Assembly: GCF_020012125.1 (NCBI RefSeq)
Contig: NZ_JAIFAG010000001.1
Span: forward strand, 3,038,001-3,102,000
Origin: Hymenobacter psoromatis
GTDB taxonomy: Bacteria > Bacteroidota > Bacteroidia > Cytophagales > Hymenobacteraceae
Length of the DNA: 64,000 bases
Reading direction: 5' to 3'
Shown here: piece after piece, positions 1 through 64,000 of the stretch
How positions within the stretch are numbered: position 1 is the stretch's first letter
Layout: each line of letters starts with the position of its first letter
Notes under the pieces: generated by a model
What the model was told of the DNA's origin: nothing
The model's input: the letters and a program-made list of their open reading frames with translations, nothing else
The model's database searches: none
Program-made: the position numbers and the translations under genes

Positions 1-613
1 GCTGCTCGCGGGCCTCGGCAGCGGTGAGGCCGGCCACTTTCTCGAGCTGGTTTTGCACGTCGTGCAGTTGGGCTTCGGCTTCCTGCTGCTTGGCTTGCAG
101 CTCAGCCAGGGCGGCTTCGTGCTTGCTCTGGCGCTTTTCTTCCTGCTGCTCGAAACGGGCGCGGTGGTGTTCGGTGTCGGCTTGCAGCTTTTCGCGGGTG
201 GCTTCCAGCTCTTTTTCCTTGTGCTGCAGGGCTTCAAGCTGCTTTTGGGTGGTATCGGTTAGGTGCTTGATGCTTTGCTCCTGAACTAGCACGCCCTGCC
301 GACGCTCGGTCAGCTCTTGGTCGAGGCCCGCTTTGAGACGCTGGCTTTCGGCCTCAAACTCGCGGCGCTGGCGCTTCTGCTCCTGCTCGTACTCGTTTTT
401 GAGGTTACGAAACTTATCTTTCGATTGCTGAATGCGCTCGTCGCGGGTGCGGGTGGCTTCGGCCTCAGCTTCGGCGAGGAGCTGCTGGGCTTGGGCGCGG
501 GCCGCGCCCTCGTGGTCTTGCCGGGCTTTGCCGGCCAGCTGGCGGCCTACCCCCACGCCCACCACGAGGGCGAGGACGGCGGCAATCGCGCAGTATAAAA
601 TTATAAGAGACAT
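1..613 (-). CDS. rny: Ribonuclease Y, N-terminal part (runs off the window)
   Basis: This reading frame stays open from an ATG at 611-613 to the window edge, giving 204 codons. The product starts MSLIILYCAIAAVLAL, a single N-terminal membrane anchor. A long charged coiled coil rich in Glu, Gln, Lys and Arg follows. This is the standard N-terminal layout of RNase Y, the membrane-bound endonuclease that starts mRNA decay; its KH and HD domains would lie outside the window. The gene follows zapA on the same strand, a neighbourhood common in Bacteroidota. A GGGGGTAGG octamer encodes Gly-Val-Gly next to the anchor. The identity rests on architecture and context, because the catalytic domain is not visible. 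Confidence 0.85.
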   Translation of the reverse strand, partial: MSLIILYCAIAAVLALVVGVGVGRQLAGKARQDHEGAARAQAQQLLAEAEAEATRTRDERIQQSKDKFRNLKNEYEQEQKRQRREFEAESQRLKAGLDQELTERRQGVLVQEQSIKHLTDTTQKQLEALQHKEKELEATREKLQADTEHHRARFEQQEEKRQSKHEAALAELQAKQQEAEAQLHDVQNQLEKVAGLTAAEAREQ

Positions 614-742
614 GGATTTTGGGAATTAGAAATGAACTAAGCCCATAGCCACGACAAAAACCCGAACCGAAACGCAGGAGAAGGCTACTTGCCTTCGATG
701 CGCCCGGCCGGGCCAACAAAACTGGTGGGTGCTACCCCGCCG

Positions 743-1036
743 CTAGGCGGCCAGCACCACGCCTGTTAGCAGCTCGTCGAGGCGCGCTAGGCGCTCGGTG
801 AGGGCTGCATCGGTTCCATCCTTTTCCTTGCTGACTTTCAGGGAGTCCGCCATTGTGGCGAGGGCTACCATCGCCAGCAGGTCCTGTTTGTCCTGAATCC
901 CGTATTGCTCCCGAAACTCCCGGAGCCGTTCGCTGAGCTGCCGGCCCGCCAGGCGCAGGCGCTCTTCGTCAGCCACTTCTACCCGCATGGGGTAGTCGCG
1001 CTCGGCAATGCGAATCTTGATGGCTAAGTCGTTCAT
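743..1036 (-). CDS. zapA: Cell division protein ZapA
   Basis: The 97-residue product begins MNDLAIKIRIAERDYPMRV and continues with a helical, charged region (LRLAGRQLSERLREF). It then has the ALATMADSL-type segment typical of ZapA. ZapA binds FtsZ filaments and stabilises the Z-ring at midcell. The length matches the family. The gene lies between an upstream coiled-coil gene (37 bp away) and rny (about 130 bp downstream), all on the minus strand, so the three probably share a transcript. The 130 bp before rny hold no gene I can support. Confidence 0.9.
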   Translation of the reverse strand: MNDLAIKIRIAERDYPMRVEVADEERLRLAGRQLSERLREFREQYGIQDKQDLLAMVALATMADSLKVSKEKDGTDAALTERLARLDELLTGVVLAA

Positions 1037-1072
1037 TCAGAGAGCAAATAAGAAAACGTATAAGAAGGTTTT

Positions 1073-1372
1073 TTAGTCCCTCAGATAGGCAAGGCACTTA
1101 TCTAGTTCGCGGATGTATTCGTTGAGGCGTTGTTTGAGCTCGTTGGCCTGGGTAGGTTCCCCGCCGGCTATAGTCTGCACAAGTTTAACAATGTTTTCCT
1201 GGTTTTGGTACTCGCGCAGCTGCTTTTCGCGCTCGCGGGCATCGGCGCGCAGGTGCTCGATGGTAACGTTAGCATCGGCCAGTTCCTCGCGTAGCTGCTG
1301 ATACGCAGCTACTAAGATGGTTACTTGTCGCTCCAGGCGGTCGAGTTGCGCGAGTTGCTGGGATGAAGCCAC
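1073..1372 (-). CDS. Small coiled-coil protein upstream of zapA
   Basis: I choose a GTG start at 1370-1372, giving about 99 residues beginning (M)ASSQQLAQLDRLERQV. An in-frame ATG at 1483 exists, but the extra 37 residues have no protein-like character and cover a CCTACCCCC octamer and the likely promoter. The chosen protein is almost wholly helical and charged, with heptad-like Leu spacing (LRADAREREKQLREYQ), and ends RELDKCLAYLRD. It has no signal peptide or membrane segment. The gene comes directly before zapA and is probably cotranscribed with it. Position and shape suggest a divisome accessory factor of the ZapB kind, but that is inference; I recognise no named domain. Confidence 0.7.
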   Translation of the reverse strand: MASSQQLAQLDRLERQVTILVAAYQQLREELADANVTIEHLRADAREREKQLREYQNQENIVKLVQTIAGGEPTQANELKQRLNEYIRELDKCLAYLRD

Positions 1373-1487
1373 GGTAAAGTATTGTTGAGCCCGCGAAGGT
1401 AGGGCGCGAACGCGGCAAGCCCCTACCCCCAGCGGGTAGCGTGAACGCTGCGAGTCCGCGCATAGAAACGTTCCTGCTAGCAACTCA

Positions 1488-1528
1488 CTAAAAAAGAAAC
1501 CCCGGCTACTAGCGCGGCCGGGGTTTCG
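1488..1528 (-). terminator. Intrinsic terminator after the M16 peptidase gene
   Basis: Read on the minus strand, GAAACCCCGGC and GCCGGGGTTTC form an 11-bp stem followed directly by a TTTTTT run. It sits downstream of the M16 peptidase gene and upstream of the coiled-coil/zapA/rny group, so those genes should have their own promoter between about 1373 and 1487. Confidence 0.75.
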
Positions 1529-1542
1529 AGGCGGAACGGGCC

Positions 1543-1620
1543 GTAGAGACGCGACTCTTCGCGTCTCTCTCCGCGTGAATAACCCTTATTGCCGAGAGAC
1601 GCGAAGGGTCGTGTCTCTAC
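1543..1620. repeat. Long intergenic palindrome, GTAGAGACGCGA type
   Basis: Two arms of 27 bases (1543-1569 and 1594-1620) are inverted copies with 25 of 27 positions matching, around a 24-base loop. The outer ends read GTAGAGAC and GTCTCTAC. It starts 6 bp beyond the M16 stop codon. No T-run follows, and a separate classical terminator lies just beyond, so this looks like a repeat element rather than the main terminator. Confidence 0.85.
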
Positions 1621-1625
1621 AAGTT

Positions 1626-4600
1626 CTATCCCTTCTTCTTGGTCTTCACCTTGCGGCCGTCCTCATCCTTCTTAGTTTTACCATCGGGCATGGCGGGCAG
1701 CACGGTCGAAGTAGGTACGGCCGCTGGGGCGGGGGTAGGCGCGGCAGTCACAGGCGTGCCATTGGCATCCAGCTCCTGCACGTCGTAGCCCAGCTCCGAG
1801 AGGCCGGGGAAAGCCTTGGCGCGGTCGCCGACCACTACAATATACATCTTATCGGCGGGCAGGTATTTCTGGGCCGATGCCTGCACGTCCTCCTTCTTCA
1901 GCGCTTTCAGGATGGTGCTCTGTTGCTGCACGTAGTCGGGCTTGAGGTCATACTCGACCAGGCGCGAGAGAAAGTTCGCCTTCTGCTGACCGGTTTCGTA
2001 GCGCAGCGCATCGCTCTGGCCCACTGAGCTTTGCAAGAAGGCCAGCTCCTCATCCGAGATACCATTGCGGTAGTTCTGAATTTCGCTCATAAACTCTTTC
2101 ACCGAGGCAGCGGTAGCATCGGCGCGCACGCCGGCCTGGGCGGTATAGGGGCCGAAGTAGCGCGTACCCCGGAAGCCCGAGTTGGCTCCGTAGGTGTAGC
2201 CTTTGTTCTCGCGCAGGTTCAGGTTAATACGCGAGTTGAAAGCCCCGCCGAGCAGGTAGTTCGAGAGGTAGGCTCGGTAGTAATCGCCAGTGGCGTCGTA
2301 GGCCAGCGGCGTGAGGTAGCCCACCCGGATTTCGGACTGCGCCGCGCCCGGCTTGTCAATGAAGTAAATCTTGGTTTTGTCGGGCTGCACCGCCGCCGTG
2401 GCCACGGGCAGGGTTACGGGCTTAGCGGCCCAGCTTTTCAGAAAGCCTAGATTCGGCTCCACGGCGGCCTGGTCCTGGTCGCCCACCACAGTGAGGAAGC
2501 TCACGCTGGGCGAGTAGAACTGCTGGTAGAACTGCTTCACATCATCGAGCGTGATACTACCCACGCTGGCCGTGGTGCCGCTATTGGGCACGCCCATGAT
2601 GTCATTAGGGCCATACAACAGCTTGGCATAGGCGTTATTAGCGATAACGACCGGCTGGGTTACCTGATTAGCGATGAGCTGCAAGTTCTGCTTTTTCACC
2701 CGTTCAAAATCGGCTGGGTCGAAACGCGGGTGCAGCAGCCGCTGGTCGAGTAGGGCCAAGGTCGCGGGCAGGTTTTTGGTCAGGCTCTGCACGTAGACCG
2801 ACGTGTTATCATCGCCCGCGAATACCTGTATGGTGCTACCCAGCCGGTCCAACGCCGCCGAAAACTCCTCGCCGGTGTATTTCTCCGAGCCTTCGTTCAG
2901 CATTTGGGCCGTGAGTGAGGCCAGGCCAGCTTTGCCGGGGTTGGCCTGCTCCAATCGGTGCCCGCCCTCAATAGTCAGCAGCATGGTCGTGGTCGGTAGC
3001 TCGGTGTTTTTTGTACCGATGAGCTTGAGGCCGTTGCCAAATTTATCTTCCCAAATGGCCGGAACCTTCACCACTGGGTTCGGCCCCGCCCCTGGCTGCT
3101 TCGAGCGGTCAAAGTTATCGGTGGCCTTCACGTATTTCAGGCCGTCGTAGCCGTAATTGGGGGCTACGTAGCCGGCCGTAGAGGCCGTGTAATTATCCTT
3201 GGCGGCCACCTCGTCGGTCTTGCCCTTGGGCACCACGCTCAGAATCACGGCGTGCTTACCGCGAATATATTTATCAAACACGCGCTGCACGTCGGCTTTC
3301 GTGAGGCTACGCAATTGCTTCAGCTCGATAGGCAGTCGATTGGGATTATTGAAAAAAGTCTGGTTGGCGGCGAGCTGGCTCACCTTGCCGCTCACGCTGC
3401 TTAGGCTGTTGATGAGCTGGGCCTCGGTGCTGGCTTTGTAGCGGGCTACCTGCTCGTCGGTGGGGCCGGTTTTGGCAAACTCGGCCAGCGTCTGGCGCAT
3501 CACTACCTCGGTGCTGTCCAGGCCCTTACCCGGTAGCGGCAGTGCCACCATCGCAAATTCGCCACTCAATTCTGAATTGCGCTGATATGCCTGGGCCTGC
3601 ACGGCTTTTTGGGGCTTCACCAGGTTTTTATAGAGCAAGGAGGTTTTGCCGCTACCGATGATATCGGCCAGCGCATCGAGCGGTACCTCGTCGGGGTTGC
3701 CGTGGGGCACGGTCGGAAACACCATTTGGAGCATTGGGAAGCGCACGTTGTCTTCGTAGCTCACGTAGCGGTCGGCGGTAAGCACGGGCTCGGGCAGCTT
3801 CTGCACCGGCACGGCCGGCCCCCGCTTAATGGGCCCAAAGTACTTTTCGGCCAGCTTCAGCACCTGCGCCGTCGTCACGTCGCCGCCCACGGTCAGGGTC
3901 GCGTTGTTTGGGCCGTACCAGCGCAGGAAAAAGTTCTTCAAATCCTGCACGCTGGAGTTATCCAGGTCTTTCAAATACCCGATGGTTAGCCACGAGTACG
4001 GGTGGCCATAGGGGTAGAGCGTCTTGGAGATATACTCGCTGGCCAGGCCGTAGGGCCGGTTGTCGTAGTTCTGGCCGCGCTCGTTTTTCACGGTAGCGCG
4101 CTGAATCTCAAACTTTTTCTGACTCACCGCATCCAGCAAAAAGCCCATGCGGTCGGCTTCGAGCCAGAGGGCGGTTTCGAGCTGGTTGCTCGGCACGGTT
4201 TCGTAATAGTTGGTGCGGTCCTGGTTGGTGCTGCCGTTGAGGGTGCCGCCGGCGGCCGTCACCAGCTTGAAATGCTGCTGGTCGCCCACGTGGTCGGAGC
4301 CCTGAAACATCATGTGTTCAAAGAAGTGCGCGAAGCCCGACTTACCAATCTGCTCCCTGGCCGAACCTACGTGGTAGGTCACGTCCACGTGCACCAGCGG
4401 GTCGGAGTGGTCCTCGGCCACCACTACCGTCAGGCCATTGGGCAGCACGTACTTGGAGTACGGAATAACCAGCTCGCCGGGCTTGCGGGTCACAGTTTCG
4501 ACCAGCCGCGCACCGCCAAGGGTGGGCGCAGCCGTCATTTTTTTAGCCGAAGCTTTCGGAGTTTTGGGCGCGGCTTGTTGCGCGGCGGCCGGGGCCGCTA

Positions 4601-4646
4601 CCAGCGCCAGCCCGCACAGCCAGGGGTAGGCAGAACGTATTTTCAT
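1626..4646 (-). CDS. Fused two-domain M16 (insulinase family) zinc peptidase
   Basis: The 1006-residue protein starts with a signal peptide (LVAAPAAAQQ), so it is exported. The zinc motif HxxEH is seen as HFFEH near residues 107-111, followed by the second-half glutamate region (ALWLEADRM). This active half is followed by a second M16 half that lacks HxxEH (around VLPATLALLDQRLLHP), as in fused peptidases where one half is catalytic and the other a lid. Family members degrade short peptides in the periplasm or at the membrane. The tail is Pro/Ala-rich with APTPAP encoded by a CCTACCCCC octamer, and ends in Lys (KVKTKKKG). It is probably monocistronic: palindromes flank both sides. Substrate unknown. 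Confidence 0.92.
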   Translation of the reverse strand: MKIRSAYPWLCGLALVAAPAAAQQAAPKTPKASAKKMTAAPTLGGARLVETVTRKPGELVIPYSKYVLPNGLTVVVAEDHSDPLVHVDVTYHVGSAREQIGKSGFAHFFEHMMFQGSDHVGDQQHFKLVTAAGGTLNGSTNQDRTNYYETVPSNQLETALWLEADRMGFLLDAVSQKKFEIQRATVKNERGQNYDNRPYGLASEYISKTLYPYGHPYSWLTIGYLKDLDNSSVQDLKNFFLRWYGPNNATLTVGGDVTTAQVLKLAEKYFGPIKRGPAVPVQKLPEPVLTADRYVSYEDNVRFPMLQMVFPTVPHGNPDEVPLDALADIIGSGKTSLLYKNLVKPQKAVQAQAYQRNSELSGEFAMVALPLPGKGLDSTEVVMRQTLAEFAKTGPTDEQVARYKASTEAQLINSLSSVSGKVSQLAANQTFFNNPNRLPIELKQLRSLTKADVQRVFDKYIRGKHAVILSVVPKGKTDEVAAKDNYTASTAGYVAPNYGYDGLKYVKATDNFDRSKQPGAGPNPVVKVPAIWEDKFGNGLKLIGTKNTELPTTTMLLTIEGGHRLEQANPGKAGLASLTAQMLNEGSEKYTGEEFSAALDRLGSTIQVFAGDDNTSVYVQSLTKNLPATLALLDQRLLHPRFDPADFERVKKQNLQLIANQVTQPVVIANNAYAKLLYGPNDIMGVPNSGTTASVGSITLDDVKQFYQQFYSPSVSFLTVVGDQDQAAVEPNLGFLKSWAAKPVTLPVATAAVQPDKTKIYFIDKPGAAQSEIRVGYLTPLAYDATGDYYRAYLSNYLLGGAFNSRINLNLRENKGYTYGANSGFRGTRYFGPYTAQAGVRADATAASVKEFMSEIQNYRNGISDEELAFLQSSVGQSDALRYETGQQKANFLSRLVEYDLKPDYVQQQSTILKALKKEDVQASAQKYLPADKMYIVVVGDRAKAFPGLSELGYDVQELDANGTPVTAAPTPAPAAVPTSTVLPAMPDGKTKKDEDGRKVKTKKKG

Positions 4647-4780
4647 AAGAGAAGAAAAGGGTGAGAAAAGCCGCTGGTAGTAAGCAGAAGTGCCTTACCC
4701 CCACCAGCAGCCCACAATGTTACTCGCCAACAAGCACAAAACATTACATTATTCCCTCGTTTTCTTCTATGCTACCATAG

Positions 4781-4864
4781 AAATGCGCCACGTCGCATTC
4801 GGGAGTTGAACGTCCGCTGGTTGAGCCCCGAACACCTGATTTCCGAACGCGTCGTGGCGCATTT
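4781..4864. repeat. Long intergenic palindrome between the M16 gene and pheT
   Basis: Arms at 4781-4802 and 4843-4864 (22 bases each, 20 matching) begin AAATGCGCCACG and end CGTGGCGCATTT. The structure ends 15 bp beyond the pheT stop codon, so in RNA it would be a 3'-end stem-loop of pheT. Its sequence differs from the palindrome at 1543-1620. Confidence 0.8.
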
Positions 4865-4879
4865 TACCCTTAGCCAGAA

Positions 4880-7333
4880 TTACTTCCGAATCAGCGCGCC
4901 AGCCTGCTTTTCAAACTGTTGGATGAGCCGCTGCATCACCTGGTCAATGGCCTGGTCAGTGAGGGTTTGGGCAGGGTCTTGTAGGGTGAAGCTGACGGAG
5001 TACGACTTCTTGCCAGCCTCCAGCCGGTCGCCCTCGTACGTATCGAATACATTGAGGCCGTGCAGCAGCTTCTTCTCGGCGCGCTGCGCGATGGTGCGCA
5101 ACTGCTCGAAGGTCACGCCCTTATCTACGACTAGCGACAGGTCGCGGCGCACTTCCGGGAAGCGGGGCAGTTCGCGGGCTACGAGGGTAGGCTTATATTT
5201 TTTGAGCAGCCAGTCCCAATCCAATTCGGCATACCACACGGGCTGGCTCACGTCGAGGCGCTTGAGCACGGCCGGCGATACGGCCCCAACGTGGCCGATG
5301 AGCTGGTTTTGCACCAGCAGCCCTACCCCCCCCGCCAGGTACGGGTGCTGCGTGGGCTGCGGCGCGGCCTGCGGGTGGCCCAGCGCGGCCAGCACCTGCT
5401 GCACCGCCCCGGCCGCGTCGGCGAAGGTCGTTTTGCGGGTCGGGTGCTGCCAGCTTTCGGCGCTGAAATTGCCCGTTAGCCAGAGGCCAAGCACGGTTTT
5501 TTCGAGGTAGCCGCCCGCCGCCCGCTGGTAGGTGCGGCCAAATTCGTAGAGCTTGAGGTCGCGCTGGCGGCGGTTGAGGTTGTGGCGCACCACTTCCAGG
5601 CCCGAATGCAGCAGCGCGGGCCGCATCACGTTCAGGTCCTGGCTGTTATAATTCAGAATGCGTACCAGGTTCTCAGCTGGCGCATCGGCTGGCTCGAAGT
5701 ACTGCGAGTTGGTGAGCGAGTTGGTGATAATCTCCGAAAAGCCTTGGCCGCTGAGCAGGCTGGCCACTTTCTGGCGCACCACTTCGGGGTCGGGGTTGGG
5801 GAAGGGCGAGAGGAAAGAGGCCGAGTTGTGGGGCCGCAACGCCACGTTATTAAAGCCATAGATGCGCAGGATTTCCTCCACCACGTCGGCCTCGCGGGTC
5901 ACGTCCACCCGGTAGGGCGGCACCTGCAAGAGCCAAGCTTTTGAATTGGGAATTAGGAAGGAGGAATTAGGAGTTTTTTCGGTGATTTCCTCTTCGATCT
6001 TAATGTCGAGGTTAGTCAGGATTTCACGGATGCGCGCCTCGCTGATTTCCTGGCCGATGAGCTGCGCGACGCGGGGTAGGCGCAGGCGCACTTCGCTGTT
6101 GGGGATAGGGTGCGGAAACTCGTCCACGACCGGCGCGGCAATGCGCGCGCCGGCCACTTCCTGCAGCAGCAGGGCGGCGCGTTGCAGGGCCAGGGGCACC
6201 ATGTAGGGGTCAGTGCCGCGCTCGAAGCGGAAGGAGGCATCGGTTTTCAGGCCGTGCGCCTGACTGGTGCGGCGCACTACGGCCGGCGCGAAATAGGCGC
6301 TTTCCAGGAATACCCGCGTGGTGCCCGCCCCTACCCCCGACGTTTTGCCGCCAAACACGCCGGCCAGCGCCATTGGCGCGCCATTACCGTCGGCAATCAC
6401 GAGGTCGTCGGCGCTCAGCGTGCGCGCCACGTTGTCCAGGGTCACGAAGTGCTCGCCGGCCTCCGCGCGCTTCACCCGCAGGTGGCCGTCCGTGATGGCC
6501 GCCGCGTCAAAAGCGTGCAGCGGCTGGCCTAACTCGTGCAGTACGAAGTTGGTGACATCCACCACGTTATTAATCGGCGAAAGCCCGATGCTGCGCAGCC
6601 GGCGCTGGAGCCACTCGGGCGAGGGGCCGACTTTCACATTATCCAAGAGCAGGCCGGCGTAGCGCGGGCACGCTTGGTCGTCCTCGATGGTAACCTTGAT
6701 ATTCTCGCCCGCGGCGGGGGTAGCAAATTTGCTCACGTCGGGCAAGTGGGTGGGCTGGCCTAGCAGGGCGCGCAGGTCGCGGGCCACGCCGTAGTGCGAG
6801 GCGGCATCGGCCCGGTTGGGCGTGAGGCCAATTTCAAAAATTACATCTGAGCCCAGGCCAAAGTAATCGGCGGCGGGCGTACCGTCGGGCAGGTCGGTAT
6901 CGAGCACCAAGATACCGGCGTGCGACTGGCCCAGGCCAATCTCATCCTCGGCGCAAATCATGCCCTCGGAGGCCGCGCCGCGAATTTTCGACTTCTTGAT
7001 TTTGAATGGCTCGCCAGCCGTGGGGTGCAGCATCGCGCCTTCCAGGGCCACCACTACGCGCTGGCCGGCGGCTACGTTGGGCGCACCGCACACGATTTGG
7101 CGGGGGGTAGCATCGCCCACGCTTACCGTGGTCAAGCTTAATTTATCGGCGTCGGGGTGACGCTCACAAGTCAGCACGGTACCCAGCACCACGCCGCGCA
7201 GGCCGCCGGGAATGCTTTCCAGCTCAGTCAGGCTTTCCACTTCGAGGCCGGAGCCGGTGAGCAGCGCGCCCACTTCGGCAGCGGGCAGGGGGGTAGGGAA
7301 CAGCGTTTTGAGCCAGTCGAAGGAGATAGTCAT
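4880..7333 (-). CDS. pheT: Phenylalanine-tRNA ligase beta subunit
   Basis: The 817-residue protein has the full PheT layout: N-terminal MTISFDWLK segment, OB-fold tRNA-binding domain (about residues 40-155, GAPNVAAGQRVVVA), B3/B4 editing domain, B5 domain (VPPYRVDVTREADV), synthetase-like core, and a C-terminal FDX-ACB domain (LPRFPEVRRDLSLVVDKGVT). With PheS, encoded elsewhere, it charges tRNA-Phe. An oddity lies in the B5 region: a short insert reading TPNSSFLIPNS, encoded by an AT-rich tract at about 5941-5977 that resembles short tracts elsewhere in the window. The frame stays open through it. Several CCTACCCC octamers also lie within the gene. Confidence 0.97.
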   Translation of the reverse strand: MTISFDWLKTLFPTPLPAAEVGALLTGSGLEVESLTELESIPGGLRGVVLGTVLTCERHPDADKLSLTTVSVGDATPRQIVCGAPNVAAGQRVVVALEGAMLHPTAGEPFKIKKSKIRGAASEGMICAEDEIGLGQSHAGILVLDTDLPDGTPAADYFGLGSDVIFEIGLTPNRADAASHYGVARDLRALLGQPTHLPDVSKFATPAAGENIKVTIEDDQACPRYAGLLLDNVKVGPSPEWLQRRLRSIGLSPINNVVDVTNFVLHELGQPLHAFDAAAITDGHLRVKRAEAGEHFVTLDNVARTLSADDLVIADGNGAPMALAGVFGGKTSGVGAGTTRVFLESAYFAPAVVRRTSQAHGLKTDASFRFERGTDPYMVPLALQRAALLLQEVAGARIAAPVVDEFPHPIPNSEVRLRLPRVAQLIGQEISEARIREILTNLDIKIEEEITEKTPNSSFLIPNSKAWLLQVPPYRVDVTREADVVEEILRIYGFNNVALRPHNSASFLSPFPNPDPEVVRQKVASLLSGQGFSEIITNSLTNSQYFEPADAPAENLVRILNYNSQDLNVMRPALLHSGLEVVRHNLNRRQRDLKLYEFGRTYQRAAGGYLEKTVLGLWLTGNFSAESWQHPTRKTTFADAAGAVQQVLAALGHPQAAPQPTQHPYLAGGVGLLVQNQLIGHVGAVSPAVLKRLDVSQPVWYAELDWDWLLKKYKPTLVARELPRFPEVRRDLSLVVDKGVTFEQLRTIAQRAEKKLLHGLNVFDTYEGDRLEAGKKSYSVSFTLQDPAQTLTDQAIDQVMQRLIQQFEKQAGALIRK

Positions 7334-7374
7334 CAGCGAAAGCGCCGACCAGATTGGGAGCCAGGCGCGGGCCG

Positions 7375-7382
7375 CAAAGGTA
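7375..7382 (-). promoter_or_regulatory. Candidate -7 box of the pheT promoter
   Basis: On the minus strand the sequence reads TACCTTTG, matching the Bacteroidota -7 consensus TAnnTTTG, 41 bp upstream of the pheT ATG. I find no TTG at the ideal 19-bp distance, so the -33 element is weak or absent. Confidence 0.45.
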
Positions 7383-7411
7383 GGGCTTGATGAAAAGGCC
7401 GCCGCGCCAGC

Positions 7412-8050
7412 CTACTGCGGGGCCAACTGCTCGCCGGCCAGCACGGGCACGCTCAGACGGTTATCGGCGGGCGGCTTGGGGCAGCTGTACTCGTGGTTGT
7501 AGGCGCAGAAGGGGTTGAAAGCAGTATTAAAATCGAGCGTGATGTCGGCGGCATCGGGGGTGGGCAGAGGTAGGTCGAGGTAGCGGCCGCCGGCGTAGGT
7601 CTGCTGGCCGTTGGTAGGGTCTGTGAAGGGGAGAAACAGCTCCTGGCCCGCCCCTACCCCCTGTTTTTGCAGCAGCGCCAGCCGCTGAGGCCGGCCGCCC
7701 AACTCAAACTCGGCGGTACCCCAGCTCACGTAGGCATCGGCCGAGCCGCGGGTGAGGGCCAGCGGCAGCGGGGCCGGCACGGCGGCGCGGGTCAGGCGGG
7801 CCACCACGCGGTAAGCCGCATTGGGCTTGAAGTAGCGCAGGCCGCCAAACGCCGCCCGCTGCCCGGCCGGCAGGGGCGAACTAGGGCTCTCGCGGAAGGC
7901 GGCGTCTTTTTGCTGGCGCGCCCGGCGGATTTGAGCAGCGTAGGCGGGGTCGGCCGGCGCGGCGGGGGTAGGCGCGGAGCTGCCCAAAAAATTGTAGATT
8001 AATAAACCAACAACTGCCAGCAGGCCAGCGGCCAGGAGAATTTTACGCAT
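7412..8050 (-). CDS. DUF1684 family exported protein
   Basis: I choose the ATG at 8048-8050 (MRKILLAAGLLAVVGLL) over one four codons upstream, because it places the hydrophobic signal or anchor at the terminus. After a Pro/Ala linker the protein shows DUF1684 hallmarks: an early RRARQQKDAAFRESP segment, FGGLRYFKPN, and the C-terminal DFNTAFNPFCAYN followed by SCPKPPADNRLSVPVLAGE. The family has no established biochemical role. The gene lies between radC and pheT on the same strand, with a long palindrome just upstream. About 212 residues. Confidence 0.88.
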   Translation of the reverse strand: MRKILLAAGLLAVVGLLIYNFLGSSAPTPAAPADPAYAAQIRRARQQKDAAFRESPSSPLPAGQRAAFGGLRYFKPNAAYRVVARLTRAAVPAPLPLALTRGSADAYVSWGTAEFELGGRPQRLALLQKQGVGAGQELFLPFTDPTNGQQTYAGGRYLDLPLPTPDAADITLDFNTAFNPFCAYNHEYSCPKPPADNRLSVPVLAGEQLAPQ

Positions 8051-8065
8051 AGTTAGGAGCACCGT

Positions 8066-8152
8066 AGTAGCGCGAACTTTATAGTTCGCGTCCCCGCGCC
8101 GTTAAAACCGTTGTTACGGCGCGGAGACGCGAACCACAAAGTTCGCGCTACT
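8066..8152. repeat. Long intergenic palindrome, AGTAGCGCGAAC type
   Basis: Arms at 8066-8102 and 8116-8152 (37 bases each, 34 matching) surround a 13-base loop. The outer ends read AGTAGCGCGAAC and GTTCGCGCTACT. It fills the gap between the radC stop codon and the DUF1684 start. No T-run follows on either strand. Confidence 0.88.
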
Positions 8153-8163
8153 GGGCTACTGCA

Positions 8164-8919
8164 TCACAATATGCCTTCGTCGGCGAAGCTATAGTAGCCG
8201 TTATCGGTATAAATGAGGTGGTCGAGGATGGGCAAATCCAAAAAGCCGCCGGCCTCTTTCAGCTTTTTGGTTAGGGAAATGTCGGCCCCGCTGGGCTGGC
8301 GGTTGCCGCTGGGGTGGTTGTGCACCAGGATAATACTGCTGGCCAGGTGCTCCAGGGCCTGTTTGAAAATGAGCTTAGGGTCGGCCACGGTGCCGGCCAC
8401 GCCGCCGCTGCTGATTTTTTCCTGGCGCATCACCACGTTGGCGCGGTTGAGCAAAATCACCCAAAACTCCTCGTGGGGCAGGTCTTGTAGCGCCGGCCGC
8501 ACCAGCTGGTAAATGTCCTTGGAGCAAGTGATAGCCACGCGGCGGCCCGCGCCGGCCTCCTTGCGGCGGCGGCCCAGCTCCAGGGCCGCCACCACCGTGA
8601 TGGCTTTGGCCGGCCCTACCCCTGGGTGCCGGCACAGTTGCTTGATGCTGAGCCGAGCTAGCTCATTCAGGTCATTATCAGCGGCTTGCAGCATGAGCAT
8701 GCCCACATCTACGGCCGTAAGCTTGGTGGTGCCCGAGCCCAGCAGAATCGCAATCAGCTCGGCGTCGGAGAGAGCGGCGCGACCTTTCTGCACCATTTTT
8801 TCACGGGGACGGTCCTCTTCAGCCCAGCTCTTGATGCCGAAGCTGGCGGGCGGGGCGTAGGGCGCGGCCGGGGGCAAGTCGGCGTCAGCATCGGGCGAAG
8901 CCGGGGGGGTAGGGAACAT
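8164..8919 (-). CDS. radC: RadC family JAB1/MPN-domain protein
   Basis: The 251-residue protein has a Pro-rich leader, an N-terminal helical region with SDAELIAILLGSGT, a helix-hairpin-helix-like stretch (LCRHPGVGPAKA, about 96-106), and a C-terminal JAB1/MPN metalloprotein domain with HNHPSG at about 200-205 and the Asp at about 213. RadC was named as a DNA-repair factor, but its biochemical role remains unsettled; the fold suggests a zinc hydrolase or nuclease. It is chromosomal and not near any mobile element here. The leader contains a CCTACCCCC octamer encoding Phe-Pro-Thr-Pro. Confidence 0.93.
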   Translation of the reverse strand: MFPTPPASPDADADLPPAAPYAPPASFGIKSWAEEDRPREKMVQKGRAALSDAELIAILLGSGTTKLTAVDVGMLMLQAADNDLNELARLSIKQLCRHPGVGPAKAITVVAALELGRRRKEAGAGRRVAITCSKDIYQLVRPALQDLPHEEFWVILLNRANVVMRQEKISSGGVAGTVADPKLIFKQALEHLASSIILVHNHPSGNRQPSGADISLTKKLKEAGGFLDLPILDHLIYTDNGYYSFADEGIL

Positions 8920-9034
8920 ACAAAAGCTGATTTATAGCGGCCCAAGATAAAGCAAAACGCCGCGCCGTGCGTCAGCCGCGCGAGCCGGGCCGCACCGCAA
9001 ACCAAAACCCGCGGCCGGCCGTTTGGCCTTCCGT

Positions 9035-10282
9035 ATGCGCAACCAACTCGTTTTCTGGGGAATATTTTTCTTACTTATTATTGCTGAAACCTACGGCTAC
9101 CTGGCCGTGCGCACGGCGGCGGGGCTGACTTCGCCGGCCGCGCGGCGCGGCTTTACGGTTAGCTACTGGGTGCTCACGCTGGGGCTGTGGGCGCTGTGCT
9201 TCTGGGCCGCCCGCACCCGGCACGACGGCCCGGTGGCTCTCAAAAGCTACCTGCTGGCCGCCCCGCTGCTGCTGCTGGCGGCCAAGCTGGTCGTCGTTTT
9301 CCCGCTATTGCTGGAAGACCTGACGCGCCTGGGCCGCTGGGCGGCGGCGGGCTTCGGCGGCGCGGCGGGGGGTAGGGCGGCCGTGGAACCGATTTCGCGC
9401 AGCCAGTTTATCAGCCGGCTGGCGCTGGGGCTGGGCGCGGTGCCGCTGCTGGCCTTGCTTTGGGGCATGGCAAAAGGCAAAACCGACTACCGCGTGCGCC
9501 GCGTGGTGCTGCGCTACCCCAACCTGCCGGCCGCGTTCGACGGGTTTAAAATTCTGCAAATCTCCGACTTGCACACCGGCTCGTTCAACGGCAACCCGGA
9601 GCCCATGCGCCGGGCCGTGGGCATCATTAATGCCCAAAAAGCCGACCTCATCGTGATGACCGGCGACCTGGTGAACGACCGCGCCACGGAGGTAGAGCCG
9701 CACATCGAGGCGCTGGCGGGCATCAAGTCGGAACTGCCGATTTTCTCCATCCTCGGCAACCACGACTACGGCGACTACGTGCAGTGGACCAGCGCCGAGG
9801 CCAAGCGCGAGAACCTGCAGCGCCTGGCCCGCAACCACGCCAAAATTGGTTGGCGGCTGTTGCTGGATGAGAGCCACACCATCCGGCGCGGGGCCGATGA
9901 GCTGGCCGTGCTGGGCGTGCAGAACTGGAGCAGCCACCCCAACTTTCCCAAGCACGGCAACCTGCCCCAGGCCCACGCGGCCAGCGGCAACGCGCCCTTC
10001 AAGCTCCTGCTCTCGCACGACCCGTCTCACTGGGAAGCGCAGGTGCTTGACTACAAAGACATTGACCTCACGCTCAGCGGCCACACCCACGGGATGCAGT
10101 TTGGTGTGAATCTGCCGAATTTCAAGTGGAGCCCGGTGCAGTATTCCTACCCGCAGTGGGCGGGTATCTACGAGCAGGGTCGCCAGAAGCTGTACGTGAA
10201 CGTGGGCCTGGGCTACCTGGGCTTTCCGGGCCGGGTCGGGTTTCTGCCCGAAATAACCTTGCTGGAGTTGCGCCGGGCCTAG
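9035..10282 (+). CDS. Membrane-anchored metallophosphoesterase (YkuE/YaeI type)
   Basis: I choose ATG at 9035 (MRNQLVFWGIFFLLIIAETYG); an in-frame TTG lies 12 bases earlier. The N-terminal 150 residues hold several hydrophobic segments, then a calcineurin-like phosphoesterase domain with the full metal motif set: ISDLHTG, TGDLVND, GNHDYGD, LLSHDP and GHTHGM. Family members split phosphate esters, and the YaeI/YkuE group has been tied to lipid substrates at the membrane. The domain faces the side set by the membrane segments, which I cannot fix by eye. The gene stands alone, divergent from radC. Substrate unknown. Confidence 0.92.
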   Translation: MRNQLVFWGIFFLLIIAETYGYLAVRTAAGLTSPAARRGFTVSYWVLTLGLWALCFWAARTRHDGPVALKSYLLAAPLLLLAAKLVVVFPLLLEDLTRLGRWAAAGFGGAAGGRAAVEPISRSQFISRLALGLGAVPLLALLWGMAKGKTDYRVRRVVLRYPNLPAAFDGFKILQISDLHTGSFNGNPEPMRRAVGIINAQKADLIVMTGDLVNDRATEVEPHIEALAGIKSELPIFSILGNHDYGDYVQWTSAEAKRENLQRLARNHAKIGWRLLLDESHTIRRGADELAVLGVQNWSSHPNFPKHGNLPQAHAASGNAPFKLLLSHDPSHWEAQVLDYKDIDLTLSGHTHGMQFGVNLPNFKWSPVQYSYPQWAGIYEQGRQKLYVNVGLGYLGFPGRVGFLPEITLLELRRA

Positions 10283-10371
10283 CGGCGGGTGGGGCATAGG
10301 GATAACCTGCCGGGAAGTGCTTTCGTTGAAGGCCCCACAACTTACTGGTTTTAACAACCTTCCCTTTCTCC

Positions 10372-11073
10372 ATGAAAAACGCTTTGTTTATTTTGGCTGG
10401 TGCTACGGCCTTCTCGCTGGCCTCGTGCTCGCAGGAAAAAACCACTGACAAGACCACCACTACCACGGCCCCCGCCGACGGGGCAATGGCGACCAGCACC
10501 ACCGTAACCGACGAAACCTACCACGCCCGCGGCAACCGCATGGCCGATAAGTTTGCCTCGGATATGAAAATCACCGACGAGCCGACTAAGGAGAAGCTGC
10601 GCACGGCCTACTACAACCGCTCGAAGCGCTATGATACGATGCACCAGAAGTACGCGAGCGACACGGCCGGCATGGCTACCGATATGCGCCAGTATAATAC
10701 CGACACCGATGCCGAGTTTCAGGGCGTGCTGACCGACCCTTCGCAGTACAAGGCGTACCAGTCATCGCGCTCGACTTATGACGAGGCTACGAACCTGGAT
10801 AACAACACGATGCAGTCGAACAGCGGCGCGATGTCGGACACGACCGGTGCCATGTCGTCGGGGAGCGGCAGCGGCAGCACCATGAGCAGCAGCGCCGATA
10901 ACACGAGCGCTGCGCCGACTACTTCGGGCAGCACTACGCCAGGCCAGGGTACGATGAACGCCGATAATACCGTTTCCAAGTCCAAAACCAAGCTCGATAA
11001 CGGGGCTAAAATAAAGGTGAAGGGCGATGAAGTGAAGATAAAAACCGCCGATGGGCAGAAAATGAAAATGTAG
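10372..11073 (+). CDS. Exported lipoprotein with Ser/Thr-rich middle and Lys/Met tail
   Basis: The 233-residue protein starts MKNALFILAGATAFSLASCSQEK, a lipoprotein signal with lipobox LASC. A Thr-rich linker follows, then a helical region of about 80 residues (KEKLRTAYYNRSKRYD to YKAYQSSRSTYDEA). A low-complexity Ser/Gly/Thr stretch leads to a tail of alternating Lys and hydrophobic residues ending GQKMKM. The helical part, with its late DPSQYKAY segment, loosely recalls Spy/CpxP-like periplasmic proteins, but I would not assign it there without a profile search. Its tail resembles those of two other small exported proteins at 13596 and 14450. It ends in its own terminator. Confidence 0.75.
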   Translation: MKNALFILAGATAFSLASCSQEKTTDKTTTTTAPADGAMATSTTVTDETYHARGNRMADKFASDMKITDEPTKEKLRTAYYNRSKRYDTMHQKYASDTAGMATDMRQYNTDTDAEFQGVLTDPSQYKAYQSSRSTYDEATNLDNNTMQSNSGAMSDTTGAMSSGSGSGSTMSSSADNTSAAPTTSGSTTPGQGTMNADNTVSKSKTKLDNGAKIKVKGDEVKIKTADGQKMKM

Positions 11074-11107
11074 GCTTTGGGCGGTAAAATCTGCTTATTA
11101 GCCGCTG

Positions 11108-11142
11108 AAAAGCCCGCGTCTGCAACGGCGCGGGCTTTTTTT
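11108..11142 (+). terminator. Intrinsic terminator
   Basis: AAAAGCCCGCG and CGCGGGCTTTTTTT form an 11-bp stem with a 10-base loop and a T-run, 35 bp after the lipoprotein stop codon. Confidence 0.88.
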
Positions 11143-11225
11143 GCCTCCTTTGGTGGCAGCTTTGTGCTGGCGTTGCGTTATTTTGATACGTGTCTGAACC
11201 GATTACCCCCACTTTTTTTCGATGT

Positions 11226-11876
11226 ATGCTGCTGGCTCTCAGCCTAATGCTGGCCGGCGGGCGGGCGTGGGCACAGGCGGGCAGCCCTCCGCCTACCGTG
11301 CGCGTGAGCGGCAACGTGTCGGCGGCCGAAAACCGGCAGGCCATTCCGGGGGCTACGGTGCAGGTGCAGCGTACCCATCGCGGCCTGGCGGCCGATGCGG
11401 AGGGCGCATTTCTCATCACGGCGCTGGCTACGGATACGCTGCTGTTTCGGGCGGTGGGCTACAAGCCGCACCGGCTGGTGCTGGGCGGCACCACGCTTTC
11501 GCAGCTGGTGGTGCAGGTGAAAATGGTGCGCGACTCAGTGCAACTGGGCGAGGTGCGCGTGACCGCCGACCGCCCCGACCGCGCCGCCATCAACCGGGCG
11601 CTGCGCAATATGAAGCGCCCTACCCCCCCGGTGGTGAAGATACCCAAGCGCGCGCCCAAGCCCAAGCCGCTCTTCGCCGTGGACTCGACTGCGCCCCGCG
11701 CCGAAGCGCCCACCATCAGCGGCTCGAACGTGGACTGGCTCTACGACCAGTTTTCGCGCCAGGGTAAGGAGCGCCGCAAAGTGGAGATGCTTAAAGCCCG
11801 CGATGCCGCCGAAGAAGCCGCTAAGCGCCGTGCCGAGTATAATAAGGCGTTTCGGGATAACCGAGGGTATGAGTAA
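11226..11876 (+). CDS. Exported protein with carboxypeptidase regulatory-like domain
   Basis: The frame is open from a GTG at 11190, but the ATG at 11226 gives a clean signal peptide (MLLALSLMLAGGRAWAQA). After it comes a CarboxypepD_reg-like beta-sandwich domain: VSGNVSAAENRQAIPGATV, GLAADAEGAFLITA, DTLLFRAVGYKPHRLVLGG. This domain is usual at the N-terminus of Bacteroidota outer-membrane proteins such as TonB-dependent receptors, but here no barrel follows. The rest is basic and Pro-rich (KRPTPPVVKI), ending in a charged helix rich in Arg, Lys and Glu. About 216 residues. Role unknown; probably periplasmic and binding or structural. Confidence 0.8.
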   Translation: MLLALSLMLAGGRAWAQAGSPPPTVRVSGNVSAAENRQAIPGATVQVQRTHRGLAADAEGAFLITALATDTLLFRAVGYKPHRLVLGGTTLSQLVVQVKMVRDSVQLGEVRVTADRPDRAAINRALRNMKRPTPPVVKIPKRAPKPKPLFAVDSTAPRAEAPTISGSNVDWLYDQFSRQGKERRKVEMLKARDAAEEAAKRRAEYNKAFRDNRGYE

Positions 11877-11896
11877 TAATTGCTGCTTGTTAAGCA

Positions 11897-12003
11897 CTTG
11901 TAATTGCGAGCGCAGCGCGGCAATCTTTCCTTCACACTAGGATTACTAACTCGATTAAGCGAACGACCAGGAAAGATTGCCGCGCTGCGCTCGCAATTAC
12001 AAG
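11897..12003. repeat. Perfect long palindrome with TTGCGAGCGCAGCGCGG-like core
   Basis: Arms at 11897-11931 and 11969-12003 are exact inverted copies over 35 bases, around a 37-base loop. The arm contains TTGCGAGCGCAGCGCGGCAA in its + orientation as ATTGCGAGCGCAGCGCGGCA. The same core appears at 51190-51297 and, shortened, at 58832-58865. It lies between two + strand genes with no T-run. Confidence 0.92.
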
Positions 12004-12048
12004 CGATTAGCTGCCAACTAACCATCAAAACCTCCGTAAGCCAAAGGG

Positions 12049-13131
12049 ATGAAAATTGGGTATCCTTGCGTGAATGAAACGCTGCCGTGCAGCGCAGCCG
12101 GCACTTTTCGGCTGGCCTCGTACTCGGAGGAGCGGCTGGTGACAACCGTGGCAGCCAACCTAGCTTGCCTGCGGCAAATTCTGGAGTGGAACGTGGCCCA
12201 CGGGCTGCTATTTTTTCGGATGGGCTCGGGCATCGTGCCGTTTGGCTCGCATGAAGTCAATACATTTCCGTGGCAGGCGCATTTTAAGGCTGAATTTCAA
12301 GCCCTTGGAGCCTACATCCGGCAGCACGGAATGCGCATCTCGTTCCACCCCGACCAGTTCGTGGTGCTCAACTCACCGGACCCGGCCATCGTGCAACGTA
12401 GCGTGGCGGAGTTGGTATACCAGGGCTTGATGCTGGACTTGATGGAGCTGGACAGCACGGCCAAGCTGCAAATTCACGCCGGCGGAGCCTACGGCGACAA
12501 AGGTGCGGCCTTGGCCCGCTGGGTCGAAACCTTCCAAACGCTGGTGCCGGAGGCCGTGAAAATTCGGCTGGTAGTAGAGAATGACGACCGCCTCTACAGC
12601 CTGCGCGAGTGCCTGAGCCTGCACGACCTGACGGGCGTACCCATCCTGTTCGATAATTTTCACCACGAATGCCTGAACCACGGCGAGCCCATGCGCGAAG
12701 CCCTGCGTCTGGCCGCTGCTACCTGGCATCCCGTCCGCGACGGCGTGCTGATGATGGATTACAGCTCGCAGGCCCCCGGCGAGCGCCGCGGCAAGCACAC
12801 TGATGCGCTGGTGCCCGAGCTGTTCCGCGCCTTCCTGGCCGACCTCGATGGACTGAACGTGGATATGATGCTCGAAATCAAGGATAAAGAGGCCAGTGCC
12901 GTGCGCGCCGCCCAAGTGCTGCGCGAGCTGGGCTACCTGCCGCCCGCGCCGGCCGGCTACGCGCCGCCTACTTTCGCTCCCCGCCCTACCCCCCCTCTCG
13001 CTACTGAAGGCCGCCCGGTGCCACCCATCAAAAAACCGCGCAAAACGGCGTCCAAACCCGCGCCGGCCGAAGCGGACTCGGCGGCTCCGAAAGCCAAACG
13101 GGTCGCTGCCAAAAAACCAACCGCGCCGTAA
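12049..13131 (+). CDS. uvsE: UV DNA damage endonuclease
   Basis: The 360-residue protein begins MKIGYPCVNETLPC and shows the UvdE/UvsE TIM-barrel pattern: FFRMGSGIVPFGSH, MRISFHPDQFVVLNS, LQIHAGGAYGDK, RLVVENDD, VPILFDNFHHECLNHG and DVMLEIKDKE-like metal-binding segments (seen as MMLEIKDKE). UvsE nicks DNA 5' of UV photoproducts and starts an excision pathway independent of UvrABC. The last 60 or so residues are not part of the barrel: they are Pro, Ala and Lys rich (KKPRKTASKPAPAEA), likely disordered and DNA-attracting. A CCTACCCCC octamer encodes RPTPP at the start of this tail. A small hypothetical gene follows 42 bp downstream. Confidence 0.95.
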   Translation: MKIGYPCVNETLPCSAAGTFRLASYSEERLVTTVAANLACLRQILEWNVAHGLLFFRMGSGIVPFGSHEVNTFPWQAHFKAEFQALGAYIRQHGMRISFHPDQFVVLNSPDPAIVQRSVAELVYQGLMLDLMELDSTAKLQIHAGGAYGDKGAALARWVETFQTLVPEAVKIRLVVENDDRLYSLRECLSLHDLTGVPILFDNFHHECLNHGEPMREALRLAAATWHPVRDGVLMMDYSSQAPGERRGKHTDALVPELFRAFLADLDGLNVDMMLEIKDKEASAVRAAQVLRELGYLPPAPAGYAPPTFAPRPTPPLATEGRPVPPIKKPRKTASKPAPAEADSAAPKAKRVAAKKPTAP

Positions 13132-13173
13132 CGAGCCGGCTTTATTCTCCTCCTTCTCCCTACCCCCTTTTTT

Positions 13174-13512
13174 ATGAACGACTTGTTGCACGCAACCCTC
13201 GCCGGGTTGCAGAACGGCCTCACCAGCCTGCCCCTGGGCTCCGCGATGGACAATACCGAAACCTGGCAGCAGCAGTTTCTGCAAAGCGGCCAGCCCGAGT
13301 TTCAGGATATTGCCCGCGAAATGGGCAACTTACAGTCGCTGCTCACCAGCGGCAGCCTTAACGCCACCGCCATCGGCAACTCACTGAATATGCTCGGCGA
13401 CCAAACCAGCCAGGTTAGCCACCACGCGCCCGCCAACCTCAAGCCCGACCTGCTAAAGCTGGCCGATACGCTGCGCCGCCACGGCCACGACCTGCTGGCT
13501 CATACCAACTAA
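13174..13512 (+). CDS. Small helical hypothetical protein
   Basis: The 112-residue product begins MNDLLHATLAGLQNGLTSL, with no signal peptide or membrane segment. It looks helical, with SLNATAIGNSLNMLGDQTSQV and a final DLLKLADTLRRHGHDLLAHTN. It follows uvsE by 42 bp and ends at a strong terminator, so it may share the uvsE transcript. A CCTACCCC octamer lies in the space before its start codon. I recognise no family. Confidence 0.7.
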   Translation: MNDLLHATLAGLQNGLTSLPLGSAMDNTETWQQQFLQSGQPEFQDIAREMGNLQSLLTSGSLNATAIGNSLNMLGDQTSQVSHHAPANLKPDLLKLADTLRRHGHDLLAHTN

Positions 13513-13520
13513 TTCTGTCC

Positions 13521-13580
13521 CTACCCCCCTAAAAAAGGCTGGCCTCCCGCGTGGGAGGCCAGCCTTTTTTAGGGGGGTAG
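13521..13580. terminator. Bidirectional terminator, 60-bp near-perfect palindrome
   Basis: The half-arms 13521-13550 and 13551-13580 match at 29 of 30 positions. The inner stem is a GC-rich GGCTGGCCTCCC hairpin followed by TTTTTT on both strands, so it can end both the + gene before it and the - gene after it. The outer arms include a CCTACCCCC octamer on each side, making it the only place where this octamer is paired in a stem. Confidence 0.9.
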
Positions 13581-13595
13581 GCGTGCTGGGAAACC

Positions 13596-13883
13596 CTACA
13601 TCTTGGTTTTCATCTTGCCTTTACCGCCCATCATTTCACCTTTGCGCTTAGTGGTTTTGCGCTTCATGCCATCGCCCGTAGTGCCGTATTCGTTGCCGGT
13701 GGGTTTGCCTACGACGGTGCCGGTAGCCTCAGCGGCATTGCCCATGCTGCTGCGGGTGGTATTAGGGCTAGCCATTGTGGCCGGGGCCTGCTGGGCGCTG
13801 GGGCTGATGGGGGCGGTTTGGGCGTGGGCGCTGCCAAAGCAGCAAGTAGCCACGAGGGCAAGCAGAAGATTTCTGGCGTTCAT
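13596..13883 (-). CDS. Small exported protein with Lys/Met-rich tail
   Basis: I choose the ATG at 13881-13883, giving MNARNLLLALVATCCFGSAHAQ, a clear signal peptide. The mature part is about 70 residues, first low-complexity (PSAQQAPATMASPNTT) and then strongly basic with many Met residues, ending KGKMKTKM. It precedes no close partner; two other small exported genes lie upstream on the same strand. The tail resembles those of the products at 10372 and 14450. Function unknown. Confidence 0.7.
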   Translation of the reverse strand: MNARNLLLALVATCCFGSAHAQTAPISPSAQQAPATMASPNTTRSSMGNAAEATGTVVGKPTGNEYGTTGDGMKRKTTKRKGEMMGGKGKMKTKM

Positions 13884-13917
13884 AAGAAAAGAATAATGGG
13901 GATGCTGCAATCAGCAG

Positions 13918-14352
13918 CTACGGCTGGATGGTGGGTTTTACTACGCTGGGCAACGAATTATTTTGGGGTAGCGGCGGGCGGCGCTGGTAGATGTTGCTGG
14001 AGCCTACCCCCCGGCTGGGCACGATGTCGCTCGACTGCCGCCGTCCCGTCTGCGGAATGAGCGGCTGTTCGCGCACGTCGGGTACGGCCGTGGGCGATAT
14101 GTCAGGAGTGCCGGCCAGGGGCACCGAGCCGTTGGGCTGGCGGCTGGGCTGGGCATCGTAGCTGCTGGTAGTGCGCTGCACCTCCGATGGCCCCTGAATA
14201 GTGCTCTGGTTCAGGGCAGGGTTTACGGGGGGCACGCTGGTCTGGTTCTGGGCTCCGCCGCGCATGGGCGCGGTGGCGTCGAAGGGTACGGTTTGGGCGC
14301 GGGCCGCAACGGCGGCCAAGCCCAGCACCAATAATAGAGTCAACGTTTTCAT
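13918..14352 (-). CDS. Exported low-complexity hypothetical protein
   Basis: The ATG at 14350-14352 gives a signal peptide (MKTLTLLLVLGLAAVAARAQ). The rest, about 125 residues, is rich in Pro, Gln, Asn, Ser and Thr, probably disordered, with no motif I recognise; it ends LPSVVKPTIQP. A second ATG two codons upstream (MAMKTL) is possible. It sits between two other small exported genes on the same strand. Confidence 0.65.
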   Translation of the reverse strand: MKTLTLLLVLGLAAVAARAQTVPFDATAPMRGGAQNQTSVPPVNPALNQSTIQGPSEVQRTTSSYDAQPSRQPNGSVPLAGTPDISPTAVPDVREQPLIPQTGRRQSSDIVPSRGVGSSNIYQRRPPLPQNNSLPSVVKPTIQP

Positions 14353-14386
14353 GGCCAAATAATTATGAAGATTAGCAGAAAGTAAA

Positions 14387-14422
14387 AGAAGCCGGCTACC
14401 CCAGACAGGAAAGCCGGCTTCT
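14387..14422 (-). terminator. Intrinsic terminator after the small exported gene
   Basis: AGAAGCCGGCT (14387-14397) and AGCCGGCTTCT (14412-14422) form an 11-bp perfect stem. On the minus strand the stem runs into TTCTTTTAC. It closes the transcript of the gene at 14450-14746. Confidence 0.75.
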
Positions 14423-14449
14423 ATACGCAGAATGCTAGCCTGATGGCTA

Positions 14450-14746
14450 TTACATAGAGCCGCTAGACGTCGTGCTCTTGGTCTTCGAGCCTTTGCCCTT
14501 CATCCGCTCGCGGCGCATGGGCTTTTTGTCGCTCATCGAGCCGTTGCCCATCGAGCCATTATCCATCGTGCCAGAGGTCGAGGTGCCATTGCTCATCGTG
14601 CCGGAGGTCGAAGTGCCTGGCATCGTGCCGGTAGTAGTGCCGGGCGTAGTGGTGCCAGGCGTGGTAGTGCTAGGCGTAGTTTGGGCGAAGGCGGCGCTGG
14701 TGCTAAGGGCAAAAGCGGCGGCAAGGAAAATAGGGGCGGTCTTCAT
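14450..14746 (-). CDS. Small exported protein with Thr-Pro-Gly repeats and basic tail
   Basis: The ATG at 14744-14746 gives a signal peptide (MKTAPIFLAAAFALSTSAAFAQ). The mature protein is built of short repeats, first TTPGTTTPGTTT and then SGTM/NGSM units, followed by a basic segment (KKPMRRERMKGKGSKTK). About 98 residues. Such sequences are unstructured and may coat or bind acidic polymers, but that is a guess. The tail links it to the products at 10372 and 13596. Confidence 0.65.
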   Translation of the reverse strand: MKTAPIFLAAAFALSTSAAFAQTTPSTTTPGTTTPGTTTGTMPGTSTSGTMSNGTSTSGTMDNGSMGNGSMSDKKPMRRERMKGKGSKTKSTTSSGSM

Positions 14747-14994
14747 GGAAAAGGAGGTAAATGGTGAATGAACTGGCAATTGCCGGCCCTTATACGTCAG
14801 GTCAGTGCCCTATTGTTGCCTGTTTTTCAGTATTAATTCATTAATCTTTCAGTAAACACGGCGTTACTATTTTCATTTACAGCTAATAAACAAGGCGTTA
14901 TGATTAGCCGGCTAATGCTACAACAATTGCGTTTCGGAAGTGGTCTTTGCTAGCTACTGGCAGCAACCCGCGGCCCTACCCCGGCCAGCTGGCT

Positions 14995-15369
14995 TCACCA
15001 TTTTTTAAAAATGATATACACTGCTGCTACCAGCAGCCCAAAGCCTACCAGGTGATTCCAGCCGAGCTTATCGGTTTTGAAGACAAACACTGTACACAGC
15101 GTGAAAACGCTGAGCGTTATCACTTCCTGGATTACTTTGAGCTGAAACAGGCCAAACGGCCCTCCGTTTTCTTCAAAGCCCAGACGGTTGGCCGGCACCT
15201 GAAAGATGTATTCGAACAACGCCAAGCCCCAGCTCACCAAGATGACACCCCACAGCCCAAGCTTGGCAAACCAAGCCATCTTCTTGAACAAATGCAGATG
15301 CCCATACCAGGCAAAGGTCATAAAGAGGTTGGATACCGTGAGGAGCAGAATCGCATACAGACCGCGCAT
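14995..15369 (-). CDS. DUF486 family small membrane protein
   Basis: The ATG at 15367-15369 starts MRGLYAILLLTVSNLFMTFAWYGHL, the first of four hydrophobic segments. Others include LGLWGVILVSWGLALFEYIF and LGWNHLVGFGLLVAAVYIIF. The sequence NVPANR-like segment (seen as QVPANRLGFEENGGPFGLFQLKVIQEV) is characteristic of DUF486, a family of about 115-residue proteins of drug/metabolite-transporter type. About 124 residues. Its substrate is unknown. The 215 bp upstream of 14995 towards 14780 hold no gene; I saw only two short similar stretches (aacacggcgtta, aacaaggcgtta). Confidence 0.85.
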   Translation of the reverse strand: MRGLYAILLLTVSNLFMTFAWYGHLHLFKKMAWFAKLGLWGVILVSWGLALFEYIFQVPANRLGFEENGGPFGLFQLKVIQEVITLSVFTLCTVFVFKTDKLGWNHLVGFGLLVAAVYIIFKKW

Positions 15370-15451
15370 AGCAAAGCAACTAAGGGAGGGTGGTACGGTA
15401 AAGCTAACGCCGGCCATTGCCCGGCCCGGCGCCGGATAGCCCGGCGCACCG

Positions 15452-15459
15452 TATGTTTG
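15452..15459 (+). promoter_or_regulatory. Candidate -7 box of the tRNA-Ala promoter
   Basis: TATGTTTG matches the Bacteroidota consensus TAnnTTTG and ends 9 bp before the first base of the mature tRNA. No TTG lies 19 bp upstream. Confidence 0.45.
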
Positions 15460-15468
15460 CGGCCGAAT

Positions 15469-15542
15469 GGGGGATTAGCTCAGCTGGCTAGAGCGATTGC
15501 TCCGCAAGCAATAGGTCATCGGTTCGACTCCGATATTCTCCA
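15469..15542 (+). tRNA. tRNA-Ala, anticodon CGC
   Basis: The 74 bases fold into a full cloverleaf: acceptor GGGGGAT/ATTCTCC, D-stem GCTC/GAGC, anticodon stem ATTGC/GCAAT, T-stem ATCGG/CCGAT with loop TTCGACT, discriminator A. The acceptor has a G3-U70 pair, the known identity element of tRNA-Ala. The seven-base anticodon loop is TCCGCAA, so the anticodon is CGC. Position 33 is then C rather than the nearly invariant U, which is unusual. CCA is not encoded. A strong terminator follows. Confidence 0.85.
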
Positions 15543-15546
15543 CTTG

Positions 15547-15580
15547 AGTCCTCGCCCCTACCGGGCGGGGACTTTTTTTT
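15547..15580 (+). terminator. Intrinsic terminator of tRNA-Ala
   Basis: An 11-bp stem (AGTCCTCGCCC with GGGCGGGGACT, one G-U type mismatch) with a five-base loop is followed by eight T residues, 4 bp after the tRNA. Confidence 0.9.
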
Positions 15581-15590
15581 GCCAGCCGGC

Positions 15591-15633
15591 CTCAAAACAA
15601 AAAACCCGTTTCCAGGTCAGAAACGGGTTTTTT
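15591..15633 (-). terminator. Intrinsic terminator of tmRNA
   Basis: On the minus strand an AAACCCGTTT/AAACGGGTTT stem with a nine-base loop is followed by TTTTTTG. It lies 12 bp after the tmRNA 3' end. A T-run on the + side means it may also act in the other direction. Confidence 0.85.
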
Positions 15634-15644
15634 AACTTTTTTAG

Positions 15645-16013
15645 TGGAGCTGCAGGGATTCGAACCCTGGTCCAGACAAGGAAGCCAACGTGCTTTCTAC
15701 GTGCGTAGCTATGCTTGGATTTTCGAGGCATTTCAGGCGCACATCAGGCCCTTAAAATTCCCTTATCGGCAGTTGGGTTTCGCCTCCGAATCACCGCTCT
15801 TCGAAGGCTAGTTCTTACTTACGACGCGCCGAACTCCCAGGTGTAAAAACGTACCCAGGCGGCACGATGGCAGTGCTTAGTTCTAAACTAGGCAGCCATG
15901 GCGTACGAATAGTCGCCGATTGTTGTTTGATAGATTTTTTGGCGGGAGAGCTTCCATCAACTCCCGGCACGCTTACCCGCAACTTGCGCAAGCTGTCAAT
16001 TCCGGTCAGCCCC
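15645..16013 (-). ncRNA. ssrA: Transfer-messenger RNA
   Basis: On the minus strand the RNA starts GGGGCTGACCGG and ends TTCGAATCCCTGCAGCTCCA, the two ends pairing as a tRNA-like acceptor (GGGGCTG with CAGCTCC, including G3-U70). The T-arm GGGTTCGAATCCC is clear. A resume codon GGC opens a frame GDYSYAMAA followed by TAG, matching the pattern of Bacteroidota tags such as G(E/D)xxYA(L/M)AA. The RNA is about 369 nt. It rescues stalled ribosomes with SmpB and marks the peptide for degradation. The end positions are set from the pairing and could shift by a base. CCA is not encoded. Confidence 0.93.
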
Positions 16014-16054
16014 AAATTAGAAAGAACGAGGTCCGCCTCCTGCGAAGCGGGGCG

Positions 16055-16062
16055 CAAAGATA
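16055..16062 (-). promoter_or_regulatory. Candidate -7 box of the tmRNA promoter
   Basis: The minus strand reads TATCTTTG, fitting TAnnTTTG, about 42 bp upstream of the mature tmRNA 5' end. No TTG at 19 bp. Confidence 0.4.
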
Positions 16063-16143
16063 CGCGCTAGGTGAAATAAATGTTTTGGTGGCGGGTTTTG
16101 TTCCGGGGGGTAGGGCCAGCTTTAGCTTGCCGCTGGCCGGGGG

Positions 16144-16151
16144 TATCTTTG
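16144..16151 (+). promoter_or_regulatory. Candidate -7 box of the dnaX promoter
   Basis: TATCTTTG lies 14 bp before the dnaX ATG, so the 5' leader would be very short. A TTG lies 14 bp upstream (16127-16129), closer than the usual 19. Confidence 0.45.
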
Positions 16152-16165
16152 CTAGCGTATCGCGT

Positions 16166-18172
16166 ATGGAAAATTTTGTTGTTTCGGCCCGTAAGTACCG
16201 TCCGGCCACGTTCAGGAGCGTGGTGGGGCAGCAGCACGTCACCACGACGCTGCAAAACGCCATTCAGAGCCAGCATTTAGCGCAGGCGTTCTTGTTTTGC
16301 GGGCCGCGGGGAGTAGGCAAAACCACCTGCGCCCGCATCCTGGCCAAGACTATCAACTGCACCAACCTTACGCCCGAGGCCGAGGCGTGCGGGCAGTGTA
16401 CCTCGTGCGTGGCGTTTCAAGAAAATGCCTCTTTTAACGTGCACGAGCTGGATGCGGCCTCTAATAATTCGGTGGAAGATATCCGCTCGCTGGTGGAGCA
16501 GGTACGCTACGCGCCGCAGCAGGGCCGGTATAAAATCTATATTATTGACGAGGTGCACATGCTCTCCAACGCGGCCTTCAACGCCTTTTTGAAGACGCTG
16601 GAGGAGCCGCCGAGCTACGCCATTTTTATCCTGGCTACTACCGAGCGGCACAAGATTATCCCCACCATTTTGAGCCGGTGCCAGATTTTCGACTTCAACC
16701 GGATTCGGGTGGATGATATTCGGGAGCACCTGCGCTACGTGGCGACTAGCGAGGGCGTAACGGCCGACGACGACGCGCTGCACCTGCTGGCCCAGAAGGC
16801 CGACGGCGGCCTGCGCGACGCGCTCTCGATGTTTGACCAGCAGGTAACTTTTGCGGGTAATAATCTGACATACAAGGAAGTGGTGCAGAACCTGCACATC
16901 CTGGACTACGATTATTATTTCCGGCTGGTGGAGGCGCTGACCAGCGAAAACCTGTCGGCCGCGCTGCTGCTGCTGGACGAGGTGATGCAGCAGGGCTTCG
17001 ATTTGCACAACTTCGTGGTGGGCACGGCCGAGCATTTGCGCGGCCTGCTGGTGTGCAAAGACCCCGTGACGGTGCAGCTGCTGGAGGTGTCGGAGGGCAT
17101 TCGGCAGCAGTACGTGCGGCAGGCGCAGGCCGCGCCGCTGCCCTTCCTGCTCTCGGCCCTGAACCTGGTGAGCCAGTGCGACCGCGAGTTCAAGCAGGCC
17201 AAAAACCAGCGCCTGCACGTGGAGCTTACGCTCATGAAGCTGGCGTATCTCAACGGGGCCGTGCAATTTGTGCGCGACCTGACGCCGGCCGGCAACCACA
17301 GGTCAGCATCAGCCAACGGCGAGGCTAAAAAAAAAACTAGCGGCGTAGCTGCCCCTACCCCCTCGCCCCCGGCCAGCCTCAGTCAAGCCCCAAACGCCAG
17401 CAGCCAGGCGTCCGACACCAACGCCCCCGCCGACGGTCCCGAGCCGTTGCCCGTCGAAAACGGCGTAACCGAGTTGCACCCTACCCCCAGTATTGAGCCC
17501 GAAGCCGCGGAGCTCGTCACGCCCCGCCATCAGGTGCGCGACACGTTGCCGCACATCGAAGTGGGCCGGCCCAGTATGCAGGGTTTGGAGCCCAACCACC
17601 GGCCCACCGACGTGCCGCCCGGCCTCGTGGCCGAGTCGTCCGCTCCGGCCGTGCGCCCCACGCTGGCCCCTACCCTCCCCAAGCTGCCCAGCCTCGCCAA
17701 TCGCCTGCCCGGCCTGCGCGACGTGGGCACGCCCGCTCCGGCCACGCCAGCCCAAAAACCAGGAACCCAAACCCAGGAACCAGCCGCCCCGACCGGCCCC
17801 CTACCCCCCATCGCGCCCGAGCTGCTGCAAACCGTGTGGAAGCAGCTGACCGAGGAGCGCCGCGCGCAGGAAAAAATCAGTGACTACCTGGTGCTGAACC
17901 GCGCCGTGACGGCCGACGCGAGCCACGTCATCATGCTCACTGTGGATAATCCGGTGCAGGTGGTGCAGTTCAACGAGTTTCGGGCCGAGTTTACGGTGGA
18001 GCTGCGGCGGCGCACCGGCCACCCCGGCCTCACGGTGCAGACCGAGGTAGCCGAGGCCGCGCCCACCGGCCGCAAGCTCTACACGTCCAACGATAAATTC
18101 GCCTACCTGGCCGAGAAATATCCCGCCTTGCAGGAAATGAAGCAGCGCCTGGGGCTGGATGCGGATTTTTAG
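16166..18172 (+). CDS. dnaX: DNA polymerase III subunit gamma/tau
   Basis: I choose the ATG at 16166 (MENFVVSARKYRPATF); the open frame reaches back to 15920, but that part lies across the tmRNA gene. The AAA+ clamp-loader domain shows Walker A (GPRGVGKTT), four zinc-type cysteines (C-x8-C-x2-C-x2-C form, CGQCTSC visible), Walker B (IIDEVHM) and the SRC sensor (ILSRCQIF). After domain III comes a long Pro/Ala-rich linker, where CCTACCCC octamers encode APTPSP, HPTPS and LPPIA, and a C-terminal domain (LLQTVWKQLTEERRAQ) as in Bacteroidota DnaX. About 668 residues. It loads the sliding clamp at the replication fork. Confidence 0.96.
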   Translation: MENFVVSARKYRPATFRSVVGQQHVTTTLQNAIQSQHLAQAFLFCGPRGVGKTTCARILAKTINCTNLTPEAEACGQCTSCVAFQENASFNVHELDAASNNSVEDIRSLVEQVRYAPQQGRYKIYIIDEVHMLSNAAFNAFLKTLEEPPSYAIFILATTERHKIIPTILSRCQIFDFNRIRVDDIREHLRYVATSEGVTADDDALHLLAQKADGGLRDALSMFDQQVTFAGNNLTYKEVVQNLHILDYDYYFRLVEALTSENLSAALLLLDEVMQQGFDLHNFVVGTAEHLRGLLVCKDPVTVQLLEVSEGIRQQYVRQAQAAPLPFLLSALNLVSQCDREFKQAKNQRLHVELTLMKLAYLNGAVQFVRDLTPAGNHRSASANGEAKKKTSGVAAPTPSPPASLSQAPNASSQASDTNAPADGPEPLPVENGVTELHPTPSIEPEAAELVTPRHQVRDTLPHIEVGRPSMQGLEPNHRPTDVPPGLVAESSAPAVRPTLAPTLPKLPSLANRLPGLRDVGTPAPATPAQKPGTQTQEPAAPTGPLPPIAPELLQTVWKQLTEERRAQEKISDYLVLNRAVTADASHVIMLTVDNPVQVVQFNEFRAEFTVELRRRTGHPGLTVQTEVAEAAPTGRKLYTSNDKFAYLAEKYPALQEMKQRLGLDADF

Positions 18173-18190
18173 GGGTAGGAAGAATTGGGA

Positions 18191-19756
18191 ATGAGGAATT
18201 TCAGCAAAATCACCCGGACTAAATTCTTCCTTCTTCCTGCTGAATTCCTCCTTCTTTTCCTGTTGGGTTGCCGCCCTACCCCCCCGCCGCCGTTGCGCGT
18301 GAGCTTTGTGGGCGACGTGCTGCTGGCCCGCGCCGTGCCCGCCGCGCTGGCCCGCGACAGCGCCGCCCTTCGCCGCACCGCGCGGCAGCTCTGGGCCGGC
18401 AGCCGCTACGTGGTGGGCAACCTGGAATGCCCGCTCACCGATACGGCCCGGCCAGTACACAAAGCGTTTGTTTTTCAGGCTAAGCCAAAGTGGGCTGGCT
18501 GGCTGCGTAGCCTGGGATTCACCCACCTTTCACTGGCGAATAACCACACCCTTGACCAGCGCCTACCGGGCCTGCGCACCACGGCCCGCACCCTGCGGGC
18601 GGCGCGACTGGGCGCGCTGGGCTACCAGCCCGACTCGCTGGCCGGCTGCCTACCCACAGTGTTGGGGTCCGATAGCAGCGTGGTGGTGTTCGCCTATTCT
18701 GCTTACTCGCAGCAAACTGCCGGCGAAGGCTGCCAATGCGGGCGCGATTTTGCGGCGCTCTGCGAGCGGGTGGCCACGTACAAAACGCTGTTTCCCGAGC
18801 GGGCGGTGCTGGTGTATCTGCACTGGGGCACCGAGTACGCGGCGCGGCCCAGCGCCGACCAGCGCCAGCAGGCCCACGACCTCGTGGATGCCGGCGCGGC
18901 GGCCGTGGTAGGGGCGCACCCGCACGTGGTGCAGCCGGTGGCGTTTTACCGGGGCCGGCCCATCGTGTACAGTTTGGGCAATTTTCTGTTTGACCAGCGC
19001 GGAGGCGTTGCTGCGCTGGCCGCGCAGGTTGATTTTGATTTGAAAAACGGGCGGGTGGCGGCCACGTTTATCCGGCCGCTACGCCTGGTGGGCGCAGTGC
19101 CCCAGCTAGCCGACGCGGCCGCCCGGCGGGCGCTGGCCCAACGGCTGCAACCGGCCGACGGCAGCGCGCGGCTAGTGGAGCAGCCGACGGGCTGGCTCGT
19201 GCGCCCCACCGCGCTCCCTACCCCCGCCGATTCGCTGCCCACCTACCTGGTACCGCACCTGACGATAACCGGCCCGGCCGGCCCGCGCACCGCCGTGCGC
19301 CTGCGCTACCTGCCCCACTGGCGGCAGTACCAAGTGCGCGCCCGCACCGGCGATACCGAGTCGGTACTACCCCTGGGATTTCCGGTGTACCGGCTCACGC
19401 AGGGCGACGTGGACAACGACGGCCGGCCCGATTTGCTCATCGGGCCCGTGAAGCGCACGCCGCTCGATGCGGCGGTGCGGCGGCGCTTATTTGTGTACAG
19501 CCTCGACAGCGCCGGGCGGCTGCGGCCCCGCTGGCGCGGCTCGCGGCTGATGTTCAAGCTACTGTATTTCAAGGTAGTGCCTGACTCAAATGGCTCGTCC
19601 GTGCTGACCATTGAGCAGGAACCGGGGGGTAGCTACTGCGTTGGGCGCTATGTTTGGCAGGGCTTTGGGCTGGCGCTCGATAAATTTCGGGCGCGGCGGC
19701 TTTCGCGGGCGGCGGCGTACCAGGTTTTCGTGCAGGCCGGCCCGGCTGCCCACTAG
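18191..19756 (+). CDS. CapA-like lipoprotein (PGA_cap metallophosphatase fold)
   Basis: I choose the ATG at 18191; a TTG lies two codons upstream. The N-terminus is hydrophobic with lipobox LLGC, so this is a lipoprotein. The CapA/PGA_cap domain follows: VSFVGDVLLAR, VVGNLECPLTD, LSLANNHTLDQ, VYLHWGTEY, VVGAHPHVVQPV and IVYSLGNFLFDQ. These residues match the metallophosphoesterase-like fold of capsule polyglutamate proteins. The last 170 residues have a separate beta-rich part with VDNDGRPDLLIGPV, a Ca-type Asp/Asn motif of FG-GAP kind. The start region is made of an AT-rich tract like that in pheT. It follows dnaX by 18 bp and may be cotranscribed with it. Confidence 0.85.
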   Translation: MRNFSKITRTKFFLLPAEFLLLFLLGCRPTPPPPLRVSFVGDVLLARAVPAALARDSAALRRTARQLWAGSRYVVGNLECPLTDTARPVHKAFVFQAKPKWAGWLRSLGFTHLSLANNHTLDQRLPGLRTTARTLRAARLGALGYQPDSLAGCLPTVLGSDSSVVVFAYSAYSQQTAGEGCQCGRDFAALCERVATYKTLFPERAVLVYLHWGTEYAARPSADQRQQAHDLVDAGAAAVVGAHPHVVQPVAFYRGRPIVYSLGNFLFDQRGGVAALAAQVDFDLKNGRVAATFIRPLRLVGAVPQLADAAARRALAQRLQPADGSARLVEQPTGWLVRPTALPTPADSLPTYLVPHLTITGPAGPRTAVRLRYLPHWRQYQVRARTGDTESVLPLGFPVYRLTQGDVDNDGRPDLLIGPVKRTPLDAAVRRRLFVYSLDSAGRLRPRWRGSRLMFKLLYFKVVPDSNGSSVLTIEQEPGGSYCVGRYVWQGFGLALDKFRARRLSRAAAYQVFVQAGPAAH

Positions 19757-19777
19757 GCATTTACTACCCGTATCGGT

Positions 19778-22381
19778 ATGCGTAAGAAACCCTTAATGCT
19801 GGCGCTGGCCGGCGTAGTGCTGCTGACTATAGCGGCGGGCATTTACTGGTGGCGCGCCGCGCCGGCGCGCCTGGCCGCGCCCCCTATCACGGCTGCCGCG
19901 GTGGCGGCCGGGCCGGCGGTTTTCACCGATGCGATGCAGGAAAACGGTTTTGGCGAGTTGGTGCCGGTGCAATTGACCGAGAGCAAGGCCGGGCTGGCCA
20001 AATTCTACCAGCGGCCCGACATCGCGGAATTTTACCAAAGCAATGAGGGATATGACGAATTTGCCGCCGAGGAAGTCAAGCACAAGGTTGCCCCGCTGCC
20101 GCTCGATTTCAACCAGTCGCTGGCCGGCAAGTCGTACCTCGACCTGTTGCTGTTGCGCAATGAGTTGTACGCCCGCAACGGCTACTGCTTTATGAATAGC
20201 ACTGCCCGAGCCTATTTCGACACCAAAAAGTGGTACCGGCCAGTGTGGCAAAACGACTCGGTGGCGGCGGATGGCCATTCGGTGCATTCGGCCGGGCCGC
20301 TGCCCGTGCCGCTGAACCGGCAGGAGGCCGCCTTTGCCCAAAAAATTCACGCCCAAGAGCTAGTGCTGCTGGCGCACCGCGTGGCCCCGCAGGGCGGCTT
20401 CCCGATGCTGGGGCTGGACTATGTAGTGAACCAGCGCGAGGAACCCCTGACGCCAGCCCTGCGCCCGGTGCTAGCGCGCCACAACTTCGCCATCGTGCCC
20501 ACTCAGGAGGAGCAATTATTTTACCTCTACGACCAAAACGAGTACAGCTACACGCCCAACTTCGTCACCACCGACCTCCTCCTGCAGCTGCTGCACAAGT
20601 ACCTGAACGGCATTTTAAGCGATGTGGAGGAGGTGCGCCTCGCGCCCATCGTGGCCCAAATGCTGCGCCAGGGCACCACCCAGGCCCAGATACTGGCTAC
20701 CCAAAGCCAAAACCTCCAGGCCCGCGACGCGGCCGAATGGGCCGCCGCCTATTACGCTATCGGCCGCAATCTGCTCACGGGCAGCACCCAAACCGTGGCC
20801 GGCGAGTACGCCGACCAGGTACCCGGCGAGGTGGCCCTGGTCACGCAGGCCAACGTGAAGGGCTCGTATTTCCTGCGCGATTCGCTCTACGAGTATAAGT
20901 CTCTAAAGCCGCGCGGCATGTACACCCGCAATGACACTACGCGGCGCTACTTCCGCACGGTAAAGTGGCTGAATACCGCCCCCGTTTTTCTGGATGGCGA
21001 TGCCGGTGTGCTGCGGGCCGCCGCGCTGGCGCTGGCCCTATCGGCCAGCCCCGAGGCCACCAAAGGCTTAGCCGACCTGAGCCGCGTGCTCGACGTGCTG
21101 GTGGGCGACGAGGACAACCGCTCGCTCACCAACCTACTGCGGATTCTAAAAAAAGACTACGCCGGGCAAACGCTCGACCAGTTGGCCGCGCCCGCCACCC
21201 TGGCCCGCCTGCGCCAGCAGCTGGTGGCCGCCGGCACCGACCGCATTCGGCCCAAAGGCGTTACGGCCAAGGCCGCGGAGGCCCTGGCGCGGCCCAAGCT
21301 GCTGTTCACGGCCGGGCGCTACACATTCGACGGCGAAATACTTTCGCGCCTCACCGAAGTGCTGGCACCCCAGCCCAAGCGGCCGTTCCCGAAGGGTTTG
21401 GATGCCTTCGCGGCCTTCGGCAACCGCACGGCGGAGGATATTCTACTTAATCAATACAAGGAAGCCGCCCGCTGGCCCGCCTACCCCGACACGCTGCGGT
21501 CGGTGCAAAAGCAGTTCGGGAGCTATAAAAACTGGGACCAGAACCTGTACACCAAAACCATGCAGGTGCTACTGAGCCTGAACGCGCCTAGCCCCGACCC
21601 CAACCCGCCCTATTTTGCCCGCACGCCGGCCTGGCAGCGGCGCAACCTCAGCACGGCTCTCGGCGGCTGGGCCGAGCTGAAGCACGACCTGCTGCTGTAT
21701 TCGGAGCAGCCGATGGGGGCCGAGATGGGCGGCCCCGGCGGCGGCCCGCCTACCCCCAACCAATTGGGCTACGTCGAGCCTAATTTACCCTTCTGGCAGC
21801 ACGCGCTGGCGCTGCTCGATTTCCAGAACCAGGCCCTGCGCCGCCTGCACGCCAACACGCCGCACCTCGACAGCCTGAACCGGGGCATTTACCGGCTGGT
21901 GAGTAATTTGGAGCAGCTGGCCCGCAAAGAAGTGGCGCACCAGCCCCTCACCACCGACGAAATGAATGGCCTGGCCCACGTGGGGGGCGAGGTGGAAATG
22001 CTGACGCTCCTCACGCTCAAGCTTAGCACGTCTGACCCACTGCCCGAACGCGAGCGCCGCCTCGCGCTGGTGGCCGACGTGTACGCCTACAACGGCACCG
22101 CGCTGGAAGAAGCGGTGGGCGCGGCCGACGCGCTCTACGTAGTGGTGGATATCAACGGCACGGCCGTGCTCACCCGCGGCGCGGTGTTCAGTTACTACGA
22201 ATTTACCAGCCCTACCCCCCTCACCGATGAGGAGTGGCAGGGCCAGTTGGCCACAAGTTCCAAACCCCGCCCCACTTGGCTCAAGGACTTGCTAGTGCCC
22301 GTGCCGGCCCTGAACAAAAACAGCCTCAAAAACGAGAAAGGTGCCGTTTCGATAGGTTTGGGGATGCCGACTACTGAGTAG
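19778..22381 (+). CDS. DUF3160 protein with a YARHG domain
   Basis: The 867-residue protein begins MRKKPLMLALAGVVLLTIAAGIYWW, a signal anchor. A YARHG domain is seen at about residues 125-150 (LLRNELYARNGYCFMN, YFDTKKWYRP). Then comes the large DUF3160 domain: FVTTDLLLQLLHKY, EEVRLAPIVAQM, and the late DVYAYNGTALEEAVG, PLYVVVDI-like segments (seen as LYVVVDINGTAVLTRG). DUF3160 proteins are found in the envelope and have no known activity; YARHG is a small extracellular domain. It starts 21 bp after the CapA-like gene, so the two likely form an operon. Confidence 0.85.
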   Translation: MRKKPLMLALAGVVLLTIAAGIYWWRAAPARLAAPPITAAAVAAGPAVFTDAMQENGFGELVPVQLTESKAGLAKFYQRPDIAEFYQSNEGYDEFAAEEVKHKVAPLPLDFNQSLAGKSYLDLLLLRNELYARNGYCFMNSTARAYFDTKKWYRPVWQNDSVAADGHSVHSAGPLPVPLNRQEAAFAQKIHAQELVLLAHRVAPQGGFPMLGLDYVVNQREEPLTPALRPVLARHNFAIVPTQEEQLFYLYDQNEYSYTPNFVTTDLLLQLLHKYLNGILSDVEEVRLAPIVAQMLRQGTTQAQILATQSQNLQARDAAEWAAAYYAIGRNLLTGSTQTVAGEYADQVPGEVALVTQANVKGSYFLRDSLYEYKSLKPRGMYTRNDTTRRYFRTVKWLNTAPVFLDGDAGVLRAAALALALSASPEATKGLADLSRVLDVLVGDEDNRSLTNLLRILKKDYAGQTLDQLAAPATLARLRQQLVAAGTDRIRPKGVTAKAAEALARPKLLFTAGRYTFDGEILSRLTEVLAPQPKRPFPKGLDAFAAFGNRTAEDILLNQYKEAARWPAYPDTLRSVQKQFGSYKNWDQNLYTKTMQVLLSLNAPSPDPNPPYFARTPAWQRRNLSTALGGWAELKHDLLLYSEQPMGAEMGGPGGGPPTPNQLGYVEPNLPFWQHALALLDFQNQALRRLHANTPHLDSLNRGIYRLVSNLEQLARKEVAHQPLTTDEMNGLAHVGGEVEMLTLLTLKLSTSDPLPERERRLALVADVYAYNGTALEEAVGAADALYVVVDINGTAVLTRGAVFSYYEFTSPTPLTDEEWQGQLATSSKPRPTWLKDLLVPVPALNKNSLKNEKGAVSIGLGMPTTE

Positions 22382-22386
22382 CCGCG

Positions 22387-23304
22387 CTACAATACCTGTC
22401 CCAGCCCAAACAACAGCGTGAATACCAGCGTGCTGAGCGCCATTTGCTTCAGCAGCGGGTCGAGCTGCGGCGACTCCTGGCGCGCCCACACCTGGTAGCC
22501 GTTGAAGGCGAACAGCGGCAGGGCCAGCACGAACAGCCACTGCCAGGGCGAGTGGTAGGTGAGCGCCACGTAGAGCGTGGCGGCCCCTACCCCCAGCAGC
22601 AGCAGCAGCCAGTGGTAGCGCCGGGCGTGGCGCGGCCCCAGCCGCACCGGCACCGTGATTTTACCAGCCAGCTTATCCGAGGCAATGTCACGGATGTTGT
22701 TGACGTTCAGCACGGCCGTGGCGAAGCAGCCGAGCGCGGCGGCCGGCAGCAGCACCACCAGCGGCAGGGCCTGGCCCAGCGCGTGCGCCTGGGAGTAGGC
22801 TTGCAGAAAGTACGTGCCGCACACGCCCACGAGGCCAAAAAAGGTGAACACCGACACGTCGCCCAGCCCCGCGTAGCCGTACGGGTTGCTACCCGCCGTA
22901 TAGTTCACGGCCGCCCAAATGGCCGATATTCCCAGCACCAGAAACGCCAGCAGCACCCACGCGCCGGCCAGGCCCAGCGCCAGCAGCAGCAGCAGCAGCC
23001 CGCTCACAAAGGCCGCCGCCCCGAAGCCCCACATGGCCCGTTTCATCTGCGCGGGCGTAATGGCCCCGCTCTGCACCGCCCGCAGCGGCCCCTGCCGATG
23101 CACGCTGTCGGCCCCGTTTACCGAGTCGCCGTAGTCGTTGGCCAGGTTGCTAAGTATCTGAAGTAGAATGGTCGTAACTGCCGCCAGCGCCACCACCGGG
23201 CCATTAAAATGCCCCGTTGCCTTCGCCAGAAAGCCGCCCGTGAGGATGCTGGCCAAAGCGAGGGGTAGGGTGCGGGGACGAAACGCGGAAATCCAGGGCG
23301 ACAT
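22387..23304 (-). CDS. menA: 1,4-dihydroxy-2-naphthoate polyprenyltransferase
   Basis: The 305-residue membrane protein starts MSPWISAFRPRTLPLALA. The UbiA-family Asp-rich motif is seen as NDYGDSVNGAD at about 56-66, followed by RQGPLRAVQSG. A second motif is NNIRDIASDKLAGK. Eight or so hydrophobic segments complete the fold. MenA attaches a polyprenyl chain to dihydroxynaphthoate in menaquinone synthesis, the usual quinone in this phylum. It converges with the DUF3160 gene (6 bp apart) with no terminator between. Confidence 0.94.
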   Translation of the reverse strand: MSPWISAFRPRTLPLALASILTGGFLAKATGHFNGPVVALAAVTTILLQILSNLANDYGDSVNGADSVHRQGPLRAVQSGAITPAQMKRAMWGFGAAAFVSGLLLLLLALGLAGAWVLLAFLVLGISAIWAAVNYTAGSNPYGYAGLGDVSVFTFFGLVGVCGTYFLQAYSQAHALGQALPLVVLLPAAALGCFATAVLNVNNIRDIASDKLAGKITVPVRLGPRHARRYHWLLLLLGVGAATLYVALTYHSPWQWLFVLALPLFAFNGYQVWARQESPQLDPLLKQMALSTLVFTLLFGLGQVL

Positions 23305-23353
23305 GGGTTGAGGTGCTGATTTTTTTGGTGTACTACTATGCTGATTTTCAGCT

Positions 23354-23466
23354 AAAAAAGAACGTCATGCTGACGAAGGAAGCATCTCTACCGTGTAAGT
23401 AAATCTAACGATTGAGGTTAGTTACGCGGTAGAGATGCTTCTTTCGTCAGCATGACGTTCTTTTTT
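23354..23466. repeat. Long intergenic palindrome, AGAACGTCATGCTGACGAA type
   Basis: Arms of about 45 bases (23354-23398 and 23422-23466) match at all but a few positions. The ends are AAAAAAGAACGTC and GACGTTCTTTTTT, so each strand ends in a T-run and the element could stop transcription both ways. It lies between menA and the glutathione peroxidase gene. Confidence 0.9.
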
Positions 23467-23474
23467 GAAGAAGA

Positions 23475-24050
23475 CTACTTCTTCTCAATAGCCGCTACCA
23501 GCTCGGGGTCGGTCGGCTTCACTTTGGAGGGGTAGAAGGCTACTACGTGGCCTTGCTCATCCACTAGGTATTTGCAGAAATTCCAGGTCGGAGCCTCGCT
23601 CACGGCACCGTTCTTCGCCTTGTCGGCCAGGAACTTGTAGAGCGGCTGCGCATCATCGCCCTTCACCGGAGCGGTGGAGAAAAGCGGGAAAGTCACGCCG
23701 TAGTTCTTCTCGCAGAACGCGGCTACTTCACTGTTCGAGGCCAGCTCCTGGTTGAAGCTGTTGGACGGGAAGCCCAGCACGGTCACCTTGTTGCCGTACT
23801 TTTTCGATAGCTCTTCCAGCTCCTTATACTGCGGGGTGAAGCCGCACTTGGAAGCCGTGTTCACGATGAGCAATTTCTTGCCCTTGTACTGGCTCAGCTT
23901 CACGTCTTTACCATCAATGGTTTTCACGGTGTAGTCGTACACGGTGCCGGTGGCCGTGGCTTCGGTAGGCTGCATAGGGGTAGGGCGGGGGCTGGTGAAA
24001 GCCGCCAGACCAAGCGTGGCAGCGGCTAAAGCGAAAGCAAAAGGTTTCAT
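23475..24050 (-). CDS. Exported glutathione peroxidase family protein
   Basis: I choose the ATG at 24048-24050 (MKPFAFALAAATLGLAAFTS), which gives a signal peptide; the longer open frame adds 31 residues of no protein-like character. The active site is NTASKCGFT with a peroxidatic Cys at about residue 69 (not selenocysteine). The family segments LGFPSNSFNQE and WNFCKYLVDEQG provide the Gln and the Trp-Asn of the catalytic set. Such Cys-type enzymes usually use thioredoxin to reduce peroxides. About 191 residues. The signal peptide puts it in the periplasm or at the membrane. Confidence 0.92.
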   Translation of the reverse strand: MKPFAFALAAATLGLAAFTSPRPTPMQPTEATATGTVYDYTVKTIDGKDVKLSQYKGKKLLIVNTASKCGFTPQYKELEELSKKYGNKVTVLGFPSNSFNQELASNSEVAAFCEKNYGVTFPLFSTAPVKGDDAQPLYKFLADKAKNGAVSEAPTWNFCKYLVDEQGHVVAFYPSKVKPTDPELVAAIEKK

Positions 24051-24145
24051 AAGGAAAAGGCTGGGTGAAGTGAGTAAGCTGCTGATAACTACGGCCGGGC
24101 CGGGAAGGTTTGCGGGGGTAGGGCCGGCTCGCAGCGGCCGCATTA

Positions 24146-26302
24146 CTACCGGGGGGTAGGCGGCTCGGCAGCCCCGCGGGCGGGCAGCGACTCGGGCGTG
24201 GCGGGCGCGCCGGTATTGAGCAAGTCAATCAGGTTAAGGGGCGTGAATTGGGCTGTGTCGCCGGGCTGCACGGTGCGGGTGGTGTCGCGCACGGCCGTAA
24301 TAATGTAGCTGCGCGCCGGGTCGCGCAGGCTCACCGAGTAATTCAGGTTATCGCGCTGGCTGTTCGTAATCAAGCCTTTGTTCAGCATAATATCGGCGAT
24401 AAACTTGAAGTACCAGCGCGTGGACCCGCGCAGCTCGCCGTACTGGTTGAACGACTGCCGGTAGTACTTGGGCTTGGGAATAATGCTGGCCAGGTAAAGG
24501 CTCTCGCCCAGGTTCAGCTCATTGGGCCGCTTGGCGTAGTAGAAAAGGGCCGCCTCGCGCACGCCGTACACGCCGCGCTTGCCGCTGGGCCAGCGGTAGG
24601 TGGTAGGGCCCCACTCCACGATGTTGAGGTAAATCTCAAACATGCGCTCCTTGGTCAGCGTGTGCGTGCGCCCCACCAGCCAGTTCTCGATGAGCCAGAC
24701 GATGAGCATCTCCTCGGCCTTGCGGGCCACGGTTTTTTCGCGGCTCAGAAACACGTTTTTGACCAGCTGCATGCTCAGCGTGCTGCCGCCGCGGGCAAAG
24801 CGTTTTTCTTTGATATCCTCGATGGCCGCGTTCACAAACGCCTTTTCCATGAAGCCGTGGTGCCGGAAAAACTGCGGGTCCTCGGTGGTCTGAATCACGG
24901 CCGGCAGGTAGGGCGACACGTCGGCGTAGGGCGTGAAGTCAGGGTTGCTTGGGCCTACTAAAAAGGTGCGCAGCGAATCGCCCTTGTCATTGTAGGCCGT
25001 AAATGGAAACTCGCGGGCCAGCTGGCTCAAATCCTCGGCCCCGAAGTGGGTGATGGTAAAGTCCTTGCTGGGTTGCAGCGACGACACGAGGTGCAGGCTG
25101 TCTACCCGCGCCAGGTTCACGTCGGCCTTGAGGTGGTAGGTGAGCGTACCGGTGCCGGCCGTGCCCGCCACCACGTCGAACATGCCCGCCGGCAGCGAGT
25201 TGAAAAAGGCGTTGGTCGGGGTCGGGTCCGAATCAATTTTCAGCTTGACGACCAGCCGGGGCTTCAGGCGCACCGAAATTTCGGGATGCACTACCAGTTG
25301 GTTGAGTACGGCCCGCGTGCCGGGGTCGAGCGAAACGGTGCCGCGGCCCAGCGTCGCCACAAAATCCAGCTGCCCGCGCTGAATCACCATGTCTTCCGAG
25401 GCAATCCGCTTCTGGTAGAAGCTGAAGTTGCGGGCCGCCACCGAACCGCGCACCGTGAGCTGCCCGCCGGTTTGCTTATCGTTCGTAAAGTCCTTGCCCA
25501 TCAGCTCCACCTGAATGGTATCGAACGAAACCAGCGCCCCGAAGCGCCGCGCCACGTAGGGCACCTGCACCGAGCTTTTGACGCCAAACAGCCGCAGGTT
25601 CAGGGCGTAGTCGCGCGGCGCGATGGTGCCGCTCACGCCCAGCTCGTTCACCAGCGAGTCGACGGTGGCCGTGAGCCGGCCCTGCACCTGGCCGTCCTGA
25701 ATGCTGAGGCGCGGCATGGTGAGCTGCACCCGGTGGTGCGGGCTGTCGTAGCTCACCACAAACTGCCGGAAATCGGCCTCGCCCGGCACGTTGCCGAAGC
25801 CCGCGTCGAGCACTTGGTTGAGCAGCAAGCCGTAGTTGCGGCCCTGCGCCGTATCGCGCCGCACCACGGGGGTAGGCGATTTTTTCAGCAAAAACGCGAA
25901 GTTGTTGGCCCCTTTGGCATCCTTGTGGGCCGTGAGGTGGGCGCGGTCAATCTGCAATTCGCTGAACACCGGCCGGCCCGCAAACAGCGAGCGCACGCTC
26001 AGGCTGACTTGCAGGCGCTGGGCCGTGAGCAGCGTATCGCCGGCGGCGGCCGGACCGGCCGCGGCGGTCGGCACCAGGCTCATACCAGCGATTTCGACGG
26101 TTTTCAGGGCCGAAAAATGCGCCGGCCCCAGCGTCAGCGTCACGGGATACTGGCGCTCAACCCGGACTTTAACCTCGCCCAGTGCATAATCAAGCAGCTG
26201 CTGACGCTTCCACAGAAACACGATGAGTGCCAGCAAAATCAGCGTTAGCAGGCCGGCCAGGGCATATAAAATTCGTTTTTTAGCAAGGTCGGATACGCGC
26301 AT
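24146..26302 (-). CDS. GT51 peptidoglycan glycosyltransferase with AsmA-like N-terminal part
   Basis: The 718-residue protein starts with one membrane anchor (LYALAGLLTLILLALIVFLW). About 400 residues of beta-rich sequence follow (YPVTLTLGPAHFSALKTVEI, LQVSLSVRSLFAGRPVFSEL), which resembles AsmA-type repeats. The C-terminal half is a GT51 transglycosylase: TTEDPQFFRHHGF, RGGSTLSMQLVKN, RKAEEMLIVWLIE, KERMFEIYLNIVEWG and AALFYYAKRP. No penicillin-binding transpeptidase domain follows, so it is a monofunctional glycan-strand polymerase. The AsmA-like call is mine and rests on pattern only. The gene stands alone. Confidence 0.87.
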   Translation of the reverse strand: MRVSDLAKKRILYALAGLLTLILLALIVFLWKRQQLLDYALGEVKVRVERQYPVTLTLGPAHFSALKTVEIAGMSLVPTAAAGPAAAGDTLLTAQRLQVSLSVRSLFAGRPVFSELQIDRAHLTAHKDAKGANNFAFLLKKSPTPVVRRDTAQGRNYGLLLNQVLDAGFGNVPGEADFRQFVVSYDSPHHRVQLTMPRLSIQDGQVQGRLTATVDSLVNELGVSGTIAPRDYALNLRLFGVKSSVQVPYVARRFGALVSFDTIQVELMGKDFTNDKQTGGQLTVRGSVAARNFSFYQKRIASEDMVIQRGQLDFVATLGRGTVSLDPGTRAVLNQLVVHPEISVRLKPRLVVKLKIDSDPTPTNAFFNSLPAGMFDVVAGTAGTGTLTYHLKADVNLARVDSLHLVSSLQPSKDFTITHFGAEDLSQLAREFPFTAYNDKGDSLRTFLVGPSNPDFTPYADVSPYLPAVIQTTEDPQFFRHHGFMEKAFVNAAIEDIKEKRFARGGSTLSMQLVKNVFLSREKTVARKAEEMLIVWLIENWLVGRTHTLTKERMFEIYLNIVEWGPTTYRWPSGKRGVYGVREAALFYYAKRPNELNLGESLYLASIIPKPKYYRQSFNQYGELRGSTRWYFKFIADIMLNKGLITNSQRDNLNYSVSLRDPARSYIITAVRDTTRTVQPGDTAQFTPLNLIDLLNTGAPATPESLPARGAAEPPTPR

Positions 26303-26307
26303 ACCCG

Positions 26308-26315
26308 CAAAGTTA
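26308..26315 (-). promoter_or_regulatory. Candidate -7 box abutting the GT51 start codon
   Basis: The minus strand reads TAACTTTG, fitting TAnnTTTG, only 5 bp before the ATG. If used, the mRNA would have almost no leader. No TTG at 19 bp. Confidence 0.35.
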
Positions 26316-26431
26316 CCGGGTTCTTTAGTTTCTGGTTATTCTTAAACAGGGTGCTCCCATTTTTTGCCGGGCGGCCACTCACGTCTACCTACCCGTTAGT
26401 TTTGCCTTCCAAAATCAGGAACCAAAAAAAA

Positions 26432-27763
26432 ATGCTAACTGCCCTTTCGCCCCTCGACGGCCGCTACCAGCGCCAAACGGCTCCCCTTGGCCCATACTTT
26501 TCGGAGCTGGCGCTGATGCGCTACCGGGTGCGGGTGGAAGTGGAATATTTCATCTCGCTCTGCGAGCTGCCCTTGCCGCAGTTGGCCGCCGTGCCGCCCG
26601 CCGTTTTCCCGGCCCTGCGCGGCCTCTACGAGCAGTTTGGCGAAGCCGAAGCCCAGCGCATTAAAACCCACGAGGCCGTAACCAACCACGACGTAAAAGC
26701 TGTGGAATACTACCTGCGTGATGCATTTACCAAGCTGCAGTTGAGCGGTTTTCTGGAGTTTATCCACTTTGGCCTGACTTCGCAGGATGTCAACAACACC
26801 GCCATTCCGCTCAGCCTCAAGGAGGCCATGACCGATGTGCTGCTGCCGCGCTTCGGGCAGGTGCGCGACCAGCTGGCGGCGCTGGCAACTGGCTGGGCCG
26901 CGGTGCCCATGCTGGCCCGCACCCACGGCCAGCCCGCCTCCCCTACCCGCCTGGGCAAGGAGCTGGCGGTGTTCGTGGCCCGGCTCGATGGCCAATTGGC
27001 GCTGCTAAATCAAGTGCCCTACGCCGCCAAATTCGGCGGGGCCACGGGCGGCTTCAACGCGCATTTTGCCGCCTACCCCGGCACCGACTGGCACGCCTTC
27101 GCCCAAAGTTTTGTGGAAGAAAAGTTAGCGTTACACCGCAGCTTCCCGACCACCCAGATTGAGCCCTACGATAACCTGGCCGCCTTTTGTGATGGCTGGA
27201 AGCGCCTGAATACCATTTTGCTGGATTTGTGCCGCGACGTGTGGCAGTACATCTCGCTGGGCTATTTCCGGCAGACGCTCAAGGCGGGCGAGGTGGGCTC
27301 GTCGGCCATGCCGCACAAGGTCAATCCCATTGATTTTGAAAATGCCGAGGGCAACCTGGGCGTCGCCAATGCCTTATTAGAGCATTTTGCCGCCAAGCTG
27401 CCGATTTCGCGCCTCCAGCGCGACCTCACCGACTCCACGGTGCTGCGCAACCTGGGCGTGCCGCTGGGTCATTTGCTCATCGCGCTCGGGGCCATTGCCC
27501 GCGGCCTCGGCAAGCTGGCCCTGGACGAAAGTGCCCTGGCCCGCGACCTCGACCAGAACTGGGCCGTGCTCGCCGAAGCCATCCAAACGATACTACGCCG
27601 CGAAAACTACCCCGACCCCTACAACGCCCTCAAGCAGCTCACGCGCACCGGCACCACCATCTCGGCCGCCACCATCGCCGGCTTCGTGGAGGAATTGCAA
27701 GTACCCGAATCTGTGAAGGCCGAGCTGCGCGCCCTCACGCCCGCCAGCTACGTGGGCCGGTAG
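26432..27763 (+). CDS. purB: Adenylosuccinate lyase
   Basis: I choose the ATG at 26432 (MLTALSPLDGRYQRQ), as in family members; the frame is open from 26351 but the upstream part is not protein-like. The lyase signature SSAMPHKVNPIDFEN lies at about 289-305. Other family segments are KTHEAVTNHDVKAVEYYL, FGLTSQDVNNTA and ARTHGQPASPT. PurB splits SAICAR and adenylosuccinate in purine synthesis. About 443 residues, the usual size. A long palindrome follows its stop codon. Confidence 0.96.
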   Translation: MLTALSPLDGRYQRQTAPLGPYFSELALMRYRVRVEVEYFISLCELPLPQLAAVPPAVFPALRGLYEQFGEAEAQRIKTHEAVTNHDVKAVEYYLRDAFTKLQLSGFLEFIHFGLTSQDVNNTAIPLSLKEAMTDVLLPRFGQVRDQLAALATGWAAVPMLARTHGQPASPTRLGKELAVFVARLDGQLALLNQVPYAAKFGGATGGFNAHFAAYPGTDWHAFAQSFVEEKLALHRSFPTTQIEPYDNLAAFCDGWKRLNTILLDLCRDVWQYISLGYFRQTLKAGEVGSSAMPHKVNPIDFENAEGNLGVANALLEHFAAKLPISRLQRDLTDSTVLRNLGVPLGHLLIALGAIARGLGKLALDESALARDLDQNWAVLAEAIQTILRRENYPDPYNALKQLTRTGTTISAATIAGFVEELQVPESVKAELRALTPASYVGR

Positions 27764-27778
27764 CCTAAGCGGTTACGA

Positions 27779-27876
27779 GGCGGGCTGCCGGCTTTTCGGC
27801 CGGCTGTCCGCTCGTCGTGCGCGCCGCTCGTTCTTTATAAAGAGCGGACAGCCGGCCCAAAAGCCGGCAGCCCGCC
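27779..27876. repeat. Long palindrome after purB, GC-rich
   Basis: Arms at 27779-27813 and 27842-27876 match at 34 of 35 positions. The arm reads GGCGGGCTGCCGGC at its outer end and GGCTGTCCGCTC at its inner end. The loop has a short TTTATAAAG. It starts 16 bp after the purB stop; no T-run follows on either side. Confidence 0.9.
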
Positions 27877-27900
27877 CCGTACACCAACTTGGGAACTGCG

Positions 27901-28494
27901 CTAGCTCTCGGCTTCTGGCTCTTTCAGCAGGCGTTCCAGCTCACCCAGCTCAAATTCCAGCACGCGCTGGCGCAGCTCGAGGAGGGTGAGGGCGGCCTCA
28001 TCGGCGGTCAGCTCGGCCGGCGCATGGGTGGCCCAGTAGCCCAGGGCGCGGCGGGGATGCTCGGCGGCGGGCGGTGGGGGTAGGGCGGCCAGCAGGGCGG
28101 GTAGGGCTTGCAGGCGCAGGCGTGCTTGGCGCAGCCGGATATCCAGCTTCTGCCGCGCCTGGCCGAGGCGGTACTGCTCCAGCTGGAGCGCCTCCCGGCG
28201 GTCGGCCAGGGCCGACCGGGCCTCGGCCAGCCCCGCCGCCGTGGGCTGGGCCACCGGCTCGGGGGCCGGGCCGTCGGGGGCGGGCAGCTGCTGATAAAAC
28301 GCCACTAGTTGCTTATCAAAGCGCCACGTTAGCCCGCGCCCCACCGATTCTTCCATCGAGATAGCCGTGCGCGGCACTCCCAGGAAGCCCGCCAGCCAGT
28401 CTTGCGTAAGCCCGTAGCAGGCCCGCAACCTGCGGAGCGCGTTGTGGCTGGTACGTGGCCCACGCTGCGCCGAAAATCGTTTGGGCAAGCTCAT
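27901..28494 (-). CDS. XRE-like helix-turn-helix regulator with coiled-coil body
   Basis: I choose the ATG at 28492-28494 (MSLPKRFSAQRGP); an earlier ATG at 28542 lies inside the palindromic operator. The N-terminal 60 residues form an XRE-type helix-turn-helix (LRRLRACYGLTQDWLAGFLG, VPRTAISMEESVGRG). The rest is long charged helices rich in Arg, Leu, Glu and Ala (ALADRREALQLEQYRLGQ), probably a dimerising coiled coil, with a Pro-rich break (LPPPPAAEHP). About 197 residues. The 48-bp palindrome directly upstream is a likely operator, suggesting autoregulation and control of the divergent GT9 gene. Ligand unknown. Confidence 0.8.
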   Translation of the reverse strand: MSLPKRFSAQRGPRTSHNALRRLRACYGLTQDWLAGFLGVPRTAISMEESVGRGLTWRFDKQLVAFYQQLPAPDGPAPEPVAQPTAAGLAEARSALADRREALQLEQYRLGQARQKLDIRLRQARLRLQALPALLAALPPPPAAEHPRRALGYWATHAPAELTADEAALTLLELRQRVLEFELGELERLLKEPEAES

Positions 28495-28508
28495 AGTCAA
28501 GCGAAGTA

Positions 28509-28556
28509 TGTCATAAAATTTTGTGTCGTAAAAGTATGACACGCTATTTTATGACA
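28509..28556. promoter_or_regulatory. 48-bp palindromic operator between the XRE gene and the GT9 gene
   Basis: TGTCATAAAAT (28509-28519) is mirrored by ATTTTATGACA (28546-28556). Inside, GTGTCGTA (28523-28530) is mirrored by TATGACAC (28535-28542). Both pairs share one centre at 28532.5, so four TGTCrTA half-sites form one symmetric array. The DNA is AT-rich, unlike its surroundings, and sits in the divergent promoter region. This is the layout expected for a cooperative dimer or tetramer regulator. Confidence 0.75.
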
Positions 28557-28636
28557 CATGCTTCAGAGACAGGGTTTTTCAAGTTCGAAACGTTGGGGAG
28601 TAATTTCGCAGTCTTCCGCGTTTTTTCCTTATTCCA

Positions 28637-29749
28637 GTGTCCGAGTTTCTTCACGCTATCCCCGTTCGTCCCGACTGCCGATTTTTTCGCGGCGACCTGC
28701 CCTGCCGCCCCAATAAAGAGCACGGGTACCTGTGCGGCGATTGCCCGGTGTATGAGCCGGTTACGAAGCGTATTTTACTCATCAAGCTCGGGGCCATTGG
28801 CGACGTCATTCGTACTACCCCCCTGCTGCGGCGGCTGCGGCAGGAGCATCCGGGCTGCTACATTACCTGGCTCACGCTCACGCCGGCTATTTTGCCGCAG
28901 GGCGAGATTGAGGAGATTTTGAAGTTCGACTACGCCAGCGCGCTGCACTTGCAGGCCCGGCGCTTCGATATCGCCATTAACCTCGATAAGGAAAAAGAAG
29001 CCGCCGCGCTGCTTCACAACGTGGAGGCCCCCAGCAAATTCGGCTACACCCTGCGGCCCTACGACGGCGTGCCCTGGCCCATCAACGACCTAGCCGACCA
29101 CAAGTTTCTCACTGGCGTGTTCGACCAGCTGAGCATCAGTAATACCAAGCCCTACGTGCAGGAAATTTTCGAGCTGTGCGGTTTCGACTTCCGGGGCGAA
29201 GAATACGTCTTTGATAATCACGACGACAAAGGCTACGACTGGAGCGCCCTACCCCCCGCCAGCGCCGGCCCCCGCATCGGCCTCAACACCGGCTGCGGCG
29301 ACCGCTGGACCACCCGCCTCTGGAGCACCGAAAAGTGGATTGCGCTCATCACCGAGCTGCAAGCCGCCGGCTACGCGCCCGTGCTGCTGGGCGGCGAGGC
29401 CGAGCACCCGCGCAACCTGGCGCTGCAAGCCGCCACCGGCGCGGCCTATCCCGGCACCTTCCCCCTCCCCCAGTTCATCAACCTGATGAACCAGCTGGCG
29501 GGCATCGTCACGCAGGTCACGATGGGCATGCACATCAGCATCGCCCTGCGCAAGCCCACTATTTTGATGAACAACATCTTCAACCCGCACGAATTTGACC
29601 TCTACGGCCGGGGCCAGATTGTGGCCCCCAACCGCCAGTGCGTGTGCTTCTACCGCGGCACCTGCCGCCTCGGCACCAGCTGCATGGAGGAATTACCGGC
29701 CGAAAAAGTCTTCGCGGCGGTGGTCGAAAGCGTGCCGCTACCCGCGTAG
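28637..29749 (+). CDS. GT9-family glycosyltransferase with cysteine clusters
   Basis: Starting at GTG 28637 (MSEFLHAIPVRPDC), the 370-residue product has an unusual N-terminus with four cysteines in about 22 residues (CRFFRGDLPC, CGDCPVY). The GT9 heptosyltransferase fold follows: ILLIKLGAIGDVIRTTPLL, the middle region FGYTLRPYDG, the nucleotide-sugar side GLNTGCGDRWTTRLWS and VLLGGEAEHPRN, and a late GTRM-like segment (TQVTMGMHISIALRKPTI). A second cluster lies near the end (CVCFYRGTCRLGTSC). GT9 enzymes add heptose or a related sugar to lipopolysaccharide core. The Cys clusters may bind zinc or an Fe-S cluster; that is inference. An operator lies 80 bp upstream. Confidence 0.87.
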   Translation: MSEFLHAIPVRPDCRFFRGDLPCRPNKEHGYLCGDCPVYEPVTKRILLIKLGAIGDVIRTTPLLRRLRQEHPGCYITWLTLTPAILPQGEIEEILKFDYASALHLQARRFDIAINLDKEKEAAALLHNVEAPSKFGYTLRPYDGVPWPINDLADHKFLTGVFDQLSISNTKPYVQEIFELCGFDFRGEEYVFDNHDDKGYDWSALPPASAGPRIGLNTGCGDRWTTRLWSTEKWIALITELQAAGYAPVLLGGEAEHPRNLALQAATGAAYPGTFPLPQFINLMNQLAGIVTQVTMGMHISIALRKPTILMNNIFNPHEFDLYGRGQIVAPNRQCVCFYRGTCRLGTSCMEELPAEKVFAAVVESVPLPA

Positions 29750-29752
29750 GCG

Positions 29753-30148
29753 TCAGCTTGCTGGCTGGCTCAGCTCCCGGAAATACGCTTCGATTTTGAC
29801 CAGGTAATCCCCGGTATAAAAATCCACCCGCCGCCGCCACAGGCTTTCAAAGCCCAGCATGCGGTGGCGGGTGCCGGTGTAGCAGGCCGTGAGCCGCGCC
29901 CGCAGCCACTCTTTGTCCCAACAGCCCCACACGCCCGCCACGTCGTGCAGATTAAACCACAGCGCCGGGGCTACTTCGTCATAATTCAGCTGCCTGATTT
30001 CAGCCCAGCTGAAGCCGCTGGCCACGCAGACTTCGGCGATGTGCCGCAGCTCGTCGGGCTGCAACTCGGTGTCGAGGTACATGTCGGCCAGGGCCTGCCA
30101 CACGGGCCAGCGCCGGGCGGGTTCGGGCACGGGCGGGCGCTGGCTCAT
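29753..30148 (-). CDS. DUF7079-like small protein
   Basis: The 131-residue product begins MSQRPPVPEPARRWPVWQALADMYLDTELQ, then has HIAEVCVASGFSWAEI and YDEVAPALWFNLHDVAGVWG. This order of segments matches what I recall of the DUF7079 family, known from many Proteobacteria with no known activity. It has no signal peptide or membrane segment. It ends 4 bp from the GT9 stop on the opposite strand and starts 8 bp from the GT4 gene stop, so it lies at the end of the GT4/GT2 operon. Confidence 0.6.
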   Translation of the reverse strand: MSQRPPVPEPARRWPVWQALADMYLDTELQPDELRHIAEVCVASGFSWAEIRQLNYDEVAPALWFNLHDVAGVWGCWDKEWLRARLTACYTGTRHRMLGFESLWRRRVDFYTGDYLVKIEAYFRELSQPAS

Positions 30149-30155
30149 AGCTGGC

Positions 30156-31286
30156 TCATAGCCCGGCCACTTCTTTCAACGCCGCCACCATCACGTCCCA
30201 CGAGAACTTTTTGGCCTCCGCCCGCACGCCGGCCGCGAAGGTTTCCTCGCGGCCATTGGCGTAAAAATCTACCAGCGCATCGGCGATGGCGAGGGGGGTA
30301 GGCGGCACCACGTAGCCCACCACGCCGGCCGGAATCAGCTCGGCCAGGCCGCCCACGTCGGTCACCAGCATGGGCCGCCCGAAGTGGTAGGCCACCTGCG
30401 ACACGCCGCTCTGGGTGGCGTTTTTGTAGGGTTGAATAATTAAATCGGCGGCGCAGAAATAATCAACCACCCGCTCATTGGGAATAAAATCGGTGGCTCG
30501 CACCAGTTTGTTTTCCAGGTTGAGTTTCTGAATAATGGCCTCGTAGGGCGCGGCATCTTCATAAAACTCGCCCGCGATGAGCAGTTTGACGGGTAGGGCC
30601 GCCACGCGGGCATCGGCGAAGGCTTCGAGCAACATATCCAGCCCCTTGTACGCCCGAATAAACCCAAAAAACAGCACGTAGCGAAAGTGGGGGGGTAGGC
30701 CCAGCGCGGCCAGCGCCGCCGCTTTCGGCTTGGCCGGGCCAAAATTATCGTAAAGCGGGTGCGGCCGGTAAAGCGCCGGCTTGTCGCCGAAGCCCAGCCT
30801 TTGCAAATCGGCCAGCACGGCGCGGCTCATGGTCACGAAGCCGTCGCAGGCGCGCAGGAAGTAGCGCGTCAGCGGGCCGTCGCCGGGCCGGCGCTCGTGC
30901 GGAATCACGTTGTCGGTGATGGCCACCACGCGGGTGTGGCCGTTGCCGCGCGCCAGCCGCGCCACCGTGCCCAGCGCCGGCCCCATAAACGGCAGCCAGA
31001 ACCGAAACACCACGAGGTCGGGCCGCGCCCGCCGCAGCCGCCGCCCTACCCCCACCCACGAGAGCGGGTTCACCGAATTGATGCTCACCTCAATGTCCAA
31101 ATCGGCCGGCGCGGCTTCGGTGCTAAACTGCGTTTGCCCCGGAAACAAAAACCCAGGATATTGCAGCGAAAACGTGATAATGCGCACCTCATCGCCGGCT
31201 TGTTGGAAGGCCCGCGCCAGCCGCTCGTTGTAGGTGGCCAGGCCGCCGCGCAGGGGGTAGGCCGGCCCGATGATGACGACGTTCAT
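30156..31286 (-). CDS. GT4-family glycosyltransferase
   Basis: The 376-residue product starts MNVVIIGPAYPLRGGLATYN, the typical first strand and Gly-rich loop of a GT-B enzyme. The C-terminal nucleotide-sugar half has FFGFIRAYKGLDMLLEAF, LLIAGEFYED, DFIPNERVVDYFCAADL, QPYKNATQSGVSQVAYHFG and VVGYVVPP, which contain the Glu-x7-Glu-type region. It overlaps the GT2 gene by 4 bp (ATGA), so translation of the two is probably coupled. It likely adds a sugar to a lipid-linked or cell-surface glycan; the acceptor is unknown. Confidence 0.9.
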   Translation of the reverse strand: MNVVIIGPAYPLRGGLATYNERLARAFQQAGDEVRIITFSLQYPGFLFPGQTQFSTEAAPADLDIEVSINSVNPLSWVGVGRRLRRARPDLVVFRFWLPFMGPALGTVARLARGNGHTRVVAITDNVIPHERRPGDGPLTRYFLRACDGFVTMSRAVLADLQRLGFGDKPALYRPHPLYDNFGPAKPKAAALAALGLPPHFRYVLFFGFIRAYKGLDMLLEAFADARVAALPVKLLIAGEFYEDAAPYEAIIQKLNLENKLVRATDFIPNERVVDYFCAADLIIQPYKNATQSGVSQVAYHFGRPMLVTDVGGLAELIPAGVVGYVVPPTPLAIADALVDFYANGREETFAAGVRAEAKKFSWDVMVAALKEVAGL

Positions 31287-32257
31287 CGCAGCGTTTCGCG
31301 CACCAGGTAGTCGTTGCGCTTGGGTCCGTTGAGCTGAATTAATTCACCCAGAAAACCTGCTAGGAATAGCTGCATCCCCACAATTACCGCCACCAGGGCC
31401 AGGAAAAACAGCGGCTGGTCCGTCACGTCACGGGCGCGGAGGTTGTGCCAGGCCAGCCACGCTTTTTCGCCTACCAGCCATAGAGTCAATAGCGTACCGA
31501 AGAAGAACGAGAGCGTGCCCAGCGTGCCAAAAAAGTGCATGGGCCGCCGCCGAAACTTGCCCACGAACGTGATGCTGGCCAAATCCAGAAAGCCGTAGAT
31601 AAAGCGCTCCAGCCCAAACTTAGTGACGCCGTACTTGCGTTCCTGGTGCTGGACTACCTTTTCACCTATCTTCTTGAAGCCGTTCCACTTGGCGATAACC
31701 GGGATGTAACGGTGCATCTCGCCGTAGACCTCAATGGCCTTCACCACGCGCTGGTCGTAGGCCTTGAGGCCGCAGTTGAAATCGTGCAGCTTAATGCCCG
31801 AGATGGCCCGCGTCGCACCGTTAAAAAGCTTGGTCGGCAGGGTTTTGGAAATCGGGTCGTAGCGCTTTTGCTTCCAGCCGCTTACCAGGTCGTAGCCGTC
31901 CTGGGTTATCATGCGGTACAATTCTGGCAGTTCCTCAGGCGAGTCTTGCAGGTCGGCATCCATCGTGAACACGACCCGGCCCCGCGCGGCCTCAAAACCC
32001 ACGTTGAGCGCCGCCGACTTACCATAGTTGCGGTTGAAGCGGATGCCGCGCAGGGCCATGTCTTGGCCCGCTAGCGCCTCAATTACCGCCCACGAATCGT
32101 CGGTCGAGCCGTCGTCAATCAAAATCACTTCGTAGGATAGCCCGCGCGCCGTGAGCACCCGCGCTATCCAGCGCGTGAGTTCGGGTAGCGATTCTTCCTC
32201 ATTCAGCAAGGGAATCACGATGGAAAGCTCCACCGAAAAAGCAGCCGACTTATTCAA
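31283..32257 (-). CDS. GT2-family glycosyltransferase with C-terminal membrane anchor
   Basis: The 324-residue product has a GT-A fold: SIVIPLLNEEESLPEL, VILIDDGSTDDSW, the metal motif VFTMDADLQDSPEEL, and SGWKQKRYDP. The C-terminal third holds two hydrophobic segments (LGTLSFFFGTLLTLWLVG, LFFLALVAVIVGMQLFLAGF). This is the dolichol-phosphate-mannose or undecaprenyl-phosphate sugar synthase type, which charges a lipid carrier with a sugar. It precedes the GT4 gene with a 4-bp overlap and itself overlaps the DUF4199 gene by 8 bp, so the three form a tight operon. Confidence 0.92.
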   Translation of the reverse strand: MNKSAAFSVELSIVIPLLNEEESLPELTRWIARVLTARGLSYEVILIDDGSTDDSWAVIEALAGQDMALRGIRFNRNYGKSAALNVGFEAARGRVVFTMDADLQDSPEELPELYRMITQDGYDLVSGWKQKRYDPISKTLPTKLFNGATRAISGIKLHDFNCGLKAYDQRVVKAIEVYGEMHRYIPVIAKWNGFKKIGEKVVQHQERKYGVTKFGLERFIYGFLDLASITFVGKFRRRPMHFFGTLGTLSFFFGTLLTLWLVGEKAWLAWHNLRARDVTDQPLFFLALVAVIVGMQLFLAGFLGELIQLNGPKRNDYLVRETLR

Positions 32258-32777
32258 ATTCAGGCTTCGCGTTTTTAAGAATGGCTGCGGTTATCAAGCT
32301 GACAACCAATCCAAAGAGTAACGTAAGAATGATAATAAGCACAAATAGAAACGGACCATTACTAAACTTAGCTCCCCAAGCTAATCCTTGCTCAATTTGC
32401 GCGTCTGACATTGTACCACGAGCTTCCATATCCGCACGTGCTTTTTCCAAACCACGAGTAATAATGTCGGGGTCCACAAAATTGATGTACACGTAAGCGA
32501 ATACAGCGCTCAGCAACCCAACTACCCCTGATAATAGGGTGCCAATACCCAATCCCTGACCATAGCCCATAAAGCCGGCGCTACACAGTTTAAATTCGCG
32601 TTGCGCCAAAACAATTCCTCCTATTATCACCGCATAAGTTAGGTAGCGGAGTGGAGATGCTTCCATATGCATTGCATTCAATCCGAAAGAGATGATGATG
32701 CAAATTAATCCCGTCAGTAGCCCATAGCGCAATCCTACTGAGGTCGGAGTAACTTGGGAGTCGCCAGTGGTTTCCAT
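32250..32777 (-). CDS. DUF4199 membrane protein
   Basis: The 175-residue product has four hydrophobic segments (RYGLLTGLICIIISFGL, YLTYAVIIGGIVLAQREF, GIGTLLSGVVGLLSAVFAYVY, FLFVLIIILTLLFGLVVSL) and a soluble helix (ITRGLEKARADMEARG). This fits DUF4199, a family widespread in Bacteroidota with no known role. Its base composition is lower in GC than the genes to its left. It overlaps the GT2 gene by 8 bp. Confidence 0.82.
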   Translation of the reverse strand: METTGDSQVTPTSVGLRYGLLTGLICIIISFGLNAMHMEASPLRYLTYAVIIGGIVLAQREFKLCSAGFMGYGQGLGIGTLLSGVVGLLSAVFAYVYINFVDPDIITRGLEKARADMEARGTMSDAQIEQGLAWGAKFSNGPFLFVLIIILTLLFGLVVSLITAAILKNAKPEFE

Positions 32778-32811
32778 GAGTAAGAGCAGATTAAGCTAGC
32801 AGACCGTTCTG

Positions 32812-33372
32812 CTACTTGCGCAAAAATAGGCCACTTGGTATGGCTAGCACTAACCCCAGCAATAATACACGGGTAAAAGTCCCTACTGCTAAGTCGCGGA
32901 TAGTCAATTGAGCCATTTGCTGCAGCTCCTGGGCCTCAAACTGAGCATTACGTTTCTCTTTGGGACGAATTTGTTGTTGCACCCGCACTATTTCTACCAT
33001 CTCCGCCCGGTTTTTAATCAGAGCCGCTTCGCCTACCCCGTGCGCCAGCCCCCATACACTGGCACCTGCGAGGGCCGCGGCCAGCGTAGCCGTGAGCCAG
33101 CCCACCGCCATAGCTCGCCCCACGCCCGGCGGCACGGGTGCCAGAAGCCGCCGCAGCGTCCACTGGCTTCCTGCCACCGCGATTGGCACCAGCAGCTGCC
33201 CCATCAGCTGCTTGGGACCAAAAGCATTATTTTCAGTCAGTTGCAAGAAAAGTAACCATGCCGCGCCCGCTACCCCTACCCCCACTCCGAAGCGTAGCCC
33301 GAGCCGTACAATTAGCTCGCCGGCCGTAGCGCGGGATATTTCTGGTTTGGTATTTGGATTCGCGGCTTGCAT
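32812..33372 (-). CDS. Second DUF4199-like membrane protein
   Basis: The 186-residue product repeats the layout of the previous gene: hydrophobic segments near VAGAAWLLFLQL, LLVPIAVAGSQ, WLTATLAAALAGASVWGLA and FTRVLLLGLVLAIPSGLFL, with a charged helix between the third and fourth (IVRVQQQIRPKEKRNAQFEAQ). I call it DUF4199-like from this resemblance; sequence identity to its neighbour is low. It lies 34 bp upstream of that gene on the same strand, so the two probably share a transcript. Confidence 0.55.
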   Translation of the reverse strand: MQAANPNTKPEISRATAGELIVRLGLRFGVGVGVAGAAWLLFLQLTENNAFGPKQLMGQLLVPIAVAGSQWTLRRLLAPVPPGVGRAMAVGWLTATLAAALAGASVWGLAHGVGEAALIKNRAEMVEIVRVQQQIRPKEKRNAQFEAQELQQMAQLTIRDLAVGTFTRVLLLGLVLAIPSGLFLRK

Positions 33373-33425
33373 AAACTTCTATTCAGCATGTAAGGTACGC
33401 TAAGCTCACTTACCACTTTTCTGGT

Positions 33426-35480
33426 TTAGTTCACGGCTAAGCGCGCCGCGGTTCGTTGCTGCCCCACCCGCAGCAATATTCCTTCGGCCAACAGGCAGGC
33501 CAGCACTGCTAACAAGCAATAGCGCCACAACGGCTGGCCAGTTTGTTCTGCCCGGTAGCGCGCTATCGTCGCGGGCTGCTCACTATTTTCCAGCACCCGC
33601 ACGTTTGGGTGGTTGGGCCCGATGAGCTGCCTTAGCTCAGCCACCGAATAAACCCCCAACTCTGACTCGCCCTTCGCCGAATTAAATGCCAGGGTAGTGA
33701 CTACCTTACCCTGCCGGCGTAATTCGTAAAAACCCGGTGTTCGTAATCCGGTTGGCACATCCAAGTGCAGTTGTTCCGCTTGTACGCGCTGAATGGGGAT
33801 ATAAGTGGCACTGTCGTGCACTAGCCGGTAGCTCGCCTGCTCATTCGTAGTTCGCTCATCTTCATTTGGTACCGGTAACGTCAGTGCTGGGTCGGTCAGT
33901 CGATAAGCCGGTAACTGGTCAGTTCGGTAGCTTACTATCGCCAGTCGATACAGCACCGGCACGAATAGCGCGTGCGTCGCGAAGTCGGAATAGTCTGTAC
34001 TAAAAGGTGCTGCAAAAATGTAAACGTGCCCTGTCCTACTTGGAAACTCAGTTAAGAAACCATCGCCATCCCGCAGTTGTAGAATGTTCGTGCCTGCCCG
34101 CTGTAAGCGTACTATCGGGGCCACTTGGGGCATAGCCACCTGTTGCGGCTGCACCCCGAATACATCCTTAAAAAAAGGGTTACGCGCGTTTGGCATCAGT
34201 ACTTCCTGGCGTACTGGCAATGCATTAGGGTCATGTTGCCATTGTTCACCCGCTATTCCCAACGCTTGAAATAATTCATTATAAGCAGCATGTGCCGCTA
34301 TGCTACCAGGAGGTACTATCACTACGCTCCCCCCCCGCCGCGTTACCTCTACTAAGGCCGCTCGCAATCCCGCGTTTACCTGCGGTGCTTCCCGCAATAT
34401 TACCAAGTTTGCTCGCCGCAAAACGCCATAATCAACAGCCTGCGGCTTAGCATAGCTATAGGTAAACAGCGGTTCGTTGGCATAAGCAGCCTTCGTCATA
34501 GGCTCCGGCCCAATCTCTAGTATCCGAATTGCCGAAGCGGGCTGCAGAGTAAAATAATAGGTATTATCAAATGTAATCGGTGTATCTTGAGTCACTACCT
34601 TTCCTAAAGCCAGTTTATCGTCAACTAATTGCACTTGCACGGTAGTCTCCGTATTCTGCCCCGCAACTACCGAAATCTGAAAGGCCGCCACCTGTTGTTT
34701 ACCTAATATCACTTTCACCGGGCAATTAACAAGTGGAATACTACCCCCATTTCGAAACCTAATGTGTAGCGTTACATTGGCACGTGCCCGCACAAAGGCA
34801 TCATTCAGCCACACGCTGTCCACAAAAATATTAGCCGTTGGCTTGGCCATAAGTGGCACCAACACAACTTCCCCAGCAGTTTTTATATGTTGGATAAGCT
34901 GAGGCCGCATTTCGCTCTTTTGAAAATCGCTGAAAATGTACAGCGGCCCTTGCGCTTCCTCTTGCAAAACCGTTCGAACTTCTGCTCTACCCCAGCCCTG
35001 CGCCGTGACACCTACTTGCCTGGAGACAGCCGTTAGCAAAAAGGCAGCTTGCTGCATATTTGCTGGTCTTTGGCCTAACAGCGTGAAACGCGCTGTGCTT
35101 ACATAGCTCTTACCAAGTGCTTGTGCACTTACTACTGCTTCTTGATTAAGCGGTGTATCAGACTGACCAAGCGCCTGCATACTTCCCGAATTATCAAGTA
35201 GCATGTTTACCTCATTACTAGTAGGCTTATTGGAAGCTTTACTGAGAATAAATGGTTGGCAAAAAAGTAACACTAAGAAAGCTATGGCTACCACTCGGGT
35301 CAGCAAAATTACTAGCTCTTCTATCCGCCGCCGACGCGTAGTCGTCAACTCTATTTCTTGTATAAAACCAGTATTACTAAAAAGCACCCTTTGTGGCCGA
35401 CGCAATTGCAGCAAATGAATAAAGACCGGAATACTAATCCCAAATAATCCCCACAAAAATCCCGGATATAATAATTGCAT
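33426..35480 (-). CDS. BatA-type aerotolerance regulator N-terminal domain protein
   Basis: The 684-residue product opens with the BatA N-terminal pattern: MQLLYPGFLWGLFGISIPV, FIHLLQLRRPQRVLFSNTGF, then RRRRIEELVILLTRVVAIAF. The central part has a VWA-like fold with a DNSGSMQALG metal site, and later beta-rich regions; a last hydrophobic segment (LWRYCLLAVLACLLAEGILL) anchors the C-terminus. Such proteins are common in Bacteroidota next to Bat operons; their role is poorly known. The gene is visibly lower in GC than those around it and has no CCTACCCC octamer. It stands between the DUF4199 genes and the rRNA operon. Confidence 0.85.
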   Translation of the reverse strand: MQLLYPGFLWGLFGISIPVFIHLLQLRRPQRVLFSNTGFIQEIELTTTRRRRIEELVILLTRVVAIAFLVLLFCQPFILSKASNKPTSNEVNMLLDNSGSMQALGQSDTPLNQEAVVSAQALGKSYVSTARFTLLGQRPANMQQAAFLLTAVSRQVGVTAQGWGRAEVRTVLQEEAQGPLYIFSDFQKSEMRPQLIQHIKTAGEVVLVPLMAKPTANIFVDSVWLNDAFVRARANVTLHIRFRNGGSIPLVNCPVKVILGKQQVAAFQISVVAGQNTETTVQVQLVDDKLALGKVVTQDTPITFDNTYYFTLQPASAIRILEIGPEPMTKAAYANEPLFTYSYAKPQAVDYGVLRRANLVILREAPQVNAGLRAALVEVTRRGGSVVIVPPGSIAAHAAYNELFQALGIAGEQWQHDPNALPVRQEVLMPNARNPFFKDVFGVQPQQVAMPQVAPIVRLQRAGTNILQLRDGDGFLTEFPSRTGHVYIFAAPFSTDYSDFATHALFVPVLYRLAIVSYRTDQLPAYRLTDPALTLPVPNEDERTTNEQASYRLVHDSATYIPIQRVQAEQLHLDVPTGLRTPGFYELRRQGKVVTTLAFNSAKGESELGVYSVAELRQLIGPNHPNVRVLENSEQPATIARYRAEQTGQPLWRYCLLAVLACLLAEGILLRVGQQRTAARLAVN

Positions 35481-35603
35481 TATTCGACAAAGCTCGCGCG
35501 TTAATACTAGTCAATAACTGCAAAAATAGTTCACTTATTCAAGTAAGCTATTGCTGAAGATTAAAAAATTACAACGATAAATTTATAAATGTTAAACGCA
35601 GAA

Positions 35604-35649
35604 AGTCCTTCTGAGTGGCGCTGGTAAAAGCGCACGACCCAGAAGGACT
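35604..35649 (-). terminator. Stem-loop after the rRNA operon
   Basis: AGTCCTTCTG (35604-35613) and CAGAAGGACT (35640-35649) form a 10-bp perfect stem with an inner GGCGCT/AGCGC stem. It lies 12 bp past the 5S gene. On the minus strand only a short TTT follows, so the terminator is weak by rule. Confidence 0.65.
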
Positions 35650-35661
35650 CTCGTGATAAAT

Positions 35662-35776
35662 TGGCGGCGACCGACTCTCCCACCGGTGAAGGCAGTACCA
35701 TAGGCGCACCGGGGCTTAACGACTCTGTTCGGAATGGGAAGAGGTGAACACCCGGGCTAAAGCCACCATTGCTGGC
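35662..35776 (-). rRNA. rrf: 5S ribosomal RNA
   Basis: The minus strand carries the conserved 5S middle, CCCATTCCGAACAGAG, within a roughly 115-base stretch whose ends GCCAGCAATGG and GGTCGCCGCC can pair partly as the terminal helix. It lies about 75 bp after the 23S gene. End positions are approximate. Confidence 0.9.
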
Positions 35777-35849
35777 GTTAAGTATCGTGTTCAGTGATAC
35801 TTGACAAAACTGTTGACATAAGGGAAAAGAGAAAGAAGTAAAAGCTTCT

Positions 35850-38765
<2,916 letters not shown>

Positions 38766-38955
38766 TCTCGCTTGCGATTCATCCTACACGGGGTAGAATG
38801 AATTGCTTATATCTTGTGGATATAAGCCCGCTTTTTACTTCTCTCTCTTGTTTTCCCTTACGTCAAAGAACGTTTACTACTCAATTAGTAGTAAATGCGG
38901 AATAGCTGAACTACTTCACGCTAAACCAGTAGTCTATTTGGTATAGATGGCATAG

Positions 38956-39020
38956 TGGGTCTGCCTAGGCTCGAACTAGAGACATCTACATTATCAGCTT
39001 AACGCTCTAACCACAAGCCC
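38956..39020 (-). pseudogene. Degenerate tRNA-Ile (GAT) in the 16S-23S spacer
   Basis: On the minus strand the sequence starts GGGCTTGTGGTTAGAGC and ends GGCAGACCCA, with anticodon loop CTGATAA (anticodon GAT). Compared with a normal tRNA-Ile, about 9 bases are missing: the 5' strand of the D-stem and its start (TAGCTCAGT-type) are gone, so only 65 nt remain. The acceptor has a C-A mismatch and the anticodon stem TTAAG/TGTAG has two weak positions. The T-arm is intact. The gene cannot fold into a normal cloverleaf. The spacer lacks a tRNA-Ala, which many Bacteroidota have there. Confidence 0.75.
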
Positions 39021-39108
39021 AATATACCAATCTTTATTATTTGAATGATGGAAAAGACGCGTGGTACGATACCACATAACAAATTGAACTCACGAGTCGA
39101 ACTGCTCC

Positions 39109-40627
<1,519 letters not shown>

Positions 40628-40856
40628 AAATATTCCAAATTCACTACCTAAGTAGGAACGATGTCGAGTGCTAGTTCGACTCGTATTGACGAGTTCAATT
40701 TTAATGTTACGCTTTTGCTTACTTACGTAAGCATACTTACCATTTGTCTTTTCCAGTCATTCAAAGAACGTTTGTTGCTTCCAGTTGAAGCAACATGGTG
40801 GGTAGCATTAGCTTCCCTTTCTTACCGTTTGCAAGACCCTATTTTAATTGGGAGTG

Positions 40857-40886
40857 CAAAGGTAGAATAAAATTTTTATTTCGCAA
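40857..40886 (-). promoter_or_regulatory. rRNA promoter P1 (nearest the 16S gene)
   Basis: Minus strand: TTG at 40884-40886, 19-bp spacer, TACCTTTG at 40857-40864. This matches the Bacteroidota -33/-7 pattern with the ideal spacing. The sequence after it reads CACTCCC, shared with P3 and P5. Confidence 0.8.
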
Positions 40887-40948
40887 GTTTCGGATGAAGT
40901 TTATTTTTCATCTTTTTTTTACGTTTCGCTTCCGGTCGAAGCGGGGTG

Positions 40949-40978
40949 CAAAGGTAAGAAGTTTATTTCAGTTTTCAA
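40949..40978 (-). promoter_or_regulatory. rRNA promoter P2
   Basis: Minus strand: TTG at 40976-40978, 19-bp spacer, TACCTTTG at 40949-40956, followed by CACCCCG. Lies 92 bp upstream of P1. Confidence 0.8.
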
Positions 40979-41120
40979 AATCTTCTGAGAGAATTTTTGA
41001 AGATTTTAAGTTAACTTCTTAAATTTAGTCGACTTCGATTAAACCGACTTTTATCTGCAAAAGCTTGACAGTTAAGTTTTTGTTTTTGTGTTCTACTATC
41101 CCTTATTCTGTTTGGGAGTG

Positions 41121-41150
41121 CAAATGTAGCGCTTTTTTCTGGATTCGCAA
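41121..41150 (-). promoter_or_regulatory. rRNA promoter P3
   Basis: Minus strand: TTG at 41148-41150, 19-bp spacer, TACATTTG at 41121-41128, followed by CACTCCC. The -33 context AACTTGCGAA is the same as in P1. Confidence 0.8.
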
Positions 41151-41222
41151 GTTTGGAGCAAAAAAATAAGTTTTTTTGACCTCCTCAACAGCGTTCCCGA
41201 TGAGCCGTTATTTAAACGGGTG

Positions 41223-41254
41223 CAAAGGTAAGGCCGCAGGTTTTGAATTTGCAA
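41223..41254 (-). promoter_or_regulatory. rRNA promoter P4
   Basis: Minus strand: TTG at 41252-41254, 21-bp spacer, TACCTTTG at 41223-41230, followed by CACCCG. Spacing is 2 bp longer than ideal. Confidence 0.6.
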
Positions 41255-41319
41255 AACAACTTGGAGAATTATTTTTCCGAGTCCTCTTTGGTTACCCTTG
41301 TCCGTTCGATTTGGGAGTG

Positions 41320-41327
41320 CAAAAGTA
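41320..41327 (-). promoter_or_regulatory. rRNA promoter-like box P5 (-7 only)
   Basis: Minus strand reads TACTTTTG followed by CACTCCC as in P1 and P3. No TTG lies at 19 bp. It may be a decayed copy. The rest of 40628-41400 is AT-rich and holds no gene I can support. Confidence 0.5.
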
Positions 41328-41400
41328 CTCGGAGAAGGCGCTTGTTGGTAACACTTAGTCCATTCTTTTCTTGGCATTAACTAAATTTTGGCGTCCGTGC

Positions 41401-41439
41401 TTTAGCAATCAGACGGTTAGCGAATGGCTGATTGCTAAA
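41401..41439. other. Stem-loop between the serine hydrolase gene and the rRNA promoters
   Basis: TTTAGCAATCAG and CTGATTGCTAAA form a 12-bp perfect stem with a 15-base loop. It is followed by A residues on the + strand; on the minus strand, T residues precede the stem, so it is not a normal terminator for the serine hydrolase transcript, whose stop codon lies 5 bp away. Confidence 0.6.
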
Positions 41440-41444
41440 AAAAA

Positions 41445-42710
41445 CTAGTGGCCAGGGTCGGACTCGAAAAAAAGCGTTAGCGCCGGGCGGAACTGACGGG
41501 CGCGCCGGGCTTCGTATTGGTAAAAAAGCTGACCTAGCTGCGCCAGGAAAGGCTCGCCAACGGTGTCGTAATCATAGGCGGCATCATTGATAATACCATC
41601 TTGATTAACGTAAAGGATAGCGCTGAGCATAAATTCGGACTGGTGCAGCGAGTCGGCGAAGTAAGCGACATCAGCCAGGTAGCCGTGCGACATACCCACG
41701 ATGTTAAAAATGCGCAGGCCGGGCTGCGGCATGGCAGCTGGGCTGCGGCCGTAGTAGAGATACTTCTTGTAAGCGTCGAAGTACTTGGCGCTGGTATAGG
41801 CGCTGAAGTGGCTGGCGTGGGGGGTTAGATGCAAGTATTGCCGTAGGAAAGCATAATCGGGCGCGGTGAGGCTGGGGCGCTGAGCGGGGGGTAGGGACTC
41901 AGGGAATAGCGCGCTTTGGAGCAAGGCGGTGATATCGAGTAGCGGCAGATTATTGGCCGTGGTGAAATCGTAGGGCTTATGGATGATGCGGCTACCCACT
42001 TTGTAGGCGCGGCCGGCGAAGACGGGCCCAAGCGGCGGCGCGGGCGTGCGCGGGTTAGTTTGGGCAGGCTGCTTATAGAGGGTATCGCCGATGATGGTAA
42101 GAAAAGCGATTGGATTGGTAGAGCGGTTGGCGGCCGTGTCGCAGGGGGCGAAACGGCGCACAATGCGGCTACCCGCGTAGCCTAACTGCTGCAGGCGGTC
42201 ATTAAGTGGTTTTTGACCAAGAAACTCGTAGAGCCGATTGTAGGCCAGGTTATCGCTGACGAGCAGCATCCGTTTGATGTAGTTACCAACGGTGGCCTGC
42301 TGGTCAGAATCGGCGGGGGCGGCGAAGGGCACGGGAGTCTGGCAGCGCCCGGCAACCCCGGTGGCCATGATGGTATTCCGGGTAATTGAGAGGGGTAGGG
42401 CGTGCAGCTTTTCGAGGGATAGTAGCGCCACGGGCAGCTTAACCAGACTAGCGGGATTGAAATACTGCTGCGGATTGAGATGGTAGGTGTGGCGGGTGAA
42501 GTGCGGCACGTTTTGCGCGTCGCGATTTATCTGGGTGTAGATAATCTGGAGCTGGTACGTGGCGGGCCGGGCCAGCACCGGAGCCAACGCGGGACTACTG
42601 CGAAGCAGGCTATCGAGTAGCGGCGAATCGGGGGGAGCTTGCTGCGCCTGGGCCGGACGCATTAGGAAAAGCAGTAATAATAGGCTGGGCAGCAGCGAGC
42701 GGATAAACAT
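41445..42710 (-). CDS. Serine hydrolase, class A beta-lactamase-like
   Basis: The 421-residue product has a signal peptide (SLLLLLFLMRPAQAQQ). The penicillin-binding fold shows the nucleophile motif SLVK at about 88-91 (FNPASLVKLPVALL) and SDN at about 152-154 (LLVSDNLAYNRLYEF). A clear KTG box is not obvious; KVGSRI is a possible stand-in. At over 400 residues it is longer than class A beta-lactamases, so it may act on a peptide or ester rather than a drug. Exported to the periplasm or membrane. A terminator lies upstream, so it has its own promoter. Confidence 0.8.
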   Translation of the reverse strand: MFIRSLLPSLLLLLFLMRPAQAQQAPPDSPLLDSLLRSSPALAPVLARPATYQLQIIYTQINRDAQNVPHFTRHTYHLNPQQYFNPASLVKLPVALLSLEKLHALPLSITRNTIMATGVAGRCQTPVPFAAPADSDQQATVGNYIKRMLLVSDNLAYNRLYEFLGQKPLNDRLQQLGYAGSRIVRRFAPCDTAANRSTNPIAFLTIIGDTLYKQPAQTNPRTPAPPLGPVFAGRAYKVGSRIIHKPYDFTTANNLPLLDITALLQSALFPESLPPAQRPSLTAPDYAFLRQYLHLTPHASHFSAYTSAKYFDAYKKYLYYGRSPAAMPQPGLRIFNIVGMSHGYLADVAYFADSLHQSEFMLSAILYVNQDGIINDAAYDYDTVGEPFLAQLGQLFYQYEARRARQFRPALTLFFESDPGH

Positions 42711-42729
42711 CGGATAGGATTATAAAGAA

Positions 42730-42758
42730 AAAGGCCGTGATACCTCATCACGGCCTTT
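42730..42758 (-). terminator. Intrinsic terminator of the lipoprotein gene
   Basis: AAAGGCCGTGAT and ATCACGGCCTTT form a perfect 12-bp stem with a five-base loop. On the minus strand it is followed by TTCTTTATA, 43 bp beyond the stop codon of the gene at 42802. Confidence 0.9.
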
Positions 42759-42801
42759 ACTATACTGAAGCGAAGGAGCGGCGGCAGGCCCCTACCCCAC
42801 C

Positions 42802-44031
42802 TTAGTTGGCCAGCGGCACGCGGCGGCGAGCTAATAGCAGGTTGCTGTCGGTTTGACGCCAGTTGTAGCCGGTGCCGAAGGGCAGCGGGCGGGCGTGGTG
42901 TAGACTGTCGTGGTAGGCGGTGGTCAGCTCAGGCTGGTACTGCTTGGCAAAGAGGTTGATAGGCCGCCGGTAGGTGCCGTAGTAGGTAAACTGCCAGTCG
43001 CTTTTAGGAAAATATTTCATGCCGATGCCCGAGTCATCTTGCAAAATATACTGGCTTTGGGCCAGAATAAGGTTGCGGATTTTCGAGAAATACGACTTGT
43101 GCATGAGGTAGGTGGCCGACTTCACGTAGGTAGTCAGCGGACCGAGGCTGCGCACGTAGCGCAGGGGCGCATCTTTGGCACCCAATTTCCAATCGCTGAG
43201 GTCGGCGGAAAAGTAATAGATAGTTTTCTGGCTGCCGTCGGCGGCTTGCAGCCGCAGCTCGGCTCCCGGAATAACCTTGGCACCGGGCGCGCGGGTAGTG
43301 TCGCTGACTTCGTGCAGCTGGCCCTGGGCATCGAGCTGCACGGAGCACACGGCCAGCAGGTGGTTGCCGGTGCGAGCCGCGAAGAGCATTAGCAGGGGCA
43401 CGGCCCCGTCGAGGTTCACCGATTTGAGGTCCACGGCCATGTCGTTGGTGCGGAAGAAGCTGAAATTCAATACCGACCACAACGAGGTTTTCACGGCGGG
43501 GAAGAGAGCGGGGTTATCGAGGGTGGCGCGGCCGGGCACGCTGCCCACCGGCTCCAGGCCAACTAGCACATAGGTTTTGCTGTCGGGAAACAGCGTGAAG
43601 ACGTTTAGAAAATCGGGGCCGCTGAAGGGATAAAATAGGGTAGGGCTATTCTGGCGCACCGAGTCCAGCTCAGTGGAGGCCCAGTGGCTCATGCGGTCGG
43701 TGTGGGTAGTGCGGTATTTCGCCCAGCTTTTATTCTGGTCTTTGGCAAAGGCTTGCCACGCGGGCTGGGCCGCCAGCGCGGCTAGGGGCGAGCCGGCCCG
43801 CGGGAGTAGGCCGGCGAGGTAGGCGGCCACATTCTGCACGTTGGCCGTGTCGGGGGCGGGCGGTGGGGTAGTCGCGGCCGGGCGCGTGGGCGGCGGGGTA
43901 GCCGCCACGCGGGCGGCCGTATCGGCCGGAGCTTTGGTGGTAGTGGCCGTTTGCTTGTCGGTGGTGGCATTGGAACAGCCGGCCAGCAACGCGACGAAAG
44001 CGGGCAGCAGCGGCAGTAGAGAAAGGCGCAT
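42802..44031 (-). CDS. Large hypothetical lipoprotein
   Basis: The 409-residue product has a lipoprotein signal (LPAFVALLAGCSNATTDK). A Thr/Pro/Ala linker leads to a globular part that begins YLAGLLPRAGSPLAALAAQ and has the distinctive segments LFYPFSGPDFLNVFTLFPDS, YVLVGLEPVGSVPG, DLKSVNLDGAVPLLMLFAA and IYYFSADLSDWKL. I do not recognise the family, but the even hydrophobic pattern suggests a folded domain and the segments look conserved-type. It lies 39 bp downstream of the APC permease gene on the same strand and may be cotranscribed. Confidence 0.75.
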   Translation of the reverse strand: MRLSLLPLLPAFVALLAGCSNATTDKQTATTTKAPADTAARVAATPPPTRPAATTPPPAPDTANVQNVAAYLAGLLPRAGSPLAALAAQPAWQAFAKDQNKSWAKYRTTHTDRMSHWASTELDSVRQNSPTLFYPFSGPDFLNVFTLFPDSKTYVLVGLEPVGSVPGRATLDNPALFPAVKTSLWSVLNFSFFRTNDMAVDLKSVNLDGAVPLLMLFAARTGNHLLAVCSVQLDAQGQLHEVSDTTRAPGAKVIPGAELRLQAADGSQKTIYYFSADLSDWKLGAKDAPLRYVRSLGPLTTYVKSATYLMHKSYFSKIRNLILAQSQYILQDDSGIGMKYFPKSDWQFTYYGTYRRPINLFAKQYQPELTTAYHDSLHHARPLPFGTGYNWRQTDSNLLLARRRVPLAN

Positions 44032-44070
44032 GGAGCAACGAGGTAAGCGGAGGTTTTTACAAAAAATTCT

Positions 44071-45465
44071 TCAAGCGGCAGAGCTTTCGCCCACTGTGGG
44101 CACGGGCGCTTCGGCCGCGGGCCGGGGGGTAGGGCCCAGCTTAGTAGCGGCGAAATACACTAGTAGGCCGCTCGCTACCGTGGCCAGACCATAGGCCGAC
44201 TCGTAGGGCTTATCCTTTATAATAAAGATGAGCGTCCAGGCACTGAGGGCCAGGAACAGCAGCGGCGTGAAGGGGTAGCCCCAAGCACGGTAGGGACGCG
44301 GCAGCTCGGGCTGACGCCAGCGTAGCACGAACAAGCCTAACACGGTGAGAAACGTGAACAGATTTAAGACAAAGCCCGCGTAGACGAGCACGGCGTTAAA
44401 ATCGGGCTTCAGGATAAAAACTAGGGTAATAGCTACTTGCAACAGCAGTGCTCGCACCGGAATGCCCGCCGCACTGCGGTTCGCCAGCCAGCGTAGGGCG
44501 GGCAGGTCCTCCCCCATCGTTTGCACAATGCGAGGACCGGCAAAAATCATGGCACTGATGGTGGAAACCAGTAGCGCCGCGATGACGCCCCCCATGAGCC
44601 GCCCCAGCGCGGGGCCGAACAGCCAGCTGGCCGCCAGGTAGCCTACCTCCAGCTGACCCTTAAGCACCGCCAGGGGGGTAGCGCGCAGAAATACGTAGTT
44701 CAGCCCTACATATAATAGGAGTACGACGGCCGTACCGGTAAGCAGAATGCGCGACAGGTTGCGCTGAGGGCGCTCGATTTCGCCGGTGAGGTACACGGCG
44801 GCGTTCCAGCCCGAGTAGGCATAGCTAACGTACACCAACGACACTGCGAAGGTCGGGCTCAGCAGCGCCCGCCAGCCCGCCGGGTCGGGCGCGAAGGCCA
44901 GCGGCTGCGCGTTGCCCAGCACCAGGCCGACCCCGATAAAAGCGACCAGAATCAGCACTTTCAACGCCGTGATAATCACCTGTAAGCGGCTGCCGGCGCG
45001 GGTGCTGCGGCCATGCACCAGCGCCAGGGCCAGCACTACGGCCACGGCCAGTAAGGTGCCGCCAGTGAACGAGCCCCCCGGTGCCAGCGGCGCGGCCAGC
45101 GCTGGCCACACGCTCTGCGAGTAGCGCGCCAGAGCCAGCGCCGCCAGGGCAGTAGGCGCGGCAAAGCCTACGGTGGCCGACACCCAACCCGATAAAAACC
45201 CCAGCGCCGGATGGTAAATCTGACTCAAATAATGATACTCGCCGCCCGAGCGGGGCATGGCGGCCGCCAACTCGCCGTAGCTCACGGCCCCGCACAATGC
45301 AATGAGGCCGCCTACCCCCCACAACATCAGCAACGCAAAACCGCTCTGGATGCCCAGCACCTGGAAGCCCAGGCTAGTAAAAACCCCCGTGCCCACCATA
45401 TTGGCGATGACAATGGCGGCCCCGGTGCGGAAATTAATTTTATAAGGACTGGACGAATCGGGCAT
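44071..45465 (-). CDS. APC-superfamily amino acid permease
   Basis: The 464-residue protein has about twelve hydrophobic segments. The first contains the APC substrate motif (AIVIANMVGTGVFTSLGF), followed by ALCGAVSYGELAAAMPRSGG and EYHYLSQIYHPALGFLSGWV, the standard second and third helices of the family. YVSYAYSGWNAAVYLTGEIE is the usual sixth helix. It takes up an amino acid with protons or exchanges one; the substrate is not readable. It heads a likely operon with the lipoprotein gene. Confidence 0.92.
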   Translation of the reverse strand: MPDSSSPYKINFRTGAAIVIANMVGTGVFTSLGFQVLGIQSGFALLMLWGVGGLIALCGAVSYGELAAAMPRSGGEYHYLSQIYHPALGFLSGWVSATVGFAAPTALAALALARYSQSVWPALAAPLAPGGSFTGGTLLAVAVVLALALVHGRSTRAGSRLQVIITALKVLILVAFIGVGLVLGNAQPLAFAPDPAGWRALLSPTFAVSLVYVSYAYSGWNAAVYLTGEIERPQRNLSRILLTGTAVVLLLYVGLNYVFLRATPLAVLKGQLEVGYLAASWLFGPALGRLMGGVIAALLVSTISAMIFAGPRIVQTMGEDLPALRWLANRSAAGIPVRALLLQVAITLVFILKPDFNAVLVYAGFVLNLFTFLTVLGLFVLRWRQPELPRPYRAWGYPFTPLLFLALSAWTLIFIIKDKPYESAYGLATVASGLLVYFAATKLGPTPRPAAEAPVPTVGESSAA

Positions 45466-45517
45466 GGGCGGCGGCTTGCACCCGCAAAGATGCGCTTAGC
45501 CCGGCCATTCCCCGCCC

Positions 45518-46066
45518 CTACCCCTCGGCTACGGCGGTGGCGGCCTTGGGCTTTTTATAAAGCGGCACGGTGCTGCACGGTTCGCCGTACATGATGCTGG
45601 CGGCCACGGGCAGCAGCCGCTGCATGATGGCGACGTAGGCAAAAGTGGGCACCGGCTTGTCGCCGCAGCCCTTGATTACCAGCTTAATACCTTGATAATC
45701 AACGGGATTAATAGCGGCAATAGCTTCCTCAAACAGCGACTGCTCCAACGCTTCCAGGTTGCCAAATACGTAGCGATGGGCGTGGCCTTGCAGCTTACCA
45801 GCCAGCAGCATGTAGGCCCAGGTGGGCACAATGGCATCTGCGGAGCAGATAATGGCCACGTTCTGGCCGTCGTACTGCGTCCAGTCGTGGGTTTTCACAA
45901 ACTCGCGGAAGTCCTTTTCGCGCAGCATCAGGCCGTGGAAGAGGTTATCCTTAATATCGTACACCACCCGGTTGCCGGGATGGATGAAATCCTCCAGGTT
46001 AAGGGTGACGAGGCCCGAGGCGGCGACGCGGTTGACGAAGAGTGGTTCCATAGTTTCAGTCATCAA
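45518..46066 (-). CDS. DUF2480 family protein
   Basis: The 182-residue product reads EPLFVNRVAASGLVTLNLED, FHGLMLREKDFREFVKTHDW, VAIICSADAIVPTWAYMLLA and LVIKGCGDKPVPTFAYVAIM, the signature order of DUF2480, a family nearly restricted to Bacteroidota. It has two conserved cysteines in CSADAI and KGCGDK, and has no known activity. It lies upstream of a short DUF-to-APC gap and 60 bp downstream of tsaB on the same strand. Several ATG codons near the start (MMTETMEP) leave the exact start open by a few residues. Confidence 0.9.
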   Translation of the reverse strand: MMTETMEPLFVNRVAASGLVTLNLEDFIHPGNRVVYDIKDNLFHGLMLREKDFREFVKTHDWTQYDGQNVAIICSADAIVPTWAYMLLAGKLQGHAHRYVFGNLEALEQSLFEEAIAAINPVDYQGIKLVIKGCGDKPVPTFAYVAIMQRLLPVAASIMYGEPCSTVPLYKKPKAATAVAEG

Positions 46067-46125
46067 TTATCAGTCATTAATTAGCGGTCATCAATTAGCA
46101 GGTATACTCTGCTCGTTAATAACTA

Positions 46126-46830
46126 TTAGTTGATAACTGACCTGGGGGTAGTCGTGTAAACTTCTTTTAAGTAAAAAGGCTCATAATAAGCCACATCGCA
46201 GAATTCCTGGCGCTGGTAGGCGGCCCAGGCCAGCTCACCGAGGCTCACGGCGGAGGGCTGCACATTGGCCAGGAAAACAGCGTTGGGATTATTCTGCACC
46301 AAAGCCTCAAACTTGGCCGCGCCCGACCCACAGAATAACACCGCGTGGTGGGCTAAATGTTCGGCCAAGCTACCGGCATCGAGCACGAGATTGGTGGGGG
46401 GTAGCAGCTCGCAGCCATCGGCGGCGTAGAGGGCCGTGTACACTTCCTGCCGCCGGGCATCCAACATGGGGCAGTATAAATAGGTATTGGGGCGCGGCGT
46501 ATGCGCGGCCGCCTGATGGGCCAGCGCGGGCAGCGTGCCCACGGCCAGCAGCGGAATATCGAGGGCAAAGCACAGGCCTTTGGCGGCGGCGGCCCCGATG
46601 CGCAGGCCGGTGTAGGAACCAGGGCCGTCGCTTAGGGCCACGGCTCCGAGGTCGGCCAGCGCGTGGCCGGTATTGGCTACCAGCTGCTCGATGAGCACCG
46701 TAAGGTGAGTAGAGTGCGACTTATCGAGGCGCAATTCGGCCTGGCCGAGCAGGCGGCCATCGGCGAGGTGGTGCAGCGCCACGGCGCAAATCGGCGATGA
46801 GGTTTCGAGCGAAAGTAGGAGGGTAGGCAT
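46126..46830 (-). CDS. tsaB: tRNA threonylcarbamoyladenosine biosynthesis protein TsaB
   Basis: I choose the ATG at 46828-46830 (MPTLLLSLETSSPICAVAL); another ATG lies four codons upstream. The ASKHA-like N-terminal domain shows SLETSSPICAVAL, KSHSTHLTVLIEQLV, and LSDGPGSYTGLRIGAAAAKG, the conserved core of TsaB. TsaB works with TsaD and TsaE to make t6A37 of tRNAs that read ANN codons. About 234 residues. Confidence 0.93.
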   Translation of the reverse strand: MPTLLLSLETSSPICAVALHHLADGRLLGQAELRLDKSHSTHLTVLIEQLVANTGHALADLGAVALSDGPGSYTGLRIGAAAAKGLCFALDIPLLAVGTLPALAHQAAAHTPRPNTYLYCPMLDARRQEVYTALYAADGCELLPPTNLVLDAGSLAEHLAHHAVLFCGSGAAKFEALVQNNPNAVFLANVQPSAVSLGELAWAAYQRQEFCDVAYYEPFYLKEVYTTTPRSVIN

Positions 46831-46914
46831 AAGTAGCGGCAAGTTCCGGCCTACAGCGCGGTATTTACAAACTGGTCCCGGCTGGCCGCCGCCTTACCAC
46901 CCGGCCCGGCCCGC

Positions 46915-46955
46915 AAAAGCGCCGCCCCAGCCAAAGCCAGAACGGCGCTTTTTTT
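46915..46955. terminator. Terminator after the small hypothetical gene
   Basis: AAAAGCGCCG and CGGCGCTTTTTTT form a 10-bp stem with an 18-base loop. T-runs follow on both strands, so it can close the minus-strand gene at 46977 and stop readthrough the other way. Confidence 0.75.
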
Positions 46956-46976
46956 AAGCTAGCAGCCTACTGCTAC

Positions 46977-47237
46977 TCAGGCCGCCATCGGCAAGCCCTC
47001 GGGGTAGAGCGGGAGTACTCGGGCGGGGCTGGCGGGCAGGGTCGCCGCTGGCACGGCGAATTCGTCGGCGTGGTGGCGCAGGGCGCGCATGAGCAGATAC
47101 CTGTACTTTTCGGCATCGGCCAGGGCCTGAGATACGGCTTGCACGGCATCGGCGTAGGCTACTACGGGCTGCAGCTCGCGGCGGGGCCGACGGGCCTCAA
47201 AAACGTGGCTGGCCAGGTAATCAACAGGATTTTTCAT
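46977..47237 (-). CDS. Small hypothetical protein
   Basis: The 86-residue product begins MKNPVDYLASHVFEARRPRREL and continues with a helix (VVAYADAVQAVSQALADAEK, YRYLLMRALRHHADEF), then a Pro/Ala tail. It has no signal peptide or membrane segment. It lies between two terminator-like or AT-rich regions and seems to stand alone. No family recognised. Confidence 0.6.
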   Translation of the reverse strand: MKNPVDYLASHVFEARRPRRELQPVVAYADAVQAVSQALADAEKYRYLLMRALRHHADEFAVPAATLPASPARVLPLYPEGLPMAA

Positions 47238-47534
47238 GACGGAATTAAGACGGATAATTGGCTGTCTACTAAACAGCTGATGACTGCATTAAATTCCACC
47301 TAAACCTAAGGTTATAATATTGAAAATCAATAGGTTAAAAATATTTTTTTCAGTCCCGAAGAGACTTATTTTTTGGCAAGGTTTTGGTATTATGGGTAAG
47401 GCCGAACGGTACTTTTGCCAGTTACGTATTAGTACAAGCAATAAGTACTGGCCGTTAAACCAGTCGCTGTATTTTCGGTCCAACCCAGCGTTGTTTCCAA
47501 CAACTAAATCCGGGAGCTACGGCCCCGTTTCGTC
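47238..47534. other. AT-rich intergenic region without a supported gene
   Basis: The 297 bp between a minus gene and a plus gene are AT-rich and should hold both divergent promoters. TACTTTTG at 47410-47417 (+ strand) fits the -7 consensus for the exported gene at 47535, with a TTG 23 bp upstream. A 64-codon minus frame (47289-47483) has no protein-like features and I reject it. Confidence 0.5.
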
Positions 47535-47831
47535 ATGCGTCGCAATCTGTTTTTTTCCTTGTTCTTGATTATAGGTTTGAGCTTGGGGCTCAGCAGCTGC
47601 GCGCCGGGCGTGTATACCAGCGCCAGCATTGGCACCGGCTATGGCTACCCGGCCTACGGCTACGGATACGGCGGCTACTACGGGCCGCGCTACTATGGCC
47701 CACGCTACTACGCGCCGCGCCCGATTATTGTGGCACCGCGGGTCTCGTACCGGGGCGGCTTTGGTGGGGGCGAGCGGGGCTGGCACGGCGGTGGCGGTGG
47801 TGGCCACTACGGTAGCCGGCGCGGCCGCTAG
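47535..47831 (+). CDS. Small Tyr/Gly-rich lipoprotein
   Basis: The 98-residue product has a lipoprotein signal (LFLIIGLSLGLSSCAPG, lipobox LSSC). The mature part is a repeat of Tyr, Gly, Pro and Arg (YGYGGYYGPRYYGPRYYAPRP), then a Gly-His-rich tail (GGERGWHGGGGGG). Such composition suggests an unstructured surface protein. The next gene (47930) shares the YYAPRP motif. Function unknown. Confidence 0.75.
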   Translation: MRRNLFFSLFLIIGLSLGLSSCAPGVYTSASIGTGYGYPAYGYGYGGYYGPRYYGPRYYAPRPIIVAPRVSYRGGFGGGERGWHGGGGGGHYGSRRGR

Positions 47832-47929
47832 TAGCGTTCTTTTTTCAACCTTCCACCTTTTTCTTCCTTAGCCGGGCATTGGCCCGCTTTTCCTCTCACT
47901 TAACCGACGTGCTTCGGCACGCATACGCC

Positions 47930-48214
47930 ATGCGCTTCCGCCCCTTGTTATTCGCTTTGCTGTTAAGCTTGCTCAGTGCGAGCGCGGCTTCAGCCCAAGT
48001 CTTTATTAGTGCCCGCATTGGCAGCCCCTACGGCTACTACAACCGCCCATACTACGCGCCCCGGCCCTATAGCTACTACCCCCCCGTGGTAGCGCCGGTG
48101 GTGGTAGTGCCGCCGCCCGTGTACTACGCGCCGCGCCCGATTTACTATGCGCCGCGCCCGCGCTTTTATTACCCCCGGCCCTACTATGGACGTGGCTACG
48201 GCCGCCGGTGGTAG
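47930..48214 (+). CDS. Small exported Tyr/Pro-rich protein
   Basis: I choose the ATG at 47930 (MRFRPLLFALLLSLLSASAASAQ), a clear signal peptide; the open frame reaches back to 47879 but the first 17 residues are not typical. The mature part is nearly all Tyr, Pro, Arg and Val, with repeats YYAPRP, IYYAPRPRFYYPRPYY and a final GRGYGRRW. It is a low-complexity paralogue or convergent copy of the gene just before it, 98 bp upstream. A strong terminator ends the pair. Confidence 0.72.
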   Translation: MRFRPLLFALLLSLLSASAASAQVFISARIGSPYGYYNRPYYAPRPYSYYPPVVAPVVVVPPPVYYAPRPIYYAPRPRFYYPRPYYGRGYGRRW

Positions 48215-48230
48215 GTTGTCCGGTTTCAGC

Positions 48231-48276
48231 TTACCAAAAGCCCCCGCTAGCTTTGGCTGGCGGGGGCTTTTGGTAA
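48231..48276. terminator. Bidirectional terminator
   Basis: TTACCAAAAGCCCCCGC (48231-48247) and GCGGGGGCTTTTGGTAA (48260-48276) form a perfect 17-bp stem with a 12-base loop, with TTTT within the stem arm. It separates the + exported genes from the - Rossmann gene. Confidence 0.85.
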
Positions 48277-48298
48277 ATTATCTCTATAACAACTTGAC

Positions 48299-48943
48299 TC
48301 ACAAGGCCTCAGAGCTGTGCACGCGGATGCCGCCGCCATCATCTTCGGCGGCGCGCAGCATGGCCTGGGCTACGGCGGTAGCGGTCACGGGGCGGTACTT
48401 GGCCAAGCCGCCACGCAACAGCGGCCGGGCCAAGGTTAGTACAGCTGCGCTCAGGCGCTCGCTTAAGCGGGGGGTAGGCCGCTCGCCGAGCAGCAGCGAA
48501 GGCCGGAAAATATGAATGGCCCGGAACGGCGTCTGGCGCACGGCTTCCTCCATTTCACCCTTCACGCGATTGTAGTAAAAGCGCGCGTGTGCGTCGGCCC
48601 CCAGCGCGGACACCACCAGGAACTGCGCCGCAAAATTGGCCGCCGTGAGGGCCGCCAGCTGCACCACATACAGAAAATCAACGCGGTAAAAAGCCTCCCG
48701 TGAGCCCGCCTGGCTGATAGTCGTGCCTAGGCAGCAGTATACATCATCGGCAATGAGGCGCAGGCGCTCGGCTTCAAGCTGGTCGAAATCGGTGATTACC
48801 TGGGTGAGCTTGGGATGCTGGGTGCTTACCGGGCGGCGACCCACCACAATCACTTTGGCGTAGCGCTCCGAAGCCAGCAGTAGGGGCAGCAACGCACTGC
48901 CGATAAGGCCAGTAGCACCGGCCAGGAGTGCGGTTTTTTTCAT
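48299..48943 (-). CDS. NAD(P)-binding Rossmann-fold protein (Htatip2-like)
   Basis: I choose the ATG at 48941-48943 (MKKTALLAGATGLIGSALLPLLL), which puts the dinucleotide-binding loop GATGLIGS at the N-terminus as in atypical short-chain dehydrogenases. Other segments are KVIVVGRRPV, DDVYCCLGTTISQAGS, LVVSALGADAHARFYYNRVKG and ALHIFRPSLLLGE-like (seen as AIHIFRPSLLLGE). The YNRVKGE stretch carries the Tyr-x3-Lys catalytic pair (YYNRVK). Similar proteins are annotated as NAD(P)H-binding or oxidoreductase HTATIP2-like. About 214 residues. Substrate unknown. Confidence 0.87.
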   Translation of the reverse strand: MKKTALLAGATGLIGSALLPLLLASERYAKVIVVGRRPVSTQHPKLTQVITDFDQLEAERLRLIADDVYCCLGTTISQAGSREAFYRVDFLYVVQLAALTAANFAAQFLVVSALGADAHARFYYNRVKGEMEEAVRQTPFRAIHIFRPSLLLGERPTPRLSERLSAAVLTLARPLLRGGLAKYRPVTATAVAQAMLRAAEDDGGGIRVHSSEAL

Positions 48944-49066
48944 TACCAGCAAGGTAGAAAGGGGAAATAGACGGGTGATAATAATCGCGCGGTACCAAAA
49001 CGCGCGGTGATGTAAGTGCTTACGCAAAAGAAGCAAAGGTGCGCGGCGGCGCGGCGGCCCTACCCT

Positions 49067-49870
49067 TTATTTTTTGCCCAGCTCCTCGGCGCGGGCGCGG
49101 GCGGCCTCAGCCCCGGCCATGAGGCCCTCGCGCACGGAGCCGCGGCCGAAAGCGCCCAGGGCGGCCTCGGTGGTGCCGCCCTTAGAAGCCACACGGGCTA
49201 TCCAGTCTTGGCAGCTGAGGCCAGCCTGACTATACAGCTCCACGGCCCCGCGGAAGGTCTGGCTCACCAGTAGCTCAGCCTCGGCGGGGGCGAAGCCCAT
49301 TTGGGCGGCGGCGGCCATCAGGGCCTCCATGCAGTAGTATACGTAGGCCGGGCCGCTGCCCGAGATGGCCGTGCTGGCATCAATGGCGCTTTCCTGCTCC
49401 ACATACACGGTTTTGCCGGTGGTGCTCAGCAGGTTCTGCACCAGCACCAACTCGGCGCGGCTTACCTCATCGGTGCTGGTGAAGGCCGTCATGCCCATGC
49501 CAATCTGGGCCGGCAGGTTGGGCATAGCCCGGATGACTTTGGGCGTGCCCAGCGCCTCGCGCAACGTGTCAATCCGCACGCCGGCCATGATGCTGAGCAC
49601 CAGCTGCTGCGGCTGCACCAGCCCGCGCAGCTGCGCAAAGAGCGCGGCCGAATCCTGCGGTTTCACGGCCAGGATGAGGATATTGGCCCCCGGCACGCAC
49701 TCTTCGGGCCGGCCCCACACGGTCCCGACTTCATGGGCGGCCAGGGCGAGCACGCGCTCGGGCGAGCGGGCCAGCAGGCGCAAATCGAGGCGCGAGGTGA
49801 TGTGAGCACGCACGAAACTGCGGGCGTAGGTCAGGCCCATATTGCCGCCGCCAATAATAAGAATCTTCAT
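49067..49870 (-). CDS. proC: Pyrroline-5-carboxylate reductase
   Basis: I choose the ATG at 49868-49870 (MKILIIGGGNMGLTYARSFV), which begins with the Rossmann loop GGGNMG. Characteristic segments follow: ILAVKPQD, SIMAGVRIDTLREALG, VIRAMPNLPAQIGMGMTAF, and the family signature near the C-terminus (SGSGPAYVYYCMEALMAAAA, SKGGTTEAAL). ProC makes proline from pyrroline-5-carboxylate with NAD(P)H. About 267 residues. A short dyad lies 109 bp upstream. Confidence 0.95.
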   Translation of the reverse strand: MKILIIGGGNMGLTYARSFVRAHITSRLDLRLLARSPERVLALAAHEVGTVWGRPEECVPGANILILAVKPQDSAALFAQLRGLVQPQQLVLSIMAGVRIDTLREALGTPKVIRAMPNLPAQIGMGMTAFTSTDEVSRAELVLVQNLLSTTGKTVYVEQESAIDASTAISGSGPAYVYYCMEALMAAAAQMGFAPAEAELLVSQTFRGAVELYSQAGLSCQDWIARVASKGGTTEAALGAFGRGSVREGLMAGAEAARARAEELGKK

Positions 49871-49978
49871 GCTCTGGAGAAAAAAATCGCTCCTAATCGT
49901 AAGTAGTGCATAGCCCAATCGAGGCTCTAACCATCAATAAGCCGCTGATTATCCATATCTACTTCATTTTGCATTATT

Positions 49979-50009
49979 GTTGCAAATTAGAGTAAAACGC
50001 ATTTGCAAC
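49979..50009. promoter_or_regulatory. GTTGCAAAT inverted repeat upstream of proC
   Basis: GTTGCAAAT (49979-49987) and ATTTGCAAC (50001-50009) are exact inverted copies around 13 bases. It lies in an AT-rich gap between proC and the end of the acyltransferase gene. It could be an operator for a dimeric repressor or a stem-loop at the 3' end of the upstream gene; no T-run follows. Confidence 0.45.
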
Positions 50010-50029
50010 ACTGTTGCTTGGTTTAAATC

Positions 50030-51151
50030 TTAAACTTTCCAAATCCAGCCTCGCCGCTGCAGGAAGCTGAGTATGCCCCACCAGATGAGCAAACATACGA
50101 CCGCCCCGGCCAGTGACGCATTGCGCGGGTCGTGGAAAAAAGGCGCGATGCCCCACTCATAGAGCCATTCTTTGAGGCCCACCGCTTGCCCACCGGAACC
50201 TGGCAGCCGCATCAACCCAAAGGTGCGCGAGAGAATGGCCGAGAAGAAGAATACCGCAATGGCATTGACGCCAAAGGCCAACGCCGGCCCTACCCCCCGC
50301 CGGTAGCCCCGCACGTCGCAGACCCAGTAAAGCAGCGCCAGTAGCCCCAGCGCCAGCCCGCCCGTGAAGAGCACGTAGGAACTGGTCCACAGCGCTTTAT
50401 TGATGGGAAACCAGTGGCTCCATATCAAGCCGGCGACTACGGCCGCCACGCCAGCCAGCGCCAGGCCCACTGGCTTGCTGAGCCGGGCGGGGCCGGGCCA
50501 GCGTAGCCAGGTGCCCGCCAGCAGCCCCAATAGCCCGGTGCTCAGCGCGGGCAGCGTGCCGAGCAGCCCCTCGGGGTCCCAGGTGCGGGAGGTGGGCCAG
50601 AGATGCGGCTCGGTGAGCAGGGTGCGGTCGAGCCAGGCCCCAAGATTGGTGGTAGGCTCCAGGTTGGCGGGGCCGACGCCGGGCACCGGCACCAGTTGCA
50701 TCAGCGCGGCGTAGCTAGCCAGGAAAATTACCAGCAGCATGAGTTGTGTGCGCCAACTGGTAGTGAGGTAGATAACGCTGCACCCGAAGTACACCAGCGC
50801 AATGCGCTGCAACACGCCCATGATGCGCACCGTGGCAAAATCGAAGTGCGGGTAGAGCGAAGTGAGCACGCCCAGCCCGAACAAAATAGCCGCTCGCCGC
50901 GCCACCCGCGCCAACACCGGGCTGAGGGGTAGGCCGTCGCGCCGGGCTCCGGCCAGGGCGTAGGCTAGGCTCACACCCACGATGAACAGGAAAAACGGAA
51001 ACACGAGGTCAGTGGGCGTGCAGCCGTTCCACTCGGCGTGCTCCAGGGGCGGGTAGATGTGTCCCCAGTCACCGGGGTTATTCACCACCGTCATCAGCAT
51101 CACGGTGAGGCCGCGGAATACATCGAGCGAAACCAGGCGGGTAGGGCGCAT
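50030..51151 (-). CDS. DUF5009/HGSNAT-like membrane acyltransferase
   Basis: I choose the ATG at 51149-51151 (MRPTRLVSLDVFRGLTVMLM), the family N-terminus; the open frame extends back to 51289 but that part overlaps a palindrome. The family segments are SLDVFRGLTVMLMTVVNN, HAEWNGCTPTDLVFPFFLFI and LGVLQRIALVY-like (seen as MGVLQRIALVYFGCSV). Ten or so hydrophobic segments follow, with a His-containing loop. Members relate to heparan-alpha-glucosaminide N-acetyltransferase and move an acetyl group across the membrane onto a sugar. Here the acceptor is unknown; a cell-wall or glycan sugar is plausible. About 373 residues. Confidence 0.88.
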   Translation of the reverse strand: MRPTRLVSLDVFRGLTVMLMTVVNNPGDWGHIYPPLEHAEWNGCTPTDLVFPFFLFIVGVSLAYALAGARRDGLPLSPVLARVARRAAILFGLGVLTSLYPHFDFATVRIMGVLQRIALVYFGCSVIYLTTSWRTQLMLLVIFLASYAALMQLVPVPGVGPANLEPTTNLGAWLDRTLLTEPHLWPTSRTWDPEGLLGTLPALSTGLLGLLAGTWLRWPGPARLSKPVGLALAGVAAVVAGLIWSHWFPINKALWTSSYVLFTGGLALGLLALLYWVCDVRGYRRGVGPALAFGVNAIAVFFFSAILSRTFGLMRLPGSGGQAVGLKEWLYEWGIAPFFHDPRNASLAGAVVCLLIWWGILSFLQRRGWIWKV

Positions 51152-51189
51152 GGGGGTAGGGGATTTAGAATAGGGAATTAAGCAAAAAT

Positions 51190-51297
51190 CGTCTGTCCTT
51201 GCAAGCGCAGTGCGGCAAGCGCCCCAGAACGAAACCCGCGCCGGTCGTTCGTCCATCGTTCTGGGGCGATTGCCGCGCTGCGCTCGCAAAGACGAAC
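51190..51297. repeat. Long palindrome, TTGCGAGCGCAGCGCGG family
   Basis: Arms at about 51190-51232 and 51256-51297 match with a few mismatches. The right arm carries GCCGCGCTGCGCTCGCAA, the complement of the core seen at 11897-12003. The inner part reads GCCCCAGAACGA on the left and TCGTTCTGGGGC on the right. It lies between the acyltransferase start and the GHL10 gene end. Confidence 0.85.
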
Positions 51298-51345
51298 AAC
51301 CTCAAGTAAGCTGCCTAAGCCATAAGTTTTAAATTCTCTACCCCC

Positions 51346-53166
51346 TTACTCCAACCCAAAAAGCCGGGCGAAGAAGCCACGGTGCCGGTGTTTTTCTTTG
51401 GTTTTGACTTTCGCTTTGGCGGCAGCTTCCTCTGCACCTGGGGCGGCGGGGCGCGGCTGCGGGCGCGCGGCCACCGAGGGGCGCGGCTGCGGACGGGCCG
51501 CGGCCACTGGAACCTCGGCGGGCGGCGCGGCGGCCAGCATCTCCACAGGCAGCTTGCCTTCGCTGAAAATGCGGACTGGCACGCTCTCGTTATGCAGGCG
51601 GTCCACGGCGGTGAGGTAGTAGGCGTAGGCCAGGCCGGGCACGGCGGTGGTATCGGCGAAGGTGCCGGGCTGGGCCAGCGCGGTAGGCCGCTGCACCGTG
51701 AGGATGCGGCGCGGGTCGTTGGGACCCATCACCTGGCCACGCTCGAAGCGGTAGAGCACGTAGTAGGCAGCGAGGTCGCCATCGGCGGCGGGGCGCAGGT
51801 CGGGTTGCCAAGTGAGGGTAGCCACTTGGCCCTGGCGGCTGAGCACTAGCTCACGCACCGGGCGCGGGGCCAGGCTATCGAGCCAAGGCATAACAGGCAC
51901 CAGCGCCGGAGTTCGGTAGAGGTCGAGGCGCAAAGAATCGGTAGTGTGCAGCGGGTTCGTGGCCAGCGACTTAGCCGAGAAAAATACGCTTCCCTGCACG
52001 TCGGCGGGGTAGTCGCGGTTGAGGCGAATCTGGCGGGGCAGCTCGCGGGCCGTGCGCCAGGCCGTGTCCGAGCGCGTGCTTTCGAGCATCCGGTAGGTGC
52101 CGTGGCCGATGTAGAGGTGGCGCTGAAAGTGGTTGCGCGTCCACCAGTCCAGCAGCGGGCCGTAGGGCACGAGCCGAAATTTAGTACTCCAATATAATTG
52201 TGGTAAAATATAATCCACCCAACCTTGTTCCAGCCACAGGCGCGAGTCGGCGTAGAGATTGGAGTAGCTGGGCTGGCCGGCGCGGGTATCGGAGCCAAGC
52301 GGGTCGGCGCTCTTGTTCATCCACACGCCGAAGGGCGAAATCCCGAATTTCACCCACCGCTTGGCCGTCCGAATGCTGTCGTGCAGGTCGTGGATGAGCG
52401 TGTTCACGTTCTGCCGCCGCCAGTCGGCCAGCTTCAGGCTATCGGGGTTTTGCTCCCGATAGGCTTGCTCATCGTGAAATACCAGCTTCGGCTCGGGGTA
52501 GGGATAAAAATAATCATCAAAGTGCACGCCGTCAATATCATAGCGCCGCACCACGTCCATAATAACGCGCTTGATGTGGGCGCGCACCGCCGGCAGGCCG
52601 GGGTTATATAAATACTGGCCGCCGTATTTAATAAACCACTCCGGGTGCTGTTTGTAGGGGTGTAGCGGGGCCAGCGTGCGCGTCACTGTGTCCATCGTGG
52701 CCCGGTAGGGGTTGAACCAGGCGTGGAACTCCATATTGTGGCGGTGCGCCTCGGCGATGAGGAAGGGCAGCGGGTCGTCGTGGTCGCCGGGCGGGCGGCC
52801 CTGGCGGCCGGTCAGGTACTTGCTCCAAGGCTCTAAATCAGACTTATAGAAGGCATCCGAGGCGGGCCGGATTTGCACAAACACCGCGTTGAGGCCGGCG
52901 CGCTGGCCGGCATCAAGCAGGCGGCGGTACTCGCGGCGGTACTGCTCGGGGGCTTCACCACGCTGGTTGGGCCAGTCGATATTGGCCACCGTGGCCACCC
53001 AGAAGCCGCGCAACTCGCGCTTGGGCGGCGCGGGCCGTAGGTCCTCCGCGCCCGCGATGGCCCCGAGCGTAGGCGGAGCCTGCGCCCGCCCGGCCAGCGG
53101 CAATAAGCTCAGAAGACAATAAACGAAAAAGCGGGGGTAGGAAAACCAGAAACTCAACACAAGCAC
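51346..53166 (-). CDS. GHL10/YngK-like family glycoside hydrolase-like protein
   Basis: The start is not certain: the GTG at 53164-53166 gives a hydrophobic signal (VLVLSFWFSYPRFFVYCLLS), while the open frame reaches 53217. The mature protein has the GHL10 TIM-barrel pattern: ELRGFWVATVANIDWPNQRG, GLNAVFVQIRPASDAFYKS, EFHAWFNPYRATMD, VRRYDIDGVHFDDYFYPYP and VKFGISPFGVWMNKS. These hold the Asp/Glu catalytic region. A fibronectin-like domain and a Pro/Ala/Arg/Lys-rich tail (KVKTKEKHRHRGFFARLFGLE) follow. The family acts on surface or wall polysaccharides, exact substrate unknown. About 606 residues. Confidence 0.85.
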   Translation of the reverse strand: MLVLSFWFSYPRFFVYCLLSLLPLAGRAQAPPTLGAIAGAEDLRPAPPKRELRGFWVATVANIDWPNQRGEAPEQYRREYRRLLDAGQRAGLNAVFVQIRPASDAFYKSDLEPWSKYLTGRQGRPPGDHDDPLPFLIAEAHRHNMEFHAWFNPYRATMDTVTRTLAPLHPYKQHPEWFIKYGGQYLYNPGLPAVRAHIKRVIMDVVRRYDIDGVHFDDYFYPYPEPKLVFHDEQAYREQNPDSLKLADWRRQNVNTLIHDLHDSIRTAKRWVKFGISPFGVWMNKSADPLGSDTRAGQPSYSNLYADSRLWLEQGWVDYILPQLYWSTKFRLVPYGPLLDWWTRNHFQRHLYIGHGTYRMLESTRSDTAWRTARELPRQIRLNRDYPADVQGSVFFSAKSLATNPLHTTDSLRLDLYRTPALVPVMPWLDSLAPRPVRELVLSRQGQVATLTWQPDLRPAADGDLAAYYVLYRFERGQVMGPNDPRRILTVQRPTALAQPGTFADTTAVPGLAYAYYLTAVDRLHNESVPVRIFSEGKLPVEMLAAAPPAEVPVAAARPQPRPSVAARPQPRPAAPGAEEAAAKAKVKTKEKHRHRGFFARLFGLE

Positions 53167-53225
53167 AAAGTACGGGCAGGGGGAATTGAGAGTAGGGTGC
53201 GGGGCCTGCCCCCGCACCCTACCTT

Positions 53226-53516
53226 CTACTCGCTGGCGTTGGTCGGCTTGGCACCAGCATTATCGGGCGTCGCATCAGCCATAGAATCCTTACCGCCTTC
53301 GAGGCCGTTGGTCTGCTCGGCGTCGCCGTAGTCGCCGCGAATGCCCGCGCCGTCGCTGCCGGCCAAATCCTCCTGGGTAGCGGTTTCGGGGTTGCCGCTG
53401 GCGTTCTGGTCCTGGTCAGCGTCGGGGTTGGTGATGGGGCCGCCCGTGCTGGGCTGCTTGCCTTCTTCGATGGGGGTAGGGCGGCCAGAGTCGGGGGCGG
53501 GGTTGGGGGTTACCAT
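53226..53516 (-). CDS. Small acidic, disordered hypothetical protein
   Basis: I choose the ATG at 53514-53516 (MVTPNPAPDSGRPTPIEEGK); the frame is open from 53555. The 96-residue product is rich in Asp, Glu, Pro, Asn, Gly and Ala, with no hydrophobic core, signal or membrane segment (QDQNASGNPETATQEDLAGS). A GGGGGTAGG octamer encodes RPTP. It lies 60 bp upstream of the GHL10 gene on the same strand. Function unknown; such proteins are common in stress-related contexts but nothing here shows it. Confidence 0.55.
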   Translation of the reverse strand: MVTPNPAPDSGRPTPIEEGKQPSTGGPITNPDADQDQNASGNPETATQEDLAGSDGAGIRGDYGDAEQTNGLEGGKDSMADATPDNAGAKPTNASE

Positions 53517-53733
53517 TTTTTGGGGATTGAGATTTAGTGATGAGCTGGCAATCATTTAATTGCGCAAACTGGGTGGCTTGGTAGCTTTCAGGATGGCTAG
53601 CCGGAATAAGAAAAGGCGAAGAAGGCTACGCAGGCTGTACGCAGCCCGGTGCAGACTGGTTAGCAACGGTATTTGAGAATTTATACCCAACTTAGGGCCC
53701 AAATGGGCGCGGGCTGCCGTCCATCGCTTTTTT

Positions 53734-54567
53734 ATGGCTTCCCCCACCGACACGCTACGCGCCAAAACCAACACCGAGCTCCAGTTTTTTGTGGACAACC
53801 CCGGCTTTTACCACGCCGACCTGGTAGAAGCGGCCCAGCGCGAGTTGCGTCGCCGGGACGTAGCGCCTGCTGCTGCCTTGCCGCCGCCCGCCCCCTACTC
53901 CCCCGCCGAGGCCGAACCCGCGCCCACGCCCGCCACCCGGCGATGGCCGCTGCTGGCGGGGCTGCTGGTGCTGGGCGCGGCGGGCACGGGCTGGCTCTGG
54001 CACACCCGCACGCCGGTAACTACCCCCGCCAACCGGCCCGGCCAGCTCTCACCCGACTCGCTGCGGCTCGAAAGCGTGCGTGCCCACCCCCTACCCAGCT
54101 TCGACACCGATGCCATTGTGGCGGCGCAGCTAGTCCGCGTGCCGACCTCAGAAAAGCAGGAGGCGCAGGCCCTACGGCAGTTTCGGGAGCTGGGCCGCCG
54201 CTTTTGGTCGGCCGAAACCCAGACCGAGTTTCTGACCAACCAAGCCCACGCCGGGCAGGTGAGCCCCATGTTTGCGGAGCAGGCACTGCTGGTGCGCGAA
54301 AACTGGCGGGCCTGGAACAAGGCTGTCGTGTACAGCTACCGCTTCGGGCCTACTATGCAGGGGCAGTTCGAGCGCATGGCCCAGGCGGCCAGCAGCCAGC
54401 AGCACATCCTGGCCAATATGCCGGGCCTGCTGCCCGGACGCAAGTTTTTGACCGACAAGGAGATGCTGGCCCGCGACGCCGAAGTGCAGGACTGGCTGGC
54501 GGGCCTGCGCAAGACCTCGCCCGTCACGGGCCGGCCCTACCGCGTCACGGTGCTGCACTTTCAGTAG
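53734..54567 (+). CDS. Membrane-anchored protein sharing an N-terminal motif with the rhomboid gene
   Basis: The 277-residue product begins MASPTDTLRAKTNTELQFFV and has a short N-terminal module (TELQFFVDNPGFYHADLVEA, AQRELRRRDV), a Pro/Glu-rich linker and a single hydrophobic segment (WPLLAGLLVLGAAGTGWLW). The C-terminal half is soluble and helical (EAQALRQFRELGRRFWSAET, AGQVSPMFAEQALLVRENWR). The N-terminal module resembles the first 45 residues of the next product, a rhomboid protease. No known family for the rest. A palindrome-free, 83-bp gap with short repeats separates the two genes. Confidence 0.7.
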   Translation: MASPTDTLRAKTNTELQFFVDNPGFYHADLVEAAQRELRRRDVAPAAALPPPAPYSPAEAEPAPTPATRRWPLLAGLLVLGAAGTGWLWHTRTPVTTPANRPGQLSPDSLRLESVRAHPLPSFDTDAIVAAQLVRVPTSEKQEAQALRQFRELGRRFWSAETQTEFLTNQAHAGQVSPMFAEQALLVRENWRAWNKAVVYSYRFGPTMQGQFERMAQAASSQQHILANMPGLLPGRKFLTDKEMLARDAEVQDWLAGLRKTSPVTGRPYRVTVLHFQ

Positions 54568-54650
54568 GAAGTTTCTGGTTTTTTGAGTCCCTGGTCCCTA
54601 GTTCCTAGTTATCTGTTATTCCCAACTAGAAATCAGGAACCCCTTGTAGC

Positions 54651-55514
54651 ATGGACCTTTCGACCCCCGAGGCGGCCGCCGCGCACTTTGCCCAGCGCCC
54701 CGATGCCGAGCTGCTGTACCTGGCCCGCTACGCCCGCCGCTACCCGCCCGCCGTGGGGGCGGCCGCCGTGGTCGAGCTGCGCCGCCGCGGCCTGCTGCCC
54801 GAGGTGGCCCCGCCCCTACCCCCCCCGCCCGCCGCCACCGAGCCCGAACCCGCCGAAGCGGCCGAAGCGGCCGAAACCTGGGGGCAGGTGCTGCGGCCGG
54901 CGCTGCGGAGCCTGTTTTGGCCCACGCGCCAGTATTGGGCCGTACCACTGCTCATCGACCTCAACGTGCTGGTGTGGCTGGCCATGACGCTGAGCGGTGT
55001 ATCGGCCAGCGCGCCCACCGGACACGAGCTGGCCCGCTGGGGCTCCAACGTGTCGGGCCTGACGTGGCCGCACCAGCCCTGGCGGCTGGTTACCAGCTTA
55101 TTCGTGCACGGCGGCCTCACGCATCTGCTGCTCAACATGGCCAGCTTGTGGCTGCTGGGCGTGCTGCTCGAAGCGCGCACCGGCGGCGGGCGGCTGCTGG
55201 CCGTGTACCTGGCCAGCGGCGTGGCGGGTTCGGTGGCCACGCTCTGGTACCACAGCGGCGGCATCAACTCGACGGGGGCGAGCGGGGCTATTTTTGGGCT
55301 CTACGGCCTGTTATTGGCGCTGCTGCTCGGCAAGAAGCTGGTGCTGGACAAGTGGGACCGCCGTGGCCTGCTGGGCCTGGTTTTATACCTGGTGCTTAGT
55401 AATTTAATCTCGGGGCTCAGCGGCAATATTGATAACGTGGCCCACTTCGGCGGCCTGCTCATGGGCTTGCTACTGGCTATTCCTCTGCAAGTTGGAATGG
55501 AGAAGGGAGAATAA
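54651..55514 (+). CDS. Rhomboid family intramembrane serine protease
   Basis: The 287-residue protein starts with the same kind of N-terminal module as the previous gene (DAELLYLARYARRYPPAVGA, VVELRRRGLL) and a Pro/Glu linker. The rhomboid core follows: HQPWRLVTSLFVHGGLTHLLLN, then TGASGAIFGLYG with the nucleophilic Ser at about 210, and NIDNVAHFGGLLMG with the catalytic His at about 265. Six or more hydrophobic segments are present. Rhomboids cut membrane proteins within the bilayer. The attached module may recruit a partner; that is inference. Confidence 0.92.
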   Translation: MDLSTPEAAAAHFAQRPDAELLYLARYARRYPPAVGAAAVVELRRRGLLPEVAPPLPPPPAATEPEPAEAAEAAETWGQVLRPALRSLFWPTRQYWAVPLLIDLNVLVWLAMTLSGVSASAPTGHELARWGSNVSGLTWPHQPWRLVTSLFVHGGLTHLLLNMASLWLLGVLLEARTGGGRLLAVYLASGVAGSVATLWYHSGGINSTGASGAIFGLYGLLLALLLGKKLVLDKWDRRGLLGLVLYLVLSNLISGLSGNIDNVAHFGGLLMGLLLAIPLQVGMEKGE

Positions 55515-55612
55515 GCCTTCAGAAACCTACTTGTTATTGCCGCGTCTTTGCCTGGTGTGCAATATGTTCACAAGGACAAACGCTTTTACATAAGTCATCA
55601 ATCAGCCATAAC

Positions 55613-56617
55613 ATGCTTGCTCTTCAACTCGATGCCCCGCACCAGCCCGCCGTGGCGCGCGAAATTCCTACCCCCCAGCCCGCCACCAATGAAGTGCTGG
55701 TGCGGCTGCACGCCGCCGCCCTCAACCACCGCGACGTCTGGATTCAGCAGGGCCAGTACGCGGGCATCAAGCTGCCCTGCACACTGGGGGCCGATGGCAG
55801 CGGCGAAATCGCGGCGCTGGGCGCGGGCGTAACCGGGTGGGCCGTGGGCGCGCCCGTCCTTATTTACCCAGGGGTGGCCTGGGGCAACGAGCAGCGGGCG
55901 CAGGGCCGCGACTTTCGGGTGCTGGGCATGCCCGACCCCGGCACTTTTGCCGAGTACACTACCGTGCCGGCCCACTACGTGCGGCCCCGCCCGGCGCACC
56001 TGAGCTGGGAGCAGGCCGCCGCGCTGCCGCTGGCCGGCCTCACGGCCTACCGGGCCGCTTTCGGGCGGGCGCGGGTGCAGGCCGGCGAACGGGTGCTGGT
56101 AACGGGGGTAGGCGGTGGCGTGGCCTTGCAAGCAGCCCAGTTTTGCGCCGCGCGCGGAGCCGAAGTGTGGGTGACGTCGGGCGATGACGACAAGCTGGCC
56201 CGCGCCCTGGGCCTACCCCTGGGCCTGCGCGGGGGCCTCAATTACAAAGCCGAAAACTGGGGCCGCACCCTCACGCAGCAGGCCGGCGGCGGCTTCGACG
56301 TGATAGTTGACAGCGCGGCCGGCGCAGCCTTCGGCACCCTGCTCGACGTGGCCGCGCCGGGCGGCCGCCTCGTGTTCTACGGGGCCACGCTGGGTAATGT
56401 GCCGCAGCTGCCCGCCGCCAAAGTCTTCTGGAAGCAGCTCAGCATCCTGGGCTCGTCGATGGGCTCGGAGCAGGATTTTGACGATATGCTGGCGCTGGTA
56501 AACGAGCACCAGCTAGTGCCGGTGGTGGATAAAGTATTCCCGCTGGCCGAGGGCGAAGCTGCCCTGCGCTACCTCGAAGCCGGCCGGCAGCTCGGCAAAG
56601 TGGTGCTGACGTGCTAA
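55613..56617 (+). CDS. NADPH:quinone reductase-like medium-chain dehydrogenase
   Basis: The 334-residue product has the medium-chain dehydrogenase layout: N-terminal GroES-like domain (EVLVRLHAAALNHRDVWIQQ, PCTLGADGSGEIAALGAG), then LSWEQAAALPLAGLTAYRA and the Rossmann domain with VLVTGVGGGVALQAAQFCAA. It lacks the structural-zinc cysteines of alcohol dehydrogenases, so it is of the zinc-free quinone-reductase group. It reduces a quinone or enone with NADPH. A GGGGGTAGG octamer encodes the GVGG of the nucleotide loop. A terminator follows directly. Confidence 0.88.
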   Translation: MLALQLDAPHQPAVAREIPTPQPATNEVLVRLHAAALNHRDVWIQQGQYAGIKLPCTLGADGSGEIAALGAGVTGWAVGAPVLIYPGVAWGNEQRAQGRDFRVLGMPDPGTFAEYTTVPAHYVRPRPAHLSWEQAAALPLAGLTAYRAAFGRARVQAGERVLVTGVGGGVALQAAQFCAARGAEVWVTSGDDDKLARALGLPLGLRGGLNYKAENWGRTLTQQAGGGFDVIVDSAAGAAFGTLLDVAAPGGRLVFYGATLGNVPQLPAAKVFWKQLSILGSSMGSEQDFDDMLALVNEHQLVPVVDKVFPLAEGEAALRYLEAGRQLGKVVLTC

Positions 56618-56619
56618 AA

Positions 56620-56669
56620 ACGGCTGCCAGCCGCCAGTCCTATGCTGGTGGCCGGCAGCCGTTGTTTTG
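56620..56669 (+). terminator. Intrinsic terminator of the quinone reductase gene
   Basis: ACGGCTGCC-AGCCGCCAG is mirrored by CTGGTGGCC-GGCAGCCGT, giving a long stem with a 7-base loop, followed by TGTTTTG. It starts 3 bp after the stop codon. Confidence 0.85.
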
Positions 56670-56692
56670 AAAAGAATCGGGCAAAAAGCGAC

Positions 56693-57000
56693 TTATTCTC
56701 CAGCACTCAGTAGCCTTATTACGTGGTCAACTTTGCCAGCTATCTTTTGTACTTCGTCTTGCAGCGAACCCATCCGGCCTCCCGTGCTCACTTGATTGGT
56801 GAGCATCATTACCTGTTTTCCTTTATTTCTATCACTCCGCGCAGCACGTAGCTGATGCTGTCGCTGTGCTACGAGGCTGTATTAACCAGTTGCTTCAACT
56901 GGGTAGTATGGCGATTGAGCAGCGCGGTATGCTGGTCCAAAATGGCCATGCCCTCCGATAGCAAGGGTTCGAGCTGGTCGAGAAGTTGGTCGACGTTCAT
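56693..57000 (-). pseudogene. Frameshifted small coiled-coil gene
   Basis: From an ATG at 56998-57000 the minus strand encodes MNVDQLLDQLEPLLSEGMAI, then LDQHTALLNRHTTQLKQLVN, and hits a stop at 56869-56871 after 43 residues. In another frame the sequence continues LVAQRQHQLRA, then VMMLTNQVSTGGRMGSLQDE, VQKIAGKVDHVIRLLSAGE and a stop at 56693. The two halves read as one charged helical protein of about 100 residues broken by a single frameshift near 56870-56890. The total length (308) is not a multiple of three, in line with one indel. No family recognised. Whether it is decay or a real frameshift site is open. Confidence 0.65.
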
Positions 57001-57062
57001 AGCACAAAATAATCAGAAGAAATAAGGTGCGGTGGCCAAGCGCAGATATATGCCTTGGGACA

Positions 57063-57755
57063 TTACTTCTTGCGGTATTCGCTGTTCAAATACGCCAATA
57101 CGGCCGCCGTCACGTCCAGGCTTTTTTCGCCGTAGGCCACGCCGCCGCTGGGTGCCGAAATAAGTATCAGCTTGTAGCCGTGGGTCTTACCATAGGCTTC
57201 TACTTTCTTGTTTACGCTTTCGAGCACCGTCTGCGTCAGCTTGCCTTCGGCTTCCTGGGCCTGCTGCTGGATTTTCTGCTGCTCCACGGCCCCTTGCTGC
57301 TGCTGCTGCTGGAGCTTCTGCTCGGCGGCGGCGCGCTGCTCGGCGGTGAGGGTAGGGGCCGATTTCTGGTATGCCTCCACGGCCGTGCGGAAGCTGCTGA
57401 CCAGAGCCGCGTTTTGCTTTTCCCAGCCTTTGGCCTTGGCCTCAAATGAATGGCGCGCGTCCTTCATGCCCTGGTAGCCATCGAGCAGCTTTGCCGACTC
57501 GATGTACACGATGGCTCCGGCCGCCGGGGCCGGGCCGGCGGGCGCGGCAACTACGGCCGGCGCGGGTATTTCGGGTGCGGCAGCAGGGGTAGCGGCCGGC
57601 ACGATAGCCGTGTCGGCAGGGGGAGCCTCCGCGGTAGCGGCTACCGGGGCCGCGGCCGGCGCAGCAACCGGGCGCTGATTGAAATGCAGAAAATACAGTA
57701 TCGCCACCGCTACGAGCAGCACGGCATTAAAAGCTAGTTGAGCAGGATTTTTCAT
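57063..57755 (-). CDS. OmpH/Skp-like outer membrane chaperone family protein
   Basis: I choose the ATG at 57753-57755 (MKNPAQLAFNAVLLVAVAILYFL), giving a signal anchor. A long Ala/Pro linker (PVAAPAAAPVAATAEAPPAD) leads to the OmpH domain: IVYIESAKLLDGYQGMKDAR, coiled coil KAKGWEKQNAALVSSFRTAV and AEQKLQQQQQQGAVEQQKIQ, and a final beta segment GYKLILISAPSGGVAYGEKS. Skp/OmpH holds unfolded outer-membrane proteins in the periplasm. The Pro/Ala linker is longer than in Skp. A candidate -7 box (TACTTTTG at 57761-57768) lies 5 bp before the ATG. Confidence 0.87.
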   Translation of the reverse strand: MKNPAQLAFNAVLLVAVAILYFLHFNQRPVAAPAAAPVAATAEAPPADTAIVPAATPAAAPEIPAPAVVAAPAGPAPAAGAIVYIESAKLLDGYQGMKDARHSFEAKAKGWEKQNAALVSSFRTAVEAYQKSAPTLTAEQRAAAEQKLQQQQQQGAVEQQKIQQQAQEAEGKLTQTVLESVNKKVEAYGKTHGYKLILISAPSGGVAYGEKSLDVTAAVLAYLNSEYRKK

Positions 57756-57760
57756 GGTAG

Positions 57761-57768
57761 CAAAAGTA
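57761..57768 (-). promoter_or_regulatory. Candidate -7 box abutting the OmpH-like start codon
   Basis: The minus strand reads TACTTTTG, fitting TAnnTTTG, 5 bp before the ATG. If used, the mRNA is almost leaderless, as suspected for the GT51 gene. Confidence 0.35.
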
Positions 57769-57772
57769 GTGC

Positions 57773-57843
57773 GCAGTAAACAGGGAGCAGTGAACACTGT
57801 CGTTCCATAAGCAGTCGAAACGACAGTATTCCTTGTTCACTGC
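57773..57843. repeat. Imperfect palindrome between OmpH-like and M14 genes
   Basis: GCAGTGAACACTGTCGTT-like left arm and AACGACAGTATTCC with TTGTTCACTGC on the right form an interrupted inverted repeat of about 25 bp. The right end overlaps the M14 stop codon. Weaker than the other palindromes in the window. Confidence 0.6.
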
Positions 57844-58793
57844 ATGGGTACCGCCAGGTGCAGCAGGGCGTCGCCCTGGTTCACGACGGGCATGTAGTTG
57901 AGCCCGATAACGTAGCCGCTGAGGGTAGCTTCCAGGCGCACGGCCTGCTCGCCGTAGGGGTCGGCGATGGAACCGTAAATCTGGCCTTTTTCTACGTAGT
58001 CGCCCAGCGCCACGTGCGCCCGAAACAGGCCGGCGTAGCGGGCGCGCAGCCAACGGTGGCGCTGGCATACCACGTTGGGCCGGGCGGGGGTAGGGCCCGC
58101 GGGGCCCATGCCCAGGTGGTGCAGCACGCGCAGCGTGCCCGCGATGGCCTCCCCAATACCCGGCTCGTCGAAGCGCAGGCTCTCACCGGTTTCATACACG
58201 ATAATGGGCTTACCCAGGGCGTGGGCCGTAGCACGCAGCGAGCCGGTGCGCAGCCGCGCGTGCAGCGTGAAAGGGGCCGCGAAGGCGGCGGCCAGCGCAT
58301 CAATGGCCGGCTCCTCGCCCAACAGGCAACGCAGCTGCGGGTAGTTGGCCCGCGCCCGGCCGCCGGTGTGAAAATCCAGGCCGTAGTCTACGAGCGGCAT
58401 AATCTCGCGCATGAAGCGGTGCGCTACCCGGCTGGCCAGCGAGCCGCGCGGGTGCCCCGGAAACGAGCGATTCACGTCCTTGCCATCAGGTACTTCGCGG
58501 CTGAAATTAAGAAAGCCGTAAATATTGAGAATCGGAATGGCGATAACGGTGCCCCGCGTGGGCCGCAGCAAATCGCGCCGGATGAGCCGCCGAATGGTTT
58601 CGATGCCGTTTACCTCGTCGCCGTGCATGCCAGCCATCAGCAGCAGTACCGGGCCGGGCTCGGCAGCGCGGATAATGTGCACCGGCACGTCGATGACCGT
58701 GCCCGAGGGTAGGCGCGAGATAACCAGGCGCGTGAGCACCCGCTCGCCGGGCTGAATGTGCAGGCCATTTATCGTCAGCGTGTTGTCAGGCAT
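57837..58793 (-). CDS. M14-type succinylglutamate desuccinylase/aspartoacylase family protein
   Basis: The 318-residue product has the M14 zinc site AGMHGDEVNGIE (His at about 57, Glu at about 60) and a later DFHTGG segment with the third ligand. Other family segments are VIAIPILNIYGFLNFSREVP, DGKDVNRSFPGHPRGSLASR and VYETGESLRFDEPGIGE. The end has a beta-domain as in AstE/AspA-type enzymes (GDYVEKGQIYGSIADPYG). They remove an acyl group or C-terminal residue from amino acids or peptides. It lies 98 bp downstream of rimK on the same strand, which suggests a substrate tied to glutamate tails. Confidence 0.9.
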   Translation of the reverse strand: MPDNTLTINGLHIQPGERVLTRLVISRLPSGTVIDVPVHIIRAAEPGPVLLLMAGMHGDEVNGIETIRRLIRRDLLRPTRGTVIAIPILNIYGFLNFSREVPDGKDVNRSFPGHPRGSLASRVAHRFMREIMPLVDYGLDFHTGGRARANYPQLRCLLGEEPAIDALAAAFAAPFTLHARLRTGSLRATAHALGKPIIVYETGESLRFDEPGIGEAIAGTLRVLHHLGMGPAGPTPARPNVVCQRHRWLRARYAGLFRAHVALGDYVEKGQIYGSIADPYGEQAVRLEATLSGYVIGLNYMPVVNQGDALLHLAVPMQ

Positions 58794-58831
58794 TATTCAG
58801 AAAAAAACCCGCTAAGGTGACTTTGAATACG

Positions 58832-58865
58832 TTTGTCCTTGCGAGCACAGCGCGGTAAGGACAAA
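58832..58865. repeat. Short stem-loop with the TTGCGAGC..CAGCGCGG core
   Basis: TTTGTCCTT and AAGGACAAA form a 9-bp stem. The loop GCGAGCACAGCGCGGT is close to the core of the palindromes at 11897 and 51190. It lies between rimK and the M14 gene and looks like a shortened or decayed family member. Confidence 0.6.
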
Positions 58866-58890
58866 TGCCTCTAACCAAGGGGCAAAATCA

Positions 58891-59826
58891 CTACTCCGCC
58901 GGGTCGGGAGCCGCTTTTTTACGTTTGGGCTTGGCTTTGCCGCCACGCTTGCGCAGGGTGAGGGCGGCCGTGTAGTCGATGATGCGGCCGGCAATATCGA
59001 GGCCGGTGGCTTTCTCGATACCTTCGAGGCCGGGCGAGGAGTTGACTTCGAGCACCAGCGGGCCGCGCTTGCTTTGCAGCATATCCACGCCGGCCACGCC
59101 CAGGCCCAGGGCTTTGGTGGCCAGCAGGGCGGCAGCTTTTTCGGCGCGGCTCAGCTTCACGAGCGTGCCGGTGCCGCCGCGGTGCAGATTAGAGCGAAAC
59201 TCGCCCTCCTGGCCCTGCCGGCGCATGGCTCCCACCACTTCGCCATCCACCACGAAGGCGCGCACGTCGGCACCTTTAGCTTCCCCAATGAACTCCTGCA
59301 CCAGAATACGAGCCTTGAGGTTGTGAAACGCCTCGATGACGGACTGCGCGGCCTTGGCGCTTTCGGCCAGCACTACGCCCAGGCCCTGCGTGCCTTCCAA
59401 GAGCTTGATAATCACGGGCGCACCACCTACGTGCTCGATAAGGGCGGGCACCTCGTCGGTATCGTTGGTGAAGGCCGTTTTGGGCATCCCTACCCCCGCC
59501 CGGCTCAAGATTTGCATCGAGCGCAGCTTGTCGCGCGAGCGCACGATGGACTGACTATCCACGGCCGTGCGCACCTTCATCATCTCAAATTGCCGCACCA
59601 CGGCCGTACCGTAGAACGTGACCGAGGCTCCGATGCGCGGAATAATGGCGTCGGGCCGCTCCAGCAGCTGGCCCCGGTAGAGCACGCTGGGCTGGCCTTT
59701 TTCGAGCACCAGGTTACAGCGCAGGTGGTCGAGCACCCGCACTTCGTGGCCGCGCGCGGTGGCTGCCTCCACCAGCCGCCTGGTGGAATAAGAATTGGGC
59801 TCGCGCGAGAGAATTGCCAGTTTCAT
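58891..59826 (-). CDS. rimK: RimK-family ATP-grasp ligase
   Basis: I choose the ATG at 59824-59826 ([20 protein letters not shown]). The family pattern is complete: [98 protein letters not shown] and [18 protein letters not shown], which hold the ATP-grasp metal and ADP sites. RimK adds glutamates to the C-terminus of ribosomal protein S6. The last 25 residues are Lys-rich ([15 protein letters not shown]). It lies downstream of a RimB-like protease gene by 128 bp and upstream of an M14-type gene. Confidence 0.94.
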
Positions 59827-59953
59827 AAGAGTAGCTAAGCCGCGCTCCGGGCCGCGCGGCAGTGGCAAGGTTAGGTCTTAAAGCTCCACCATAAGCCAAC
59901 CTAAGCCGGCTCGAATAGTAGTTTTTGACTTGAATTTCGGTGCCAAACTACGG

Positions 59954-60460
59954 CTAAACTGCCCCACCGGGTGCGGACGCGGCGCGCGGATTGGGCGCAG
60001 CGGCCCGGCGCTCAGCCTGATAGGCCACGTGGCGACGCGCCACATCTACCACGAAGCGGCCCTGCCGCAGCAACGCCCGGCCCAGCAGCACGGGATGGCG
60101 CAGGTCGGAGCGGTTGGCGAGCGAAAACTCGGTAGTAAAATCCTGCCCGTAGAGGCGCGCCACGGTGCGGATAACGTAGCGCAACTGCACCTCGCCGTTG
60201 GAGGAGCGGATGGCGCGCTGCGCGAACTCACTGAAGGCCAGCGGCCGGCCGTCGGTGGCGGGGTGCTCGGGGTCGAGCAGGCGCACGTGCAGCACGGGCC
60301 GGCCGGTGGCGGGGTCGGGGGCAAGGTGCAGGTCGGCGCAGTGAATGGCGCTGGTATAGGCCCCGGTATCTACTTTGGCCTCTACCCCGGCCAGACCCAG
60401 CGCGGGCAAGTCCAGCAGCTCGCGGCGGCCCAGCACCCGCTGGGCAGAAGGTTTTTTCAA
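59954..60460 (-). CDS. RimB-like retropepsin-type protease (ATP-dependent zinc protease family)
   Basis: The start is TTG at 60458-60460; no in-frame ATG is nearby, and the sequence is protein-like from there (KKPSAQRVLGRRELLDL). The retropepsin-type motif is seen as KVDTGAYTSAIH (Asp at about 31), followed by EVQLRYVIRTVARLYG, and SLANRSDLRHPVLLGRALL. This matches Pfam Zn_protease (PF05618), which includes the RimB protein of Pseudomonas rim clusters. There RimB is reported to act with RimK on S6. The gene is 128 bp upstream of rimK. About 168 residues. Confidence 0.85.
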   Translation of the reverse strand: MKKPSAQRVLGRRELLDLPALGLAGVEAKVDTGAYTSAIHCADLHLAPDPATGRPVLHVRLLDPEHPATDGRPLAFSEFAQRAIRSSNGEVQLRYVIRTVARLYGQDFTTEFSLANRSDLRHPVLLGRALLRQGRFVVDVARRHVAYQAERRAAAPNPRAASAPGGAV

Positions 60461-60609
60461 ACTACGTGAAATTTTAACTTAAAAATCGAAAATGCTTTTC
60501 CTGGGAAGAAAGATACGCGGGCCGCCCCTGACCGCCCCTACCCCCATGACCTATCGCAGAGCCGCCGCGCCCGGCTAGGCCCCGCTAAAAGTCGTTTTTA
60601 ATTTTTAAT

Positions 60610-60909
60610 TCAATGGCTTTCAGTCAGCAGGCGCTCATATTCGCGCTGGGTGCGCTCGCCGCAGTTGAGGCGGCTATAAGCAGCAAAGCCTTGCAGCGCC
60701 AACCCAAAACCCCAAAACAGACTGGTCCAGATGGGCCAGGGTAGCTCGTGGCGGCTGTGGCTCTCGGGCAGCAGCGCCCACAGCAGCCACAGCCCGGCAT
60801 TGACGAGAACGAAGACGAGCGCGTGGCTCTGAAACTTCACGCGGGCGCGGGCAACCTGCCACAGGCGCTGCTCGCGGATACTGGCGGGGGTAGGGCTGGT
60901 CGGCTGCAT
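60610..60909 (-). CDS. 2TM domain protein
   Basis: The 99-residue product has a soluble N-terminus (IREQRLWQVARARVKFQSH), two membrane segments (ALVFVLVNAGLWLLWALLPE, WPIWTSLFWGFGLALQGFAA) and a short charged end (ERTQREYERLL). This fits the 2TM domain family (PF13239). In other Bacteroidota it is often next to or fused to LytTR or histidine kinase genes, but here it stands alone. A candidate -7 box (TACTTTTG at 60941-60948) lies 31 bp upstream. Confidence 0.8.
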   Translation of the reverse strand: MQPTSPTPASIREQRLWQVARARVKFQSHALVFVLVNAGLWLLWALLPESHSRHELPWPIWTSLFWGFGLALQGFAAYSRLNCGERTQREYERLLTESH

Positions 60910-61069
60910 GGCTTGGGGCGTTTAAGGGGTGGAGGATGCTCAAAAGTATTTGTTGCCCTACCCCCTCGCAACTGGCCGCTGCCGAACCGTCGCCCTACCC
61001 CCCCGAAGCTACCCAAACGCCACCCGAAGCGTTGCGTACAAGCTGGCCCTACCCCCCGCGTTTCACCTC

Positions 61070-61531
61070 ATGCTTCTTTCCCCCACCCCCCGCCTGCGCG
61101 CTGAGCAAGGCGATATTACCAAGATGGCGGCCACGGCCATCGTCAACGCCGCCAACTCGTCTTTGCTCGGCGGCGGGGGCGTCGATGGCGCTATTCACCG
61201 CGCCGGTGGGCCGGCCATTTTGGAGGAATGCCGAAAAATCCGGGCCCGGCAGGGCGGCTGCAAAACTGGCGAGGCCGTCATCACCACCGGTGGGCGGCTG
61301 CCGGCGCAGTATGTTATTCACACCGTAGGGCCAGTCTGGAACGGCGGCCAGAAAGGTGAGCCGGAACTACTGGCCAATTGCTACCGCAATAGCCTGCGCC
61401 TGGCGCTGGAAAACCACCTTGACTCCGTGGCCTTCCCCGGCATTAGCACTGGTATCTACGGCTACCCCAGAAAAGACGCGGTGGCTATCGCCGTGCGCGA
61501 GATACGGCAGTGGCTGGCGGCGCACGAGTAG
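61070..61531 (+). pseudogene. Macro-domain protein (O-acetyl-ADP-ribose deacetylase type) with an early in-frame stop
   Basis: I choose the ATG at 61070 ([20 protein letters not shown]). The macro domain is clear: [58 protein letters not shown], and the ADP-ribose loop [12 protein letters not shown]. The frame stops at a TAG (61529-61531), but after it the same frame goes on as PREVVLVAFDQENKLLYEQE for 22 codons to a second TAG at 61598-61600. This part matches the last strand and helix of the macro fold, so the TAG cuts a real domain. A single C-to-T change (CAG to TAG) would explain it. Without the last strand the protein may not fold. Confidence 0.8.
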
Positions 61532-61629
61532 CCGCGCGAGGTAGTGCTGGTGGCGTTCGACCAGGAAAATAAGCTTCTCTATGAGCAGGAAATCGGGTAG
61601 TGGCGCGAAGCTTTCGCATCGCGCTGCTT

Positions 61630-62514
61630 TTATACTGCTACCTCAATACCCTCCACGCGGTCGGCTACCTGGCGCATGAGCCAGAGCGGCGTGCTAGTGG
61701 CCCCGCAGATACCCACCGAGGCGGCATCGACCAACCATTCTTCCTGAATTTCGTGCTCGTTCTCAATGAAGTAGCTGCGCGGGTTCACGGCATTTACTAC
61801 CGAAAACAAGGCTTTGCCGTTCGAGCTTTTGCGGCCACTCACGAAGAGAATAACGTCGTGCTCCTGGGCAAAATTGGCGAGCTGCGGCTCGCGGTTGCTC
61901 ACCTGGCGGCAAATACTGTCGTTGGCATCGAAGCTTTCGAGCGAACCGCCAGCGGCGGCGATGCGGGCTTCAATTAGGGCCTTCATCTTGTAGAAGCCAG
62001 CCGTGCTCTTGGTGGTTTGGCTGAAGAGCGTGATGGGGCGGCTAAAATCAATCTGGTCAAGGTCGGCCTCAGTCATCACGATGAGCGCCTGGTTGCGCGT
62101 CTGACCGGTGAGGCCGATAACCTCGGCGTGGCCGGGCTGGCCGTAGATGACGACTTGGCCGTTGGCACGGGTGGTGGCGTCGAAGGCGTGCTTCACGCGG
62201 TTCTGGAGCTTGAGCACCACCGGGCAGCTGGCGTCAATCAGCTCCAGGTTGTTTTCCAGGGCCAGCTGGTAGGTTTCGGGTGGCTCGCCGTGCGCCCGGA
62301 TGAGCACTTTGCAGTCGTGCAGCGTGCCGAGTTCCTCACGGTCAATCACGCGCAGGCCCTGCTGGTGCAGGCGCTCGACCTCCATGCGGTTGTGCACGAT
62401 GTCGCCGAGGCAGTAGAGCGTGCCGCCGCTGTGGCGCAGCTCATCTTCGGCCATCTGAATGGCGAACTCCACGCCGAAGCAGTAGCCCGAATTTTTGTCA
62501 ATGGTTACCTGCAT
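61630..62514 (-). CDS. ispH: 4-hydroxy-3-methylbut-2-enyl diphosphate reductase
   Basis: I choose the ATG at 62512-62514 (MQVTIDKNSGYCFGVEFAIQ), which puts the first Fe-S cysteine at about residue 12 as in the family; the longer frame runs upstream through non-protein-like sequence. The other two cluster cysteines are in DASCPVVLKLQNRVK and NDSICRQVSNREPQL. Further segments are GDIVHNRMEVERL, IRAHGEPP, YGQPGHAEVIGLTG and LFSQTTKSTAGF. IspH makes isopentenyl and dimethylallyl diphosphate at the end of the MEP pathway. About 294 residues. Confidence 0.95.
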   Translation of the reverse strand: MQVTIDKNSGYCFGVEFAIQMAEDELRHSGGTLYCLGDIVHNRMEVERLHQQGLRVIDREELGTLHDCKVLIRAHGEPPETYQLALENNLELIDASCPVVLKLQNRVKHAFDATTRANGQVVIYGQPGHAEVIGLTGQTRNQALIVMTEADLDQIDFSRPITLFSQTTKSTAGFYKMKALIEARIAAAGGSLESFDANDSICRQVSNREPQLANFAQEHDVILFVSGRKSSNGKALFSVVNAVNPRSYFIENEHEIQEEWLVDAASVGICGATSTPLWLMRQVADRVEGIEVAV

Positions 62515-62558
62515 GATACTCAGTAAACCCCCCGCTGCTCCCTGGGGTTCGCAGCCGG

Positions 62559-62566
62559 CAAAGGTA
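62559..62566 (-). promoter_or_regulatory. Candidate -7 box of the ispH promoter
   Basis: The minus strand reads TACCTTTG, fitting TAnnTTTG, 44 bp upstream of the ispH ATG. No TTG at 19 bp. Confidence 0.45.
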
Positions 62567-62669
62567 CGGCCGGGGCCGGGGGGTTGCGCGGCCCTCTGCA
62601 AAGGCCGGGCCAAGGGGTAGGGCCGGCGCAACGGGCTTTCGCCCGAACTTTGCCGCCCTACCCCCACCC

Positions 62670-64000
62670 ATGCTGTTCAACTCGCTTCACTTCCTCGTCT
62701 TTTTTCCGGTTGTTGTCGGGCTGTATTTTGGGCTACCGGCGCGCTGGCGGGGGCCGCTGCTGCTGGCGGCTAGCTACTATTTTTACATGAGTTGGCGGCC
62801 CGTGTACGGGCTGCTGCTGGCGGCCACTACCCTGCTCGATTACCTCAGTGGGGTGCGCATGGGCCGGCTGGCCACCAAGCGGCAGCGCCGGCCCTGGCTC
62901 TACCTGAGCCTGGCCAGCAACCTGGGTACGCTGTTCATTTTCAAGTACTTCAATTTCTTCTGGGGCGCGGCCGGCGAGCTGGCCACGGCGCTGCACCTGC
63001 CATTTGTGGCCCCGGCGCTGGCGCTGGCCCTGCCGGTGGGCGTGTCGTTTTATACGTTTCAGTCGGTGGGCTACGTCGTGGACGTGTACCAGGGCCGGCT
63101 GCCGGCCGAGCGGAATTTGGGGCGGTTCGCGCTGTTCGTGGCGTTTTTTCCGCAGCTCGTGGCCGGCCCCATCGAGCGGGGCTCGCAGATGCTGCCGCAG
63201 TTTCGGCGGGCCCACGGCTTCGACTATGGCCGGGTGGCGAGCGGCCTGCGCCTCATGGCCTGGGGCATGTTTAAGAAAGTCGTCATTGCCGACCGCCTGG
63301 CCCAGATGGTGACACCTATCTTCGACCACCCACGCCAGTACCAGGGCCTACCCCTGCTGCTGGCCGTGGCCGGCTTCACCATCCAGATTTACGCCGACTT
63401 TTCGGGCTACACCGACCTGGCGCGGGGCGCGGCGCGGGTGCTGGGCTACCAGATGGTGCTCAATTTCCGGCAGCCGTATTTTGCCGCCTCGGTGGGCGAT
63501 TTCTGGCGGCGCTGGCACCTATCGCTCTCGGGCTGGTTTCGGGATTACGTGTATATTCCGCTGGGCGGCAACCGGCGCGGGCTGGTGCGGCGCTACACTA
63601 ACCTGTTCGCGGTCTTCTTGTTAAGTGGCCTCTGGCACGGGGCCAGCTGGACGTTTGTGGCCTGGGGGGCGCTGCACGGGCTGTATTTAGTAATGGAGGG
63701 CCTCACGCAGCCAGCCCGCGCCGCGCTGGCGCGCGGGCTGGGCCTGGCCGCCCGGCCGCGCCTGCTGCACGGCTTGGGCGTGGCCGCTACCCTGGCGCTG
63801 GTGGCCTACGCCTGGATATTCTTCCGAGCCAATTCGCTGGCCGATGCCTGGTACGTGAGCACCCATTTATTCCGGGGCTGGGCCCAGCTCACGCGCCACG
63901 AAGCGGTGCTGACCATCGGCCATTTCCTGCTCAACTACCCCCCCGAAGTCGCCGTGACGCTGGCCGCCGGGGCCTTGCTGCTAGCCGTGGACCTACGCCT
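62670..64000 (+). CDS. MBOAT family O-acyltransferase (AlgI-like), C-terminus outside the window
   Basis: From the ATG at 62670 (MLFNSLHFLVFFPVVVGLYF) the frame is open to the window end, 443 codons. It has the AlgI-like layout: LLLAASYYFYMSWRP, LASNLGTLFIFKYFNFFW, PVGVSFYTFQSVGYVVDVYQ, VAFFPQLVAGPIERGSQML, DFSGYTDLARGAARVLGY, DFWRRWHLSLSGWFRDYVY and the catalytic His in LLSGLWHGASWTFVAWGA. MBOAT proteins move an acyl group, often acetyl, onto exported polysaccharide or wall polymers. The partner protein would be encoded beyond the window. A CCTACCCCC octamer ends 5 bp before the ATG. Confidence 0.92.
   Translation, partial: MLFNSLHFLVFFPVVVGLYFGLPARWRGPLLLAASYYFYMSWRPVYGLLLAATTLLDYLSGVRMGRLATKRQRRPWLYLSLASNLGTLFIFKYFNFFWGAAGELATALHLPFVAPALALALPVGVSFYTFQSVGYVVDVYQGRLPAERNLGRFALFVAFFPQLVAGPIERGSQMLPQFRRAHGFDYGRVASGLRLMAWGMFKKVVIADRLAQMVTPIFDHPRQYQGLPLLLAVAGFTIQIYADFSGYTDLARGAARVLGYQMVLNFRQPYFAASVGDFWRRWHLSLSGWFRDYVYIPLGGNRRGLVRRYTNLFAVFLLSGLWHGASWTFVAWGALHGLYLVMEGLTQPARAALARGLGLAARPRLLHGLGVAATLALVAYAWIFFRANSLADAWYVSTHLFRGWAQLTRHEAVLTIGHFLLNYPPEVAVTLAAGALLLAVDLR

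Follow-up and report, generated by a model that had tools for sequence, protein, structure and literature searches.

The 64-kb stretch of Hymenobacter DNA analysed here (the window) includes pheT, purB, tmRNA, a gene with a TIGR02226 domain (BatA in the preliminary description) and an rRNA operon. Dispersed across it are 72 exact copies of the octamer CCTACCCC/GGGGTAGG, 40 on the + strand and 32 on the - strand, in good agreement with a first estimate of about 70 on both strands. The copies had been placed between 546 and 63344; the start is exact, and the final copy lies slightly past that end, at 63347-63354. A gap of about 8.5 kb reported over the BatA gene and rRNA operon is correct. In the following list each site is an exact copy of CCTACCCC, and other genomes (G numbers) are named where relatives were compared.

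546..553, +, site
1422..1429, +, site
1732..1739, -, site
4623..4630, -, site
5322..5329, +, site, antisense in pheT
6073..6080, -, site; none in G034, G094, G020
6330..6337, +, site
7290..7297, -, site in pheT
7653..7660, +, site, common to G073 and G034
7965..7972, -, site
8615..8622, +, site
8906..8913, -, site
9369..9376, -, site
11619..11626, +, site, common to G073 and G034
12985..12992, +, site
13159..13166, +, site, intergenic by called genes
13520..13527, +, site, intergenic by called genes; inverted partner at 13574
13574..13581, -, site, intergenic by called genes; inverted partner at 13520
14003..14010, +, site, common to G073 and G034
14975..14982, +, site
16107..16114, -, site, 94 bases from tmRNA; none in G034
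17354..17361, +, site
17480..17487, +, site
17800..17807, +, site; GCTGCCGC in sister species G073 and G034, also in G094 and G020; present in more distant G014
18172..18179, -, site
18275..18282, +, site
19217..19224, +, site; G073 differs by 4 changes
21480..21487, +, site, also in G094, G065, G088; perhaps protein-constrained
21749..21756, +, site, missing in G073
22211..22218, +, site, missing in G073
22586..22593, +, site, common to G073, G034, G014
23262..23269, -, site
23977..23984, -, site
24115..24122, -, site
24153..24160, -, site
25869..25876, -, site
27072..27079, +, site in purB; G094 has it too; perhaps protein-constrained
28077..28084, -, site
29248..29255, +, site, common to G073, G034, G014
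30295..30302, -, site; same place in G094 is its own word CCCTAGGG
30692..30699, -, site; missing in G073 and G034, present in G014
31045..31052, +, site
31254..31261, -, site
33032..33039, +, site, missing in G073 and G034
33275..33282, +, site
33283..41887, no strand, stretch with no copy, holding the next two features
33426-35480, gene with TIGR02226 domain (BatA-like)
35659-40626, rRNA operon
41888..41895, -, site
42392..42399, -, site
42791..42798, +, site, intergenic by called genes
44126..44133, -, site
45311..45318, +, site
45517..45524, +, site
48471..48478, -, site
50289..50296, +, site
50926..50933, -, site
51153..51160, -, site
52495..52502, -, site
53134..53141, -, site
53473..53480, -, site
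54815..54822, +, site
55667..55674, +, site
56105..56112, -, site
56212..56219, +, site
58087..58094, -, site
59489..59496, +, site
60537..60544, +, site
60887..60894, -, site
60957..60964, +, site
60994..61001, +, site
61048..61055, +, site
62614..62621, -, site
62657..62664, +, site
63347..63354, +, site, last in window

The octamer is over-represented throughout the genome

The excess withstands a third-order Markov model, which predicts 5.1 copies in the window against the 72 counted; dinucleotide shuffles give a mean of 2.8 and a maximum of 7. It also holds beyond the window. The whole 5.15-Mb genome (G000) carries 4,591 copies (2,364 on + and 2,227 on -), compared with 134 (67 and 67) of the word reversed, and CCTACCCC is thus a highly over-represented, genome-dispersed short word of the kind that defines HIP elements. 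As had been noted for the window, it lies within and between genes, at 0.89 sites/kb inside genes and 0.85 in spacers. The preference operates on the DNA duplex, with both sense and antisense places filled, inside genes and in spacers.

The word is C-rich (GC content is 60.5% in the window and about 60% in the genome), and its extended consensus has a C on either side, C-CCTACCCC-C, with a C-rich tail after the second; there is no strong flank consensus outside this C-rich edge. Forms with a single mismatch show mild enrichment only, mainly where the mismatch falls on the first or last base. Spacing is irregular (coefficient of variation 1.2). The smaller contigs C2, C3, C5, C6 and C7 are poor in the word (5 sites in the 55.1 kb read from them), unlike contig C4, which has 9 sites in 20 kb. 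Orientation tracks coding sense (191 sense, 54 antisense), at least in part because of codon constraints, since the sixth reading frame of the word is a stop codon and holds 0 sites. Strand counts drift regionally along the chromosome (15 stretches), a trend confounded with coding sense.

Permissive codons are filled site by site

The word was said to have pushed Pro-Thr-Pro and Gly-Val-Gly into proteins, and the counts support this. In G000, Pro-Thr-Pro is encoded as CCTACCCC at 84 of 103 positions, where codon usage predicts 5.0, and Gly-Val-Gly as GGGGTAGG at 42 of 70, where 2.0 are expected. Species with the same word behave alike (Pro-Thr-Pro 16/20 in G073, 12/14 in G034), and elsewhere the fractions are 1/9 (G020), 0/6 (G088), 0/4 (G094) and 1/5 (G065). 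G094 and G088 fill positions with octamers of their own: [APST]LG appears as CCCTAGGG at 19 of 45 in G094 (0.5 expected) and [GRW]LA as GGCTAGCC at 18 of 47 in G088 (0.7 expected). Many synonymously encodable positions are filled with a word, only in species that bear it, and CCTACCCC-bearing species have more of the permissive peptides, Pro-Thr-Pro among them. Closer than 250 bp to another site, filling is reduced (odds ratio 0.51, chi-square 8.4); from there on it is flat, with no difference between 250-1,000 bp and greater distances. Sites therefore appear to be filled one by one rather than at one per kb.

Conservation between related genomes, a check proposed at the outset, is evident among same-word species: 22 of 34 sites are retained at orthologous places between G000 and G073 and 26 of 34 between G000 and G034, where chance overlap is 0.3-0.4. 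G000 and G014, on separate branches, have 8 of 18 aligned sites in common, and G094 and G033 3 of 7, both far above chance; part of this sharing may go back to an ancestor that already bore a word, followed by losses, rather than to switching. Orthologous places differ from relatives mostly through substitution. Among the 72 window sites, the octamer has no internal indel in 39 of 47 alignable with G020 and 29 of 32 alignable with G073. Site 17800 differs from GCTGCCGC by three changes, all synonymous in the called frame, and this site and 30692 are likely parallel gains. Because of these substitutions, the presence in genes and spacers and the synonymous filling, the process looks like site-by-site drive and not mutation bias.

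Close relatives carry different words

We found more than 1,000 copies of CCTACCCC in 14 of 120 Hymenobacter genomes, and in both trees its bearers fall on separate branches. That related species use different words is the chief result, and one out of reach of the preliminary description. G094 has 3,302 sites of CCCTAGGG and G088 3,011 of GGCTAGCC. The octamers are largely exclusive among close relatives, and other species show a different word or none, including related species of similar base composition that lack CCTACCCC; Hymenobacter thus has an over-represented word with species variants, as DNA uptake sequences do. ACCTAGGT and GGGGCCCC are further words of the genus, known from samples, and G021 and G033 each carry several words in moderate numbers. 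A half-site pattern, NNCT-ASNN, is common to most words; GGGGCCCC is without the CTA core found in others. CCCTAGGG and GGCTAGCC are palindromic, as HIP elements are, and CCTACCCC is not. Outside the genus, two Pontibacter species (AAGTATR) and one Siphonobacter (TTATCCACA) show a similar pattern with other words.

Methyltransferases and uptake machinery

Word-rich genomes carry methyltransferases from one or more of the four families searched (PF00145, PF01555, PF02384 and PF02086), and none of these occurs throughout the species that share a word. In G014 the sole member is one PF01555 protein, G034 has PF00145 and PF02384 only, and G082 has PF02384 only; G014 and G034 share none. G000 and G073 have in common a PF01555 enzyme of 77% identity, and the single enzyme of G014 shares about 80% identity with the enzymes of G020, where no word was seen, and G094, which has another word. 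G088, with its 3,011 sites, has one PF02384 protein and zero of the other three families.

Known uptake-sequence systems use a type IV pilus. The type IV pilus/type II secretion ATPase PF00437 scored above cut-off in 3 of 120 genomes (G009, G102 and G011), none of them rich in the three counted words, with weak sub-cut-off matches in 9 more, including G026 and G069, and no match in G000; 14 first-look candidates were scored per genome, and 14 of 14 control genomes matched, 13 above cut-off. The ComEC channel, a component of uptake systems, is found in 119 of the 120 genomes and lacking in G028, which is 82% complete; it is non-discriminating because species without a word have it too. For Riemerella, another member of the Bacteroidota, PMC8459023 lists ComEC, DprA, ComF and RecA, together with four proteins of unknown function, as needed for transformation; transformation drops when a TonB-linked outer-membrane protein carries insertions.

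Discussion

How do these words compare with known systems? The preliminary description likened CCTACCCC to HIP1 and DNA uptake sequences. The likeness holds for behaviour (genome-wide, on both strands, in genes and spacers, shaping the proteome) and is not supported as such for mechanism, with none of the four methyltransferase families common to the same-word species and PF00437 above cut-off in 3 of 120 genomes. HIP1 is found in genes and spacers, as is CCTACCCC. Elhai (2015, PMC4390886) describes cyanobacterial HIP1 and alternate HIPs at about 0.5-2.5/kb, missing or swapped for another word in some relatives, and the genome-wide Hymenobacter words resemble them in density and are likewise missing or replaced in some relatives. 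Unlike HIP1, they belong to Bacteroidota, include several words in one genus, both non-palindromic and palindromic, lack a common one of the four methyltransferase families and fill positions unrestricted by 1-kb spacing.

Uptake-enhancing sequences have a density near 1/kb and affect proteins. Bakkali (2007, PMC1939737) attributes molecular-drive behaviour to those of Pasteurellaceae and Neisseriaceae, with over-representation graded by similarity to the word. Drive-like behaviour, density near 1/kb and the protein effect recur in Hymenobacter, whereas the one-mismatch forms of CCTACCCC are only mildly enriched. Neisseriaceae uptake-sequence dialects, as presented by Frye (2013, PMC3630211), reach thousands of copies per genome, vary between species, fit phylogeny and share a CTG core. 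Hymenobacter words are similar in copy number and variation by species. In contrast, CCTACCCC occurs on separate branches, GGGGCCCC lacks the CTA core, some words are palindromic, and PF00437 is missing in nearly all Hymenobacter genomes.

What could maintain such words? Mutational bias (one of the options first raised), codon usage or base composition is very improbable as the source: a C-rich word might be expected where GC is about 60%, but the Markov expectation, the reversed word, the Pro-Thr-Pro count and the wordless relatives of similar composition all contradict it. A very small mobile or repeat element with thousands of insertions would be dispersed, of high copy number and present in spacers, and is still harder to credit given the indel-free octamers at most alignable sites and the weak flanks. 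Unlikely, though deserving more weight than either, is a HIP-like ratchet (Elhai 2015): marking of the word by a species-specific DNA methyltransferase, followed by methylation-directed mismatch repair that makes and keeps copies. Palindromic words with hexamer cores and word replacement in relatives match the alternate HIPs of that account (PMC4390886), and methyltransferases of the tested families occur in word-rich genomes, with the 77% identical enzyme in G000 and G073. Against this stand the family content of G014, G034, G082 and G088, the G014 enzyme's resemblance to those of G020 and G094, and the spacing: from PMC4390886 the ratchet should stall near one site per 1,000 nt, but filling is equal at 250-1,000 bp and beyond. 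Different species could rely on different methyltransferases.

Two other explanations invoke DNA-binding machinery. Chi sites are dispersed, species-specific short words, and CCTACCCC might similarly halt or redirect a RecBCD/AddAB-type nuclease of species-dependent specificity, protecting self DNA; the coding-sense orientation and the regional strand drift would fit. The sense bias comes at least partly from codon constraints, however, and the words are several-fold denser than E. coli Chi, include palindromic variants, fill permissive codons heavily and differ in close species. Switching of Chi between sister species is not known to us. We consider this doubtful, marginally more so than the ratchet. 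If the copies were instead bound by an abundant chromosome-organising protein, with a specificity that had drifted from species to species, they would be genome-wide, on both strands and in genes and spacers alike, and the half-site would suit a dimer. This is less probable again, because encodable positions are filled with irregular and no set spacing and a switch would need thousands of sites rebound.

We tentatively favour a reading in which CCTACCCC is the octamer of this species within a system of self-DNA words that are species-specific and recognised by a putative reader factor. In its favour are the genome-wide excess, the own-word filling that does not depend on spacing beyond 250 bp, the near-equal density in genes and spacers, the largely exclusive words of close relatives, the two likely parallel gains, the retention of sites between same-word species and the scarcity of copies on contigs C2, C3, C5, C6 and C7. 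A sequence-specific factor would read the word, its specificity shifting between species, and each copy would aid inheritance of its own stretch of DNA. By analogy with uptake-sequence dialects, the most likely route would be preferential uptake of marked DNA from the same species, its preferential recombination, or both; uptake would have to dispense with the type IV pilus ATPase, and ComEC is present. With equal caution, the Cytophagales words (CCTACCCC, CCCTAGGG, GGCTAGCC, ACCTAGGT, GGGGCCCC, AAGTATR and TTATCCACA) may form an undescribed class of self-DNA marks, acquired site by site in permissive codons, distinct in close species, recognised by a rapidly evolving factor without type IV pili or a common methyltransferase, and acting as barriers or passports for DNA exchange.

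Some observations sit uneasily with a self-mark or uptake function. The palindromic CCCTAGGG and GGCTAGCC are unlike known uptake sequences and closer to methylase or dimer sites. The scarcity of the PF00437 ATPase, ComEC in wordless species, the 9 sites in 20 kb of contig C4 and the lower filling below 250 bp also count against it, as do the sites that G000 shares with G014 and G094 with G033, and the several words in G021 and G033.

If the word governs DNA exchange, the recombination barrier in Hymenobacter would be an octamer code, different from one close species to the next, and would work without a pilus machinery such as both textbook cases have. If it is instead a HIP-type mark, it would be one independent of a common methyltransferase. 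Either way, comparing close species that bear different words makes the cause of word accumulation testable, and the distortion of protein sequences by the words is large enough to affect how protein evolution in Hymenobacter is interpreted.

Abundance of the octamer in the window and the genome

We found that the over-representation of the octamer CCTACCCC/GGGGTAGG is real and was understated in the preliminary description. The window holds 72 copies, 40 on the plus and 32 on the minus strand, against 2.8 expected from dinucleotide shuffles and 5.1 from a third-order Markov model, by which the octamer is the top 8-mer of the window and the runners-up are its own overlaps. Moreover, the genome-wide count proposed in that description gave 4,591 copies in the H. 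psoromatis genome (G000; 5.15 Mb, 7 contigs) against 134 of the reversed word, the same letters read backwards. These counts, together with codon-usage expectations far below the filling of encodable positions described below, lead us to reject a compositional or codon artefact.

A 344-kb sample of the chromosome (the window and 14 stretches of 20 kb) contains 312 copies where 24.7 are expected, and its wider consensus is C (0.67), CCTACCCC, C (0.74), then a C-rich tail of about 4 bases. One-mismatch forms show only a mild excess, mainly at the first or last base. The portions read of the smaller contigs of G000 are poor in the octamer, with 2 copies in the first 20 kb of each of C2 and C3 and 1 in total in the 15.1 kb of C5 to C7; C4, unlike these, has 9 copies in 20 kb. 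The smaller contigs may be plasmids. An inverted pair of copies lies between called genes at window positions 13520-13581, with a 20-base string, CCTACCCCCCTAAAAAAGGC, in common; this pair is possibly a terminator.

Species-specific words across Hymenobacter

Whole-genome counts of CCTACCCC exceed 1,000 in 14 of 120 Hymenobacter genomes. This breadth, with the genome-wide excess in G000, excludes a local repeat or assembly artefact.

Copies of CCTACCCC in the 14 genomes
G034, 5,122; G073, 4,810; G014, 4,602; G000, 4,591; G028, 3,509
G078, 2,816; G095, 2,575; G096, 2,341; G026, 2,219; G082, 2,204
G083, 2,051; G076, 1,521; G138, 1,047; G129, 1,019

Three further genomes (G021, G033, and G119) have 521-536 copies and the remaining 103 of the 120 have 109-444. 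Outside the genus, 22 order-level relatives have 8-176, a few of them several-fold over the reversed control (G037, 50 against 7; G044, 33 against 6). Samples of 20 kb showed no word in G083 and G076 and little in G028, despite their 2,051, 1,521, and 3,509 genome copies. Such samples therefore give false negatives, and "no word" is uncertain in thinly sampled species.

Different species carry different over-represented 8-mers (hereafter words), as a survey of 75 samples showed; each sample covered 15 kb or more, three were named contigs, and four smaller sets were dropped. Two of these words were confirmed by whole-genome counts. CCCTAGGG is most abundant in G094 (3,302 sites), followed by G033 (916) and G021 (902); the next counts are 177 and 128, and the other 115 of 120 genomes have 1-58. 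GGCTAGCC is most abundant in G088 (3,011 sites), followed by G069 (2,170) and G062 (2,079), while the remaining 117 of 120 have 5-322. In samples only, we found ACCTAGGT with ACCTAGCT in G081 and G084, CTAGGCCA in G018, and GGGGCCCC in G012, G075, and G115. By our reading, the Hymenobacter words other than GGGGCCCC appear to fit the form NNCT-ASNN. No strong word was found in two close relatives of G000, G020 (60 kb) and G065 (55 kb sampled). We also observed a modest excess of GGCTAGCC (158-322) in G000, G014, G021, G033, G094, G118, and G080, where many genomes of the genus have about 30-80; in genomes with another word of their own, this excess perhaps represents relics of earlier words.

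Some candidates were set apart. In G010 and G112, A/T-rich sequence comes after the word GGGGGGCA, which may be a terminator; stretches of these genomes (L139, L161, L269, and L270) have a strong excess of GGGGGGCAA with A/T-rich sequence behind it, which may be a terminator or a dispersed spacer repeat. CCCCTCTCCC of G104 did not reach the required 7 separate bins. In one stretch of that genome (L145), 20 kb contain 12 copies of CCCTCTCC where 0.3 are expected, but this word dropped below the bin threshold once more sequence was included. Weaker words that occurred once in the 20-kb samples (for example, ACGTGTTC in L002 and TAGCCCAA in G092) were assumed to be chance. Among the literature matches listed, there was no account of such a word in Hymenobacter or Bacteroidetes, and those listed for the bare octamers were not relevant either.

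How are the words distributed on the phylogeny? A ten-genome tree from 12,445 aligned columns has the topology ((G014,(G021,G033)),((G000,(G073,G034)),(G094,G088)),(G065,G020)), which places CCTACCCC and CCCTAGGG each on two separate branches. A PurB tree of 30 genomes, weakly supported at its inner nodes, also sets G000 apart from G014 and G028, but groups G094 with G021, G033, G014, and G028, so that a single origin of CCCTAGGG is possible there. Only CCTACCCC is on separate branches in both trees. The PurB protein encoded in the window shares 74-78% identity with four named Hymenobacter and no more than 67% with any of the other 76 loci listed, which places the window in this genus; other CCTACCCC species are farther by PurB (G026, 76%; G095, 73%). 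The trees indicate repeated switching, loss, or gain of words. Sites common to separate branches (G000 and G014, 8/18; G094 and G033, 3/7) may reflect common descent, parallel gain, or exchange.

Filling of protein-permissive positions

The octamer lies both in and between genes, as the preliminary description had it, at 0.893 and 0.848 copies per kb in G000. The relation of gene to spacer density varies between species: the corresponding densities of the own word in genes and spacers are 1.04 and 0.78 in G073, 1.04 and 1.72 in G034, 0.69 and 0.48 in G094, and 0.68 and 0.38 in G088. Genes were called with a simple caller of our own, two versions of which differ by one site (83 or 84 Pro-Thr-Pro). 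Of the CCTACCCC copies in the called genes of G000, 191 read in the coding sense and 54 in antisense, and 0 sites lie in the frame in which the word would add a TAG stop. For each frame, we asked how many of the positions able to carry the word without a protein change do carry it.

Encodable positions carrying CCTACCCC in G000, with the number expected from codon usage
Pro-Thr-Pro: 84 of 103, expected 5.0
[APST]-Tyr-Pro: 29 of 56, expected 11.0
x-Leu-Pro-z: 79 of 238, expected 4.2
Gly-Val-Gly (antisense positions): 42 of 70, expected 2.0
[GRW]-Gly-Arg: 12 of 101, expected 0.1

The sister species G073 and G034 fill the first four classes like G000, whereas G020, G088, G094, and G065 do not; Pro-Thr-Pro is written as CCTACCCC at 1/9, 0/6, 0/4, and 1/5 positions, respectively. 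The other words behave likewise in their own genomes. CCCTAGGG fills 19/45 and 3/7 encodable positions in G094 (0.5 and 0.0 expected) and 0 or 1 per class in the other six genomes; GGCTAGCC fills 18/47 and 14/35 in G088 (0.7 and 0.9 expected) and 0-4 per class, close to what codon usage predicts, in the other six. Pro-Thr-Pro is itself more frequent where CCTACCCC is the resident word: per 10,000 residues, the three genomes of this type have 11-14 and the other four 3.4-6.0, which suggests that the word also alters proteins. The earlier proposal that it shapes proteins through Pro-Thr-Pro and Gly-Val-Gly is thus borne out. Since the antisense Gly-Val-Gly positions are filled and spacer density is close to gene density, we reject an RNA-level signal.

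Filling was also compared with spacing at 423 encodable positions of four classes, omitting [GRW]-Gly-Arg and positions less than 1 kb from a stretch end. Filling is lower within 250 bp of the next copy (odds ratio 0.51, chi-square 8.4) and does not depend on spacing beyond that (odds ratio 0.89, comparing 250-1,000 bp with larger distances). The pattern is what a drive acting site by site would produce, rather than selection to keep one copy in every kilobase.

Gain and retention of sites

In pairwise alignments, genomes with the same word have most sites in common: 22/34 between G000 and G073 and 26/34 between G000 and G034, against 0.3-0.4 by chance. A permuted-word control was left out of this comparison because it overlaps the motif itself. 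Against G020, which lacks a strong word, 47 of the 72 window sites align. Only 8 of these have an indel inside the octamer, and we therefore reject insertion of a mobile octamer. At the indel-free sites, a mean of 2.77 of the 8 bases differ, against 2.05 in the flanks.

Both sister species lack window sites 17800 and 30692, but the more distant G014 has them, and the outgroups favor parallel gain as their probable origin. At window position 30295, G094 carries its own word instead of CCTACCCC. Such coincidence of different words is rare (1/33 for G000 and G094, 0.2 expected; 1/46 for G000 and G088), and these pairs give no support for sites being passed on from one word to its successor. A multi-base jump is likewise unsupported: at the sites that differ in the trio G000, G073, and G034, substitution counts show no clear difference from control 8-mers (one-mismatch share 16/38 against 0.52).

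Words in Pontibacter and Siphonobacter

The scan of named contigs took those of 80 loci that were at least 15 kb, and the best 20 were considered. AAGTATR occurs in Pontibacter mangrovi (L007, 21 kb; AAGTATA 37, AAGTATG 24) and P. chinhatensis (L015, 21 kb; AAGTATA 56, AAGTATG 19), with 0-4 of the reversed words. Its 61 and 75 copies lie on both strands and occupy many of the encodable positions, and several positions look common to both species. TATCCACA occurs 23 times in 21 kb of Siphonobacter sp. SORGH_AS_0500 (L032; reversed 0) and is preceded by T in 19 of the 23 copies. In the same stretch, TATCCACA and TTATCCAC, 23 copies each, are dispersed over genes and spacers. Together they match the DnaA-box consensus, TTATCCACA. 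In most frames of L007, L015, and L032, encodable positions are filled well over the codon-usage expectation.

Extremes of filling in Pontibacter and Siphonobacter
Highest: AAGTATG as Lys-Tyr-x, 8/9 (L007); GTGGATAA, 6/6 (L032)
Low: TATACTT third frame, 4/30 (L007); CATACTT second frame, 0/13 (L007), the sole empty class

Known mechanisms and the likely origin of the word

What maintains the word? Elhai (PMC4390886) links HIPs to methyltransferases and proposes a repair ratchet that comes to a halt at a density of about one site per 1,000 nt. None of four methyltransferase families, searched over 32 or 120 genomes, is common to all same-word species. Of the four, G014 has PF01555 only, G034 has PF00145 and PF02384 only, and G082 has PF02384 only. 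The single PF01555 enzyme of G014 has about 80% identity to its counterparts in G020 and in G094, which has another word; G000 and G073 have a PF01555 enzyme in common at 77% identity. A requirement for a C5-methyltransferase is rejected, since PF00145 is absent from many word-bearing genomes among the 32 searched (G014, G028, G096, G078, G026, G082, G088, G069, G062, G094, G021, G033, G084, and G115).

The uptake sequences of Neisseriaceae depend on type IV pili. These sequences are a subject of PMC3630211, and sections of PMC8459023 describe the type IV pilus uptake machinery of Vibrio. The PilB/GspE-type ATPase family (PF00437) has matches in 12 of 120 genomes and is over the cut-off in 3 (G009, G102, and G011; E 3e-123 to 1e-120), none of them rich in any of the three counted words; in these three, the ATPase suggests that a secretion or pilus system was acquired. 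We found ComEC in 119 of the 120 genomes. According to PMC8459023, Riemerella, another member of Bacteroidota, depends for transformation on ComEC, DprA, ComF, RecA, and four functionally uncharacterized proteins. By analogy, and given the presence of ComEC, an uptake route without a PilB/GspE-type ATPase is possible in Hymenobacter.

The preliminary description likened the octamer to HIPs and uptake sequences. The likeness holds for its behavior, but CCTACCCC is not a palindrome, unlike HIP, and nearly all of the 120 Hymenobacter genomes lack a type IV pilus ATPase over the cut-off, unlike bacteria with uptake-sequence dialects. Because CCTACCCC fails a tested defining feature of each system, we do not file it as a member of either. 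The anatomy of the octamer, its dialects, and the filling of permissive positions are evident from the counts themselves. We infer that the word has a reader, and a step at which this reader acts. Tentatively, and with less than full conviction, we regard biased inheritance of marked self DNA as the most likely mechanism, in which DNA carrying the mark would be inherited preferentially through uptake or recombination.

Follow-up and report, generated by a model that had tools for sequence, protein, structure and literature searches.

The 16S-23S spacer of a complete rRNA operon of Hymenobacter psoromatis was found to hold a tRNA-Ile(GAT) that has lost 9 nt of its D arm, and we conclude, at a probability of roughly 94%, that this remnant is a dead, redundant copy of the gene and an ordinary lineage-specific pseudogene. 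The operon lies within the 64,000-nt stretch of DNA analyzed here (the window), and its features are collected in Table 1. As the other rRNA operon of the genome keeps a perfect copy, the remnant is best read as a redundant gene in ordinary decay rather than as a new kind of tRNA.

Table 1. Features of the window operon (window coordinates)
Feature	Position	Strand	Basis
tRNA-Ile(GAT) pseudogene, 65 nt, 9-nt deletion and nine substitutions	38956..39020	(-)	Rfam RF00005 below threshold; no ARAGORN call; alignments with other-operon copy and orthologues
16S rRNA, 1516/1516 identical to the other operon's copy	39111..40626	(-)	Rfam and comparison
Full-length 23S rRNA with 25 differences relative to the other operon's copy	35855..38770	(-)	Rfam and comparison
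5S rRNA, 112/112 identical to the other copy	35659..35770	(-)	Rfam and comparison
16S trailer strand of pre-16S processing stem, GTCTTTTCCATCATTCAAA	39040..39058	(-)	Complementary to leader 40746-40765
16S leader strand of pre-16S processing stem, TTTGAATGACTGGAAAAGAC	40746..40765	(-)	Duplex prediction and direct sequence reading
3' part of spacer, identical in both operons (homogenised), includes 23S leader processing strand	38771..38928	(-)	158-nt exact match
Putative promoter region, five TAnnTTTG motifs upstream of 16S (-238 to -701)	40850..41330	(-)	Motif scan

Identity and lesions of the spacer tRNA-Ile

The Rfam tRNA model (RF00005) aligned end to end with the remnant on the minus strand, at the limits given in the initial annotation, but its score of 24.4 bits fell short of the gathering threshold of 29, and ARAGORN called no tRNA at this position. 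Set against the intact tRNA-Ile of the second operon, the remnant lacked TAGCTCAGG, or GTAGCTCAG in an alternative register. This deletion removes A14 and the 5' side of the D stem, in agreement with the earlier estimate that about nine D-stem bases were missing. The deletion junction falls between 39014 and 39013 and between two GT dinucleotides, suggesting that replication slippage was the cause.

Nine substitutions were also present, leaving 56 of the 65 shared positions identical, and seven of the nine fell in stems. Two pairs were broken, one in the acceptor stem (C-A) and one in the anticodon stem (A-G), in line with the mismatches first noticed in these two stems, and three further pairs were weakened to G-U. 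Of the 17 pairs outside the D stem, 15 could still form; four of the 15 were wobbles, three of which had newly arisen. One T-stem pair had changed on both sides from G-C to A-T and so still paired. The anticodon (GAT) and the T-loop were kept, as was most of the pairing. As a cloverleaf the remnant reached only about -0.9 kcal/mol, compared to -26.5 kcal/mol for the intact cloverleaf, and its free fold was no better than those of shuffled sequences (z -0.40); neither comparison gave the alternative full cloverleaf that the initial annotation had named as evidence against a lesion. The remnant was neither recognized as a cloverleaf by tRNA models nor, as described below, conserved among relatives, as a functional bacterial tRNA-Ile(GAT) would be. 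What it combined, in this one genome, was homology at the orthologous place, a disrupting lesion and loss of constraint, the properties of a tRNA pseudogene.

The second operon and the same operon in relatives

The genome assembly (5.15 Mb in 7 contigs, completeness 99.96%) contains two rRNA operons, with two 16S genes and two 5S genes. The other operon (C1:623222-628350) has a 501-nt spacer that holds an intact tRNA-Ile(GAT) together with a tRNA-Ala(TGC), and when all 42 genomic tRNA matches were typed with ARAGORN (30 + 12) this copy was the sole functional tRNA-Ile(GAT) among them. Both the tRNA list and the comparison of the two spacers thus bore out the expectation that a good copy stands in another operon. 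The copy was already redundant when its decay began, and the earlier phrase of an essential tRNA caught decaying is therefore an overstatement. Elsewhere in the window, ARAGORN placed a tRNA-Ala(CGC) and, adjacent to it on the opposite strand, a tmRNA with tag GDYSYAMAA (15469-16013).

Operons for rRNA are difficult to assemble, and an intact tRNA-Ile might look damaged through a misassembly or a sequencing error. This is very improbable here: the two operons were resolved separately, with distinct spacers and neighbors, on one 4.84-Mb contig, and nine scattered substitutions and a 9-nt deletion in a clean spacer that can be aligned with its orthologues are unlike a read error.

The window spacer aligned at 83-88% to spacers in four relatives (G078, G082, G010 and G083), where orthologues of window genes 41445-48943 stand in the same order beside the operon. 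This conserved order of neighboring genes establishes the five operons as orthologous. In all four relatives (4/4) the orthologous operon carried an intact tRNA-Ile alone and no tRNA-Ala; the tRNA-Ile of G078, G082 and G010 was identical to the good copy of the window genome, and that of G083 differed from it by one compensated T-stem pair only. The window spacer likewise has no tRNA-Ala. The initial annotation was right about this absence but had set it beside the decay, of which it is no part; since the four relatives carry tRNA-Ile alone, the lack of tRNA-Ala is ancestral to the operon. Two other genomes, G077 and G048 (L053, L054), had a syntenic operon with a 242-nt spacer and no tRNA, which may reflect loss or replacement by conversion. 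Where relatives showed an intact tRNA-Ile, it was 97-100% identical in nearly all of them and 92% identical in G060 and G061.

Among 120 genomes of the genus, of which fewer were informative because many are draft assemblies without the operons, a decayed spacer tRNA-Ile was found in none except the window's own, and all nine substitutions and the deletion were unique to it. An exact-pattern search of public genomes with the deletion junction and most of the remnant gave no match. A first search of the genus had pointed to a degenerate form common to a dozen species; this was rejected, as each spacer read contained an intact tRNA-Ile.

The relatives also varied in their operon sets. Three operon types (with tRNA-Ile, with tRNA-Ile and tRNA-Ala, and with neither; L084 and L100 compared) were present in G078, and two in the window genome, which has no tRNA-less type. 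No tRNA-Ile(GAT) was seen in several near-complete Hymenobacter assemblies (G110 (L068, L172, L176, L178), G015, G081, G109, G074, G005, G022 and G105), and in G110 neither tRNA-Ile(GAT) nor tRNA-Ala(TGC) was among the best 30 tRNA matches. A 986-N gap beside one operon of G110, and the lack of any 16S in three of the assemblies without tRNA-Ile(GAT), point to operons missing from the assemblies.

Constraint on the remnant and state of the operon

We compared the changes on this branch in the tRNA (9 of 65 sites) with those in the adjacent 5' spacer (5 of 90; Fisher p = 0.09), a tract that is partly under constraint of its own as a processing stem. The remnant is not slower-evolving than its surroundings. 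Random substitution in simulation gave equal or better pairing in 22-61% of trials and produced one or more compensated pairs in 13-22%, both depending on the transition bias, so that no excess of preserved pairing was evident in this small sample. A substitution density at least equal to that of the spacer, together with the lack of a pairing excess, fits unconstrained decay, while the compensated T-stem pair and the kept anticodon leave room for a brief period of constraint after the deletion and count to that extent against plain decay.

The initial annotation had also offered a truly D-arm-reduced tRNA, which would here be a working tRNA-Ile comparable to those of animal mitochondria. The retained anticodon, T-loop and pairs speak for it, the compensated pair included. 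We nevertheless think it highly unlikely and set it aside, as an intact copy is present in the genome, an acceptor and an anticodon-stem pair are broken, the pairing is no better than chance, with no sign in the small sample that selection kept the stems, and the form occurred in 1 of 120 genomes; the D-arm-less tRNAs in the papers searched were all metazoan mitochondrial.

Apart from the tRNA, the window operon looks intact in its rRNA genes, its promoter motifs and its processing stems. The two operons, A and B, carry different yet self-complementary versions of the pre-16S stem, as seen by duplex prediction and direct reading, and the predicted leader-spacer duplex was stronger within operon B than between the leader of A and the spacer of B. 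The 23S leader was predicted to pair with the 23S-5S spacer, giving an intact 23S stem; outside such core stems, duplex predictions over long stretches are noisy. The exact match between the operons covers the last part of the spacer, and the 5' part is not identical. The motif scan found TAnnTTTG upstream of both operons, which we take to be the -7 element of Bacteroidota sigma-A promoters, with a putative promoter role here. The two 23S copies differ from each other only between positions 76 and 661 (0-based), within the first 662 positions, and the three 23S copies of the sister species G078 are identical over that stretch.

The remnant sits between the 16S and 23S processing stems, a placement that could suggest a structural element kept for pre-rRNA processing. 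We consider this idea very unlikely, as neither stem is part of the remnant and the orthologous operons of G077 and G048 do without any tRNA.

Course of the decay and comparison with known tRNAs

On this reading, decay of the redundant copy started from an ancestral operon with an intact tRNA-Ile alone, beside a second operon with tRNA-Ile and tRNA-Ala. The 9 nt between the GT dinucleotides of the D arm were probably lost by slippage, and the redundant copy also accumulated the nine point changes in this lineage. Transcription of the remnant as part of the pre-rRNA presumably continues, but the product should neither fold nor mature as a tRNA, nor be charged; that the locus yields a mature D-arm-reduced bacterial tRNA-Ile, or a tRNA-like fragment with its own role, seems to us very unlikely. 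Loss of the gene is tolerated since tRNA-Ile comes from the other operon, and since the processing stems needed to free 16S and 23S are intact and lie outside the tRNA.

The window operon offers a snapshot of the loss of a duplicate tRNA with survival of the operon: the gene is intact in close relatives, decayed here and, in other genomes, missing from the orthologous operon. The case is also a warning that the spacer tRNAs of one operon say little about the tRNA set of a genome.

The remnant shares operon position, anticodon and most of its remaining positions with the spacer tRNA-Ile(GAT) of Hymenobacter, but differs from it by the D-arm deletion and the substitutions and is not recognized as a tRNA. 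A search of the open-access literature turned up no close parallel, which is weak evidence. As in other bacterial tRNA pseudogenes, a redundant copy decays while a good copy stays; in contrast to these in general, the remnant lies inside an otherwise intact rRNA operon. The D-arm-less tRNAs of animal mitochondria are likewise unable to form a D-arm helix and are functional, with adapted partner proteins (PMC7609411, PMC4013460), whereas the remnant is a redundant copy with broken stems.
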